Below, in pieces: positions 1 to 64,000 of a stretch of DNA of 64,000 nucleotides. The notes beneath the pieces are model-generated. The model ran no database searches. It saw nothing but the letters and a program-made list of their open reading frames with translations, and was not told the DNA's origin. The stretch's first letter is position 1; each line of letters starts with the position of its first letter. The position numbers and the translations under genes are program-made. The stretch comes from Trebouxia sp. TZW2008 (taxonomy: Eukaryota > Chlorophyta > Trebouxiophyceae > Trebouxiales > Trebouxiaceae), in contig BDIU01000094.1 of NCBI GenBank assembly GCA_002118135.1, positions 6,551-70,550 on the forward strand. The letters are read 5' to 3'.

Positions 1-415
1 TCTAAAGTGCGACTCCCGGCCAATACAATGCTCAATGCTCAGTCGAGGACTGGTTTCAGTGAAGTGATTCTGACTCGACGGTGTAAATGCAATTCACTCG
101 TGTGGACGGGGCCTTAGTCGTTAATTTGAGCAAAACCTGCCAATTGTGCAAACCCATCATGACCTAAAAGACCGCCTGACAAATAGCTTGAACTCCAACC
201 CAATTTATGGAGGGTCAATGGACCCCGTGATCGCGATACGCATCACGTTGCGAATTCGCCGTCTGAAGGCATACAGATTCCCACTTGCGCTCGCACCTGC
301 GACGGCTTGGCCTGCGACTGTCTACAAAGGCAGCTCCTAGGTTGCGATAGACACTTGGATCCCGTGGCAGCAGTGAGAGAAGCCGCATTGAGTCTTGTCA
401 GGGCCCGGCGACGCG
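1..415. other. leading sequence, no gene recognised
   Basis: No convincing coding region or repeat was seen. The stretch precedes the Mpv17-family gene and probably holds its promoter and 5' leader. Short open frames on both strands overlap each other and show no family motif. Confidence 0.4.
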
Positions 416-2431
416 ATGAGGTTTTTTGCCGGCACAGCCGGGATGGACAGGCCGTGGCCTGGTCGTGGCTTTGCGATGCCATCTGGACGTGGATTGTGGA
501 AAGCGTACTGCGCAGCTCTTATCTCTCAGCCATTGGTCACCAAAAGCGCTACCTCTTTGGCGGGATTCTGTCTGGGAGACTTCATCGCTCAGCAGGCTTC
601 CAGGCGATCGACCAGGAAAATCGGTATTGTGCAGCCGTATGACATACAGAGGACTATGCGCTTGGCATTCTATGGAGGCTGCATCGCTGGCCCGATTGGA
701 CACTATTGGTTCAACCTGTTGGACAAGGTAATCATTCCTTTGCTGCTTCTTACAGAGCTGTCTTTGGTAGCATATTTTGGATGGCAGGTCAGTCGCTTGT
801 TAGCAGCATTGGACACAACTCAAGCTGATGTTTGCAATGCAGGTTGTGTATCCCAAGGCAGCCACCAGGTGAGCAAAACGGTTTTAGCGATTGCGTCACA
901 AACTGTTGAGCCACGATGCTGTCCATGAGTTGCTTGTTCTAAAAAGCCTCAAGATATGCTAGCAACGCCTTGCACCCAGTTTCCATTGACTCATCACTCA
1001 CACCCTGCTATCTCTGCAAGCATTGTGAGCCCTGTGGTGCAAAACCACACTTTGCAATGCTTCTCTGCTGTGCAGTGCAAAGGCAATCATGTCAAAGATC
1101 ATGCTGGATCAAGTAATAATGTCACCCATCGGGACTTGCCTGTTCTACATGGTCACCAGTGCACTTCAAGGAGAAATGCAGCAGGTGCCCTCAAAGCTGA
1201 AGGAGAAGTTTGTTCCAACTCTGGTAGCTTCATACACACTCTGGCCAGCAGCGCATGCCATCAACTTCAAGTTTGTGCCATCGCAACAGCGCATCCTCTA
1301 CACCAATGTTGTATCGGTGAGTCTCCTTTTTCTTTGTGCTGACATGAAGGTGCCCGGACCATTTCAGTTGCACACCTGCAACAACTGTTCATTTGTTGTT
1401 TGCCATGGATCTGCTCTAGTCAGTGCAATCGATACGCATTCACTGTATGAAATGCCCTCACCCCTTTACTACTACTACACTTTTGAGCAGAGATGAAAAA
1501 CAGCCAATGCTGTAGTGTGAATACCTTCTGTTGCAAGTTGCTGCTTGCTGATATCTAGCTTTGTGTTCACTGCTTTGGTCACCAAGGACAATTTCTTATG
1601 TTAGGTGGTCCTCCCCAAAGGGATCACTGCAATCAGCATGCAGTGAGTGAGTTTCAATTGCCTCGTCCTCACAATCAGAATGTCCTCAGTGTGGGTTGAT
1701 AGACACATTCACCTGTGCTTTCAAGCCAGGAAGTCCAATGAGTCACATCTGGCTCCCTACCACGGACTGTAAATTCTATAGAATCACAGCGAGGGTGCTC
1801 ATGCAGAGGGGTCATTGTGTCCAACACTTGCCTGCTGATGCAGATATTCTGGACGTACAGTCTGGCTTAGGTAGAACCATTTGCTGTTTTGATTGTTGAT
1901 GTGCTCAAATGTGTTTACTGGACTGCATACACCAGATGCCCTCATCCCCTGTTCTTGCAGTCAGACATGCAGCACAGCCAATGCTGTAGTATGCATGTGT
2001 CTTTCTGCAAGGACCTCTCTTCCCTCCATGCTCAAATATAACTGGTTTAGTTTAACAAAGGATCAAGTTGGATGGTGACAACTGTTTGCTCCAGTATGTA
2101 CCTAGCTGGGCCTACTGGACCCGTCTGGCATGCGTTATGAATGACATGAAATGCAAGGCGCTGCTGTCGCTCAAAGGTTTGCTTATGGATGCAGATACTC
2201 TGGACGTACATTCTGTCTCAAGCAGCAGCAGCGGTAGTGACTGTGCAGCAGCCAGCAGCAGCAGTGGTCAAGGGTGAACCAGAGCCAGAACCACACCTCA
2301 GCATTCCTCAACAAGTAGCTGTATTCCTCACTGAAGAGGAGCAGATTGCAGCGATGCAACTTGTCGTTGAGGAGCTTGCTAGCAACCCTCCTGTCGAGAC
2401 TGAAGTCCCTCAGATGCCTGCTACAACATAA
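416..2431 (+). CDS. Mpv17/PMP22-family membrane protein
   Basis: Four exons: 416-727, 843-868, 1076-1316 and 2195-2431; all phases agree and give 271 residues. Mpv17/PMP22 proteins are small four-helix membrane proteins of mitochondria, peroxisomes or plastids, thought to form channels or support nucleotide homeostasis. Seen here: the N-terminal W-K-Y...L..QPL.T.S pattern and GDFIAQQ, then FYGGCIAGPIGHYWF, then the family centre KIMLDQVIMSPIG, then LWPAAHAINFKFVP and a final LWTYILS. A 65-residue tail rich in Ala, Gln and Glu follows and is not part of the core domain. The start is the first ATG that gives an uninterrupted frame; ATGs at 443 and 473 are alternatives. Organelle targeting cannot be decided. 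Family assignment is firm; the last exon relies on the WTY-LS motif. Confidence 0.82.
1699..1760. repeat. dispersed repeat, copy 1
   Basis: A stretch of about 60 bp that recurs, slightly diverged, at 29504-29570. Both copies lie in introns of unrelated genes. It shows no coding potential; its family is unknown. Confidence 0.6.
1826..1870 (+). repeat. degenerate copy of the last Mpv17 exon start
   Basis: This repeats the acceptor and first codons of the real last exon at 2195 (ATA-C/TTC-TGG-ACG-TAC), but reads into TAG after eight codons. It lies inside the last intron, upstream of the functional copy. Confidence 0.7.
2052..2158 (-). repeat. SINE-like dispersed repeat, copy 1
   Basis: It shares a long block (core ACCTAGCTGGGCCT) with 33145-33262 and 61329-61455. 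On the minus strand the best copy carries pol III A-box and B-box-like motifs; here the B box is degraded. Located in the last intron of the Mpv17-family gene. Confidence 0.5.
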
Positions 2432-4750
2432 GCTGGCCAATACCATGATCTTGAGTCTGTCAGAAAAGAAGCCTATGTCTTTTCTCTAAGCAATCCTCTC
2501 CTCCTGAAGACGTCCAGCACAATCACTTGACGAGCTTCATAGTGCGGAGGCATCTTCACACACGCTGCATGTTCAAGTGACAGTCAATGTTTTTGTCTTC
2601 TGAGTCAATCTAGCGTCTTGCCCAGATACTGCACTGAGTAGAAAGCGCCCTGAGTAGTCAGTTTCTGTAGAGCGGCAATTGTGCTGCACAAGCAACAGCA
2701 ACTGAGATACTACCTGCAAAGGTAGGCTGTTAAGGCATGGGACCTGCACATAAAGAGGGCTGTTACAAGAGCCCTGAGAAGAACAGCTGTATTTGATTAT
2801 GATGGCAGGTGATGTGATTCGACATTGACTGATGCTAGCAGCAATGCTTGCTGAATAACAATTGACCAATTGTACATGTGTTTGAATTCGCTTTCCGGAG
2901 TTAGATAGTTTGACTAGGTAGATTTGATTGGGTGCAGTGGGAAGGCTAGACAGCTATGCCTGTCATTGCTTAGGAGTGGCACCCTGTTTTGATATCGTCA
3001 AGTCATGTCAGGGCTAAATTTATGAGCAGTTAAAGTAAAGCCCTCAGACTCTCATTGTTGCGATTTAATCAGCGAAGACAATCTCAGTAACACTGAACAA
3101 CAAGCGGCAGGCGCTGATTGCATTAGCATATCATTATTTGCCCAACTGCCATCATAAACTTGCTGCTCAGCAACTTTAGGCCAACACTGACTGACTCACA
3201 GTCGCAGTGAACAGGCACATGTCATATAATCGTAGACTGCAAGCAAGCCTGATGTGACATCAACATATGGATGGTCTAGCGATGCATCCAGCGTGAAGCT
3301 GTCCGCAGCGTCAGACGAGTATGCATACGGCAAGCGCATAGTGCCCTACTCTTAACAGCTTTTGCCAGGCTGTTGTATGCTTGATGCTGTGCAGGCACTC
3401 AACATGCTTTTGAACAATCAGCCGCGACAACAGAACTATTTGCAATGGCAGACACAAGTAATTGCAAGCGCCTGCTGTTTCATGGCAGATCTCAAAGGCA
3501 GTTTCAAATTCAAGTGCACTCATGCTTGCACTGCACATGCAAATTCTGTAGATCTAGTGCCTTGCAGCTGCTGCCATAGCGTATTGCATGGCAGTCAGCT
3601 CTGGGAAGACTTGCTGACATGAAATGACAAACAAACATGAAACAAAAGTGTTGATAATTTTGCTTAAGGGCTTGTGCTCACACATACACCTGCATCCTTG
3701 CCCTCGTCATATGACCATATAGCAGAAGACTGTATTGTCTTCTGGGTGTGCTGTTGATCAGTGCGCACAGCAGAGCTATCATTGTTGGTGTATCACTAAG
3801 TTCCTGGGCTGCCTGCTGCAGAGACCTCCTTTTATGACGCCTAGCAGCAGGAAGACTTTGCTTTGCTGTTTGCTTTGCAGCTTGATAGGTTCACATGCAT
3901 TTCATGCTTGCGATTGGCGCTGAAGTTGGGCAGGACGCCTGATGATGTGCAGCTGCTTTCCTTTTGGTGTTTGCCATGTTTTGAGTGCCATCAAATGCTC
4001 GCTTCCTGTTTGCTGAAGCTTGCTGGATCCTGATAGGGAAAAGGATCTTGCTGAACCTGCAACAAGGTCAATCCCCTTACTACAGTTGGCAGAAACTGGC
4101 ATTTCAAGGTGAACGCTTGCTGAGACATGGCTAGCAGACCCCAGGCAGGTCTAAGCAGAGGTTTGTGATAGTCAGCAGATCTGCTTAGGCTGCAGCAATC
4201 ACAGCAGGTAGAGAAGCCTACCTGCATATGTCAAACTGCTCGTTCAAAAACACACGCTCGCAGCATTCTTGACCACAGACATGCCTTTGTCTGGACGTCT
4301 GACATTGGCAGGTTGTTTCGGTGATAGGTTCGAAGCAGCAGAATCGCGAGCACTGGTGCCGCGCGCTGGGTAACAGGTCGAGATGCTGCATCTGTAAAGG
4401 GTGCGCCTGGAGAGTGCAGCTGGACACACTGCTGGCTGTTATCTGAAAGGGCTGCGAAAGCTTGCCGCATGTGCTGCCGACGAAGTCCAGGGTCATACTC
4501 CGCGTGCAGTCCGATCTAGGTGGTACAGATCTGTTGCCTCGAAATCAACCTTGAATAACAGTATGTCACTAGGCAGACATATTCAAAGCCAATTCAACAA
4601 GCAGGTTCGAGCGGTACGCTTGAGCCGTCCCGATGCTCAGAATATCTGAAGCCAGCTGCCGACATGCTCTTTGCATCGTTTGTGAATTTACAAACTGGCT
4701 GTCACGTGCAGGCTGTCGCGATGCGTTTTCGAGGCACGAGCTTCGGCAAA
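2432..4750. other. intergenic, no gene recognised
   Basis: About 2.3 kb between the stop codon of the Mpv17-family gene and the stop codon of the minus-strand F-box gene, so it holds two 3' ends. Several short frames occur on both strands but none has a motif, a plausible splice context or phase-consistent neighbours. Confidence 0.4.
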
Positions 4751-5577
4751 TCAATCATCCAACAACATCACCACAGCTGATAAGTTATAGCAAGACGGCA
4801 AAGTGTTTGGCATCAAACTATCCAAGTCAGAAGTGTACTTGTCCTTGAAGCACTCAGTGGCAGGATGATTGTGAGCTGATTTGCATGGCAACGCTTGGCT
4901 GTTCAACCAAGCAGACACATGTGCAGAGAGCTGTTTGCAAGCCGCACGCATTGTCTGCCAAATTGCAATACTCACCAAGACTCCTTCAAAATTTTGTTCA
5001 GTGCAACATGGTGGCTCTGAGGTAAGACACTTGTGCCGTTTGTTCCAAACCCATTTCTGCTACGCTCAATGTACCAGTGAAAACCCAGGAAGCTCAACTT
5101 GGCCAATGGCTCCAGAGAAGTCATAATGGCATCAAGAAATGCTATTGCTTCCTGATTCATTGAGGATTCTGGTAGACGCAGCCTGAGTGTGCTAGTGTGC
5201 CCAAGCTTGGCTGGGATGGCCAAGTTCTCCCTTAAAGCTGGAGCCTGAGCCTGCCAGATGTCTTTGACTGTGATAAATTCTTGATCCCAGTGAGCCATAA
5301 GCCAGCTAACTTTGTCTTGTGATAGACTGTAGTTGAACCCGTGCAAAGGTCCCTTTCTCGTGGTGGGTGGTGCTAGTTTGACACGTTTTTGATCCTTTCC
5401 CACAAAACTCCATCGCAGCATTGCCGCTTTCTCGAGACACTGTCGCTTTCTGCTGCTTGCAAAAGCCTTGCTGCACTGTCTGCACGTTAAGGCCAGGGCA
5501 AGGCAGGTCTTGGCGTTCACGTCTGACGGGAAGCTGTCAAAAATGACCTCCAGGGTGTCATGTGGAAGATTTTGCAT
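4751..5577 (-). CDS. F-box protein
   Basis: Exon 1 is 5577-4976; a consensus donor follows at 4975. The N terminus MQNLPHDTLEVIFDSFP with ...LALTCRQC matches the F-box, the roughly 40-residue motif that binds Skp1 in SCF ubiquitin ligases. The rest (FVGKDQKRVKLAPP, then SWLMAHWDQEF) is unrecognised and shows no WD or leucine-rich repeats. Exon 2 is tentatively 4898-4751: its acceptor gives the right phase, stays open for 48 codons and ends in TGA, for 249 residues in total. The second exon is inference. The gene is divergent from the next gene on the plus strand, with only 163 bp between start codons. Confidence 0.65.
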
Positions 5578-5740
5578 GACGAGTCAGACGTGATGACGTC
5601 GAAGAGCTTGTGTGGCTTATGCAGAGATGCACGACGAGAACAGCCTGGGCTACAAGTGGTGTCCAGCACCCCTGCAAGAAGCAGTTCAACCCCTGCTTCG
5701 CACGGACATGAAAGTTGTCTGGTCGTGCTAGGGTTTCGAG
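5578..5740. promoter_or_regulatory. short divergent promoter region
   Basis: The 163 bp between the start codons of the minus-strand F-box gene and the plus-strand unknown gene must hold both leaders and probably a shared promoter. No specific element was recognised. Confidence 0.35.
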
Positions 5741-6490
5741 ATGCTGGTTCGAGACTGCAGCGTTTCCAGGTCGAGGCCGAAACGCTGCCGTCGAGAAATA
5801 GCATCGAGGATCCCTAGCAGGGCCGGGCGTCAGAGAGATGCTGCGAAGTCGGGATTTCACTACTGGCTTGTCCTCCGATGCTACTCCGCACTGCTAAACA
5901 GCGATGATCCAGCTGATCGCAAGACGCAAGCTGCTTTGGACGAGCTTTGCGCCGGAATAGTTCTAGTTGATGCCGGTGTTGGTGCGGATAAGCCCAAGGT
6001 GCGGTTTGGCATGTTGCTCCCCGGCTAGGACTTGTGGCGGGACAGATCAACAGTTCAAACTTTTGCCTGCACTGCAGGGTGCGGGAAACGTGCTCAGCTG
6101 CAAACTAGACTGCGCAATTGCAGGCGACCTGCGCTTTGAGTTTGCCAGACTTTGAGCTTGACCAGGCGTTGGATCCAGCTGCTGATTGTCTGGCTTACCA
6201 TGTCAAGCTCTTTTGGTGCTGCTTGTTCTCAGGATTTTGCTGATTGCACACGCTGGGGAGATGACACTGAGAAGGTAATGTCTGCAACATTTCTACCCAA
6301 GCACAGCAAAGATCACAAGGAGTTCTGTGAAAGTCTACCAAGACTGGCAATTCGTCAAGTACAAGGACCAACTGCCCTGCGTATTACGCCACGAAGTGAC
6401 ATGCAAAAGAAGAGGCGATGCAACAAATGTCGCACCCAAGACTCAAAGTGGAAGCAGACAAGGCTTGATCGGAAGGAGAAACCACATTGA
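5741..6490 (+). CDS. unknown small protein, two exons
   Basis: Exons 5741-5998 and 6233-6490, both in phase 0, giving 171 residues. I do not recognise the family. The N-terminal 30 residues are Arg and Ser rich, which could be an organelle presequence. The middle (KTQAALDELCAGIVLVDAG) looks globular. The C terminus is basic and has a single C-x2-C pair (RRCNKCR). An alternative acceptor near 6313 would open another frame (KVYQDWQFVKYKDQLPC), so the second exon is uncertain. The 3' side runs directly into the repeat array at 6491-6935. Confidence 0.45.
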
Positions 6491-6935
6491 TGAAGTCAGA
6501 AAGCGCAAGTATCTGACTAAACATATGTTCATACAAGCGGCGTTTGAAACTCAAGGCACAATAGCAGCAAGCTTGACCGTTGACACAGAAGGTGTTAGCG
6601 GCGCCTGCGTGTCACAGCCCTACAAAACAGAAAGCGCACAGTTCTGATCAGCCAATTGTATCTGTGTTCATACAGTGGCTTACAAAATACAAGAGAAACA
6701 GCAGCAAGCATGACCGTTTACGCAGAAGGTGTAAGAGGCGCTTGCGCGCCAGAGCCCCAAATGTTACCGGCCAACTGTTTATGCAACGGCTTTAAAAACA
6801 TAAAAGAACTAGCAGCAAGCTTGGCCGTTGACACAGAATTTGTCAGCAGCGTTTGCGTGCAAGAACCCCAAGTGCCAATCCCCCCCTGCTGCCATCAGAG
6901 ACTGGCTTGAAAGAAGTTGAAAGGGCACAATACAA
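6491..6935 (-). repeat. tandem degenerate copies of a terminal kinase-gene exon (inverted set)
   Basis: Read on the minus strand, a 90-150 bp unit repeats about three times after the exon copy at 7053-6936. Each unit centres on a GCGCGCAGGCGCC-like core that encoded the ARRRR end. The mirror-image set lies at 26984-27410 on the plus strand. Confidence 0.75.
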
Positions 6936-7053
6936 TCAGCGGCGCCTGCGCGCCAGAGCCCCAAGTGCCAAACCCCCCAGGGTTGCCACAGCAAGGGTGG
7001 TCTTGGGGTGTGCCAGGGCCTGATCCTTTACCCACCCAAATACCCCAGCCGCC
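6936..7053 (-). pseudogene. orphan inverted copy of the last exon of the kinase-pseudokinase gene
   Basis: 118 nt from an acceptor to TGA, the same length as the real terminal exon at 26866-26983. It encodes the same segment (AGVFGWVKDQALAHPK, then a hydrophobic stretch ending in RRRR) with only a few substitutions. No other kinase exon is found beside it on this strand. Upstream intron sequence up to about 7150 is also recognisably shared, so this is a DNA duplicate and not a retrocopy. It may be a relic of a second gene copy. Confidence 0.75.
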
Positions 7054-7459
7054 CTGCATACATCACCCCTTATGAGCCCAGACGCGCGCCACATGATTTT
7101 GTTGCAGCTTGGAGGCAACAAGCACAACCTGCATGACATGCATCACTTGGTACCACCGGTTGCATCATGCAGTTGAGCATGTCAAGCTAGCATGAAGCGC
7201 AATGCTCGAGCAAAGCCAGATTTGACACATGTGTCACATGTCAGCTTTGGAAGATCTGCAGAGGCTGGTCACTGCATAAGAGGCTTGGTGACTTACTTGC
7301 CAAATGCACCTCTGAGACCCCGGCCCCTGCCTCTTCCTCCCTGCTGCTCTTCATGCACCTGTGCAGAAAATTCTACATGTCAGGTAACTGTCAAAACACC
7401 ATTGCTTGGCAATAGGGCACAATAGTCACAGCAAAGCTGAGCGTCGGGCATGAGAGCTG
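7054..7459. other. no gene; partial duplicate of intron sequence
   Basis: The first 100 bp resemble, in inverted orientation, the last intron of the kinase gene. The remainder, up to the inverted-repeat arm, shows nothing recognisable. Confidence 0.4.
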
Positions 7460-8740
7460 TACGAGATGCCTTCGTTTTTACAGTTCTGCTTCTCACAAGA
7501 GACCTGAGGACAAGCCTCGCAGCCCTTAATGCTCCAGGCAGTCTATGCAGTCAACGTCTTGATTTCTGCTTCCCCATTCGTTTTTGATATTGACCTCAGT
7601 GAGTACATCAGAGCATTGTGTAGAGCTCCTTAGTTTGATTGCTTTCAGCCAATATCTAAAGCCATTGCCTAAGTGCTCACCACAATCAAGTCAGCTCTGC
7701 TGAAACAGCTTGTGTATTTGTTTTCAACCCTGATTTCTCAGTTAGATGCCGCTGTATTGTATGTGACTTTGCATCGAAGACAGTCCGCAATATCTGATTG
7801 CTAAGCCTTGTCATGCAGCAGGTCCTGATAGCTTCTTGTAATACATATCTGTCAAAGTTCATGAAGCTTGGCGTTGAGATGTCTATATTGCGAATTGCAG
7901 CATGTCCTCAGAGCGCGCATCGATTGGTTGGCGCGTGACACTGTACAAACCAGCAGAATATGGCATACATGGAGAAGTACACTGCAGAAGGCCAGCATCG
8001 ATTGCAAAATGTGTAAGCACATTCAAAGGGGTCCAGATCCTGGGAGCTCCTCCAAACATGACTGGACCTCCTGATACGCCAGGGTGCTCTCATAGCGCAT
8101 CACACATTGCTGCACTAAACACGTGATTATGTGGTCATCACATTTCCACAAAATCCTTAGGTGCTTGCAGTCAGGCACCAGCCATTCACCATGGGCACCA
8201 ATTGCAGTGTGTCAGGCACGAATTCAGTTCAGTAAAGTCAGCTGACAGAATGGACACATCCTGCACACTGTCATGGGGATGAGGATCCAGCACGGGGTCA
8301 TGCAGACAATTTCAGCGTATGCGCAGGCAGTGCTGATCTACTGCATGTGACAGCGCAGCTTTGCAAGCTGTCAGTGATGGGAGTGTGCGAGAATAAATTG
8401 TCAAGAAAGTAGCACTATCTGAGGCATGTCAACTGGCTGATGTTTAAAAAAAATGATGGTGGATACTGGACACCATAAACCACTCAGCTGTTGTATGCAA
8501 GACCTGCAGGTGGCTCAATGAGCTTACACAAAACAACTCATGCTCATGTCAGCTGCCCTGTTAAACTAGCGCATCCCTTGATTTGCAGTATCCACAAGAC
8601 GGAATACTCACTTTTGACTGTCAATCAATTTGCATAGCGCAAAATGACTCAGACGGCCCAACCCTGCTCTGCACTTGAGCAATGGTGCTGCCTGGGCGTG
8701 AGCTGCTCAAGCTTCCACTCCCCAAAACTGGCTTGGCCTC
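7460..8740 (+). repeat. left arm of long inverted repeat
   Basis: About 1.28 kb that matches the reverse complement of 12702-13951 from end to end, with scattered substitutions and small indels. An open frame near 7868 (RIDWLARDTVQTSRIWHT) has its counterpart on the minus strand near 13564. No target-site duplication was evident outside the arms. Confidence 0.85.
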
Positions 8741-9203
8741 TCCATATATGTGCTGCACTCTGCCAGGCAGTGTGCAAGCAGTTGCTAGGTTTCACTGCAT
8801 GATTAGCTTGCTGTCTGAAAGCTCCTGCTGACCCGAGCAGCTCTGGCTTGTGGCCTCACTAAGAGCAGCAGATGGCTCTGCAGCGCCTGATACTAAAGCA
8901 CAAATCACTTGCAGTGCCTACATGAAGGCAGCGTGATTGTTTGCATTTGAAAGTGCAACTGCAACACAGTCTCTGCTTTCACCTGCTGGTGCCTTACAGG
9001 CCTATGATGTGCATGAAGCACTATATCACAACTCAACCTGCCTTCAAGATCTCACGCCACAGCTGGGCTTTGTATGCTGAAGGGTGTCACCTTGCCCGTC
9101 AGACTCAGGTTTGGTGAGGTTTCAAGCTTTGCCTGCTGCACTGGCTGTGCTGACAGCTGCAGCAGAGCTTGCTCAACAGGCAAAATCATGGAGGCATGTG
9201 CAG

Positions 9204-9234
<31 letters not shown>

Positions 9235-11039
9235 GGCTGGCAGCATCAGGCTTCACAAAAGACATGACACTGGGCCAGTACGGCGGCAACAGCCTTCAAA
9301 AGAGCCATTCACTGGGCGCAATGCAACAAACTCTGAGCAAAAAGCGCAACAGAGCTGAGAGCGTTCTGTAATGGTCGTGTGTAGATCACACAAGAGCGTC
9401 TGCTGCTATGCAAGATGGACTGAGAGGTGCCTCAAAGCTCACCCTGTAATGCTCAACTTAATCAGACAGAACTGCAGAGCCTTCTGACCTGTGAGTCGCT
9501 AAGCATGCTTGTTTCCATAAACCGCCCAGTGTGTGACAGTTCTCCCCCTCTGGCAAGCGTGTCTTTGAGAGAATACTTCCATGTCAACCAGACAGGCTAA
9601 CCATTCTCAAAACAACTTTCCATCCTCTAGTCTAGTCTATATATTGTACAATTCTGTGTGAACCCGTACTTGTTAGTATACAAGCATTCTATATGTTCTG
9701 TATAACTTTGTGCTGTGTCGAACAAAGCTGCTGGCTATGTGTAAGCATACTGTTCAGTTGCAGCAGAATGTGTGAAGGTGAGAACTGACTGCATTGGCAT
9801 GCAGTGGAGAAGGCTCTGTGTCATGCCACTGCCCATACTACAGCCCGCTGACGCCCTGTTGCCTGGGGCTAGCCAATGAGCTGCTGCAAGCAGGCATTTG
9901 GGCTTGAGTCTGCTGACTTGGAGCATGCAAGTATTGACTATCTCTGCAGCTTATTGGCTGCCGTTGGCTGTTCAGCATGTCAACAGTCAAGCGCATGCCA
10001 ATGTCAGGAGTTGACGTCAATGTCAAGCATTACTGCATATGCAGCCAGCAACAGAGACACAGAAGTCACTGTCAGTACAGTCTCTTCCTTGTGTTAGCAG
10101 CAGCCAAGCTGTACTTTTGCCTGAGACAATGAGGGCTCCCTGTCGTGCTGGCCTTGCAGTCATGCACATCAGGCGCACATGTAACATGACTGACTTGAAG
10201 CCGAGCCTCAGCTGTGAGAATCCTGGACCTTGCTCAAGGCTTGAGGCGAGTGCTGGCAATGGGCTGAGTAAAAAGACACTTAGCGTGGGATGCTGTTGTG
10301 GCTCTTGATAGCCCTGTAGATATGGGGGAGATGCCCATAGCATGTGCCTGTCATGATTCTACCGGCAGAGCTTTCTCCTGGCGGGTCGACAAGATCAGTA
10401 CAGTCAGACTTGACACGTATCTGTGCTGTAGCTGCAGCATTCTTGACCTTGAAAGCACATGAGTTGCTCTACATGTGCTTGCGGATGGTCCCCACATGAG
10501 CACTGTGACACCTGTTTGAGAGCCTCAGGACTGTATTTGCATCTGCATGCAGTCAGACAATATGGCACAGCTGTGCTGCGAACTTGGCACTGATAGCTGC
10601 CATCAAGCGCCACTCTGGTCTCTCCTGTCTTATGCTAAAGTCTCTTCAACTTGTTCTGTGGCATCAAGGAACAAGTTCTCCTGCTCACCAGCATGAGCCA
10701 ATGGAGAATGGCATGGAAAGAAAGCTGGCACCTGTCAACAACATACTACCGTTCATAAGTACAACTGGAGGCCACCCGCATGCTGGGTATGATGGGAGAG
10801 TACATGTGACAGCAGCATGTGACAAAGATGCTTTCCTTAAGGAATTATTCCTGACTTTGCCTGGGCCAGGGACTGACAGCCAAAGCCCTGAGAAAGTAGG
10901 ACAACAGAGCCATGTCATAGCTCTCAGTCCAGCAAAGCTGTACTCACCCACGCCATTTCGCTGTGTATGGGGATAAGCACGCTCATCTGCTGATTCACCG
11001 ATCAGAAGGCTCTGCAGAGTGTAATGTAGCTGAGGACTG
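8741..11039. other. element interior without recognisable coding
   Basis: Expected to hold gag, protease and reverse transcriptase if the gypsy element were complete, but I found no YxDD box or protease motif in any frame. Open frames are short. A run of CTG repeats lies at 9206-9234. Confidence 0.45.
9206..9234. repeat. CTG/CAG microsatellite
   Basis: An almost perfect trinucleotide run, followed by CGG-CTGG. It produces spurious poly-Ala or poly-Leu frames on both strands. Confidence 0.9.
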
Positions 11040-12700
11040 TCAGACTGCTTTTCAGGGCTGTCAAAAACAGCTTTGAGCAAGTTGCCTGTGCTTGTGCTTT
11101 CACTCTGCAGCCAGCCTTTGAGGTTGTCTGCAATGCATCAACCATTGGCATCGGAGCAGTTTTGGTGCAAAACGGCAGACCTGTTGCACCTGGGAGCAAG
11201 AACCTGTCTCCTGCAGAAACCAACTATAGCGCAGGTGAGCAAGAGCTGCATGGTGTGGTAACGTAATGAGGACATGGCGCTGTTAGCTTGAGGGAATAAA
11301 GTGCATGACAATAAGAGACCACAGCCCTCTTGTATACCTTCAGACTGGGCCTATACCGTCTCAACGTCAGATGAGGTGGTCATACCTCAAGCCTTGGAGT
11401 GCAACTGACAGTACAGCCCAGGAAGGATGCAAGGAGCAGATTGTTGGAGTGCACGCCGTCCTGGCAGCTGGAGAAATCACAGACAAGGCAAACTTGAAGT
11501 GATTGAACTGTCAGCTGAACACCATACTGCAGATCCTAGCACAGTCTTACATGCAGACTCAGACACAGAATCTGAAATGCATCCTAGCCCACCACTTGCA
11601 GCTGCTCAGCCAGGAAGTACTGAAAACCAATTGCAAGGTTAGAAAGGCTATCGGGATGATGCAGGCTAGTTTGAAAAGTTGTCACCTGCTGAACAAGCAA
11701 AGTGCACTCAGAAGCAAGGCTTCTGGTTGGCGCAGTGATGCGCTGATCATTACAGACAGTCAAGCCTTGAGAAAGCAGTGCTTGCATGAGTTGCACAATT
11801 GCCCTTACAGCAGTCACCTGGGGTAGCTAAGATCCAGAAGGCTGTCGACTGACCAGGTGTATGCCCAGACGTAGTACAACACACCAGAGACTGTCTGCAC
11901 TGCCAGGAACACAAGTCAAATAGTGTTCTGAAACCATGTGGTCTGCTTCGGCTGCTGCAGTTTCTGGTAGAAGATGGGAACGCAGCAGTGTTGACCTCAT
12001 CACTCAGCTTCCCAAAAGAGATTGTGGTGCCTGTTGACAGGCTTAGCAACACGGTGCCTGTCAAAGCTGTGCCCACTGCATTCAATGCATTCTAGATGGC
12101 AGACAGCATGTGCACACAGTGCTCAACTTGCATGACATGCAGCATAAGAATGTCAGTGCAAAGAATGCTCTCCTCACAAGTGATGGACAGGCAGAGGAAA
12201 CAGACAGAACCCCAGGAGACATGCTGTAGCTTTATGTTGATGCAACACCGGATGACTGGATTGAGAACTTGCATGCTGCAGAATTTGCCATCGGTTAACT
12301 CTGGGCAAAACTCAACACAAAACAGCCCTTTCATGCTGAATGCAGGGCAGCAGCTGTTGCCTCCAGCCCCACTGACGTAGAACACAGAGGTCCACCTCCT
12401 AAGACGTTTGCACAGGACCTGCCAGCAGCTGTGTTATGTGCCAAAGGAGCCTGGGATGCTGCAGGTAAGGCAGGCTCAGTGTGCTGCCACAAAGCGGTGA
12501 CACGTACAGTACACAGTCAATGGCTTCATGATCAAAGACTTCCAGGCTGACAGCGCATGGTGCTAGCAAGCTGTTGTTACAGTGGTCAGGCCCTTACAAG
12601 GTTGTCAAGAAGGTCGATGCACTGACATCTCAGCTGGATTCGCCAGAAATAAGTATGATTTTGATGAGTTTCATGCAGATCTGCTGTGTTGTGAAAACAC
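11040..12700 (+). mobile_element. decayed Ty3/gypsy pol: RNase H and integrase
   Basis: RNase H: 11111-11262 reads AFEVVCNASTIGIGAVLVQN, then RPVAPGSKNLSPAETNYSAGEQELHGVV, the hallmark of Ty3/gypsy RNase H. Just before it a frameshifted FQ-K-ALSKLPVLVL matches the RT-RNase H connection. Integrase: a zinc-binding remnant (VVQHTRDCLHCQEHKS) near 11873, DLITQLPK at 11993, TSDGQAEETDRTPGDML at 12176, then DDWIENLHAAEFAI with SPFMLNAG near 12250-12350, and the C-terminal SKLLLQWSGPYKVVKKVDALTSQLD near 12565. Several frameshifts and stops separate the pieces, so the element is dead. Confidence 0.85.
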
Positions 12701-12701
12701 A

Positions 12702-13951
12702 CAGGCCAAGCCACTTTTGGGAAGTGGAAGCTTGAGCAGCTCACGCCCAAGCAGCATCATTGCTCAAGTGCAGAGCAGTGTTGGGCCGCCTGACTCATTT
12801 TGCGCTATGCAAATTGATTGACAAAAGTGAGCTTCTTATACTGTGGATACTGCAAATCAAGCGATGCAACGCTAGTTTAATAGGCCAGATGACATGAGCA
12901 TGACTTGTTCTGCGTAAGCTCATTGAGCCACCTGCAGGTCTTGCATACAACAGCTGACTGGTTTATGGTGTCCAGGATTGCCCATCATCCTTTTGAACAT
13001 CAGCCAGTTGACATGTCTCAGATAGTGCTACTTTCTTGACACTTGTTTCTCGCACACTCCCCTCACTGACATCTCGCAAAGCTGCGCTGTCACATGCAGT
13101 AGATCAGCACTGCCTGGGTGTACACTGACATTGTCTGCACGACCCCCTGTTGGATCCCCATGATGGTGTGCAGGATGTGTCCCTTCTGTCAACTGACTTT
13201 CAAGTCATGCCTGACACACTACAATTGATGCCCATGGTGAATGGCTGGTGCCTGACTGCAAGCACCTAAGGATCTCATGAAAATGTGATGACCACATAGC
13301 CACATAGTTAGTGCAGCAATATGTGATGCGCTATGACAGCACCCTGGCATATCAAGAGGTCCAGTCATGTTTGAAGGAGCTCCCAGATCCTGGATCTGGA
13401 CCCCTTTGAATGTGCTTACACATTTTGCAATCGATGCTGGCCTTTTGCAGTGTACATCTCCATGTATGCCATATTCTGCTGATTTGTACAGTGTCACGCG
13501 CCAACCAATCGATGCGCGCTCTGAGGACATGCTGTAATTCGCAATATAGACATCTCGACATCAAGCTTCATGAAATTTGGCAGATATGTATTACAGGAAA
13601 CTATCAGGACCTGCTGCATGACAAGGCTCAGCAATCAGATCCTGTGGACTGTGCGTTACAGTGGGATCTAACTCAGCAATCAGGATTGAAAACAAATATA
13701 CAAGCTGTTTCAGCAGAGCTGACTTGATTGTGGTGAGCACTTAGGCGACGGCTCAAGATGTTTGCTGAAAGCAATGAAACCAAGGAGCTCTACACAATGC
13801 TCTGATGCACTCACTAGGGTCAATATCAAAAACAAATGGGGGAGCAGAAATCAAGACATTGAATGCATAAACTGCCTGGAGCATGGAGGGCTGCGAATCT
13901 TGTCCTCAGGTCTCTGGTGAGAAGCAGAACTGTAGAAACGAAGACATCTCC
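12702..13951 (-). repeat. right arm of long inverted repeat
   Basis: Reverse-complement match of 7460-8740. It begins just after the integrase C terminus and ends about 108 bp before the stop codon of the next minus-strand gene. Confidence 0.85.
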
Positions 13952-14058
13952 TATAACCTGCATGTGACACAATTTTGCTCAGAGCATAGAGCATACCTCA
14001 TGTGGTGATGTGAGGCAAGTCTGCAGGAGACGAAGGCAGCCAAGCGTAAGTAGCACAT

Positions 14059-15034
14059 TCACCATTTTGCTAAGGCAAGCTGGCACCTACATTCATCGCA
14101 GTGTCTGAAAATAGAGCATAGCTTACCGGAAGGGCCTGTCAGGAGAGCCACCCCAGCCATCAGTGGCGACAGGCACCACAATAGCAGGGATAGTGTCAGT
14201 CTTGGGATGTGCAATCTGAAACAGCAGAAGCACTGGGGTAAGAGGCTAAGCTCCAGGTCAGAAGACAAAAACGAGTAGGAAGTTCAGGAGCATGATGACA
14301 CAGTCAGCATAGGACTGGCACTCTATTCACAATGCAGGCCTTCAAAGCATAGAGGAAGAAACGCAAGAAGAAACACTGCAAGACAGCAGATATGCAAATA
14401 TGCCGTTTGGATGGCAGGATTGTTCTACAGACTTACTATTTTGAGTCTTGATACTGTCTTGTTGTCTTTGACAGAAAAAAGCGGCCTCATTCCACCAGCT
14501 ATCTGTACGCCCTGCAATATAAAGGTGCAGCGTTGCAGTGTGTCCGAGTGCTTAATGGACGCAAGGCACAGCTCGGGCAATGAAGCTGTCTGCAAGACAG
14601 CTAAACTTACCTTCTTCTGGTCAGGAACGGCGCTGTAGAGCTGGCGGTGGCTCGCCATGAAACGCTGGGAGGCTATAACCTCCTGATGTGCGCTTACCTG
14701 CAGCCAGAGACAGCAGCGATGCATTGGCAAGCTACAGCAAATCAGCAGGTCGCCGTCTACTGTATCTTGCAAGCACGACACGTCGTCAGCAAAGACATTC
14801 ACCATACGCTGCTCCTGACTGATAGCCTGCTCTGACTGCAGCAACGCAAGTCGCAAGTTCAGGGTGAAGGCAGGGGAGCACGACACTTGAAAGAACACGT
14901 GGCCAACAGCACTGAACGGTAGCTTACCGTCGACTCGAGCACCGCAAACAAATTTCCGCCTTACGCTTCGGGAGCTCCCCCTTACTTCTGAGGATTTTCT
15001 GCTTCTCGGTCAGGGGGACCTGAGCCTTGCCCAT
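14059..15034 (-). CDS. unknown protein, six exons
   Basis: Exons 15034-14928, 14818-14782, 14697-14611, 14511-14455, 14215-14127 and 14104-14059; every junction has GT-AG and matching phase, for 140 residues. I do not recognise the family. It starts MGKAQVPLTEKQKILRSKGE, a basic helix. Central exons read SQRFMASHRQLYSAVPDQKK and GGMRPLFSVKDNKT. The next exon, HPKTDTIPAIVVPVATDGWGG, looks conserved, and the end holds C-D-E-C-R-C. Exon 2 (36 nt plus one) is the weakest call. The gene ends about 108 bp from the retroelement arm, so its 3' end may run into the element. Confidence 0.6.
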
Positions 15035-15394
15035 GGCGACTGCATTCGAAGCACGCACACTCGACGCTGGGTCAGATGTTGCAGCGGAGCAGAATTCCAC
15101 ATATAACAGACAAGACTGACGACATCTGCTTAGCTCAAACTGCTCGTATGCCTACGTACGAGTCGTAAGTTGCACGTACCGAGGACAGAGACCTCCGCCG
15201 GCCAGCCAGCAGGAACAGCTGAACACACGAGAAGCCTCAGGTGTGTCGGATCTAGATCAGCTGGCCTGCTGCCGGAGTTGCTGTCGCCACTTGCAGCTGC
15301 TGCGCCCTATGCTTGTGGTTGTCAAGAACCTTTTTTCGTCTGAGAACGAGTTTTGCCGCGTAATAGAATTTGCTTGAAATTGCGGGGACTGAAT
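15035..15394. promoter_or_regulatory. divergent intergenic region
   Basis: 360 bp between two divergent start codons (minus-strand unknown gene, plus-strand kinase gene). It should hold both promoters. No specific element was identified. Confidence 0.35.
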
Positions 15395-18300
15395 ATGACT
15401 AAAGACTGCATCCTGTCAGCTTGCCTGCGCTCGCTGAAGTTCCATAGAGCAAGAGCGGCAGCACAATCCGCAGAACACGCATCAGCCAGCGCTTGCGAAC
15501 GCACGATGCGGCTTGAGCAACATGAGGATGGCTTCGTGCTGCAGTCTGCGCCTTTCGGGCAGGAGTACTTTTGGAGACCGCTGCAAGCTCCGCTCGGCTT
15601 GGGCGCGACAGGCCGTGTCGCCAAGTAAGTAGACCCTTGCGTCATGCTGCACGCATTGCAAATAAGTGAGTGCTCAAGAAGCATGTTCTTATGCAGCTGC
15701 TGGGAAATGGTCGATGAGAGGATGCTGTCAAGTTCTCCAGCCGGACGTCCTTGCATGACATTCTTGAGGATGCCGAATCACTGGTGGAAGAGGCCGAGAA
15801 GATGAGCTACCTTCGTGGCTTGCCTAGTGTCTTGCAAGCGGGGGACGCTCTACTGGACCCCGACAACCAAGCGTACTTAGTCACAAGGCAAGCACTGGCT
15901 TCAGTGAACGCTGTCGGTCATGCTGCCTTTCCCGCGTCTCTGCGTGAGCTCATCAAGGCTGCTAGCTTTTGCTGCGGCTGTGTGCGTCATTGTCGAGTTC
16001 AAGACATGGCAATACAGTGCCTCGTACTTTCCGACTGCACTCTCCAAAGCCGTGTTTATTGTTCTGGCCTGCCCTGGAAACTAAAGTAGCAAGGGTTTCC
16101 CTGTGACAAAAGCACAGTTGGCATGCTTGTGACTCTGCCGGGGGCTACAGAACAGGCGGGTGCCAATCGTGCTGATGCCACTTGCAGGCTTGTGAATGGT
16201 GGCAGCTTGTCTAAGGTCATACATGAGCGGTGCAAAGCTGCTACTGCATATGACCCTGCCTGGTTGAGGTTTTTGGCGAGTCAACTGTGCAAGGTGCACA
16301 TACCCATGGACTGCTTTAGGTCAATACCAGGCTGCATGCATTGCAAATGCCAGCACTCAACTTGCAGCAGGCATGTGCATCTCTTGCTTGAAGCTGTTTG
16401 AGCCTGAGTGCAGCTGCCTTCATCATGCAGCATCCTGTGACATGAGACATGCTCCAAGCACAAGCACATTTGCTGAAACTGGATTAGTAAAGACATGCGT
16501 AGCACCCGCAAAGAGATGGCACCCATAAATTCCAAGATGGTCTGCCAAAACCGCAATGGTGGGCCAGCAACAAATGCAGACTGTGCAAGGACACTAGCGC
16601 ATGCAGAAATTTGTGACAAGTAGCATGAGGGTGCATGGCCGCGGTCTCTTTTGGCTCGTTTCTTCCCCTTACTTTCAGATTAGTACAGATTGTTGTTACA
16701 AGTAGCATGTGGGTGCAGGCGGTTGCAGGAGTGCAAGGGCAAGACCTGGCCTGGCTTGTCGTTTTCTGACCGTCTCAGTAAATCACAAACTTCTTTCACA
16801 ATAATGCAACTTGTTGTGGTAAATTGCATGAGAATCTAGGCTTAGGCTGTGGCAGGAGTGCATGGGCGCGGCCTGGCCTGGCTTGCTGTTTGTTGTCCTT
16901 GTCAAATCACCACAAACCACTTTTAGAACAACGCAGATTGCTGTGACAAGTCACATGGAGTGCAGTCGGTGGTAGGGGTGCGTGGTAGGGCTTATTGTGT
17001 TTTTGTCTTCTATCAAAATCACAAATCCTTCTCAGAACAAAACACATTGTTGTGACAAACAGCATCAGGGTGCAGGCAGGGGCAGAGGTGCACCTTGCCT
17101 GGTTAAATTTTCTCAAGTAATCACAAATTTCTTTCAGAACAGCGCATATTGTGGTGACAGGTAACATGGGATGCAGGCTGTGGTAGGGGTGCATGGGCGT
17201 GGCCTGGCCTAGCTGATCGTGTTTTTCGCTTCCTACAAGACACCAAAACGTTTTCAGAACAACATAAGTAATCCAATTTGCATTGTTCTGACAAGCGCAG
17301 GCGGTGGCAGGGGTGCATGGACGGGGCCTAGCCTGGCTGGACGCCAAACCCGACAATGTGCTGTGCACTAGGGGCAGCCTCAGCTCCCACATCGACATCA
17401 CCCTGTGTGACTTTGGTGCCAGCGTATTCATGCCAGCAGGTGCTGTCATGCATCGTGTTGTGCAAGTTGCTTTCTGTGCTGAATGACATGCCTCTCATCC
17501 GACATTGATACACCCTGTGCGACTTTGGCGCCAGCAATGCATGTCATCAGGTGCTGTCATGAGTCATGTTGTGCAAGTTGCTCTGTGTGCTGAATGCACT
17601 GCCTCTGGCTGTGCCCTGGCCCCTGTGTCTGGTTCTGCCTGTGCCTGTGCCTTGTTTCAGCAAGGGTCGCTGTTTGCACCTGTCTGCATACCATGAGATA
17701 TATTTCACGTCCGTGTTGCCTTGTGTGCTCATCAGGTGTCTGTAGTAACAGCTTTGCAGCTGCACAGTCTGTATCGATCCAGTGCGTTGGTTGTGCAGGT
17801 CCGAAGGTGTGCATCAATGAGATTGGGACGAGTGGCACCCCTGATTTCTCTCCGCTTGAGCAGTTGGTGGCCAACCAGCTGTGGGGGGAGTGCGAAGATG
17901 CCCATGAGCTGGATGGCAACATGATGGATGTAGCGGCGGCTGATGTGTGGAGTGTGGGGGCAACCCTTTACTACGCTGCTACAGGTCTCCCTTGCCCCTT
18001 GCAGTGAATTTTGTCTCTTGTCACCAACTTGTGAGTGCCCATGAGTTTCCATGCTGCTTGATGTGACGGCAGCCGATTTTTGGAGTGTGGGCGCCACCCC
18101 TATCGCACTGCCACAGGTTAACCTTGTCCCTTGCATTGGCTGTATGTATCACCACCAAATTGAGGGTGTGACAATGTTCATGAGCTGGACGACAACATGA
18201 TCGATGTGGTGGTTCATGTGGGCGTTTACTTTTACTGCGCTGCTACCGTTCTCCCTTGCTCCGTGCAGTGGCTCTGTTTGACAATCTGCAAAACATCAGT

Positions 18301-21300
18301 ATTCATGAATGAAGTGATCAATAGGTTTTGCGTGCTGCTTTGGCTATAGCTGTGTACGTGGTCAAAGGAGCTGTCTGGTGGGTATTGTTTGTGCCAAGTT
18401 AATGACAACACACAACGCAAGGAGGGATCAGTGCCAATACAATAGCAGCTGCGAATAGGTTGGTTTGCTTTGGTCAGTTGGGCTTGGCTGCAGAGCAGCA
18501 TATGGGGTTAGAGGCGCCTGAAACAGGGGGCAGATTCACTGTTGTTTCTGTTGGGTAGTCTCCTGATCCCACCGTGCTAAGAGTCCACAATTTTTGGTCA
18601 GTTGAGCTGTGTTGCAGGGGATTGTATGGTAACAGAGGGGCCCCGGGCCATGCTGGTGGGGGGACCCCCTGCAGATCAAAACCAGCGCATGCACTTCCTC
18701 CTGCAACGCCACCAACACTGGAAGGTAGTGCTACCATGTCTGCTGCTCCTGTATTGACAACCTCTGGCAACAAGCATCAACAAGCTGCCTAGCGCACAAT
18801 GGACTGCAGTGGCAATCATCAGTGAGGATGTCTTGCATCAAGGATACAATTTTGGGATCTTCAATGCAGTCCTGAATCAGCAGTGTCTTGTATTGCAAAT
18901 TTGTGATGAACGTTATGAATGTGATATTGGGAGACGTGTGTCATGTCTCAGTGGCATGATGGCAATTGGCTGGAGCTGCAAAGGTGCTGTCTGAAGGCAT
19001 GCGGTGATGGTCTCACTATCATTATCAGCTCACCACCAACAAATCAGATTCCATGGCTGCAAATGGCACATTGAAGACATCTGATTTGTGCCTTTTGCAG
19101 CCATGCTTTTTTTGACAGTCACTTGCCTTGTTGCAAGTCTTGTTGTGTTTTGGGCGTTATGCGTTTATGCCGCAGTGGCCAGGAGGGTAGTAGTCACCAA
19201 TGCGTTGTGATGTAGCAGGGCCTTCAAGCAGAAAAATTGACTTTTGCATGAGCAGGTTTTGAAATCCAGTGTCAGAAGGTGGTGACTAATGCAGGTACAT
19301 GGCATTGAGGAAGAAGTGTGGGAGAGATTACGCCAGGCGACTGCCAATGATGCGCCCTTGGTGACCTTCCTGCAAAGCCTACTGGTGCTGGACCCTTTAG
19401 CCCGGCCAGGGTTTGATGCCCTAGCCAGTCACCCATACCTGCAGCAGGCCCAGCTCCTGCCCAGCCCCAACCCCCAAGTGGAACCCCCTACATCCCCCCT
19501 GGCCCCTGTGGTGATGCCACGCCAGGATGAGCTGCTTGAAGCCGTGTCACGCATTCCAGGAGTGGACGCTGACACGGCTACCAGCCTTCAGCCCATCCAA
19601 GGAATCCCCTTCCTGGTTTGGGACCCGGCTGCTGAGCCTGTTACCATCACTGCCAGTGGAACAGTTTACAGGTGACTGTGCTTGCAAAGATTGACTGTAT
19701 CATGCTGACATGGCTGCCAGCCTTCAGCCCATCCAAGGAAGCCTCTTCCTGGTCCAGGACCTGGCTGCTGAGGCGGCTACCATCATCGCCAGCTAAACAG
19801 TCTACAGGCGATTGTGCTTGTAAGTGTTTGCCTGTATGGTGCTTGCATGGCTGTCAGCCTGCAGTGCCTTACATTCCCGTACTGGTTTGAGCCCCAGCTG
19901 CTGAGCCTGTGACCATCACCACCAGAAGAACAATGTCAAGGTGACCCTGCTTGCATGTATCTGCCTGTATGACGCTTACATTGCTGCTAACCTTCAGCTC
20001 ATTCAAGCAACCCCCTTCCTGAATTGGGCCCCAACTGCTGAGCCTGTTACCGTCACCGCCAGTGGAACAGTTTACAAGTGACCCTGCTTGTTCCTGCCAC
20101 CTCAACTGCAAGCAACTGTATGCCTCAGCTGGTGTGTGGAGCAACATACAGGTGACTGTTCTTGCAACTGTGGGACTATGCTTGCAAACGAATGACTGTA
20201 TCATGTTTACATGGCTGCCAGCCTTCAGCCAATCCCAAAAGTCCCCTTACTGGTTTCAGACCCAGCTACTGAGCCTGTTGCCATCACCGTCATCCATTGC
20301 TCTTCTTCTTCCGGGCATGTTTGACAGTAGGTGTCTGCACTGCACAAATTTTGCACTGGCATCCTGACAGGCCGTTTCTCTTCTTCAGGGCGTGGTGGCA
20401 GCACCCTGAGCACGGGTGGCAGGAAACCCTAATTAAACATGCCCACATCCAGGCCCCTGCTGAAGAGGAAAATGAGGCACCAGAGCCTGCTGAAGAAGAA
20501 TATGGCACGCTGGAATCTGCTGAGGAAGAAGAAGGTCATAAGGGAGTAGACTGTGCGTGTGAAGAAGAAGAAGAAGAACGGTCGGAAATGGCTGATGATG
20601 TGAGTGCTGGCCTCAATCTTCCATGCATGTCAAGGTGGCTGTCACCTTGCCTTTCCTTACAGAATATGACCACATCTGCTGCAGCTTTGCTCTTGCTGCA
20701 TCTTGACGCAAGTGCTGCTTTGAATTTTGCAGCCTTGTCATCACTGCACATCAACACCTTTCTCATCACCAGTTCTCTGATATTTGCAATTTAGTTAGCA
20801 TTGCTGTTTTGCCTACAGAGTTTGATTGCATGTTTCATTGGCAGTGTGGACGGCTGCAGCAAAATTGTCATCCCAAAATGTTTGCCTTGGTGATGTCAGC
20901 ATTCATCATGCATGAAGCATGACTTACAGGAAGAAGAGGGATGGCCAGAGGAAGCTGATCAGCAAAAGGAGGAGACAGACTTCAATGCACATGAGGAGGA
21001 GGAAAGTGATGCCCATGTTAAGGCCAAAGAAGAGGAACGGGAGGACACACAGTCCTGTGATGACACTGAAGAAGAAGAGGAGAAGGAGCAGGAGTCCTGT
21101 GATGAGGCTGAAGAGGAGGATGAGGACTCTGAAGAAGAGGAAGATGAGGCAACAATGTTCAACAAGCAGGTGCTGGGTCGTGCTCTGTGCCTTTGTGCTT
21201 CACAAGCATCTCACTGCTGTGATGCAGCCTTGCTTTGAGGTGCCATTATGTCTTGGCAGCATTCTAGTTATGTTGCGCCCTGCCCTCATCATTTGTAGCA

Positions 21301-24300
21301 GCTTGAGCAGTTGCTGGCACTGTGTGATTGGATGCGCTGACTTGACCTATGCAAAACTGCTTTGACTGCCTGACTGGCATCACATGCCATGAAGAAGAAG
21401 CAAGAATATTGTCAATGCATCCTGTAGATTGGCGATCTGTGCACAATAACAGCATTGGAAAGGCAGTGCGATTGCTGCTTGGTAGGCATCTAGCTAGAAA
21501 TTGCATGCATGCTTGTTGCTTACAATTCTTCAAACAAGTTCCTTTTGATACAGCAACAGCGAGATCCAGCAGCTAGGTCTTGAGCTTGCCTACACCACAG
21601 ATCTGACATATGCAGACCCAAGTGAATATACCACCTTGGCTACATTTGACTGAGCAAGTTGTTGAGCACGTCTTGAGGCTCAAGGCAAAAGACTGGAACA
21701 TTGCGTGATATACTGTGCAAATGGAGGGAATCAACAGCAGTGTAAAGGCCCTCAGGGCCTTTCAAGCCTGCCCTGCCATGCCAAACTTGCACTGTGTTTT
21801 TCCTCCCGTTTTGAATGAATGCATCACAGGAAACATTGAATCAGCTGGATCATGCTGCAGGTGGAGGGCCTTCACCACAGTGTGGGAGCCTTTATGCCTT
21901 TCAAGCATGTCCTGCCGTACCAAAGTTGCACTGTGCTCTTTGTGTCTATTCCAGTGAATGCATGCGAATTGGGCTTGAAGCAGCGCTGGGTCATGTTGTA
22001 GGTGGAGGGCAGCAACCGCAGTGTGGACGCCCTTCAGGTCTTCCAAGCCTGCCCTGCCATGCCACCTTTCAACACTGCTTCTTCCCTATTCTGAATGTAT
22101 CTACAACAAATAACATCCAAACAGTGCTGGGTCATGCTGCAGGTGGAGGGCATCAATCAAAGTGTGGAAGCCTTCAGGGCCTTTCAAGCCTGCCCTGCTG
22201 TGCCAGATGTGCGCTTCGCCTTCGTTGATGACCAGCACTTCACTCACTACAGGTCTGCACTGCCGTCATGCATGCCAGGCAAATGACAAATTAGACCCCT
22301 GAAATCACATTCTGTTACTCACTCAGCTGTTCATGCGCTACACACATGCCCCATCTGAGCTGCACATCGTCATCTCCTTTGCTTTGCAAGCAAGGTTTGC
22401 TGCAGTGCTACTTGTCTGACATGCAGCCTTCAGGTCTCAAGCAGAAATAATCATATGAATTTATTACACATTGCTCATGACACGTGAATGACGACACATT
22501 ATTGGTTATACACATGCTGGGTGTTTACGGCGCAAGTCCTATCTCGCCAGGCTCAGGAAAACATGATTGACTTCAAGTGCCTGCCTGCATGTTGACACAG
22601 CATGTCTGATTTTGTCAAGGCAGCTGAGCTTGTACCACTGACATGGTTGCCTTTGTTGTCACCACCTGAGCGAGAGCTGCTGTTTGTAAAGATACAAGGT
22701 ACATTCAAGGCTGTTACTGAGGGATGTAGTGCATACTGAGGGTAAATATTCAGTGCTGGAGTGCATACCAGGGGCAGGATTCCAGGACTGCAATGGCGCA
22801 CTGATGGCAGCACTCCAAGGGGAGGTGAATGGATGCTGAGCGTAAAGTTTCAGGGATGCACAGCGCACTGAGGGCAGCATTCCATTTGTTGGACATACTG
22901 AGCCTAGTGATGTAGGAATTTGGTGGCAGATTGAGGGCAGCATTCCATTAGGGGTGCCCTCCATCAGGGGTGCATTACATCAGGGGTGCATGTCGAGAGT
23001 TGAGTTTTAGGTTTGGAATGGCCAACTAATGGCAGAAGGTGTGTTCAATGCAGGGTATGTGGACCAGACCTGCTGACAGTTGAGGAATGGGCAGAGAAGA
23101 AGAAGGCTGGGGCGGCTGTGCCAAAGCTGGACTTCAGGGCAGGTGCCTCCAGCCTGCTCCAGGTCAGAGCCTGCCTTACTCATTGCATGTGTCACCAGGC
23201 TCAAGCCTGAGTCACTGCCTTTGTCATCAGGCTTCAGTCAGTGCATGTGTTGTCAACAAGCCTTAGTGACTGGCTGCATCATCATGCTTTAGTCGGTGCA
23301 TGTGTGTCACCATTATGCCTAGGATAAGAGTGACTGCTTATGTGCAAACCAAGTTGGTTGGTTGCTTGGCAGTTGGCCTTACTGACTGCCTGCCATATCA
23401 GCTACTGCAAGAGTCAGTAGGCTGCTGCATAGCTTGACATTCAGCAAAGCACAAGCTTTCTTGATGGCCATGCCTGAGATCATGCACTAGCTCTGCAAGC
23501 ATTCTGACATCACATGTTGATGAGCCAAAAGTGTGTAGCTTTTACAATCTGAGCCTAGTGATGTGATGTGCAGCTGCTAGATGTCCTGCACCAGAAGAAG
23601 CATTACCTGGGGTCCCTCTACCCCGACCGCCTCCTGCTTCACCCCACCCACCTGCAACTGCTGGAGCTGACCCCAGGTTGACCAACCTTCCCCTCCCCCC
23701 GTCCCCCTCACCCCCTGTCGCAATGCTGCCCTGCTGCCGTCTGTCACAAAGCACATGATCTGTGATCTGAGGGTTTGCAGTCTGACTCTGGCTCACATGC
23801 CAACAGGAGTACTGTTGCGCTCTTTGTGTCAGTGATCTGTACATCTGATATAGTGATGCATTGGGCCATAGGCAACCAGTCTCTCAAGTAATGTGCTGAA
23901 CAGAAAGCCTACCGTCGTCTGTCTGTGCCTATGTGCATCACTTGCACTGCCAGACTGCGGCATTCCTGCAACAGTCTGTGGCCTGCATCAGAGCACTTGC
24001 AAGACACCCCGCGGTCTGAACTTCTGCAGCTTAAACCTTGTCCAAACCCCTGATATGAGCTTTTGCATCTGGTCAAGTTTGACTTCTACCTCCCACTTCT
24101 CAGTCTCGTGCATTGAACGCATGACATCTTGGTTGGTGATGGCAGGTGACTGGAGCCCGGATGCAATGAGCCAGCGGCATGCGTGTCCCTACCAGCTGCA
24201 GCGCACAATGCAGCTGGGGATGACCCCCCTAGAGGCCTGCAAACCCTCTGGGGACATCTGGTCTGCCGGCATTCTGTTGGCTCAGCTTGCTACAGGTCAA

Positions 24301-26983
24301 TTTTTCCGTCTGGAATCACTTCCTGATGCTTTTTTGGACAGAACAAGCCATTTTCACTTGAAAATGACTCCCTTTTGGATGAATGCGCCTGCTCTGGAGA
24401 CATCTGGTCTGCCCCATAATACTGATTGTGCTGACTCAGCTTACCACAGGTCTGCCCCAACCACATTTTGAGTTCAGTTATAAGTTCATTTCTGGTAGAA
24501 CAAGCTTCCTAGACAACAAGAGGCCTGTAATTCCTGTGGACACATCTGGTCTGTCGGTCTTGGCTGGTGTACCAACTTCACCCGTCGTCAGAATGAGTGC
24601 GTGCGCTATGATACATTTAACAACACGTGTGCAAATGTCCCTGTAGGGGAGTTGCCATTTCCTGGGAATGAGGCGCTGCTGGATGTCAACATGGACGAGC
24701 AACAGTGCAATGACTTCACCACAAGCTTCGTGCAGCAGGCCATCAGCCCTGACCGGGTGAGCCCACAACAATCCCCCTTGCCCCCGCTCTCCCCCTCTTA
24801 TCCCCCTACCCTCCTCTTTACCCCCTGTCCCATAAAGCCCCCCCCCCCTTCCCCTCTCCCACGCTCTCCCCCGCTGTTCTGGCCCCCTGTCCCCTTCCTG
24901 CATACCAGACCCTGGGCACCTCATCTTGTGGATACTCTGCCCATGTCATTCTTGGAGTTTGATTCAAAGTTGGAAGCTACACATATACAGCGTTTGCTGA
25001 CAGTACTTTTTATGGGTGTAAGATCTGCTTTCTGAAATATGCAAGTCGTGAGTCACGATTCATTGCAGCCAAGTGGTCAGTCAGGCACTACCAGTGCTTC
25101 TTTGGCCTGTATGCATGCACTGCAGTGCATCAACACTTACATTACTCAGTGCACACTGTACAATACGCAACATACAAGCATTTGAGATGATGGAATGCTG
25201 AGATGCAGTGCAGTTGTGAAATGCGCAATGTGTTGAGCCTGACGCAACATGCAAGCATAGCAGAATGGCAGTCATTGAGAGTATAGTGATTCACTGATGC
25301 ATTGTGCTGAGATGCTATAGCATGCAGCAGGGGTCCTTGGAGGGGTTGCTGGTGGAGGGGTTGGGGTCTGAGGCGGCCCAGCTGGTGCTGTCCTTGCTGC
25401 ATCCATTACCATCACAGCGCCCTTCTGCACAAGAGGCGCTTTGCCTGCCCTTCTTCACTGCTGACGCTGCTCAAGCCCAGTCAGCAGACACTTCTAGTGC
25501 TAGCAGCAGCAGCTGTCATGGGCCAGTCGGCAACAGACCGGCTCAGCAAAGCAGCAGCAACGACCAGGATTGCTGTGACCAGGCATCACCTAGCTCTAGT
25601 GCTAGCACCAGCAGTTGTCATGGGCGGGTGGACAGCACACCTGCTGAGCGCAGCAGCAGCAGTGGCCAGCAGGAGATGGCTAGCAGGACAACACATGCTT
25701 CCTGCAGCAGTCAAACTTGCAAACACAATAGGTGCGCCAAACGCTTGTACAGTACACTCTTGATGTAGTTGCTGCATTTGTTGCTGACAAATGGTCCTTC
25801 TGTGGGACATTTTCAACCCAGAAGAACCACTGCAGTCAAAACACAGTTGACCAGTCTCTGATTGCATTATTACACAAACAGGCATGTCTTTGCAGTGAGC
25901 ATTCCTCTAAAGAATGTCGTTTCCCAAAAGGCTACTGTGGTACTGGCAGGGGCGCTAAGCAGAGGATGGTGGTGGAGGTGGATGCCAGGGCAGGGCTAGT
26001 CAGCCGCCATGACTCAGCCCTGTCCCTGGGTGCCAGGGCTGCAGCCCAAGCAGGCAGCCCCTGCTGTGATGAAGAGGCAAGGAGGGAGCTGGAGGGGCAG
26101 CAGGCCGAGGGACTTAGGGCAGGTGCCCACCAAGATGAGAGGGGCAGGGCAGAAGGGCTCCCACATGCCTGCCCTCAGCCTGAGTCTGAGTCTGAGCCTG
26201 CTGACTCTGAGCATGTGGGTGCTAGTTACCATTGTGACTGCATTACTGTCAGCCATGTTTGTCCAAGTTCAGCACACATGCTACGCAATTGTACATTGCC
26301 TGATTGCAGCGTCTTTTTCATGCCCAGCATTGCTGTGACTATTGTCAATGTTGTTGTTTTGCGACTAAGTTGTGACCTCGCTTAACGTGTCACTCATGTT
26401 GATCAGGTGGATGATGAGCAGCAGGGAAGAAGAGGCAGGGGCCAGGGTCTCAGAGGTGTATTTGGCAAGTGAGTCACCATGCCTCTCATGCAACTATGCA
26501 GTGATCAGCCTCTGCAGACAGTTCAACACTTACCATGATGCACATTTGTCAAATCTGGTTTTGCTGAGGCAATGCGCTTCATGCAAGCTTGACATGCTGC
26601 ACTGTATGATGCAGCTGAGTGATCTATGCCATGCATGTCATGCTCTTTGCCTATAAGCTTTTAGAAAGCATGTGGCTTGTGTCTGTGCTCATGAGGATGA
26701 TGTATGCATGACACTGTTTTGTCTGACTTTCAAGAATTGAGCATGAGAAGCATTTTCTGCAACGCTCAAGACGAGCCTGCCTGGCATGACAGGAGGTTGT
26801 GCTCCATACACACCTAGCAATATATACTAGAAAATGTAATGATTATCATCATGATTACTTTGCAGGGCAGCTGGGGTGGTTGGGTGGGTGAAGGATCAGG
26901 CCCTGGCGCACCCCAAGACCACCCTTACTGTGGCAACCCTAGGGAGCTTGGCCCTTGGGGCTTTGGCGCGCAGGCGCCGCTGA
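15395..26983 (+). CDS. tail-anchored kinase plus pseudokinase protein, possibly damaged
   Basis: Nineteen exons: 15395-15624, 15697-15887, 16188-16293, 17301-17439, 17799-17984, 18618-18724, 19295-19671, 20389-20599, 20930-21169, 21573-21650, 22143-22252, 23054-23162, 23574-23676, 24146-24295, 24647-24756, 25331-25731, 25950-26214, 26407-26468 and 26866-26983. Removing two extra bases near 15719 gives about 1096 residues. Kinase 1 has a glycine loop (GLGATGRVA), a lysine (DAVKF), a catalytic loop WLDAKPDNVL (W-L-D instead of H-R-D), DFG, a P-L-E triad, DVWSVG and the distal Arg (LDPLARP). A Glu-rich linker follows (exons 8-9). The second domain keeps VCGPDLLTVEEW, LYPDRLLL, GDIWSAG and PLPSQRPS but lacks HRD and DFG, so it is probably a pseudokinase. 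The C terminus is a hydrophobic segment of about 16 residues ending in RRRR, a tail anchor. Possible lesions are the frameshift in exon 2 and a defective donor after 21650. Intron 2 has a GC donor. Confidence 0.62.
16705..17300 (+). repeat. five tandem copies of the catalytic-loop exon start
   Basis: A 100-140 bp unit centred on GTGCATGGGCGTGGCCTGGC recurs near 16713, 16850, 16965, 17070 and 17175 before the functional exon at 17301. The intervening parts (TGTGACAAGTAACATG) also repeat. All are upstream, acceptor-side copies. Confidence 0.8.
17480..17560 (+). repeat. donor-side copy of the DFG exon
   Basis: Repeats the end of the exon at 17301-17439, including TGYGACTTTGGYGCCAGC (the DFG codons) and the CAGGTGCTGTCATG donor, about 115 bp downstream. 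It has no acceptor in the right phase. Confidence 0.75.
17985..18262 (+). repeat. two donor-side copies of kinase subdomain IX exon
   Basis: The end of the exon at 17799-17984 (GATGTGTGGAGTGTGGGGGC to the donor) recurs near 18055-18120 and 18180-18255 with substitutions and frame breaks, for example TTTTTGGAGTGTGGGCGCC. Confidence 0.8.
19685..20300 (+). repeat. four donor-side copies of kinase exon 7 end
   Basis: The last 110 bp of exon 7 (CAGCCTTCAGCCCATCCAAGG onward, encoding DTATSLQPIQG...AAEPVTITASGTVY) recur at about 19705, 19850, 19975 and 20215. Copies keep the donor context (ACAG-GTGACTG) but have stops or indels. Confidence 0.85.
20930..21169 (+). other. acidic linker exon of the kinase-pseudokinase gene
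   Basis: This 80-residue exon is dominated by Glu and Asp runs (EEEEEKEQES, EEEDEDSEEEEDE). With the tail of exon 8 it makes a negatively charged spacer of about 120 residues between the two kinase folds. The complementary strand gives a spurious Ser-rich frame. Confidence 0.75.
21715..22142 (+). repeat. three acceptor-side copies of a pseudokinase exon
   Basis: GTGGAGGGCATCAA...TTTCAAGCCTGCCCTGC occurs near 21720, 21858 and 22002 before the functional copy at 22143, at 140-145 bp intervals. Only the last one continues in frame to a donor (22252). Confidence 0.9.
22690..22995 (+). repeat. GGGCAGCATTCCA minisatellite in an intron
   Basis: GAGGGCAGCATTCCAtt and AGGGGTGCAT motifs recur at irregular spacing of 30-90 bp. 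No coding copy is linked to it. Confidence 0.6.
24390..24565 (+). repeat. two partial copies of the GDIWSAG exon
   Basis: GGAGACATCTGGTCTGCC at 24396 and GGACACATCTGGTCTGTC near 24538 repeat part of exon 14 (24146-24295), downstream of its donor and out of frame. Confidence 0.65.
24774..24898. repeat. C-rich polypyrimidine tract
   Basis: Runs of three to ten C separated by T and A, directly after the donor of exon 15. The G-rich complement could form quadruplex structures. A smaller C-rich tract follows the donor at 23676. Confidence 0.7.
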
Positions 26984-27410
26984 TTGCATTGTGCCCTTTC
27001 AACTTCTAAGGCCATTCCCTTGTGACAGCCCTGGGGGCTGTGGCCCTAGGGGCTCTTGCACGCAGGCGCCGCTGACATCTCATGTGTCAACGGTTATGCT
27101 TGCAGCTATTTTGCTTTGTTTCAGAAGGCCTTGTATGAAGACATGATCATTTGATTGATCAGAACCATGCGCTTTCTGTTTGTGGGGCTCTGGCACGCAG
27201 GCGCCCTGACACTTTCTGTGTCAGCCGCCACGCTTGCTGCTAATTCCGTTTATGTTTCAGCAGTTGCTGTATGGAAACGGGAACATTCAGTTGATCACAC
27301 TTGAGGCTCTGGCACGCAGGCGCTGCTGACATCTTCTGTGTCAACTGCAATGCTTGCTGCTATTTCCCTACTCAAGAAGCCGCTGTATGACCACACATGA
27401 GCAATTGGTC
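26984..27410 (+). repeat. tandem degenerate copies of the terminal kinase exon
   Basis: GGGGCTYTKGCRCGCAGGCG recurs near 27047, 27184 and 27304 after the stop codon at 26983. The units are 90-140 bp and include the following TGTGTCAACNGYNATGCTTGC block. The inverted duplicate lies at 6491-6935. Confidence 0.85.
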
Positions 27411-28750
27411 GATCAGAACCATGCTGTATTTACAGCGCTGTGTAAGGAAATGCAGAATAGCACAACTTCTTTTGCACTACGCACCATTCAGTGCAAGCCA
27501 TTGTCATCGCACAGAGCATTGAACTTACATAAACACGTTTTGAAATCAGCTACCAGATCACAAGCAGCATTCTGCTTGTGCAGCAGCAGTACTAGTGCCA
27601 TAATCACTTTGAACAGTTCTGCCAATCAGAAAGGCATTGATCTCAAAGCAACACGTCATAAATTCAGCTGCCCAATCATAAGCAGGACTCTGCTTTGGCA
27701 GCAGCGATGCTATGAGCATTGCCAACAGTTCCAACGGTCAGTATGGCGATGAAGGCTCTGGTATGCAAAGCTTGCACCTCGCATCATGTTTATAAAATTG
27801 TTCTGTGCTATAGTTCTGTATTAGTGTAGCTCAAAGTTCACACGATTGTTGCGGCAGGTTTGCTGAATGATGTGTTGCTGTCAGCTTGACAACGGACACA
27901 TGTCCTATCGTACAGCACTGCCTCGAAACTCTGAGCATCTGGATCACATTCATTTTGAAATGTGAATCGTGTACATGCAGCAAAAAACTGCCCATGGCGC
28001 TGAATTCTGCTGTGTAAGCTATTCTCATTGGCAACTGTTTAGTGTGCATAGCACACAGGTGAGATGCAGCAGCACAGTGCCATTCATTGTCAAACTTACA
28101 ATTGCGCAGGATGCCAGCCGTGCGCCATTTGAGCAGATGCCACTCAATCCAATTGCAGCTTGAAAGGTGCAAGCTGCAACGTCAGCCACCATGTCAAAGC
28201 AGGTGCAAATGAGCAGCCGGCATGCCAGGTAGCAGGTATGGGCTGTCTGATACCAGAGCGCAAAAAATTTAGTTAGCGACAAGCCAGTGCCCCGCGAGCT
28301 CGTTGTGTCTGAAAAATCATGCAACAGCCCCAGAGGTGCTTGAATTTCTGCACCTCGGTTGAATTGCTGCATGCGCTCAAGCACCAGCCAGCGCCTCTGC
28401 GCGGCATGTCGGCGGTTTTGACGTCGGGCAGGGGAGAGGTCAGGAATTGTATGTAGACGCTGCACACGCAGCAGCGGTTGAGTGCTGAAAACAAGATTTC
28501 GCGTGTAGTGATGCATGTCATGCACTGCATGATGTGCATGCTATGCTAGGGGCATAAGGTCCGGCTTTGCACGCGTCAACAGCGATCGAAGCGCATGCTG
28601 ATCTGAGATTGTGCCAAGAGACAGTAGATTTCAAGGGCCGCCTCAGCCACGTTGCCATGCTTGAGCTACCAGGAAGCCCTGTCTCGCTGGGTAACACTGA
28701 CGAGCAAACGCATGACAGACCCCGATTAACGCAAAAGCTGAGACGTTGAC
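27411..28750. other. intergenic; weak minus-strand candidate gene
   Basis: A minus-strand frame at 28525-28260 begins MHDMHHYTRNLVFSTQ and contains RRQNRRHAAQRRWLVLERMQ, a basic stretch that could be a first exon divergent from the gene at 28751. No downstream exon could be linked to it. Nothing else was recognised. Confidence 0.3.
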
Positions 28751-31682
28751 ATGACTGCAGGACACGAGCTGCTGAGTCGCATTTTCTCTATACTGCCAGC
28801 GAGGGACTTGGCACAAGCTGAGGCTACCTGTAAAGACTGGTGAGCATACACCAACTATGATTCGAGAAACCACACGCTGCAGCCCGCTTAAGAAAACATC
28901 CTGTTCTGATTGTTGACCTTTAAAAACAGGTTTCAAGTAGTTGAAAGCTATGAGCTTTGGGAAAAGCTGACAAAGCAGACCTGGGCAGAAGCAGGCCGGT
29001 TTGGAGCATCTCTACCAGCAGATCACACTGTACTCACACGGTCACAATGGAAAGCTACATACATAGATCTGCTGGTATGTGTCAATCTGCTCAACTGCAA
29101 TCTTGCTTGAGAGGCTTTAAACATGGATGCGCTGATGCTGCTGGGCCTACAGGCACTGTGGCGGATCTCGCCTGGACGGGGCCCTGTAGTGAAACACCTT
29201 TCCCACAAGCAGCCAGTCACATGCCTTGCAGCTGTTTCCAACACCTTTGCAACTGGAACGTGTGATCAGGTCAGCCGTGCGACATCACCGCCTTAGCACT
29301 ACAATATGTTCATTTGCTTCATGCTTTTTGGATGGCTTGAGACAAAGCACCGCATAAGACTGCGCAAGGTGGTTGAGTCACAACATCATCAGCCCATATC
29401 ACAGTGTCATCAGAGTCATCACCTTTTGTTGTTTGGTGCAGCCTTTCATCAGCGGGACACTCACCAATTCTGTGAGGCAGGCTTGTCAGCTGCCTTTGAT
29501 TGCTAGACCCATTCACCTGTGCTTCCAAGCCAGGAAGTTCATGAATCACATCTGACCCCCTACTGCTGACTCTAGATGCGTTGATGATTGTTTGATCAAT
29601 TGATTGAATTTTGCTTGATTGATCAGCCCATATTTGCTGCAGAGGGTTTGGCTTTGGGACAGGCACACAGGCAAATGCAAGGGCACTTTGCAAGTACCAG
29701 GAGATCCATCAGCAATACATTTGTTATCAGACAATCTCGTCATGGTTGTGAGCGGAAACACATGTTCAGTTTGGAAAGACATGAAGTACCTGAGGCAGTT
29801 CGTCTCACACGACAAGAAAGTCTTCAACGCTTCAGCAATCTCAGATAATGTGGCGTTTCTGGTGTCTGAATGTAAGCGCCCTTTCTCTGCTATTTCTGCT
29901 TCCATGCTTGAGTTTGGCAAGCTCTTGCTAGCGCATGTTTAGCAGCTTTGCTGTTGTGTGCAACAGCATATGGAGCACTAAGCATACAGGCTGGGTTGCT
30001 CAAAGACATTTGCTTAGTGACTATACATATTTAGCGACGCATTTGAGCCTCATCAGCATGCCTTCTGGACATAGAGATAGAGAGACTGCGCACTAATTGA
30101 AGTTTTGTTTGCAGTCAGCACAACAGTTGTGGTCTGGGATATGTTCAGTGGTCAGCAGACGCAAATCCTCAAAGCTCTTGACAAAGGTTGGGTCACCGCT
30201 GTGGCTGCTGGAACCATTCACAGCAAGCAGGTGGAATTTGTCTTTTGCTTCTCTAGCCGTCATGAATCAATCTTGGTTTTAGGAAAAGGGAGAAGCTTTT
30301 ACCCCTTTGGGGTCTGCTCTATGTCTGTACGTCCTGTCTTGCTGATGCGTATGCCATGCAGCAGCGCCAGGTCGTTACATCCTGCTCTGATATGATGAGA
30401 AAATACGTGTGCGTGACTTCATTTTCTTTCGTCCGAGTTGACACAATTGACTTTGAGCTCAATGTTTGCAATCCTGACGCACAAAGTTGAAGGCAACTTT
30501 GTGATGTTGATCTGTCTTGCAGGCGCTTGTCATCGGCACAAATGACGCTCAAATACTAGTCATTGACCAGACAGATGGCTGCCCCCTTGGTGATTTCTAT
30601 CAGATGCAAGTTGCTCGCAATGAGCATGTCTCCCACATCAATCTGTATGAAGATAACTGCTGCATGGTCAGTCTGGCTTGTAACTCCTCATGCCCAGGTT
30701 CTGACTACAAGGGGGGCATGCCTCACATCCTTCACTTCTGCCGAGCATATACAGGTGACTTCTTCAGACCTGAATTAAGTAAGCCCAATTCTGTAGCACT
30801 CTCCAATGCAATGCACAAGCTGCCTCATGGTGTTTCTACTGTTCAACCAATTCTGCGGCACTTTGCAATGCAATGCACAACCTTGTTCATGGAATTCTAG
30901 TGTTCAAAAAAAAAAGTTGCAGCACTTTGCAATGCAATGCACAAGCTGCTTCATGATGTTCTTCTTGTTCAAAGCCTGTTGCTTGCCCACCTAGATTACG
31001 ATGATGCAATATGCGACTGGTCTCATATGTTTCTGCACTCTGCAATGCAATGCACAAGCTGGTCCATGGTTTTGTACTGTTCAAAGTCTGTTGCTTGCTG
31101 TCTTAGATCACCATGATGCAATATGCAACAGGTTCATGATGGTCTACTATTCAGAACGTATCGCGTGCTCACTTTGATCATTGCGGTGCAGATTCATGAC
31201 GTCTCTCATGTTGCAAGTCTGCTGCCTGCTTATCTAGATCACTATGATGCAATATGCAACAGGTCTGACATGTGTTTCCCTATGCTGCAGTCAAACCATG
31301 GGAGCCAGATATTGCATTCAGTTCTGGGTTACAGAGGCAAATCATTGGAGCAACAAAGGTTGAAAGAACAAATGCTTTTGTTAATGTTCATGAGCCTGTA
31401 GTCTTTTCAGATGGCCGCAAGGCACTTCACCAATTGACATTTACGCGAATTGGATGGATAAATAACAGCCGACCCGAAATTAGACAGAAATGGACTCATG
31501 CGCTTGTGGTATCATGCAAACCAGGTCCTGCTGTATCAAACAAAAAAATCAACATGCTATCTGCTTGTGGGGTTTTGCTAATACAGTTGCAGCCCAGCAG
31601 AGTGGCAGTGTTACATTTCCCAGACACACCTGACTCTGCAGAAAAGCAAGGTGGCAATGGTAAATCTCCGATCTGCGTCTAG
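28751..31682 (+). CDS. F-box/WD-repeat protein
   Basis: Seven exons: 28751-28839, 28930-29074, 29153-29269, 29643-29871, 30115-30230, 30523-30754 and 31291-31682 (TAG). All phases match; 439 residues. It starts with an F-box (GHELLSRIFSILPARDLAQAEATCKDW), the Skp1-binding motif of SCF ubiquitin ligases. F-box proteins with WD propellers recruit substrates to the ligase. Propeller blades follow: PVTCLAAVSNTFATGTCDQ, VWLWDRHTGKCKGTL, VVVWDMFSGQQTQIL and ALVIGTNDAQILVID. The last exon is long (130 residues) and less repetitive. The start ATG is the first in frame and directly begins the F-box. Substrate unknown. No duplicated coding exon was found, but intron 6 carries a repeat array. Confidence 0.85.
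29504..29570. repeat. dispersed repeat, copy 2
   Basis: Counterpart of 1699-1760; here in intron 3 of the F-box/WD gene. Confidence 0.6.
30800..31285 (+). repeat. intronic tandem repeat around TGCAATGCAATGCACAAGCTG
   Basis: The motif CAATGCAATGCACAA recurs near 30806, 30867, 30932 and 31044. A companion motif GATGCAATATGCAACAGGTC recurs three times up to 31263. Units are 60-120 bp. No exon sequence of this gene is included. Confidence 0.8.
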
Positions 31683-32330
31683 ACAAAGTTGGGATCTGCT
31701 TGCATCAGGGCCAGTCATTTGAGCGTTTTCTGATTGCTGGTTTCAGCTTGGCTTGCAGTCATGCTTTGCCCTGCTCATTCAGTCAATGACATGCTGATTT
31801 GCATTTGCCCGTGTGAGCTCCATCTTTTGATCGAGCAGTAAGCTGTTCTCGTTCATGACAGCTTTGGGTAATATATAGTTATGCATGGCTGACTACGGAC
31901 CATTTGCTACTTCTCAGCTTCCCTAGTGTGGTCATCATTGTGTGAGCAGAGATGTCTGTCACTGTGTGTGTTACTGTGTGAGATTGCTGTAAAACGAAAT
32001 GCCAGGTCTGAACTATGTGAGGACAGCTGCGCCTTTGTGTATTGCCCTACCTGTCTAGTGCGAACAGCCGCATTTGTCTTCAGACGGTAGTTCCTGTGGC
32101 GGTATTGAGAACTCTTTGGGCGCCTATCCAAGCTATACACGATTGTCCACCGTCCGTAATGATGACTCACCTGTACATCTCCAACACGACAAAAGCTACT
32201 GGCCATTAGAGGTGCTCGGGTTCTGGAAATGTGTCCAAAAAGATCAATGCTGTGCCTGTGGTCAGTCACCTCCCGGAGTTCACGATCTTATATGCATATG
32301 TGTGCATATAAAGAGCTCCAACTTCGGGAT
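31683..32330. other. convergent intergenic region
   Basis: Holds the 3' ends of the F-box/WD gene and the URI1-like gene. A 120-codon minus-strand frame at 32269-31907 shows no family motif and is probably noncoding. Confidence 0.4.
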
Positions 32331-34973
32331 TCAGCCGGCAGATCTGGCCATCTTAAACTTTGAAACCCGTTTTGGTGTATTGCTTTGAACAGTTTGCAGT
32401 GAAGGCTTGTCTTTGTCAGACATTTGATTACTACTTTCAGTAGCTTTGCTGGTAGACGAAGCTGGAGCTGCTTTTTGCATTTCATACTGCTTGTCCAGAC
32501 CTGGTTTCTCAACTATTTTGCCCGTGAATGCTGTTTGGCCTACAGCTTTTGTCAAGTCTGCCTTGTTTTGGCTGGTGGGATTGGCTTCTGATATCTCTTT
32601 CTTCACACCTGTTGATGCAGGGGCGGGTTGGGGTCGTGAGGCACCAGCAAAGAAGCCACGCTTCAGCCCACTTGCTGCCTTACGCTGCCTAACATTCTGT
32701 GCTGGTGCTGATGTTGATGCTGGTTCTGCTCTAGGGTTTGTTGCAGATGGGTGAAGCTGTTTTTCTGTTGGCTGTGCATCAGTGTCTGCAGGGCAAAATT
32801 ATTTTTGTATATTCCATTGTGGGCTTGAGTCGTTTGCGCAGAGGCTTCATTTGCAACGTTTGCAAATGAGGTGTTGTTGTAACTGTTTGCGGTGTTGTAC
32901 ATGCTGCACCTGCTTGGGATGTTGCAGTCTGTCATTGCAATTGTGCATAACGCACTGCATGCATATCAAGCAGCTGGACAGACATGTCAAACAAGCTGTG
33001 CATTTGCTGTTAACCACATGCATGTAGAGCAGCTCATCCTGACAACATGCTAATGCTGAAGTGCAGTGCATGTTGTCAGTGCACCACTGCAGCATGCTGC
33101 AAGCATGCCATCAAGCAAACAACCACATGTGTTTGCGAGCAAACAGAAATGTACTGATTTCAGGCTAGCACAAGACCGACATGGCTGAAGACAGTTGATT
33201 GCTCCAGTCCCTAGCTGGGCCTGCCGAGCCTGTGTAGCATGCGTGCTGAATGAAATCAAGACAAATCAGAAATGTATAGTGTCTTTCAAATTGTAAGCAG
33301 GGAAGCTCCAATTGCGGCCTACCACTATTGACAGAGGCTTCCAGTATGGCACCTTATGGCGAAGACTTTTGTTCTTGCTTGTGTCTCAAACAGAAATGTA
33401 CTGTATCTTCCAAAAGCAAGTGAGTAAACTGACCTGCAGCGCCAAGAGCCTCATCTGCAGCTTCCTGTTTAGCCAGATCATCAAAGCGAGCCATCATACG
33501 CTCAAAGTCGCCATCATCTGTGGCGCATGCCTGCGTGGCAGCATTTGATGCACTGTTGCCGTCAGCAGAAATTGGCATTGTATCTAGACTAATCCCTGAC
33601 TGCTGACATAGCTGTCCATGGTGCATGTAGTCAGGTAGAAGCTGGGCAGAAGCATTGCACTGCACAACGGCATCTTGACATCAATGCACTTACAATAAAA
33701 GGATCTGTCCGGCATAAGGACATTGCAATTTGGCACTAAGCACTGCACTCTGACCAGTACAGTACATTCTGATTGCTGTGCGGCTGTTGCAGTAACGTTT
33801 CTGAGACTGCAATGTCTTTCAGCCCCCTGTCATGCAACACTTACCTGAGTGGGTGCTGAGTGAGAATGATGACTTTGCATTGCAGCACTGCCTGCTTCAA
33901 TGCTGCTGCTGCGATCAAGGATGGCCTGTCGTGCAATACTCTCCTGTGTAGGTGCTGAGCCAGAGCGTTGCCTTTGCCTCGCAGCACTGCTTGCTTCTTC
34001 AGTGCTGCTGCTGTTGTCAGGTCGAGTAGCTGCAGTCTTAGCTGCAGGCCCAAAGGATGCTGTTTGCATCTGCTGCTCGGAATGTGGCTGATGCAAGTTT
34101 GAGGACTCCTGCATCTGTTGCTTGCGATGTGACTGATGGAAGTCTGAGGATCTCTGATGTGGCTGGTGCTGGCCCTGTAGGTTGCGCGGCTGGTGCTGAG
34201 GATGTGTCAACTGCTCTTGAGGGGCTGGTCGCTGCAAGGGACCATGTATGCTTTCATCATATGGTTCCATGATGTCAAGAATCTGGTCAGGTGCTTCTGC
34301 TGGCTGCTGCAAGCTGGCATGTGATGGCTCTGCAATGTCAGCTGGCTGTGATGACGTGCTCTGTTGTGCATGGTGATGACTGTGTTGCGTCCTCCTCAGC
34401 TGATCAAGCTGTGCTTCTGCATCAAAGGCAACAAGTTTGAAACAGCTCGGTCGGTGCTGGTGCATGCCAGGACCTCCAGAGTGGATACAACATACCTGAT
34501 GCAGCAATGATGCAGACTGTGCCTGCTGACAATCAAGCAGGCAAATGACACAGGACACCAAGCAGCATAATTAGCTGACTGACAGAGTTGGCTGAAAGGC
34601 ACACCTAGTTTCGATTGCTTCCGCCTCAAAAAGTCTGTCGTCTCTTTTGCCGACTTCTCCACTGTCACACCTCCACCTGGAGAGGACTGCAACGTCGAAG
34701 CCTGCTACGAGAAGCTGGAGACAGTGCAGCTGTGGATTGCAAAACATGCAGGTTGGCAAATTTTGGAGTGTTCTGACCTACGTCGACGAGACATTCGTTT
34801 GTATGTATCAGATTGCCTGGAAAGAACGCCACGGAGCCAACAGGCACCATGACAGGATGTCTAACGCGGTCCGGCAAGGTCGCCAGCAGCTGTTGCAGCT
34901 CAAGATTGCGCTGAAGCTCCTGCTGAAGCGCATCAGGATCAGCGTGCTTGATGCTGTGATCCGCATTCTGCAT
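32331..34973 (-). CDS. URI1: URI1-like unconventional prefoldin (RPB5 interactor)
   Basis: Five exons on the minus strand: 34973-34778, 34676-34605, 34416-33845, 33599-33434 and 32785-32331 (TGA). Phases all agree; 486 residues. URI is a prefoldin-like scaffold that binds the RNA polymerase subunit RPB5 and works with the R2TP chaperone complex. Seen: an N-terminal prefoldin part (VMVPVGSVAFFPGNLIHTNE, then VEKSAKETTDFLRRKQ); the family-like block DIMEPYDESIHG; an acidic DDGDFERMMARFDDL segment; and a basic C-terminal part with GLKRGFFAGASR. The middle exon adds about 100 residues of His, Gln and Ser repeats. An in-frame upstream ATG at 35027 would add 18 residues. It shares a 252-bp divergent promoter region with the next gene. 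Confidence 0.8.
33145..33262 (-). repeat. SINE-like dispersed repeat, copy 2
   Basis: Copy of the element at 61329-61455, in the last intron of the URI1-like gene; its B box is mutated. Confidence 0.5.
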
Positions 34974-35225
34974 GGCGACTGTCTGCTTTAAGCAGAACGT
35001 CAGGAGTCTACGCCAGGTGTGGAGCATGCTGTGCGATCCCTGCTCCTGTGCATGCCAGACTCGATTGCCCTCCTTGGCGTTCTTGCTGTTGGCGCGACAA
35101 AACCTTTATGGTTTCTTGCTAATGCTACCAGCTAAGATGCAAAGGCTTTGACAGTCCTGACACTGTATGGCAGTGAAAAGCGACTGTTGAGGTCAGCGCG
35201 CTCGAACATGATCCTCTGATCAAAC
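34974..35225. promoter_or_regulatory. divergent promoter of URI1-like and MCC beta genes
   Basis: 252 bp separate the two start codons, so both promoters must overlap. No defined element was recognised. Confidence 0.4.
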
Positions 35226-38200
35226 ATGCTGAGTCGACTGCCGCAACGGTGGCGAGTCTTGACAGTTGCCCGTGACAGCGCGCGCGCCAGCTGCAGCTGC
35301 GCTTTTAGCTCTAGCAGTTTAGACAATACAAACAGGCTTGAAGATGGAGGAGCGGCTGCGTTGTCCCCGGCTTTCATCGAGAACAAGCGCTCGATGGACG
35401 GGCTGGTGCAACATCTGCACCATCTGTGTGGCCAAGCGGCGCTGGGTGGAGGTCAGAAAGCCATCCAAAGACACAAATCCAGAAGCAAGCTTTTGCCGCG
35501 GGAAAGGATTGCAGCCTTGCTAGATCCAGGCTCACCCTTTCTGGAGCTGTCACAATTAGCTGGGCACCAACTATATGGTCAGTGCCTTCACCACTCGCGG
35601 TCATTCTCCAACAATTTGTGAAACTGGGACAAAGAGGCAGCTTTTGATTTCGATGCAACAAAGATCATCATTGCGGACACAAGAAGTTCTGCCCAGCACA
35701 TGCCCCACTCGATGCAGGGCTTATGCTAGATTAGCAATCTGCATGGTGCATACATGAGACTTCTGCACCAAACAGACCCTATGAGCTTGTGCACAAATAT
35801 CCCAAAGGGATACTATCCCAAGAGGGTACCGGAAACTCCCCCTATACCCCTATACCCCTATGGTCGGCAAAGCAATTGACAACTTGCATGATCATGATGC
35901 AGGTAAAGAAGAGGTGCAGTCACGTGGTGTGGTGACAGGCATTGGTCAAGTCCACAGCAGAACTGTTGCCATAGTGGCAAATGATGCTCAAGGCATGTGA
36001 TGAAGTGTGTAGTTTATGATGATAGTGAATACTGTTGTTATGCTGCAGGCAAGGAAGAGGTACCCTCAGGAGATGTGGTGACAGGCATTGGTCAAGTCCA
36101 ATGCAAAACTGTTGCCATAACGGCAGATGACGCCTGATGCATGTGCTGGAATGTATGGTATGTGATGATAATGAATGATGTTGTCATGATGCAGGCAAAG
36201 AAGAGGTGCCCTCAGGTGGCGTCGTGACAGGCGTAGGTCAAGTCCACGGCAGAACTGTTGCCATAGTGGCAAATGATGCCACAGGTGAGCAAGCCACAAC
36301 AGACCGGTTTGGACCCGCTCAATCTTTCCTGTCCACAAATGCCCTAAATGTTCTGAACAAGCTCACGTATTTGGTCTTGATGCTGCAGTCAAAGGTGGTA
36401 CGTATTACCCAATCACAGTCAAGGTAGGTAAGCTACCTGCTTCTTTTGCCTTCACAGTCAATGCAGCTATGCAACAAAGCAACAGTGCACACCACAGTTG
36501 CTTTGCCGCACGCCTCATTGCAAGCTCGCTGCACTACTTGACCCAGCTGGTGCTGTATGTCAAGAGCAACAACAGCTGTGCTGTGCTGGTCGTTAACATG
36601 CCACACTGCACTGATGTCAGATACTCATGCTATGCCTGCTTTCACAGTAAACCTCCTGGGTTCACAATGCTGCTGAGCAACAGCAAGCGCACAGCATTTG
36701 CTCCAAGCCAGATTCGACTGTCTTCTGCACGGCAATGCACCCACTTTGACTGTGAGAATCTGACTGAAACCAGTCAAAGTGATAATGACTCAACTTTGCA
36801 TCTGATCAAGGCAAAGGCCTCCAGCAGCATAAGCTAAGGCTGCTTTGTTCATTGAATATCAGACTAATGGGCTATGCATTCTAGCACATATGGTATGTGT
36901 ACTTAGACCAAGTCCTGTCCAGACTCTTTTTCTGCTTGATCCATGGCTACTCTGCTGTTGCAGAAGCATCTGAGGCTACAGGAGATTGCTGAACAATGCA
37001 AGCTGCCTTGCATATATTTTGTAGACTCTGGAGGAGCCAATCTACCCAGACAGGCTGACGTCTTTCCGGACAGGTGAACGATTTTTGGAGCCAACTTGAC
37101 AAAACCAAATCAACAAAGCAAATAATAGTCTTGTCTATAGAATAATGGCTAGCAGGGTCGTGGAGTCTCACTAAGGCATGCGAACTATGACAAAGAATGA
37201 CAAACGATGATGATCATCTGCACCACATATACAGCACTCTGTTGGGGTCCCATACCTGCCTTCTGTTCAGTGCTGTTCTCTTGTTTCAATCACTGCTTGA
37301 GTGAAGACTGCTGGCGTTGACCGTGCCATGACCCCCAGCTTAATGAGCTGAAACAATGTATGCAGGCATCTGCATGGGCAAGCACCAAACCTGCAATATC
37401 AATCACACGCTTATGTTGGCAAGTTGACATGAGTGCTGCATTACATACAAAATGAGCATATGCTGAAGATGTTTTGCTCAGGTTACTAACGAGCACTCCT
37501 GCTGATTTTAGCAGTCACCATCTTACTGATTGTAAACTTACGGATACAGGTTGATTGACAACCCTTATGCTGCCCAAGTACAACACAGCTCCAGTTACAG
37601 TTGTCTAAACCATTCTTCCAACAAAGTCCAACCTGAGGCAGCGACTTTTAAGCAAAAGCTTGTTGAAGATGCACGCTTGTTACAATACAGGGATCACTTT
37701 GGGCGCATCTTCTACAATCAAGCCCGTATGTCTGCTGCTGGCATTTCCCAGATTGCTGTTGTCATGGGCTCCTGCACTGCTGGCGGAGCATATGTTCCGG
37801 CTATGGCTGATGAAAGCATCATTGTGCGAGGCAATGGCACTATCTTTTTAGGAGGGCCGCCCCTAGTCAAGGTAAGACAGAACTGTGCAGCAGACTTTTG
37901 ATGGTTGACTTGCTGATGAGAAGAGTGCAGCAGTTTGCTGTGGTCATGGGGTCATGCACTGCTGGCGGGGTCTACGTTCCGGCTATGGCTGATAAGAGCA
38001 TCATTGTGCGGGGCAATGGCACCATCTTTCTGGGGGGCCCGTCACTAGTCAAGGTTTGCAACCTCCACACATAAGGCTCATGATTGCATGGACAAACTGC
38101 ATCAGAGTGTTGTGGTCATGGGCTCCTGCACTGCTGGTGAGGCGTACATCCCAGCTATGGCTGGCGAGAGCATCATTGTGAGAGGCAATGGCACTATCTT

Positions 38201-41200
38201 TCCAGGGGGATCGCCACTTGTCAAGGTGTGCTGAAGATGTGACAGTCAAACTTGGCACTGACAGCTTGCTTCAGGTTGTCAAACCCACCTGCAGTGCAGG
38301 CTAACATGCTGCTGTGCTGATGCAAAGTGATTGCATGGTGCTGCTGTGGCTATTGTGAGCATCATTGTGCAACAAGATGACATCATGATTCCTTGGAATT
38401 TGACTCGGGTCGAGGCATGCCCATCATGCAACAGAGTGAAGAACTTTGTTGCTCAGTATGCAGTGCTGTCGCTGCAGACAGTGCTGCTGAGTGCTGTTTT
38501 GCTCATGTCTGGAAGGCATTTGCATGTCTCCTGATGGTTTACGCTACAACTGCTTCTGACATTGGCTGTGCAACCCCTTTGTTGGTCCGTCTGACAACAA
38601 ATGCAATTTTGGTAGCTGCACCGAGTGACTGGTGGTGACTGATGACGCAGGCAGCAACAGGCGAGGATGTAAGTGCTGAGGAGCTGGGAGGCGCTGAGCT
38701 GCATTGCACCACCTCAGGTGAGTCACACTCATCCTGATGAGTAGCCCCGCTTCAGATGACTCATACACTCACCCTGATTATCACCCTCCTCTGCACTTTA
38801 GTCACAAGCACCCTGATGAGTACCTCCTCTGCAATATAGTCACGCCCATCCTGACGAGTACCTGCCGTGCAGCTGAGGTACACTCACCTTGGCGGCCAGT
38901 CCAACTTGAGGTGAGTCTTGCTCACCCTGACAAGTAGCTCCATTTTGAGTGAGTCACAGCCGCTCTGGGTGACTGATGAGTAAGCTCACCTGAGGTAAGT
39001 CATACTTACCCTGATGAGCATATCTTGACATTCGCCACAGCCGCCCTAAGGACTTTCTCCATCTCAGGTGAGTCTGGCTCACCCCAATGACTTGTTGCAT
39101 TTGAGGTGAGTTACCTTCACTTCTCATGAAACCATTCATTGGGGTGAGTATGACTCGTCAGGGTTGTGCCACTCATGAGAGTCGAGTCAGACTCACCCTC
39201 GTGAGTCATGCATGGCATCTGAGTCAGAGTACTGAGTGCAGATCCAAGCGTGTCTGATGAAAGGAAATATCATTTTTACACATCACGTGCAATGACGTGT
39301 TTGATGTTGCACAACAGTGAATGCACGCACTTGATACACAGGGGAAAACTCTCCTGGTGCTGCTTCTGTGCAGGTGTCACAGATCATCTAGCTGAGAGCA
39401 AGCCTCATGCCATCAGCATTGCCCGTAACATTCTCAGCAACCTCAATATGGCTGCTGCTGGCCACATCTCATCAACCAGCTCAGTGATATGCCATGGCCT
39501 GATCACAATTGTACCAGACGCAATGTAAATGGTCAACATAAAATATATACCAACCCTGCTGCTGTTGTACTGCAGGGGTCACAGACCACCTGGCTGAAAG
39601 TGAGCCTCATGCCATCAGCATTGCCTGCAACATTTTCGGCAACCTCAACATGGCTGCTGCTGGTNNNNNNNNNNNNNNNNNNNNNNNNNNNNNNNNNNNN
39701 NNNNNNNNNNNNNNNNNNNNNNNNNNNNNNNNNNNNNNNNNNNNNNNNNNNNNNNNNNNNNNNNNNNNNNNAGCTGACCAAACACAATGCCCTGTTGACA
39801 ATATGCTTGGCATATGTGGCCAACGCAAATTGTGAATAACCCTGCCGCTGCTGTACTGCAGGTGTCACAGATCATTTGGCTGAAAGCGAGCCTCATGCCA
39901 TCAGCATTGCCCGCAACATCCTTGGCAACCTCAACATGGATGCTGCTGGGTATGCGTCATCAAGCAGCAGTCATGAATTGGCTAGAGCACCCCATTCTGC
40001 CCTTGGCAGGCAGGGCGTTCAGCCGCAAGAGCCCTCTGTAGGCGGCATGAGTCATCTACTGAATGGTGCTTGGGAGGAGCCATTGTTCCCTGCAGAACAG
40101 CTGAGAGGTAAATTTGACGATTATGAGTACGACTTCTTGTTCTGCCCTCGGCAAGCAGGGCTATCTCACACTTCATTGTTGCGGGTTGTATATCCCATCG
40201 TAAGAGCCCTCTGAAGGTATGAGTCATCTGCTGACTGATGCCTGGGAGGAGCCTTTGTTCCATGCTGAACAGCTCAGAGGTAACAGCAGCAAGTTTGGAA
40301 TCATTTCCAAGCGCAGGTGCTGGGGTTGTGTGGCTCATGTCCTGTCTGGCCATTAAAGTAACACATTCTTAGACAACAGAACTTGTCTTTGCAAAGCTGT
40401 GACAAGGTGCCTTTCATGTGGAGTCACAACCCCTGTTTGGTGCCCCTTGCAGCAAATAGGTGCTTTAGAGCTTGCATATAAATCTTGCCCATGTAAATGA
40501 TGTTGATTGATTGAGTGTTCAATGCCCTTGGTACAGATCACTACAAGTTTATGTCAACTGTGCAGCAAGAAGCTGCAGCACGTAGGCTTGGCTTGTGAGC
40601 AGCAGCAAAGGCAGTAGGGTAGCCCTAAATTAGCTGCAATAGAGAAGTTTAGATCAATTATAGAACTCAGACTCAATCTGGAATTGTTGTTCACACTGCA
40701 GGAGTGGTTCCAGCAGACCCTAGGAAACCTTGGGATGTCAGAGCAGTGCTGGCACGGCTGCTGGATGGCTCTAGATTTGATGAGTTCAAGAAGCAGTATG
40801 GCGCAACCCTAGTGACGGGGTTTGGCAAATTGTACGGCCAGCCTGTTGGGATTGTGGCAAACAATGGAGTGCTGTTTTCAGAATCTGCTCTCAAAGGTAC
40901 CTACCCACAATAAGCTTGAAACATCATCTGCTGTCAAAGGTTGGCGCAATTGGCTTGACAAAGAGGCAGAGTATTATTCTCTAGTGCAATATGGAGTGCA
41001 TCGCCATTTGGAGAGGATGACAACAAGGAGCGCACAGGCTCCAGAAGGACCACAGGAGCCTATCTTTTCAACTGTGTCAGTTCAATTGAGCATCTCTGGT
41101 GTGGTACAGTGAGCAATTTCTGATGCAATGTTGTGCCATCTCAATTTGCATCGCAGTGAAATCGTCACTGCCTGCTGCAATGGCCATTTTGCGAATCCAA

Positions 41201-43771
41201 CTTGTGTTTGGACTCAAAGCTGGTCGCGCCAGGCATTGAAAGGTTCTGGGCTACGCGTGAGCTTGTTTTGTGCTGCTGTTCACTCAACACAAGAGCCCAT
41301 TGATGTTCTTGCAGATCTTAGCGCTGCAGTTCATTGACGCTTTTGCAGAACATGACAGTTGTGGTTGCCTCTGGCATAGGGACTGCACAAAGCAAGATCA
41401 TGCAGCTGTGCCCTCACTGCCGCACTTCTTATGTCTTCTTGCAAACCTGACACTAAAGCTTTTCATGCTGTGCAGGTGCACATTATCTTCGGCTCTATGC
41501 TCAGCATGATGTTACATGCAATTTTCCACGGGAAGACAGCCTTTACAGTTTGCCTGCTACGCAGGCGCTCACTTTGTGCAGTTGTGTGCTCAGCGCGGCA
41601 CTCCATTGATCTTCTTGCAAAACATCATGGGCTTTATGGTAGGGCGCAAGTATGAGGCCGGCGGCATTGCTAAGGACGGCGCAAAAATGGTAATGGCTGT
41701 TGCAAACGCTAAGGTATGCTAAGTAAATCCGCATATCCTCTGTTGCATCTGCTCTTTCTCCTGAGATTGATCACATGAATTTCGCGTTCCTTGTATATTC
41801 ACGCTCAAGCCGACAGTGCTGATTGATAGCAGCTTCAAGCTGGCATCTCATGGCATGTGTGGCCATGTTTACAGAGCAAGCACCTGTTGTATCTCTTCTT
41901 GCTTCTCTGTTTCAAGCACATGTCGCCCATGCTTGGCTTTCATGCCCGTGACAATACATGTGTCCATTATGATGCTGATGCTGTAGTGCAGAAGCTGACA
42001 GTGCTGATAGGTGGCAGCTTTGGAGCTGGCAACCATGGCATGTGTGGCCAGGTTCACGGCGCCAGCACCTGTTGTATTGTTTCTTGCTTCTCTGGTTCAA
42101 ACACATGTTGCTCATGTTGCACTGTGGTTCCTGTGACAGTACATGGGCTCATCATGATGATCATCCTGTAGGTTCCCAAGCTGACAGTGCTGATTGGTGG
42201 CAGCTTTGGAGCCGGCAATCATGGCATTTGCGGCCAGATTGACAGCGCCAGCACCTGATGCGTCTCCTCGTTTTCTTTGGTTCAAGCACGTGTCACTCAT
42301 GTTGCACTGTTGTTCCTATGACAGTGCATGAGGTCATCATGGTGGTCATCCTGTAGGTGCCCAAGCTGACAGTGCTGATTGGTGGCAGCTTTGGAGCCAG
42401 CAATCATGGCATGTGTGGCCAGATTTACAGCGCCAGCACCTGTTGTATCTCTTCTTGCTTCTTTGGTTCAAGCACATGTCGTTCATGTTTTGCTTTCATT
42501 CCTGTGACATTGCGTGAATCCATCATGATGCTGATGCTGTAGGTGCCCAAGCTGACAGTGCTGATAGGTGGCAGCTTTGGAGCTGGCAACTACGGCATGT
42601 GTGGGCGAGCCTACAGTCCTAACTTCTTGTTCATGTGGCCAAATGCACGCATCAGCGTCATGGGAGGCGACCAAGCGGCTGGTGTCCTTGCTACAGTAAG
42701 TAAATTGTCTTCAGCTTGTCATGCATTCTAGTCGATTGCTTGCCCCCCCCCCTTGCCCCCCCTGCCCGCCCACATACCGGTGCAATTCAAAACCCTGTCC
42801 TGCTGATGTGGCCAAACGCACAATTCAGCATCGCGGGAGGCGACTAAGCGGCCGGCGTGCTTGCCACAGTGAGTAACATGCTGCTCACCTGATCACGCAT
42901 GGTACTTTAAATCTAACTTGCAGCGCTCATCCCGCCTCCCGCAAGCCATGTGACTCACAATTCTAGATCCTGTTAAGCTAGAAGCTTCCAGTAGGATTGG
43001 AACAAGCCCTTGCAAGCTCTCTTCAGAACTGAATGTTCAAGAAACAGGCCAGGTTTTGCAACCTAGCTAGGGGTCTACAGCCACCCGTTTGTGTTGAGTT
43101 GTCATGCTTGTGCCCTTCAGGTTGAAGACGCCAAGCGGAAGCGAGACGGACAGCCTTGGTCGGCTGAGGAGCAGGCAGAGTTCAAGAGTGCTATCAGCAG
43201 CAGGTGCTCTATATCATATGGCTCACTGTTAGGGCTGCTTCTGCATGCTGCTGCATCTTATGTTGGTCTCGTGTGAATATTTGCTGAGGAGGCTGCTTAC
43301 TTCAAAACCGCCATCATCAGCAGGTGCTGTACAGTCCAAGTACTTGGTGTGTGCCTTTGCCTGCTGCCATGTGTCACATGTGTCAACCCCTGTCCCATGA
43401 CATCCCACAGGTCGCTTTGCGTCAATGCATTGTACATAACACACTGTACACACTCTTGCAATATAGTGTGGCGCTACAGTAACATGCGCTGATGCAGCAC
43501 TTGACCTATGCTATATCACCAGAAAGCATGGCTTGCAGCTGCTGCAATATCTGTATTTAAATCAGCACCAAAGTTGTCAACCCCAGATGATCTTCTTGGC
43601 GGTGGTTTCTACAGGTATGACAAAGAAGGGGAGCCAGCATTTGCAAGTGCAAGGTTATGGGATGACGGGGTGATAGACCCTGCAGACACCAGGAGGGTTT
43701 TGGGACTCAGCCTTGCAGCTTCACTCAATGCGCCAATCAGCCCATCACACTATGGGGTCTTCAGAATGTGA
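35226..43771 (+). CDS. MCCB: methylcrotonyl-CoA carboxylase beta chain, mitochondrial
   Basis: Twelve exons: 35226-35577, 36195-36284, 36389-36423, 36964-37073, 37691-37871, 38651-38717, 39862-40107, 40702-40896, 41565-41713, 42543-42695, 43121-43203 and 43615-43771 (TGA). Phases match; 605 residues, near the family length. This carboxyltransferase subunit moves CO2 from biotin to 3-methylcrotonyl-CoA in leucine breakdown. Seen: an Arg/Ser/Ala N terminus fitting a mitochondrial presequence; [108 protein letters not shown]. The alpha subunit is not in the window. Several introns hold duplicated junctions. Exon 7 has two upstream in-frame rivals and lies next to the assembly gap. Confidence 0.93.
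35895..36194 (+). repeat. two acceptor-side copies of MCC beta exon 2
   Basis: Copies at 35904 and about 36055 resemble exon 2 (36195-36284). The first reads [20 protein letters not shown] but lacks a donor and runs to TGA; the second has a stop after ITADDA. Spacing is about 150 and 140 bp. Confidence 0.93.
37925..38230 (+). repeat. two donor-side copies of MCC beta exon 5
   Basis: The last 120 bp of exon 5 (from TGTCATGGGCTCCTGCACTG to CTAGTCAAG-GT) recur at about 37935-38055 and 38108-38226, spacing 175-180 bp. Both still read GSCTAG-x-Y-x-PAMA and keep a GT, but have no acceptor in phase. A more decayed fragment lies near 38340-38400. Confidence 0.93.
38718..39235 (+). repeat. minisatellite built from a 5' splice site
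   Basis: Starts at the donor of exon 6 (ACCTCAG-GTGAGTC). Blocks of TCAGGTGAGTC and CTCACCCTGATGAGTA alternate about eight times at 35-80 bp spacing. Many blocks keep a consensus donor, some in inverted orientation (ACTCACC). Confidence 0.85.
39368..39664 (+). repeat. two acceptor-side copies of MCC beta exon 7
   Basis: Copies begin after CAG at 39371 and 39577. Both read [17 protein letters not shown] in frame, with an intact acceptor. Copy 2 is cut by the assembly gap. The functional exon starts at 39862 and alone continues to the donor at 40107. Confidence 0.92.
39665..39771. other. assembly gap (107 N)
   Basis: A run of N inside the repeated exon-7 array of the MCC beta gene. The repeat probably blocked assembly, so the true copy number here is unknown. 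Confidence 0.99.
40192..40286 (+). repeat. donor-side copy of MCC beta exon 7 end
   Basis: AAGAGCCCTCTG...GAGTCATCTGCTGA...GAACAGCTCAGAG-GT repeats the end of exon 7 about 180 bp downstream, with a changed frame. Confidence 0.88.
41240..41345 (+). repeat. acceptor-side copy of MCC beta exon 9
   Basis: A decayed version of the exon 9 start (TTTGTGC...CCATTGATGTTCTTGCA) lies upstream of the functional exon at 41565; several codons are lost. Confidence 0.75.
41806..42542 (+). repeat. four tandem copies of MCC beta exon 10 start, period about 186 bp
   Basis: CTGACAGTGCTGATNGGTGGCAGC occurs near 41811, 41994, 42181, 42366 and (functional) 42552, so steps are 183-187 bp. Each unit includes intron sequence with TGATGCTGTAG-type acceptors. 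Decoy units diverge after GGCATGTGTGGCCAG and lose the donor. Confidence 0.95.
42778..42875 (+). repeat. donor-side copy of MCC beta exon 10 end
   Basis: Reads [18 protein letters not shown] then a stop, AAGVLAT and GTGAGT; a copy of the end of exon 10 about 175 bp downstream, with the stop inside. Confidence 0.92.
43228..43330 (+). repeat. donor-side copy of MCC beta exon 11 end
   Basis: GCTGAGGAGGCTGCTTACTTC...ATCATCAGCAGGTGCTGT resembles the end of exon 11 with its donor, about 120 bp downstream. Confidence 0.85.
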
Positions 43772-44672
43772 CATCTGTGTGTTTTTGAGACTACAACAGC
43801 TGCTCAGAATCTTGTGTTGTGCAACAATTTTGTGCCAAGCTGTTGCTGTGCTAGGCGGTGAGGCCTTTAGTCTTTGTCTTTGTTGCCAAATTTCTTCCTA
43901 GGCATGTGCGAGAACCAAGCCAAAGTTTTGATACAGATGCTGCCAAGTGGTTGTGCTGAAACATGCAATAAACACGCTAGAAACAGAGATCATGATGGTG
44001 TGCTTGTTCATCATTCGATTCTGACGGTGACACAGATCCAGAGGTGCAGATTCTAGAAGCGCTTCCTCGGATCCTTGTGAGACGAGAGCATCACAAAACC
44101 TGCTCAGCCTGGTCCTGGGCTCGAAATGGCCCAAACTGGGCTGCAAAAACAGGAGCATGCTGCACAAATCAAAACAATTGCCAGTCCAGGCATGCATATA
44201 TCTCTTGAGCACAGCATGCACAGCGCGATAGTAAGCTACAATCTGTTGAATGACCCTCAAAGCTGTACAAACTTGCAGTTCCAGCAAAGTGTCAAAGATG
44301 ACGTGATGGTCAAACAACTCAACATTCACAATTTCAGGGCAGCCTGCCTCTTGCGTCAGCACAACTTTGAGTTTGAGCACTGATCCTGCACTGACAAAAA
44401 CAACAGCAGAAATCAATGTACTCGTGCAGTTAAACTTTTGGTTGATGGGAGAATGCTGCAAGCACCAGCAAGCAGGCTCTGACAAATGACTGTGGCCATC
44501 CTCATATACACGCTGTTATGAGCAGTTGCTACTAAACTGGTCTCCTGCAGAATGCAGAAAGATCTGATGCCGGCTTCATTACGTTGACTCATGACCCACA
44601 GGTCATCAGGACACCTTGCGCTTTCTGCATAGGTGAGATCAAGGCATGCTCGTCACAGCCTTTTGATTTGCA
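43772..44672. other. convergent intergenic region of the two carboxylase genes
   Basis: 901 bp between two stop codons. It contains a minus-strand frame of 195 codons (44485-43898) that I cannot assign; it lacks motifs and overlaps a plus-strand frame of similar quality. It may be noncoding 3' sequence. Confidence 0.45.
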
Positions 44673-44966
44673 TCATTCCTCTGCCCTCTGTGAATTCGTG
44701 TCATCTGTCTTTTGCAGAGTCAACAGAACGTCTCCCTGCTGAGCAAGTTGCGAGCTGGCTGTCAAAATCTCACGCACTGTGCCAGCATGTGGTGCTGTGA
44801 CAGGATATTCCATTTTCATGGCTTCAAGAATGACCAGATTTTGGCCTTCCTGGACTTGATCCCCTGACTCCACTATCACTTCCCAGACATTCGCTGTAAA
44901 TGTTGCCGTCACTTCTGTGGCATCTTTTGGGGCTTCTGCTCCTAAGTTGCCATCTTGCTTTTTATC
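44673..44966 (-). other. biotin-attachment exon of urea carboxylase
   Basis: Last exon, 97 residues and TGA. It holds EAMKME, whose Lys carries biotin, about 57 residues from the exon start, with flanking [17 protein letters not shown] and [13 protein letters not shown] of the usual lipoyl/biotinyl fold. The segment before it ([15 protein letters not shown]) is a flexible Ala/Pro hinge. Confidence 0.94.
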
Positions 44967-47900
44967 CTGCATGAATAAGGCATAGCAATCAGGGCTGATG
45001 TCCACATCAAAGTGATGCAGATTCACTTACATTCATGCCATTAGGCATCACAGCACTTCCCGCAGTGAACTTTGCTGTCACTTCTGTGGTTTTTTTGGGG
45101 GCTTCTGCACCCAAGTTTTCATCTTGCTTTTTGCATCAACACGGCAATGCAGCAAGCGCTGAGCTCTAAGAGAAGCAATAGGCTATTTTGCGTGGTGCAG
45201 TTGGTGGAGGTTGTGACGCAATGCTTCTGGACTGTTACAAACAAAAGGACTGGGTAACAAAGGCACAAAACGGCTCACATCTCATTGCTGAAGCGCTCGC
45301 ATTGTATAGGAGTCCAGTAAGAAGAAACATGCTTGCTCACCTTGTTCTTGGCCTCCGCTTCTTTGAGGCGCTGTAAGCTCTCCTCATCCAGCTTGACCTG
45401 CTTTGCCACAGCCTCCTTCTGTGTCGCTTTCATCTTGTTTGACTCCTCTGCTACACTGCTGGCAAATGTGTTGTACTCCCTGCAGCACATCTTGACTAGT
45501 TCACAGACCAGAGACTGCAAAATTTGTACAACCCCACTCGTTCTGGCACACACTGCTGTCTAAAGCGCCTGTTTCTGTATCACATTGCCCTTATTTCTGC
45601 TACGCTGCTGGCATACTTGTTGGACTCCCTGCACCACACAAACAACTGCTGCAACACAAAAGAAACCTGCTGAACGCCAGGACAGGCACTGCAGAGTTAT
45701 CAGATGCTGCAAACTCGTTGTACACCCTGCAGCATAATTTGCTGAATCCTGGATCAGGCACTGCAAAATCAAACAAACATGTCACTGTCTGTATTGCTTT
45801 CATCCTATTGGACTCCCTGCACCACACAAACAGTTGCTGCAACACAAAAAACATGCCAGGACAGGCATTGCAGAGGTACCAAACGCTGCAAATTTGCTAT
45901 ACTCCCTGCAGCACAATTTGCTGAATGCTGGATGAGGCACTGCAAAACATACATATCACTGTCTTATCGCTTTCATGGGCTCCTCTGCCATATTGTTGGC
46001 AGACTTGTTACAAATTGCATTGCTGCATGTGGACCCAGTCGAGGCTTGTCGCTAGTTTCTGCTCAATTTCAACAAGCATTACAAGCTGGCCAATACACAA
46101 TACTGTCGGCTTTTGATGGCCGTTATGGATCCTTGTAGTTCATTCTTGTTGCAAGATTCTGCTCGACTGCAACAAGCGTTATAAGTTAGCTGATACACTA
46201 ATATCAGCTTTTGATGAATAACATGGATTGCTGTTGACAGACAGGGCCCATTGTGGATCCTTGTCATACAAATTCTGATTGTGTAAGGATGACTGACCTC
46301 ATGCTGAAGTCTTGCTGTTCAATCTTGATCTGCAGCTGACCATTGCTGAAGGCACTCCTCTTCTTCTCAAGCTCTTCTTCATCAACCTCAAAGAACCGCA
46401 CCTGCACAACAGGCAAAGATTGATGCTCCAAAAAAGATGCAATGTTACAATGTGATCATTTATGCACTGTCATCACATGAAAACTCAACACCACAACAGA
46501 TCAATAGTCATGCACAGTATCACATGAACAGTCAAACATTCCCGGTGAAGAATTACATAGTTCTGTCACACTGTAAACAAAGGAAAAGTCGTGCATTATC
46601 CCCAAAGCCTTTGCAACATATGCGCCTACACTGAATGAGTTGGGTTCAGCAGAACTCTGAGTCCAGTTTGTTGATGACGCAACTTGCAAAAGACCCACGC
46701 CGCAGCAAATGAGGCAGCAGATGAGGCACTACACCAACTTTAGTTTACAAAACCTAAAAAGCCAGCCTTGAATGATTGTCCCCCGGTCCTGAGCGGAATT
46801 GAAACCTGCTGGACACAATTTCATTACTGTCACTATTGCAGCAAGTGCCATATTTGATTGATTGATTGACACCTGCACCCAGACAAACGCGGGGTAGGTA
46901 ACAGGTATGCCTCACCCTGCTTCTGTAGGCCAGCATATAGTTGGATTATCTTATCACCCAAAGGTGTGCAAATGATGGGGCCAGCTCGGCGAGTGCATAT
47001 CAACCAGTGCCATAACAGCATGTGATGAAGGCGTCTGTGGACTGTCTGCAGTTCACTTGAGTTGAGTACAAAGTTTCAGCACAACTGTGGGGCAAAGAAG
47101 GCTTAGCAGGGCCCATACCTGGTCAAAGATTCTCAGCAGCCAAGGAGCGTCAGGGGAGAATGGCTCAACCCTGCCCCAGGTGTTCCAAATTGGCAGGGTT
47201 CTGCCCACCAACTGATACCCTCCTGGGGAATCCATAGGGTAAATGCACATGTAGGCTCCCCCGAGCCCCACTGTACCCTCCTCTGTGAAAGTTCTGGCTG
47301 GATTGTATTTAGGTACTACTAGTCTATGCCTGCATCATGCAAGAAGAAGAGCAATGTTCAAGGAAGAAGAAGGGAGAATTACCCTGTGGCTGCACAAGGA
47401 AGCAAGAACAAGAAGAATGTCACGAGATGTGGCGATAGTGAAAACTTAGTCATGCAGGGGCTACAAAACAGCTGTACCATCCTCTGTGATAGTTGTGACT
47501 GGGGTGTGTTTGGGTACGACTAATTTATGCCTGCATAATAGAAGAAGAAGAAGCTCACAGATTGTTGGAAGCAGAAGCAGAAGGACTCAAAACTGCACAG
47601 AAACCAGAGCAATCATGCAGTTGATGCAAAACAAGTTGTAGCCTCTTCCAGGAAAGTTCTGGCTGGTTGACTTCAGGTACCAGCAACCTTTGGCTGCTTC
47701 ATGCAACTAGATAAGTGGTTTCATCCAGTGCAGAAGGTAATTTGAACAATGTAGATGTCCTAGGCCTGTGAGAGAGAGGAGGCGTCAGGGCGGTCTGGGG
47801 TCGACATCGGGATCACAGGGGGGTGTACCTGGGGTCGACTGGCACAGCACAAGGGGCTCCCAGGTAGACGTCACCGAGGCCCAGAACCATGTAGGCTGCG

Positions 47901-50900
47901 CTCATCACAAACTTCCGTACCTCTTCAGCTCCACCTGTAGCATCAATATGGCATGACGGCAAGTCATCTGAGTACACTCAATCTAAAATTGCTGTATTGT
48001 ATGCACAGATACAGAAGATTGGTATGCACCACTGAAACAGCATATCTCAAGTCACTGTTGCCACCAGGAGGGTCCACGTTGCTTCAGTGAACACAGTGGC
48101 AGAGAATGCGGTCATACAGCATTACTTGGGAGCGCCTTACAAGCCATTCTTGACTCCCTTAAGTTTTCACAAAGACAAAGAAACGCGAAAGTCATGCAAG
48201 TAGAGAGTAAAAACATACCTGTCAAGCCATTGTTGGCAGCAACAAAGTCCACATTGCTGGGCAGGTAAGGTCCCTCAGACCGCACCGACCGCATGTACTT
48301 TTGAATGGCGCCATGGGTCCAGCGCTCATTGAATGCCATGGGCAGGTGCAGCACCCTCACAGGCAGTGTCACATCGTCAGCCTGCAACAAAAGAACAAAC
48401 CATCTCAGTGTTTACAGTCCTTGCCGTATGATCAAAAGTCAATTTTGAGACAATGCAGGTCAACAGCAGCTTGAGCTGCATTACTGCTGGATGGCGCCAT
48501 GGGTCTGACGCTGAATCAAAGCCATTGGCAGGTGAAGCACCCTCACAGGCAATGTCACATCGTCAGCCTGCAAAGGGGTCAGGTATCATTAGCATACTTT
48601 TGAAGAAGGTTTCAGCTGCAGCATAGCAGCACCCAATTTTGATGACACACATCAGCTTGAGCAGCATGTACTTCTAAATGGCGCCATGGGTCCAGCGCAG
48701 TAAAATGTTTGATCGTACAGATACTCAATCACAACAAGTTTCCTAGCAAGCACGCTGGCCTTGAGTAGTTGATGCTCTGTCTGCAGCAGAGTCTGCAGCA
48801 GTGGCCAGAGGCAACACTCATTGGTCATACTTAGTCATGCATCAGCGTGCGCCAGGGCTGAAATCTACTAGCCCCTGAATGCCCTGTCCTATGTACGCGA
48901 GACTAGGCATTGTGCGTGGCTCTAGTAGCACTGTGAAAGATCAGTGTATTCTGGGCAACTGCTGCTTGGCTTGACGCAATGACTGCAGCAGTGCGGCAAC
49001 AGGTAGAACTCGCTGACCTTACTCAGGCGTTCCACACCTAGCAACTTGCTGAAACGAGTACTTGTCACAACTTCCTTGCCCATATGTCACTGTGTACAGA
49101 CTGGGGCAGGAAAACAAGCACATCGGCAGTGTCAGATGTTGAGCTTGCCTTAGGTAGGTGCTGCTCTGTCTGAAACAGTGTCTGCAGCAGCGTGGCAAGA
49201 GACCCTGACACTATAATTCATCGGGTCGAGCGTTAGGGTTTGAAAACCCTAAGAAAATTTTACAATTCTATTTTTGTTAGGGGATTGATTGGGTTGTAGG
49301 GTTTAGGGTTTGAAGGTTTTCATTCGCTTCCCATGGTGGGAATCAAAACCCGATCAGTCATAATGCAGGGGGGCAACAGACAGCACTCAGTGGTTGTGCT
49401 CACTCATATAACACCTAGCACTTTCTGGAACATGCGCACGCAGCGAACTGTGCTTGGACTCAATCAAGCAATGATTGGAGTTATACCAGCAGTGTGAAGA
49501 TTTTAGAGTGACCTAACAAAATGGACCTGCCTTGAGCAATTGCTGCTCAGCTTGAAGCAACGTCTGCAGCAGCGTGGCAAGAGGCAGCACTCGGTGGTTG
49601 TTCCACTCATATAACACCTAGCACTTTCTGAAACATGCACATGCAGCGAACTGTGCTTGGACTCAACCAAGCAATGATTGGAGTTATATCAGCAGTGTGA
49701 GAATTTTCGAGTAACTTAACAGAATGGACTTGCCTTGAGCAATTGCTGCTCAGTCTGAAGCAACGTCTGCAGCGACGTGACAAGAGGCAACACTTGCTGG
49801 TCATACTCAATCATGCATGGCCGCATGCCAATATTGGTCTCTATAAGCCCGTAGATGCCCTGCTCTAAACTTGTACAACAATGGGCAATGTTATTGATCA
49901 TGTCAGCATCTTGAAAGACTATGTACCTTAGGTAACTGCTGCTCAGTTTGAAGCAATGTCTGCAGCAGAGTGGCGTCAGATTCAATCATGCATGACCGTA
50001 TGCCAAGGCTGGTCTCTACAAGCCCCTAGATGCCCTGCTCTAAGCTTGTACAACAATGGGCAATGTTATTGATCATGTCAGCGCTGTGAAAGAATATGTA
50101 CCTTAGGTAATTGCTGCTCAGTTTGAAGCAATGTCTGCAGCAAAGTGGCAAGGGGCAACACTCGCTGGTCATACTCAATCATGCATGAGCGCACTCCAGG
50201 GCTGGTCTCCACAAGCCCCTGAATGCCCTGCCCTGCTAGGTGCTTCTCCAGCTCATGTATTCGCACTCTGAGGTTGAGATCCAATTCCATGGGACCATAC
50301 TCAACTTGCACATACCTGCAAACACATTTTGTCTGAGTTCCTTCTTTGTCTTTGTGTCTCAATTTTGTAGCCGAGATTGCGGAATTGAAAGTCATCGAGT
50401 TTGAGTAATTGCATGTCAGGGCTGGTCTCCACCAGCCCCAGAATGTGCTGCCCTGCTGAGTGCTTCTCCAGCTCATGAATTCGCACTTTTGAGGTTGAGT
50501 TCCAAATCCATCAGGCCGTACTCAACCTGTACATATCTGCAGATACAAGCAGGAATAATTCACATGGGAAAGTGATGATCCCGGTCACTTTAGCGCATTA
50601 CAAAGCCTCAGTCATTGCGCCAGTCTGGCCAAAACAGCCTGGGTCGTGTACATCTCAAGAATCAAATGTCCTGCTGATCAGTGCTTCACCTAGATTCATC
50701 TTAGCATGGTAATGACTCAAGGGTATAGATGCAAAACCCTCTTGCAAAGATGCTGATCCATACCTGTCGCCGGCCAGGCGGAAGATTGCTCCAGGGTGGT
50801 TTTCTGAGGCTGGGATTCGGGCCAGAACGGCCTGAGTTTGGGGCATTTCAGGTGCAACTGCTCTGCTGGTCAGGGCCTCAAGCTCATGTTCTAGTTTGGC

Positions 50901-53900
50901 ACCAGATTTGAGCTTGCTGGCTGCCTCAAGTCTCAAAAGCTCCACCATGTGATCCATCTTGAGACACTCCTTGTAGGCAGCATCTGCAGTGGAGGAGTTA
51001 TAAGACCATGAGCATACTTTGCTTTTGATGCTGCGCAAGTTTCTTCATGACTTTGACAGCGGCTGTCATGCATGAGCTAGAAGGACGGCAGATGGTAAAA
51101 TGATCGGTATTGAATTGTGATTCCTGGTTTGAGCTTCGTCTTGTCATGCTGCTTCAAATACGCCAAAGCAGATCAGCAAAAAACAATCAGCCCTCTGATT
51201 ACAGGGTCTTACCAAGAGCATGCAGTTCTGTACTTGGAATTGTTTGCTTGAAACGCACTCCATTACCAGCACACACTGTTCCCATCTTCCCAAGAGCACA
51301 GGCGATGTTTGTGATCAACACAGCTTGGCAGCATGGTTTGAATGTGATAACTGATGCCGGGAAGATGACGGCTATACCAATGGTTGCTGAAGAAGAAGAG
51401 TGCTGTACCTAGGGTTGTTTGCTTGAAACGCACTCCATTGCCAGCACACGCTTTTCCCCTCTTCCCAAGAGCACAGGCAATGCTTGTGATCAACACAGCG
51501 TGGCAGCATGGTTTGAATGTGATGATTGATGCTGGGAAGAAGATGGCTATGCCAACGGTTGCTGATAAAAAAGAGTGCTGTACCTAGGGTTGTTTGCTTG
51601 AAACGCACTCCATTGCCGACACACGCTTTTCCCGTCTTCTCAAGAGCACAGGCAATGCTTGTGATCAACACAGCATGGCAGCATGGTTTGAATGTGATGA
51701 CTGATGCCGGGAAGACCGCGCTTATACCAATGGTTGCTGAAGAAGAAGAGTGCTGTACCTAGGGTTGTTTGCTTGAAGCGCACTCCATCACCCGCACATA
51801 CTTGACCCATTTTCCAGAGGGCAGTGCTGGTGATTGTGGCTGGGCACACAAAGCCTCCCAGGCTGGGGCCATCAAACATGAGGGCTACGGGCATGTCACC
51901 TGCAACAATAGGCTTGGACTTCAGCCCTTGACTTATATGGCTGTGTGGAGGAAACGATGATGATGGCTGGACACACAAATTGTACCAGAGTTGGGCCATC
52001 AAACATGAGAGCTATGGGCATGTCACCTGCATCAGTAAGAATCAAGGTCAAAACTTGAGTTACGCTGCAAAAATGTCTGAGACGTCCTAGGCTGGCCTGT
52101 TTGTGAAGCCTATGAGACTGGGACTGTCAAACATGAGAGCTGTGGGCATGTCATCTGCATTGATAGGGTATGAGGTCAAGCCTTGAATTGCAATATAGAA
52201 GGCCCTGAAGGGTCTGAACTTGGGGCCATCCAACATGAGAGCATCAGCAGGGTTAGAGTTCACGCTTGAGCTGAATTGCGGAAAAACCCCCTGAAGTCTA
52301 GAATGAGGCAGACCCCAAAGCTATAGACACATCAGTCACTCAGCATCTAAGCTCAGCTCCTTGGTCATCCTGTTAAAGGGCATCTCATAGGCGCCGTACA
52401 TTTCCAAAATCAGGAACAGTTGAAAACGACCTCAGTGCTAACTTCACATTGCAAGGCATGCATATGCTTCATCACACAGATTGCTAAAAGCAGGCATTGT
52501 GACCCTTCCAGGCTGTGGGGTTTGAGGACTGCAATGATCAGCTGAAGTCATTGCACTTCATTGAGTCAGGAGCCAGAGGCTTACCTGTGAAGTTGATGGT
52601 GCCAATTGCATAGACATGGTCATGGACATTAGAGGGGTGGGACCCCCCCTCACCCCCATCAGGCCTGGCAAACTTGGGCCTAGGCCCTTGCAGCCTGATT
52701 CCTAACCTGTTCCTGTAGTCATTCAAGTCAGGCTTCAGACACACATCTGATGCAAGCTGGACATGCAATGCTTTTCCATGAGCAGCTCAGCAGGGATCAG
52801 CCTGCAGTAGCAATGCAGGACTCAAAAGCTGCGTCATGAGTACTAGACTTGTATGCAAAAGTCTACACCATATGATGATGATGGTGATGATGATGATGCA
52901 TGCTGAAGCATGCTGAAGCTGATGGGTCACATCATGCAGAGCAGCAGAAGCAACCTTTGACCCTTGCTCACTGGCTTATCTCGCATCGTACAGGGCTTCC
53001 ACGGCCAAGTGACCAAGAAGCAAGGGTAGCTTTAGATGCATAGTAGCTGTGCTGCAGTACAGCTGTGAGATAGTCAGAAGCTCTTACGAGTTGTAGTGGA
53101 CTTTGTAGGTCGATGAGTAGAAGGTGGAGATGTCATCTGGGGTGAAGTAGTCAGGCTCAGCATTAGGCCCTGGCAGAACCTCCACCTCCCAAGCTGCCTC
53201 ACCACCTGTAACCCACGCAGCATGTCAGGTATGTCAAGTTTCATGTAAGCGGTTGCAACACGTCATGACTGAAACATTCTGTGCACAACGCATGTCACAC
53301 TTGTGAGATGAACTTTGTAGCTTGATGAGTAGAAGGTGGAGATGTCACCAGACATGAAGTAGTCAGGCTCAGCATTTGGCCTGGGCAAAAGCTCCTCCGC
53401 ACCTGTCATTTCAACACCTCATTTGCTTTGTTTTATTTCATTTGTTGTAGCCTAGTCACTAGTGGAGAAAAGGCACATCACAAACGAGCAATGCATCACT
53501 AGCACAACGTCAGATTTGTCAGATACGTCTGATCACGTGAACATGTCTTGAGCAGAAATCTCTATGCATGATGCACGTCACACATCTTGTCACCCCAGGG
53601 ACAATCATATCTGTTGCAAAATGTGTTATACGCTGTACATGCGCCGTGTCTGCAGTAGGACATATCTGAGCCTGAACCCTACATTGCAACCCCAACTGTG
53701 TGACTGACCTGCATAGGAGGGCATCCAGGCAGTGGGCACTTGCAACCCCTCCAGGATGCCAGTGGGGGTGGTCAGGGGTAGAGGGACAAGGTCTCCTTTC
53801 CTAAGTGCCCTTCCCTACATGCCAAACCAGCACTGTTTTCAGTCAGCCATGGTAATGGTGTAAAGCATAGAATCTTCAGCCACACTTACCATCCCAGACC

Positions 53901-56900
53901 ATGTGCACAATATAGCTAGCGTTAGTTGGCGACTTTGCATTTAGTTCCAGACAAATAATGACGCAGACAAGCTAAATTTGAGAAGTATCTCTGAATCCTA
54001 ATGATTTTTTCCAATCCTAGTGATTATTTCCAGCAGTGTCTAGAAACAAAAAGCAGACGATGCACCTGCAGGCCACCAAGCTTTCCACCAGGAAAAGTTG
54101 ACCTGCTGCCAAGATACAAAGGCACGTCCAGGCCGCCGCCGACCGCAATGTACCCTCTACACCCCGCCGGCTGCCCTTCGGACTTCCCATTGGCCGACTG
54201 CCCTTCGGCTGTCCCATCGGCTGGCCGGCTGCCTTTCGACGCCTGCCCTTCGACTTTCCCGATGGCCAGAAGGCTCCCTTTCGGGGCTTTGAAGCTCTGC
54301 CAAAGGGGAAGCGGTTTGCCGTCTAGTGTGGCCTTGAACGCAGCGCCGGTCACTGCTACAATCAGGTCTGTGTGGAAGCGAAGTGTTGGTCCTGTCACAC
54401 CAGACACAACATATTTGAAGGTCCAGGTCAGATCTTGAGCAGAGTAAAAACATGCCATGATGCGACCAGGTCGCAAGAAACACCTAGACCTGTTGGCAGG
54501 AAGGGCACAACACCAATTTCTGTTCTAGGCTTGCCTACAGACTGGCAGACACTGTGCTGATCTTGGCAAGGCATGCTGTGCACGCTGTGCAGATATTGGC
54601 GAGGCATGCTGGGCATGCCGTTGCGCAAATGGAGGGATGTAATTTGCATGCCGTGTCTTGCATGCCAAGCGCTGTTGGCATTGCTATGCCATCGGCAAAA
54701 AGCATCTGCACAGACGGCTTCAACCACAGGTACACTGCACCTGACAGGGTGAATTCCAGGCCAGCAGTCCCTTCATCATTGTTCCATGTAGTGTTGTCCA
54801 AGGGAAAGGACTAAAGAGCAACACATGCATGCTATGCACGCTGCACATGCTGTGCATGTTATATGCGCTGTGCATGCTGTGTATGTTGTGCTTCCCTTGA
54901 CAAGGCGACTTCCATGCCAGCAGCCCCTTCATCATTGCCCGCCAAGGCATTAGCCAGCCTAAAGGCAAACGACTGAAATGCAATAGGTGCATGCAATGCA
55001 CACAGGCCATGCTGCGCACGCTGCGCATGCTATGTATGCTGTGCTTCACCTGACAAGGTGATCTCCAGGCCTGCAGCCCCTTCATCATTGCCGACCAGGG
55101 CGTTAGCCAGCCTGAAGGCAAAGGAGTCCATTGGGCCGGAAGGGGGGACCCCAATGTGCCATAGCTTTGTCCTGCCAGGCCAGTCCTGCAGATTCACATT
55201 CAAATGCCAAAAAAGTTCATGTATCTTGCACATCATGGTCATGACGGGTGGTTGTCAGGCCATCTTACAGTAGAGTGCGTTGGACATGGTCAGTTCATAT
55301 GATTACGCACTGTCTGAGAGTGCCGCTGCTTTGCTCTGCCAGGGAATTGCTTCAAAATCACAATATACCCTTCACGACATTTGCGCATTGTCTTTTCTGC
55401 TGTAACAACACGCAGTATGCAGACATGCCCTGTAGGCTTGTGCACACACCTGCACAGTGTTGTTCATGCTGGGCTGCACAAAAAATGGCTGCGAGGGGAA
55501 AATGCAAACTTCCCTCAGACCTGAAGTCGTCTTATACCAAAGTTTGTTGACTAATTACCTGAGTCACGGTCAGGCAATGTTGCTCATGCTTTTCAGGCAC
55601 ACTTGCTTGAGGCTGTTCGTGACACGTCAGAAGCTTGCAAAAGATTTGAAGCTTGAGAAACATGTGACCTGCATAGTGGTGTTCATGCCAGGTATCACAA
55701 CCTCCATGCCGTGAGGCAAGAAGGCCAGCTCCTCCTTCTAGAAGAGCGAGATTGTATCAGCAGCGGCAAAGCGTGGGTCAGCAACGACACATGCCAGCAG
55801 GGGCCCACAAGTGCACAATGTCAAGGGCAAATCAACCCAAGCTGTTCATGGCATTCTGCAGTTGTTCTTGAGCTTAAGGGCAACTGACCTGCACAGTGGT
55901 ACTCATGCCGTGCAGGACCAACATTTGCCCTGTGGAAAGCAGGACTTGAGCCACAGACATCCAGTGCCTGTGCTAGAACAGCTAGTGTGTTGTGAACAGC
56001 ATCATCACAGTGATAACTGAAGACGACTGACCTGCACAGTGGTGTTCATGCCAGGCTCCACAACCTCAATGCCATGGGGAGAGAACTGTAGCTCCTTAAG
56101 AAAGCTGGTGGTTGTATCGCCAGCAGCAAAGCGCGGGTCAGCAATGACGCATGCAAGGTAGTCCTTGTTGCTGGGCACACCCATCACCTACACCAGCCCA
56201 AGCAGCTCAGCACACGCTCCACAAGACATTGCGATCCTGTTGTAATCAGGTCAGGTGAAATTGCGCCAAGGTAAATTGCGGTAAGGCCGGCTCAGGTCAG
56301 GTCAAACCCCAGGCAGGCAGGCAGGCAATACAGAGTCAGCACAAAATTTGGCAACACAAGCAAGCGCTTCGTCAGGTGATGGCCATACAGAGATCTTCTC
56401 CAGTGCTGACCTGAGTCTCTGCAAGAGCGTTGCTCATCTTCTTGGTGGCAGCTGGGCGGTCAGGGGCAAAGACCATAAGCTTGGCCAGCAGTGAGTCATA
56501 GTGGGGGCTGATGGTGGTGCCCCTCTCTATCCAGCTGTCCACCCTCACCCCTGCATTGTGAACTGTATCAGTAGACAGCAACATATCACTTCAATGGCAA
56601 CAGTTGCTGCTGCTACGCAGTGCTTGGTCAGAAGCAATGAACTGATGGTTGTGCTCCTCTGTACCCAGCTGTCCACTCTAACTCCTGCATCAGTGGACTG
56701 CATTAGAAGACAGGATCACCCCTGCATCAGAAAGCCGGCCGCACATCATGACAGCAAACACAATAGATTCGGCCATCAGTAATAGTGGGGGCTTATAGTG
56801 GTGCCCCTCTGTACCCAGCTGCCCATTGACCCCTGCAAGGATTCACTATATCAGTAGACATGAACTGATCTTTTCTGTACTGTGAACCTGAGCGGGCGTA

Positions 56901-58336
56901 TGCTGTGGTGAAAGTCACTGTGTATGTAGTCTGATTACCATTGCACTATGCTTTGTGTCCAGCTCAGCTGGGCAGCAGAATGCACGTACCATGCAAGCTT
57001 CACAGGGTTGTGCGAGTGCTTGAATGCAAAGCTCATGACAAGCAAGGACCAACATGCAGACATTGGTGAGTATCGCAGGAGCTGCTGCACACATTTACCA
57101 TGTAAACAAGAAAGGTGGCTGATTGATTATATCTGGGCAACGGCTTATGACAAGTACTTGACACCTACTTGAGACACACATGGCGCCTGTATTCCAGTTA
57201 CACAACACCTATATGACAACATACATAGGCAGGACCTATGTGAGACAAATATGGCACCTGTCAAGTACAAGCAGTGTGTACGATCAGTACACAACCATAT
57301 GGCACCTACCCGGGCTGCCTCTTTAGACAGATGCTCTCGCTATGACGCTAATGGCATAGACTGTCCTGTTTTTCTTTTCATGCACCTACACGAGACAAAC
57401 ATAACCCCTGCGTGGCATCTACATGAGACCATGCATAAGCAGCACCAACCTGTATCATGGCTGCACTGTGGCCACTCGACAAGGGCCAAAGTGCCGGCTG
57501 ATGGGGCAAAGTCCTTAAAGGGGTCTTCAGCGTTGATCCTCACTTCAATGGCATGACCCTTGTGACTTGGCTTGAAATCCACTAGGTTCTCACCCTGTGA
57601 TCAGTCACAGGATTCAAGATATGGGCAGGCAGGGCAGGGCAGGGCAGGGCAGGGCAGGGCAGGGCAGGGCAGGGCAGGGCAGGGCAAGTTTGCTACAAAC
57701 AGACATTGCAATTTCTTGAAGACTGCAAGCGCGGCAGTACCTGGAAGCTAGTGCGCTGCGGCTGAATGCACCCTGCAGAGATCATAGAATGTCACCAGCA
57801 AGTATGCAAAGACCGCACATAAAATCGACAAAGGCAGCAATGCCTTGAAGCCTGGGGACTTCAATCTTGAAGTGGCAAGCCACCACATCCACATGTTCAA
57901 TTTCAAGTCAATCACTTCACGATTAACAGTAGAATGGAACCAGCAACGCAAGCAATTAGTGGTACCTTGAAGCCTGGGCACTGGAGCTTGAGCTGCCAAG
58001 CCACCAGGTCCACCCTGTTTACCATCTCTGTGATGCCGTGCTCCACCTACAGCCAAAGTGTCAAGATCATTGACAATGTCCCGTCTGACTTGCATTCTCA
58101 GCCACTTTATTGTCATTGCATTCAAGCTTCAGACAGTGTTTTGTGAGCTGACATGTTGCTCTTGAGCACGGCATGTGTGGGTGTTAACAATCTATCAAAG
58201 TGTTGCCTGGACTGAAGTGAGCACTGGCAAGCATTGTCACATAGTTTCTAGCATTCAGTCAGTAAGCAACAAAGGCAGCCTGGCACTTGCTTCAACCTGC
58301 GTATCCATATGAGCATCCTTCGTGCTGACACATTGC

Positions 58337-58394
<58 letters not shown>

Positions 58395-61300
58395 GCTATC
58401 CCTGTTGCTGCTGTCTTTGTGGCAACAAGTACTTTTGTGTCTGGACAGAGCAGAAGAGCACTTATGGCCACATGGAAAGCAGCCGCAGGGACAGCAGCAG
58501 CAGCAGCGATATGTCAGCACCAAGTGCAGCGTGAAGGTTGCTTATGTGAATACTCAGGTTGGAGCAAAGGCCAAGCTACCTTTGTTGCTTGTTGACTGCA
58601 TGCCAGACACTGCATCACAAAGCTTGCGAATGTTGAGTCAGAGCCCAGCCAATACACAGGTAGATGGCACCAACACATGCTGTACATGCTGTGCAATGTC
58701 AATCTACTGACTGATGCAAAACAGACACAATGGGTTTGCTTGTGATCTTGAGTCTTGCCTCACCTGCAAGCGAGTATTGACTTCCAGGAAGTAAAACTTG
58801 GCGGTGTCATCATCTACCAGGAACTCTACTGTGCCAGCAGACCTGTACTTGGCTGCAGCACCCAAACGCTGTGCAGCTGCGGCAAGCTCCTCACGCAAGT
58901 TGGAACTTTGCTTTTCTGCAGCAGGCACACAGACCCTTCGTATGCAATGTGAGTGACAAGTCAAGTGAGGGCAATGAAGTTCTGTACACGATCTGGCTCT
59001 GGAAGAGCCTAAGCGCTGTGCAGCAGCAGCAAGTTGGCAGTGTCATTGTGCACTAGAAGATCTACTGTGCCAGTTGATCGGTACTTGGCTGCAGCACCCA
59101 GACGCTGTGCAGCAGCAGCTAGCTCTCCTCTCAACTCAGATCCTTGCTTCTCTGCAGCACTCTCATCTCTGTCACGTGTGTGACATATGCAATGTGATAG
59201 AAACACCACACGAGCAACTTTCCTAGTAAAGATTGTTGCCTGGCTGCAGTACCTAGGCGCTGTGGAGCTGCAGCAAGCTCCTCATGCAACTCTGACCCTT
59301 GCTTCTCTGCAGTTTCAAAGTAACGTCATCATACGTAGCATGGCTCACAAGGCATGTGGCTGCAGTGCCCTGTGTAGAACGCAGGTCTGGCCAAGCCTAG
59401 GCGCTGTGCAGCAGCAGCAACCTCCTCATGCAATATGGAACTTTGCTTTTCTGCAGCATTTGCATATTTGTGTGCTCTCCAACAAAGGTTGAATAGTTGC
59501 ACAGCAATCTCATCTGCATTCCGAGTGCAAGGAAACTAGGTGCTGTGCAGCAGCAGCAAGCTCCTCACGCAAGTTGGAACTCTGCTCTCTGCAGCATGCA
59601 CACAAAACCTTCATACGCAATATGAATGCCAACGCAAATGACGGCCATATAAGTCTGTACAGGATCTACTTCTGGAAGAGCTTAAGCGCTTTGCAGCTGC
59701 AGCAAGCTCCTCACGCAATTGTGACCCTTGCTTCTCTTTAATGATGACTTGTATGTGTCAGGTGTGCTACTTAGCTTGCTACATGATGACAAACCAAGAG
59801 ACAGGTCAATCAACACGGCCATGGCATGTATAATATTGAGTTACAACAGTGTACAAGAAACACTTTTGCTTTCAGGACAACAGCAGCCAGCAGTTGACAA
59901 GAAGGGAGCAAGTGATAAGCCCGGCAAAGGCAAGAAGCAGAAGCAGAAAGGCGCTTATGCCCCACAGAGGCTACTTCCTGCAGTGTGCAAGGTGACTCCG
60001 CACTTCAAAAATACATGAGCAGCACGATGTTGACTGTGCCAGCACACCAATTTTGGGGTGCAGCGCCTAGATGCTGTGCAACTGCAGCAAGCCTCTCTCT
60101 CAACTCAGATTCTTGCTTGTCTGCGGCAAACTTCTCACCTACATGTTACGCTTGCTTCATGCAGTCAGGGCACCTTTCCAAAATTAGCTGTGCAGCGGCA
60201 AAGTAACCAAGATGATCAGAGGAGTATATCTACACGTTTCATCTGCTCTGAAACTCGTATATCACCAACATAAGGCGAAGGGGTTTCTCCACAGTCTTAT
60301 GATGGCGCCTCTGAGTGGAGCGCTCCCATTTCACGAAAGCCTTGCCCTCTGAATGTCAAGGTGCCTTTCTACAGGCTGAATAATGCTTGCTCCAATGGAC
60401 AAGTGCCTTACCCACGTAAGGCGAAGGGGTCTCCTCCACAATTTTCTGGTGCCGCCGCTGAATGGAGCACTCCCGCTCCACAAAGGTCACCATGTTGCCT
60501 TGGCCGTCCCCAAACATCTGCACCTCAATATGGCGCGCCCGCTGTACATACTTCTCAATAAACACCCCAGCATCTCCAAAATTGGCCTTGCCTTGCCTGG
60601 AAAAATGCAAAACACCTGAGTCCAAACCCATGTGCAGCTCACTGTGGTGCGCCCGCTGCACATACTTCTCTATAAACACTCCAGCATCCCCAAAGTTGGC
60701 TTTGCCTTGCCTGAGCAGAACAAGTAGTTGCCTTGCTGAACACACATGTGCAAAGTCCTGTTTCACAGGAGCACCCATGCTGCTTTGGCCGTCACAAAAC
60801 ATCTGCACCTGAATGTGGTGCCCGCGCTGCACATACTTCTCAATGAACCCTACAGCATCTCTGGCTTTGCCTTGCCTGGGAGCAGAAAACATGGAGTCGT
60901 ACTGCAGCTGCAGGTGAAGGTTGATGTGTTTAGGCGTCATGGAGGCTGCAGTTCAGCAGAGAGGATGCAAGGACGCGCTGGGCACGCTGTTGCAGAAATC
61001 GGATGCAAGTTGCAAGCATGTGCATCAACCGCATGTGCGTCTCAGCAGACAGGCAGCAAGGGGTCAGGGACAAACATGGACAGAACTCTTATGGCAGCTC
61101 TTTTGCGCAGCCCCCTTACCAGTGCACCCTTCAAATGAGTAACAAGGAAACAGAACAAGCAGATGTGATCAGGGCTGAAAAGTCAGCTGTGCTTGGTCAA
61201 TACGCAGCACTAAAAACGTGCTATCAGCAGCATTCGCAGGCATTCTCACATTTAGGTATGCACGGTCCATCTCCAGAGATACTAGGCAGACAACCGTGTG

Positions 61301-63583
61301 CAAGGACCTCGCCTTTCTTCATGCACAGGTTAAATGATTTAGGATAGCACAGGATCGAACTGGTTGGAGACAGTTGATTGCTCCTGTATGTACCTAGCTG
61401 GGCCTGCTGAGCCTGCCTGGCGTATATCAAGAATCGAATGAAGGAATGAAATGGAAACAATATGCAGAGATGTGGTGCAGTAGTTCTTCAGAGTGATTGA
61501 AGTGCTGTCAAAACAGAGTCAGCAGCTTCACCTGCAGGCAGTCTCAAAATTCTTGACCACATCTTCTTGGGAGTGACAGATATAGATGCCAATTCCTCCT
61601 CCTCCGCCGGTTGCCTTCAGCAACACTGGAAACCCAACCTGTGGTCAAAATTGCCAAACTTTGCAGTCCAAAGCAACGACAAAAGCTTGGGCATGAGAAT
61701 GTCTGCAGACACTGAATAGTAATCAAGTCATGCACATGGAGATAATTGAAGCAGTGATTTACAGGTTGGGAAAGCATCTGCAGCTAAGGCTGTTGCTGAA
61801 GCTGCTGCGTCTGTGCTGTCAAGGCAAGGAACTCAGGTTTGCTTGTGAAACCTGCCGGCTGGACAGCACAGGTGTATGTTATGCATGCTTCTTTCAGACT
61901 ATAGACTCAGCACACTGGCGGTGCATGAGCTGACATGTTCTGGCGCATGCTGGGACTGTCAGGACTGTCTCTTTTGTGTGTGCTTGGGACATGTAGAGAG
62001 AAGAGCGCCACAGCTACAACGGCATTGAACACGCCTTCATAGTCCTGGTGCGATTCTAGCTTGAAGACATGTGGCTAGAGCTGCACTGGCGGTAAAGTTT
62101 GAACAGCTGTCTGGCCCCAATGCATACCTGGTCAGCTTCATCCTTTGCTTGTTCCACAGAACTCAACAAGCCGCTCCCTGTACACACCCGTCCAAAGCAT
62201 TTCAGATGCTTGCTGCTTATGCAAAAGTGCAATCAGCGTCTGACACTGGCATTGCAATATTGCAGCGCATTCTGAATGTGACAGAAGGCATGTCTAGAAG
62301 GCATGTCCAGAAGGCATGTCTAGAAGGCAAGTCTGATGTGAGCTGAGCTGAGTGCATGATTGTTCAGGCAAGCTGCTGAAAGTCTTACTCTTCAGCACAG
62401 TTTCACTGCTGGGCGATTGGTGTAGTCTACCCAAAGTACCCAAAGTACAAGCAGCAAAGCAACCACATTGCTTTGGACTGATATGCGGGACATGCAACTA
62501 ATTGCCAACAGCGCTCAGCATAATGTTCCGCGCCTTAGATGCATTAAGCCTGGCTTGAACAGCTGACCTGCCAATATGGGCACTTTGGCATTCTTTGCAA
62601 AAGCTCTGGCATCATGTTTGCGGCTGAACAGGCGCATGGTGTCTGACTTGGGTCCTAGAAATGCAATGCCAGACTGCTCACACAGATCAACAAATTCTGC
62701 GTTCTCACTGAGGAAGCCGTATCCCGGATGGACAGCATTGCACCTGCAAGCAGCACAAGTGTGATGCGTGGTGTCTGACTTTGGCCCCAGAAACGCAGTT
62801 CTGAACTGCTCACACCAATCATCAAACTCTGCATTCTCACTGAGGAAGCCACAGCCTGGATGGACAGCATTGCACTCACTCACAGCATGAGAATGATTGC
62901 CACGCCTCTACGCTGAGCGCCAGAGGAAGTGGTGTGCTGAGTGCTGCTGGTCTGCCGCTGCTTCACAGCAGGGGCTAACAGCTAATGATTCTGCACTGTA
63001 GACAGCACGACTCTAACTATTATGCAGCTGCATTGTGTGCAAATAGCAGTGCAGAGCAGTGCTCAGTGATGTGCGTGCACTGCAGTGTGCTGATTGACAT
63101 GGGCCAACATCTAGAGATTCTGGATGATGGCTGCTGTCATTAGTACTGCTGTGGCTAGTGCAGCAGCTGCTAGAGCGGTTGACTCATTGCAGCATGCAGT
63201 GAAGGTGAGTGGGAAGTTGGAGACACATGGGGTGATCAGTCATGGGAATGGAGCGGGCTTACTTTGTAGATTTGGCCACTTCAAGCAGTTTCTGAGCATT
63301 TGTGTACTCCTTGGGAGAGGCTCCAAGGCAAACAGCCTCATCTCCATCTTTAACATGCAGAGACAGGGCGTCTGGCCCAGTGAAGACCACAACGGTCTGG
63401 ATCCCTAATGCCTTTGCAGATCTGATGACACGTCGAGCTATTTCGCCCCTGTTTGCTATCAGTAATTTCGCTTGCACCTGCACTCCTGCAGGTGAGCAAT
63501 CTCATGTTGACCGGCTTCTTGGCATACCGCGATTGTTGCGGTTGGATTGTTACTCGTGCCCCTGTGCGTGCAGCGCGTTTCAT
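44673..63583 (-). CDS. DUR1: urea carboxylase (biotin-dependent, ATP-hydrolysing)
   Basis: 25 exons, minus strand: 63583-63554, 63477-63263, 62743-62568, 62177-62128, 61638-61532, 60596-60412, 58915-58764, 58046-57966, 57594-57450, 56550-56411, 56187-56032, 55185-55050, 54391-54066, 53814-53709, 53205-53088, 52712-52585, 51899-51759, 50983-50764, 50315-50102, 48381-48219, 47934-47829, 47329-47119, 46401-46298, 45479-45341 and 44966-44673. Every phase agrees; 1280 residues. The enzyme carboxylates urea to allophanate, the first step of the urea amidolyase route. Domain order fits: biotin carboxylase ([54 protein letters not shown]), KipA-like ([17 protein letters not shown]), KipI-like ([40 protein letters not shown]) and biotinyl domain ([12 protein letters not shown]). 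The start exon is the least certain. Most introns carry duplicated junctions. Confidence 0.94.
45022..45135 (-). repeat. acceptor-side copy of the biotinyl exon start
   Basis: Minus-strand copy of the first 30 codons of the last exon (encoding [19 protein letters not shown]), upstream of the functional exon at 44966. Confidence 0.9.
45590..46015 (-). repeat. several acceptor-side copies of urea carboxylase exon 24 start
   Basis: The plus-strand block TGTTGTACTCCCTGCAGCAC, marking the exon 24 acceptor, recurs with changes near 45625, 45717, 45808, 45897 and 45990 (steps of about 90 bp). None stays open. Confidence 0.8.
47440..47705 (-). repeat. two acceptor-side copies of urea carboxylase exon 22 start
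   Basis: Blocks around 47465-47540 and 47640-47705 match the exon 22 start (GTACCATCCTCTGTGAAAGT...TATGCCTGCAT on the plus strand), about 175-190 bp apart. Adjacent AAGAAGAAG-rich intron sequence is copied as well. Confidence 0.85.
48480..48710 (-). repeat. two acceptor-side copies of urea carboxylase exon 20 start
   Basis: A copy at 48490-48570 still reads [16 protein letters not shown] before diverging; a second near 48655-48700 retains only the THGAIQ part. The functional exon starts at 48381. Confidence 0.9.
48764..50070 (-). repeat. array of donor-side copies of urea carboxylase exon 19 end
   Basis: TGCTGCTCAGTYTGAAGCAAYGTCTGCAGC recurs near 50112 (functional), 49939, 49746, 49549, 49160 and further decayed near 48970 and 48775. 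Clear steps are 173, 193 and 197 bp. Copies extend into [10 protein letters not shown] and [10 protein letters not shown] codons but have frame breaks. Confidence 0.88.
49203..49375. mobile_element. 173-bp insertion with telomere-like motif
   Basis: It interrupts one unit of the exon-19 array between GGCAAGAG and GCACTCAG. The insert is AT-rich and contains a small palindrome (AGGGTTTGAAAACCCT) and TAGGGTTTAGGGTTT at 49297-49311. On the minus strand GGTTTTGATTCC resembles a tRNA B box. It could be a small nonautonomous element or end-joining filler. Confidence 0.5.
50400..50545 (-). repeat. acceptor-side copy of urea carboxylase exon 19 start
   Basis: Repeats the exon 19 start and first 40 codons (encoding [15 protein letters not shown] with a shifted tail), 210-220 bp upstream of the functional exon. 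Confidence 0.88.
51225..51758 (-). repeat. three donor-side copies of urea carboxylase exon 17 end, period 175 bp
   Basis: TGTTTGCTTGAA (plus strand) starts at 51241, 51416, 51591 and 51766 (functional): three steps of exactly 175 bp. Copies carry the last 40 nt of the exon and, in the two nearer ones, an intact CCCTAG-GTACAGC donor. Confidence 0.96.
51990..52265 (-). repeat. acceptor-side copies of urea carboxylase exon 17 start
   Basis: The exon 17 start (encoding [17 protein letters not shown]) recurs near 52025, 52150 and 52240 in increasingly decayed form ([30 protein letters not shown]). Confidence 0.9.
53295..53415 (-). repeat. acceptor-side copy of urea carboxylase exon 15
   Basis: Nearly full-length copy encoding [24 protein letters not shown], 210 bp upstream (minus-strand sense) of the functional exon. 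Confidence 0.92.
54165..54275 (-). repeat. coding minisatellite in the KipA domain of urea carboxylase
   Basis: Within exon 13 a roughly 30-bp unit around GCCCTTCGGCTGTCCCATCGG repeats three to four times in frame. It encodes a Gly/Ser/Glu/Gln-rich insert ([27 protein letters not shown]) between LLAIG and [10 protein letters not shown], where the family has a short loop. Confidence 0.8.
54720..55000 (-). repeat. two donor-side copies of urea carboxylase exon 12 end
   Basis: Copies near 54898-54972 and 54735-54800 repeat the end of exon 12 ([20 protein letters not shown]) as [16 protein letters not shown] and [14 protein letters not shown]. Between them lie GTGCATGCTGTGCATGTT runs. Confidence 0.92.
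55440..55945 (-). repeat. donor-side copies of urea carboxylase exon 11 end
   Basis: CTGCACAGTGGTGTTCATGCC (plus strand) recurs near 55887, 55672 and, decayed, 55568 and 55450. The copy at 55665-55800 covers 135 bp of the exon but has an in-frame stop. Confidence 0.9.
56620..56860 (-). repeat. two acceptor-side copies of urea carboxylase exon 10 start
   Basis: GTGGTGCCCCTCTCTATCCAGCTGTCCACCC (plus strand) recurs near 56645-56695 and 56785-56835, about 130 bp apart, with the first acceptor altered. Confidence 0.88.
57165..57445. repeat. intronic repeat with GAGACAAAYATGGCRCCTG
   Basis: About four copies at 70-90 bp spacing in the intron downstream of exon 9, the last touching its donor. No long coding copy. 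Confidence 0.6.
57624..57686. repeat. GGCAG pentanucleotide microsatellite
   Basis: About a dozen perfect units in the intron upstream of exon 9. Confidence 0.97.
57838..57935 (-). repeat. donor-side copy of urea carboxylase exon 8
   Basis: Copy reading VEIDLKLN...[13 protein letters not shown] with frame changes, ending CTTCAAG-GC where the functional exon has CTTCAAG-GT. Confidence 0.85.
58338..58397. repeat. CTG/CAG microsatellite
   Basis: About 19 trinucleotide units with one CTA interruption, inside the intron between exons 7 and 8 of urea carboxylase. Confidence 0.97.
59010..60135 (-). repeat. six acceptor-side copies of urea carboxylase exon 7
   Basis: The block GCACCCARRCGCTGTGCAGC...AGCTCCTCACGCAA (plus strand) recurs near 59093, 59255, 59398, 59540, 59690 and 60065, besides the functional one at 58860. 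The nearest copy still encodes [25 protein letters not shown]. Steps are about 145-160 bp, with two larger gaps. Confidence 0.92.
60240..60380 (-). repeat. donor-side copy of urea carboxylase exon 6 end
   Basis: GGCGAAGGGGTTTCTCCACA...GAGTGGAGCGCTCCC repeats the end of exon 6 ([21 protein letters not shown]) about 150 bp downstream, with codons lost. Confidence 0.88.
60618..60900 (-). repeat. two acceptor-side copies of urea carboxylase exon 6 start
   Basis: Copies near 60640-60715 ([20 protein letters not shown]) and 60785-60882 ([20 protein letters not shown]) lie upstream in the minus-strand sense. The first is unmutated for 20 codons. Confidence 0.93.
61329..61455 (-). repeat. SINE-like dispersed repeat, copy 3, with pol III box motifs
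   Basis: Best copy of the family. Minus strand: GGCTCAGCAGG (61414-61404, A-box-like) and GTTCGATCC (61360-61352, B-box consensus) about 45 nt apart. Other copies at 2052-2158 and 33145-33262. Confidence 0.55.
62283..62335. repeat. GAAGGCATGTCTA minisatellite
   Basis: Four units of about 14-15 bp (AGAAGGCATGTCTAG) in the intron between exons 3 and 4 of urea carboxylase. Confidence 0.9.
62762..62885 (-). repeat. acceptor-side copy of urea carboxylase exon 3 start
   Basis: Encodes [20 protein letters not shown] then diverges; about 135 bp upstream of the functional exon (62743). The key YGF became CGF. Confidence 0.94.
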
Positions 63584-63757
63584 GAATTCTGAGGATACAC
63601 AAGCACTGTCGCAGGCGCGCAGGGTGTCAGAAATGTGAGATGCGGTCGGTTAAAGCCCGGTCACTGCAACGCATGCGAGGCAGCGCGCGAGCAGCATGGC
63701 ATTGGGCAGAAGCTTCCAATGCTGCTGTCTCTACCATTTTGAGTGACTTCATCGCCC
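63584..63757. promoter_or_regulatory. short divergent promoter region
   Basis: 174 bp between the proposed start of urea carboxylase (minus) and the start of the plus-strand frame at 63758. No element recognised; depends on both starts being right. Confidence 0.3.
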
Positions 63758-63961
63758 ATGTCCGCCTCAAGCGCTATTCAGCTCGTTCCGAAGGCCCTCG
63801 TCGTTCGTGAGCTTTACATCAACTGGGTCGCTACTCCGCACGCGCCGTCATTGCGCATCATTGCAAAGCGTTCAAGCCATCATACAGGTTCGCCACTGAG
63901 CAGTGCATGCCCGACGTTCGCACGCTTGTTCCGCAATCTGCTCGCGGAAGATGAATTCTGA
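63758..63961 (+). CDS. possible first exon of an unknown gene
   Basis: Open frame of 67 codons starting MSASSAIQLVPKALVVRELY, then INWVATPHAPSL. A consensus-like donor (CATACAG-GTTCGC) near 63886 suggests that only the first 43 residues are coding and that the gene continues beyond the window. Family not recognised. It would be divergent from urea carboxylase. Confidence 0.35.
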   Translation: MSASSAIQLVPKALVVRELYINWVATPHAPSLRIIAKRSSHHTGSPLSSACPTFARLFRNLLAEDEF

Positions 63962-64000
63962 CTTTTTGCCCCAGCATGTGAACAGGGGCTTACTAACCTG

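Follow-up and report, generated by a model that had tools for sequence, protein, structure and literature searches.

The question raised by this locus is why the introns of its genes hold decayed copies of the edges of the neighbouring exons, and whether such copies amount to more than random duplication and selection would leave behind. The window, which is the whole 64,000-nucleotide stretch that was analysed, lies at positions 6551-70550 of its contig in an assembly of 68,541,624 bases in 527 contigs from Trebouxia, a lichen alga. It contains two genes for biotin-dependent enzymes that are tail-to-tail neighbours with a gap of about 0.9 kb (window 35226-63486). The gene for methylcrotonoyl-CoA carboxylase beta (MCC-beta) occupies 35226..43768 on the forward strand with 12 exons, and that for urea carboxylase (UC) occupies 44676..63486 on the reverse strand with 24 exons and an uncertain 5' end. 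Both were modelled by spliced alignment using our own script with algal proteins as references, among them, for UC, protein P0121 of Trebouxia sp. C0010; neither model has an internal stop, and both coding lengths are divisible by 3. The MCC-beta protein matches human MCCB in the PDB at 770 bits, its closest relatives among the named matches being Trebouxia homologues at 80-87% identity. The closest named matches of the UC protein are from Trebouxia spp. as well (81% and 83% over 71% of the query), and its biotinyl domain (PF00364) is recognised. UC exon 12 contains a 72-bp in-frame stretch with tandem repeats (54171-54242); the alignment passed over it as if it were a GC-AG intron, and it may be a coding insertion.

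Copies of exon edges in the window

A self-BLAST of the window (E<1e-4) gave 116 direct repeat pairs, 103 of these within 1.5 kb, and only 8 inverted pairs, none with arms closer together than 5 kb; three dinucleotide shuffles of the window gave no pairs at all. The copies are real and more than chance would produce. It is true that tandem repeats assemble poorly and that one family includes 107 N (39665-39771). The copies, however, diverge by about 6-33%, their differences track codon position, and the pattern fits the geometry of splicing, and we give next to no weight to an assembly artefact.

When each exon with 60 bp on either side was aligned to its own gene at E<=1e-3, MCC-beta and UC yielded 53 pairs of exon edge and copy, 6 of which end within the exon before reaching the junction. 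The exons with copies are 2, 5, 7, 9 (weak), 10 and 11 of MCC-beta and 2, 5, 6, 7, 9, 10, 11, 14, 16, 18, 19, 21, 23 and 24 of UC. All 14 UC exons named in a first-pass annotation of this DNA were recovered, its numbers running one ahead of those of our model. For MCC-beta the annotation held up at exons 2, 5, 7, 10 and 11 and only weakly at exon 9 (E 5.6e-4, inside the exon) and exon 6, where the intron from the donor on has only 19-56-bp matches.

On the forward strand, MCC-beta exon 2 (36195-36284) has two upstream copies on its acceptor side (35892..36134; period 146, 81-91% identity), and exon 5 (37691-37871) two downstream copies on its donor side (37931..38227; nearest period 182, 82-86%). 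Exon 7 (39862-40107) is copied on both sides, with two upstream copies of the acceptor side at 39353..39663 (82-89%), next to the N stretch, and one downstream copy of the donor side at 40199..40283 (84%). So is exon 10 (42543-42695), whose four acceptor-side upstream copies form a tandem array seen with TRF (41803..42418; period 185, 80-88%) and whose donor side has a downstream copy at 42798..42876 (80%). The donor-side downstream copy of exon 11 (43121-43203), at 43283..43331 (76%, E 3e-5), lies outside the stricter count.

In UC, all on the reverse strand, upstream copies of the acceptor side are found for exon 2 (62568-62743), with one at 62766..62875 (83%); exon 5 (60412-60596), with two at 60622..60879 (81-86%); exon 6 (58764-58915), with six at 59031..60128 (74-89%); and exon 9 (56411-56550), with two at 56642..56860 (81-82%). 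Downstream copies of the donor side belong to exon 5, with one at 60264..60327 (82%); exon 7 (57966-58046), with one at 57843..57892 (80%); exon 10 (56032-56187), with three at 55448..55909 (77-93%); and exon 11 (55050-55185), with two at 54735..54972 (79-87%). The upstream copy of exon 14 (53088-53205), at 53309..53398, is 84% identical with gaps and 78% without; the gapped match is confined to the exon, and the ungapped one (53097-53207) extends beyond the acceptor. Exon 16 (51759-51899) has two acceptor-side upstream copies at 51958..52189 (74-83%) and a donor-side array of three downstream copies at 51224..51665 (period 175, 77-84%), and exon 18 (50102-50315) has one acceptor-side upstream copy at 50417..50547 (85%) and six donor-side downstream copies at 48759..50041 (74-86%). 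The remaining families are upstream copies of acceptor sides: two for exon 19 (48219-48381) at 48478..48698 (86-94%, the farther one within the exon), two for exon 21 (47119-47329) at 47472..47706 (76-83%), two for exon 23 (45341-45479) at 45596..45769 (73-86%, the farther one weak at E 3e-4), and one for exon 24 (44676-44966) at 45061..45132 (82%, starting 3 bp inside the exon). The two exceptions in UC are intron-only repeat clusters, likewise on the reverse strand, at 45620-45976 (period 188) and 46045-46216 (period 100).

The same pattern had been claimed for two further genes of the window. The claim was not confirmed for Mpv17, where positions 1-4000 hold only two 31-35-bp matches, none of them at the Pfam-matched exon (PF04117). 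The claim for a kinase gene fared better in part: there is a clear array at 19565-20292 (period 136), but a Pfam search with three pieces did not bear out the kinase identity. The array sits at the 3' edge of an open frame (19286-19672) with several copies downstream, and it looks like a donor-side family in a putative kinase gene.

Dispersed repeats are present in the window as well. The longest one found there consists of two inverted copies of about 1.29 kb (7460-8739 and 12703-13953) that are 88% identical and perhaps represent a mobile element. A second inverted repeat (6497-7361 and 26404-27424) carries a tandem array with periods of 135-139 in each copy, so that some tandem arrays of the window belong to a dispersed element. 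Short repeats are common to the distant sites 2006-2129, 33155-33259 and 61299-61421, the last in a UC intron, and to 1696-1774 and 29500-29577.

Geometry, selection and decay in four genes

The counts that follow come from four genes of this one genome, namely MCC-beta, UC, acetyl-CoA carboxylase (ACC) and RPC2. ACC was taken as the locus richest in clusters, and RPC2 since its search listing hinted at copies. A scan of 15 arbitrarily placed 10-kb loci (150 kb in all) found 48 clusters, or 3.2 per 10 kb at 9% coverage, with two or fewer in 7 of the loci; for comparison, positions 40-60 kb of the window have 9-10 clusters per 10 kb. The richest arbitrary locus, with 9 clusters, proved to be ACC, which has 39 exons once the neighbouring sequence is joined. 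Many of its boundaries are common to four reference proteins, and several exons were set by hand, mainly in two parts of the joined sequence, near 11.4-15.3 kb and near 21.4-21.7 kb. Four unedited ACC models free of stops give 16-17 anchored against 3-4 intron-only clusters. Three of these automatic models have 1-2 repeat arms that enclose an entire predicted exon, and two of them also have a pair linking two predicted exons; such rule-breaking cases probably stem from predicted exons that are very short. A search with PF00562 led to three multi-exon loci, among them RPC2, which has 17 exons, 9 anchored clusters and 1 intron-only cluster, a count that leaves out one cluster upstream of the first exon. 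Weak extra PF00562 matches lie beside true exons at C309:68856-68978 and C46:162991-163092, one with stops, and are probably decayed exon copies visible at the protein level. The 23 matches to PF00501 included no clear tandem copies of exons, and a search with PF10598 found one exon.

We also tried a coding score as a classifier of clusters and dropped it, for exon-derived and other clusters were inseparable at the arbitrary loci. In calibration the anchored clusters (n=39) had a median of 7.8 and the intron-only ones (n=4) scored 2.2-3.7; in the other loci together with window 1-35000, 49 clusters had a median of 5.9, barely different from the background of 5.1. The score had been trained on the hand-edited ACC coding sequence, which was partly out of frame (53 stops).

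The four genes contain 122 repeat pairs in 54 local direct-repeat clusters, 48 of which overlap an exon edge. With contact defined as an overlap of at least 15 bp, 87 pairs touch an exon and the other 35 match copy to copy or are intron-only. Among these 87 there is none that links two exons, none that takes in a whole exon and none that crosses a junction with the copy on its wrong side, whereas rotating the exon map 2000 times led to 31.4 ± 5.5 such violations, with a minimum of 13. Clusters that touch an exon and obey this one-sided rule number 48, as against 17.2 ± 3.6 (maximum 32) under rotation. Copied sides are rare at short exons (4 of 41 for exons <120 bp; 37 of 101 for exons >=150 bp), and the two sides of an exon are copied independently, since internal exons with 0, 1 and 2 copied sides number 43, 34 and 7, where 42.9, 34.2 and 6.8 are expected.

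Purifying selection explains this geometry well. The one-sided rule arises because only junction-spanning duplications leave the mRNA intact, and short exons are rarely copied because duplications of a whole exon are filtered out; the very look of anchoring, with one junction and an intron-side copy, is what such selection must leave. A process of random duplication would thus be filtered into the same one-sided rule, the same deficit at short exons and the same independence of exon sides. Selection accounts for the geometry but not for the excess of clusters at exon edges, to which we return below.

The repeats qualify as short tandem duplications, being head-to-tail with periods of 61-360 bp, and the window has no local inverted pairs. 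Over 49 families, 29 on acceptor and 20 on donor sides, the unit has a median length of 164 bp (IQR 138-195, range 61-360, 5-95% range about 115-280 bp). About half of it is exon and half intron, the exon share running from 0.15 to 0.87 with a median of 0.48. The homology extends to the intron part of the unit in 15 of 25 families, where at most 10 of 200 shuffles scored as well; in the other 10, such as UC 5, 14, 18 acceptor and 24, that part is without significant homology. Within the exon the homology breaks off sharply and at scattered points, as examined in 40 families. The annotation had read the repeats as tandem duplications across the splice junction, which stands, and as positioned on the splice site itself, which does not: site-specific anchoring is ruled out by the scattered breakpoints and by a junction that may lie anywhere in the unit. 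A junction at random positions is also what random duplication would produce. Microhomology at the breakpoints averages 1.47 nt against 0.91 nt in controls, a difference carried by two long matches, beyond which there is no clear excess at the sensitivity that decay allows. Duplications from patch-mediated repair of double-strand breaks, which would originate in paired nicks, are not known to need microhomology at their breakpoints.

The decay of the copies bears on whether they have any function. Mismatches between exon and copy fall mostly on third codon positions (168/1274, 127/1278 and 342/1274 for positions one to three), which hinted at selection on the copies. The hint does not hold up once the changes are assigned in 13 multi-copy families: substitutions private to the copies spread nearly evenly (48/52/64), while those private to the exon do not (11/3/29). 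The copies are thus shown to decay neutrally while the exons stay constrained. We therefore think it very unlikely that the copies serve as alternative or decoy splice sites, or as alternative exon ends, under selection. Such a role could draw on the 68 of 84 copies that keep the AG or GT dinucleotide (2 of 86 arms are short of the edge) and on the 35 of 50 that have neither stop nor frameshift. Against it, 15 of the 50 do have one, the copies are without the exon's other splice site, and neutral decay at 10% per site would be expected to spare the dinucleotide about as often.

Exon-edge excess and its possible origin

The claim that the copies go beyond ordinary random repeats is borne out in the four genes, where the association with exons is stronger than a random process predicts. 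Anchored and intron-only clusters stand at 39:5 in three genes and at 48:6 (89%) with the fourth; for 48 of 54 the binomial tail comes to 1.6e-9 if p=0.5 is assumed and to 1.9e-5 if p=0.63. The competing account is that duplications fell at random and only look anchored, through the combined effect of purifying selection, of exon-derived copies being easier to detect and of introns that were once shorter. The filter alone, as estimated from rotation minus the rule-breakers, would leave about 19 intron-only and about 17 junction-spanning clusters, i.e., only about 47% anchored. In our simulation, duplications fell at random sites and passed through the selection filter, introns and copies decayed neutrally while exons stayed constrained, and repeats were detected with BLAST in the same way. 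Settings nearest in coverage gave anchored shares of 0.47-0.50 (12 replicates each, highest 0.63), and those at a coverage of 0.46-0.51 gave 0.54-0.61. Detection does not remove the excess either: with exons masked, so that introns are compared only with introns, there are still 17 exon-derived against 5 intron-only clusters, and the masked simulation nearest in coverage gave a share of 0.41-0.51.

The outcome depends on the history of the introns. If they had about the length they have now, or grew while the duplications went on, the bias-free share comes to 0.47-0.61 and not the observed 0.89; spreading insertions over time gave 0.51-0.59 (highest replicate 0.69). Introns held constant at 157-266 bp gave shares of 79-96%, and introns growing by duplication from 60-150 bp over a short time gave 82-96%, but at a coverage of 0.71-0.89 against about 0.25 observed. 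One bias-free history does match in these three respects: introns of 100 bp, with unrelated insertions coming after all duplications, yield a share of 0.88, a coverage of 0.21 and an intron length of 529. Late insertion, however, pushes the copies away from their exons and puts the nearest one more than 250 bp off in 35% (100-bp introns) or 30% (150-bp introns) of cases; only 4 of 49 are so distant in the four genes, and a model with no insertions gives 0.07. The late-insertion, short-intron model is disfavoured, by these copy distances alone. Introns free of copies are long as well (medians 346-540), which also speaks against random placement, and we judge that account unlikely as a whole.

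The copies are exon-bound beyond random duplication plus selection, under most histories tried. The excess over random placement suggests that duplications were seeded preferentially with one end in exon DNA; this preference is a statistical inference from the four genes. We consider it probable that recurrent small head-to-tail duplications, seeded in exons, sent their outer copy into the intron, where it decayed neutrally. A duplication over an acceptor would place the segment made of intron end, AG and exon start twice in a row, and the downstream, inner copy would continue into the rest of the exon; one over a donor would double the segment of exon end, GT and intron start, and the upstream, inner copy would be used. 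We infer this use of the inner copy in splicing. On either side the mRNA would stay the same, while the outer copy would turn intronic, lengthen the intron and decay. Duplications within an exon or over a whole exon would alter the protein and be lost. As for what starts them, our guess is that exon DNA suffers staggered nicks, spaced by about one nucleosome, which are then filled in and rejoined. Such nicks would fit the unit length of about one nucleosome, the random position of the junction and the preference for exons, on which nucleosomes are enriched.

Pair identities of 67-94% over the four genes agree with the earlier claim that the sets differ in age, and the spread suggests that the process is ongoing. 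A wider and more doubtful reading, to which we lean less than even, is that in Trebouxia-type algae the edges of exons form a mutational hot spot where tandem duplications of nucleosome length keep arising and continually lengthen introns genome-wide; splicing would then have to find the true site among near-identical decoys.

It is worth considering what the copies mean for the introns themselves. Intron lengthening is usually ascribed to transposons and unspecified insertions. In the four genes, junction copies are present in 45 of 88 introns, and about a quarter of the intron bases (12,054 of 48,056) fall within detectable repeats. Introns with copies are the longer ones in each gene, with medians (with/without) of 698/540, 685/382, 532/346 and 584/427. 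Part of each copy-bearing intron is built from its own gene's exons, and most repeat clusters can be traced to the gene's own exon edges, and the mutations behind intron length can thereby be put to a direct test. A neutral copy beside a constrained exon also offers a built-in clock and a clean signature of selection. The near-identical decoy junctions may mislead gene predictors and protein-to-genome aligners, and they provide a natural setting in which to study the choice that the spliceosome makes between duplicated sites.

Comparison with known systems

Copies of exon sequence in a neighbouring intron are known from mutually exclusive tandem exons. The algal copies share this placement but miss one splice site and decay near-neutrally, and in the gene models on which the counts rest none of the arms takes in an entire exon, although 1-2 arms do so in three alternative ACC models; mutually exclusive exons, of which OGDH 4a/4b is an example in a passage of PMC7969005, were rejected. 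Introners, which are mobile intron-making elements, are reported in 5% of the species searched according to a passage in PMC9860276. It is nevertheless highly improbable that they, or some other dispersed repeat, are the source: the algal copies bear coding sequence of the local exon, and MCC exon 2, the one exon used as a probe, had only 3 local matches in the whole genome, itself and two neighbours, with very common words skipped.

Intron gain as proposed by Rogers (1989), through a duplicated exon segment with AGGT, is described in a passage of PMC4974935. It resembles our case as an intragenic tandem duplication made neutral by splicing, but there a purely exonic unit creates a new intron. 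The algal unit contains intron and one existing junction, the gene models used have no pair that links two exons, and the number of intron positions does not grow; this model was set aside. In rice, the relevant passage of PMC7407515 attributes short tandem insertions of 10-1000 bp to patch-mediated repair of double-strand breaks (Vaughn and Bennetzen 2014), a proposal which the nick model outlined above resembles; that passage draws no tie to exon edges.

As for related algae, the word "tandem" is absent from the main texts of two Trebouxia genome papers (PMC11523091, PMC12712428) and of the Asterochloris paper (PMC6652019). No report of recurrent exon-edge duplication was found in the literature searched, which covered few subscription papers and is weak evidence of absence. 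The nearest relative is the potato RdRp gene PGSC0003DMG402000361, in which, as the passage in PMC4974935 has it, a tandem duplication over an intron-exon boundary took in the 3' part of the intron and the 5' part of the next exon, and the splice signals were inherited. That is a single young case, however, which created a new intron and inserted exon sequence, whereas the outer copies in the alga lie in an existing intron, leave the model protein unchanged and are seen at 49 of the 176 junctions that the four genes have. Tandem duplication across one junction was thus already known from potato; what appears to be new is duplication across splice junctions that is recurrent and biased towards exons.
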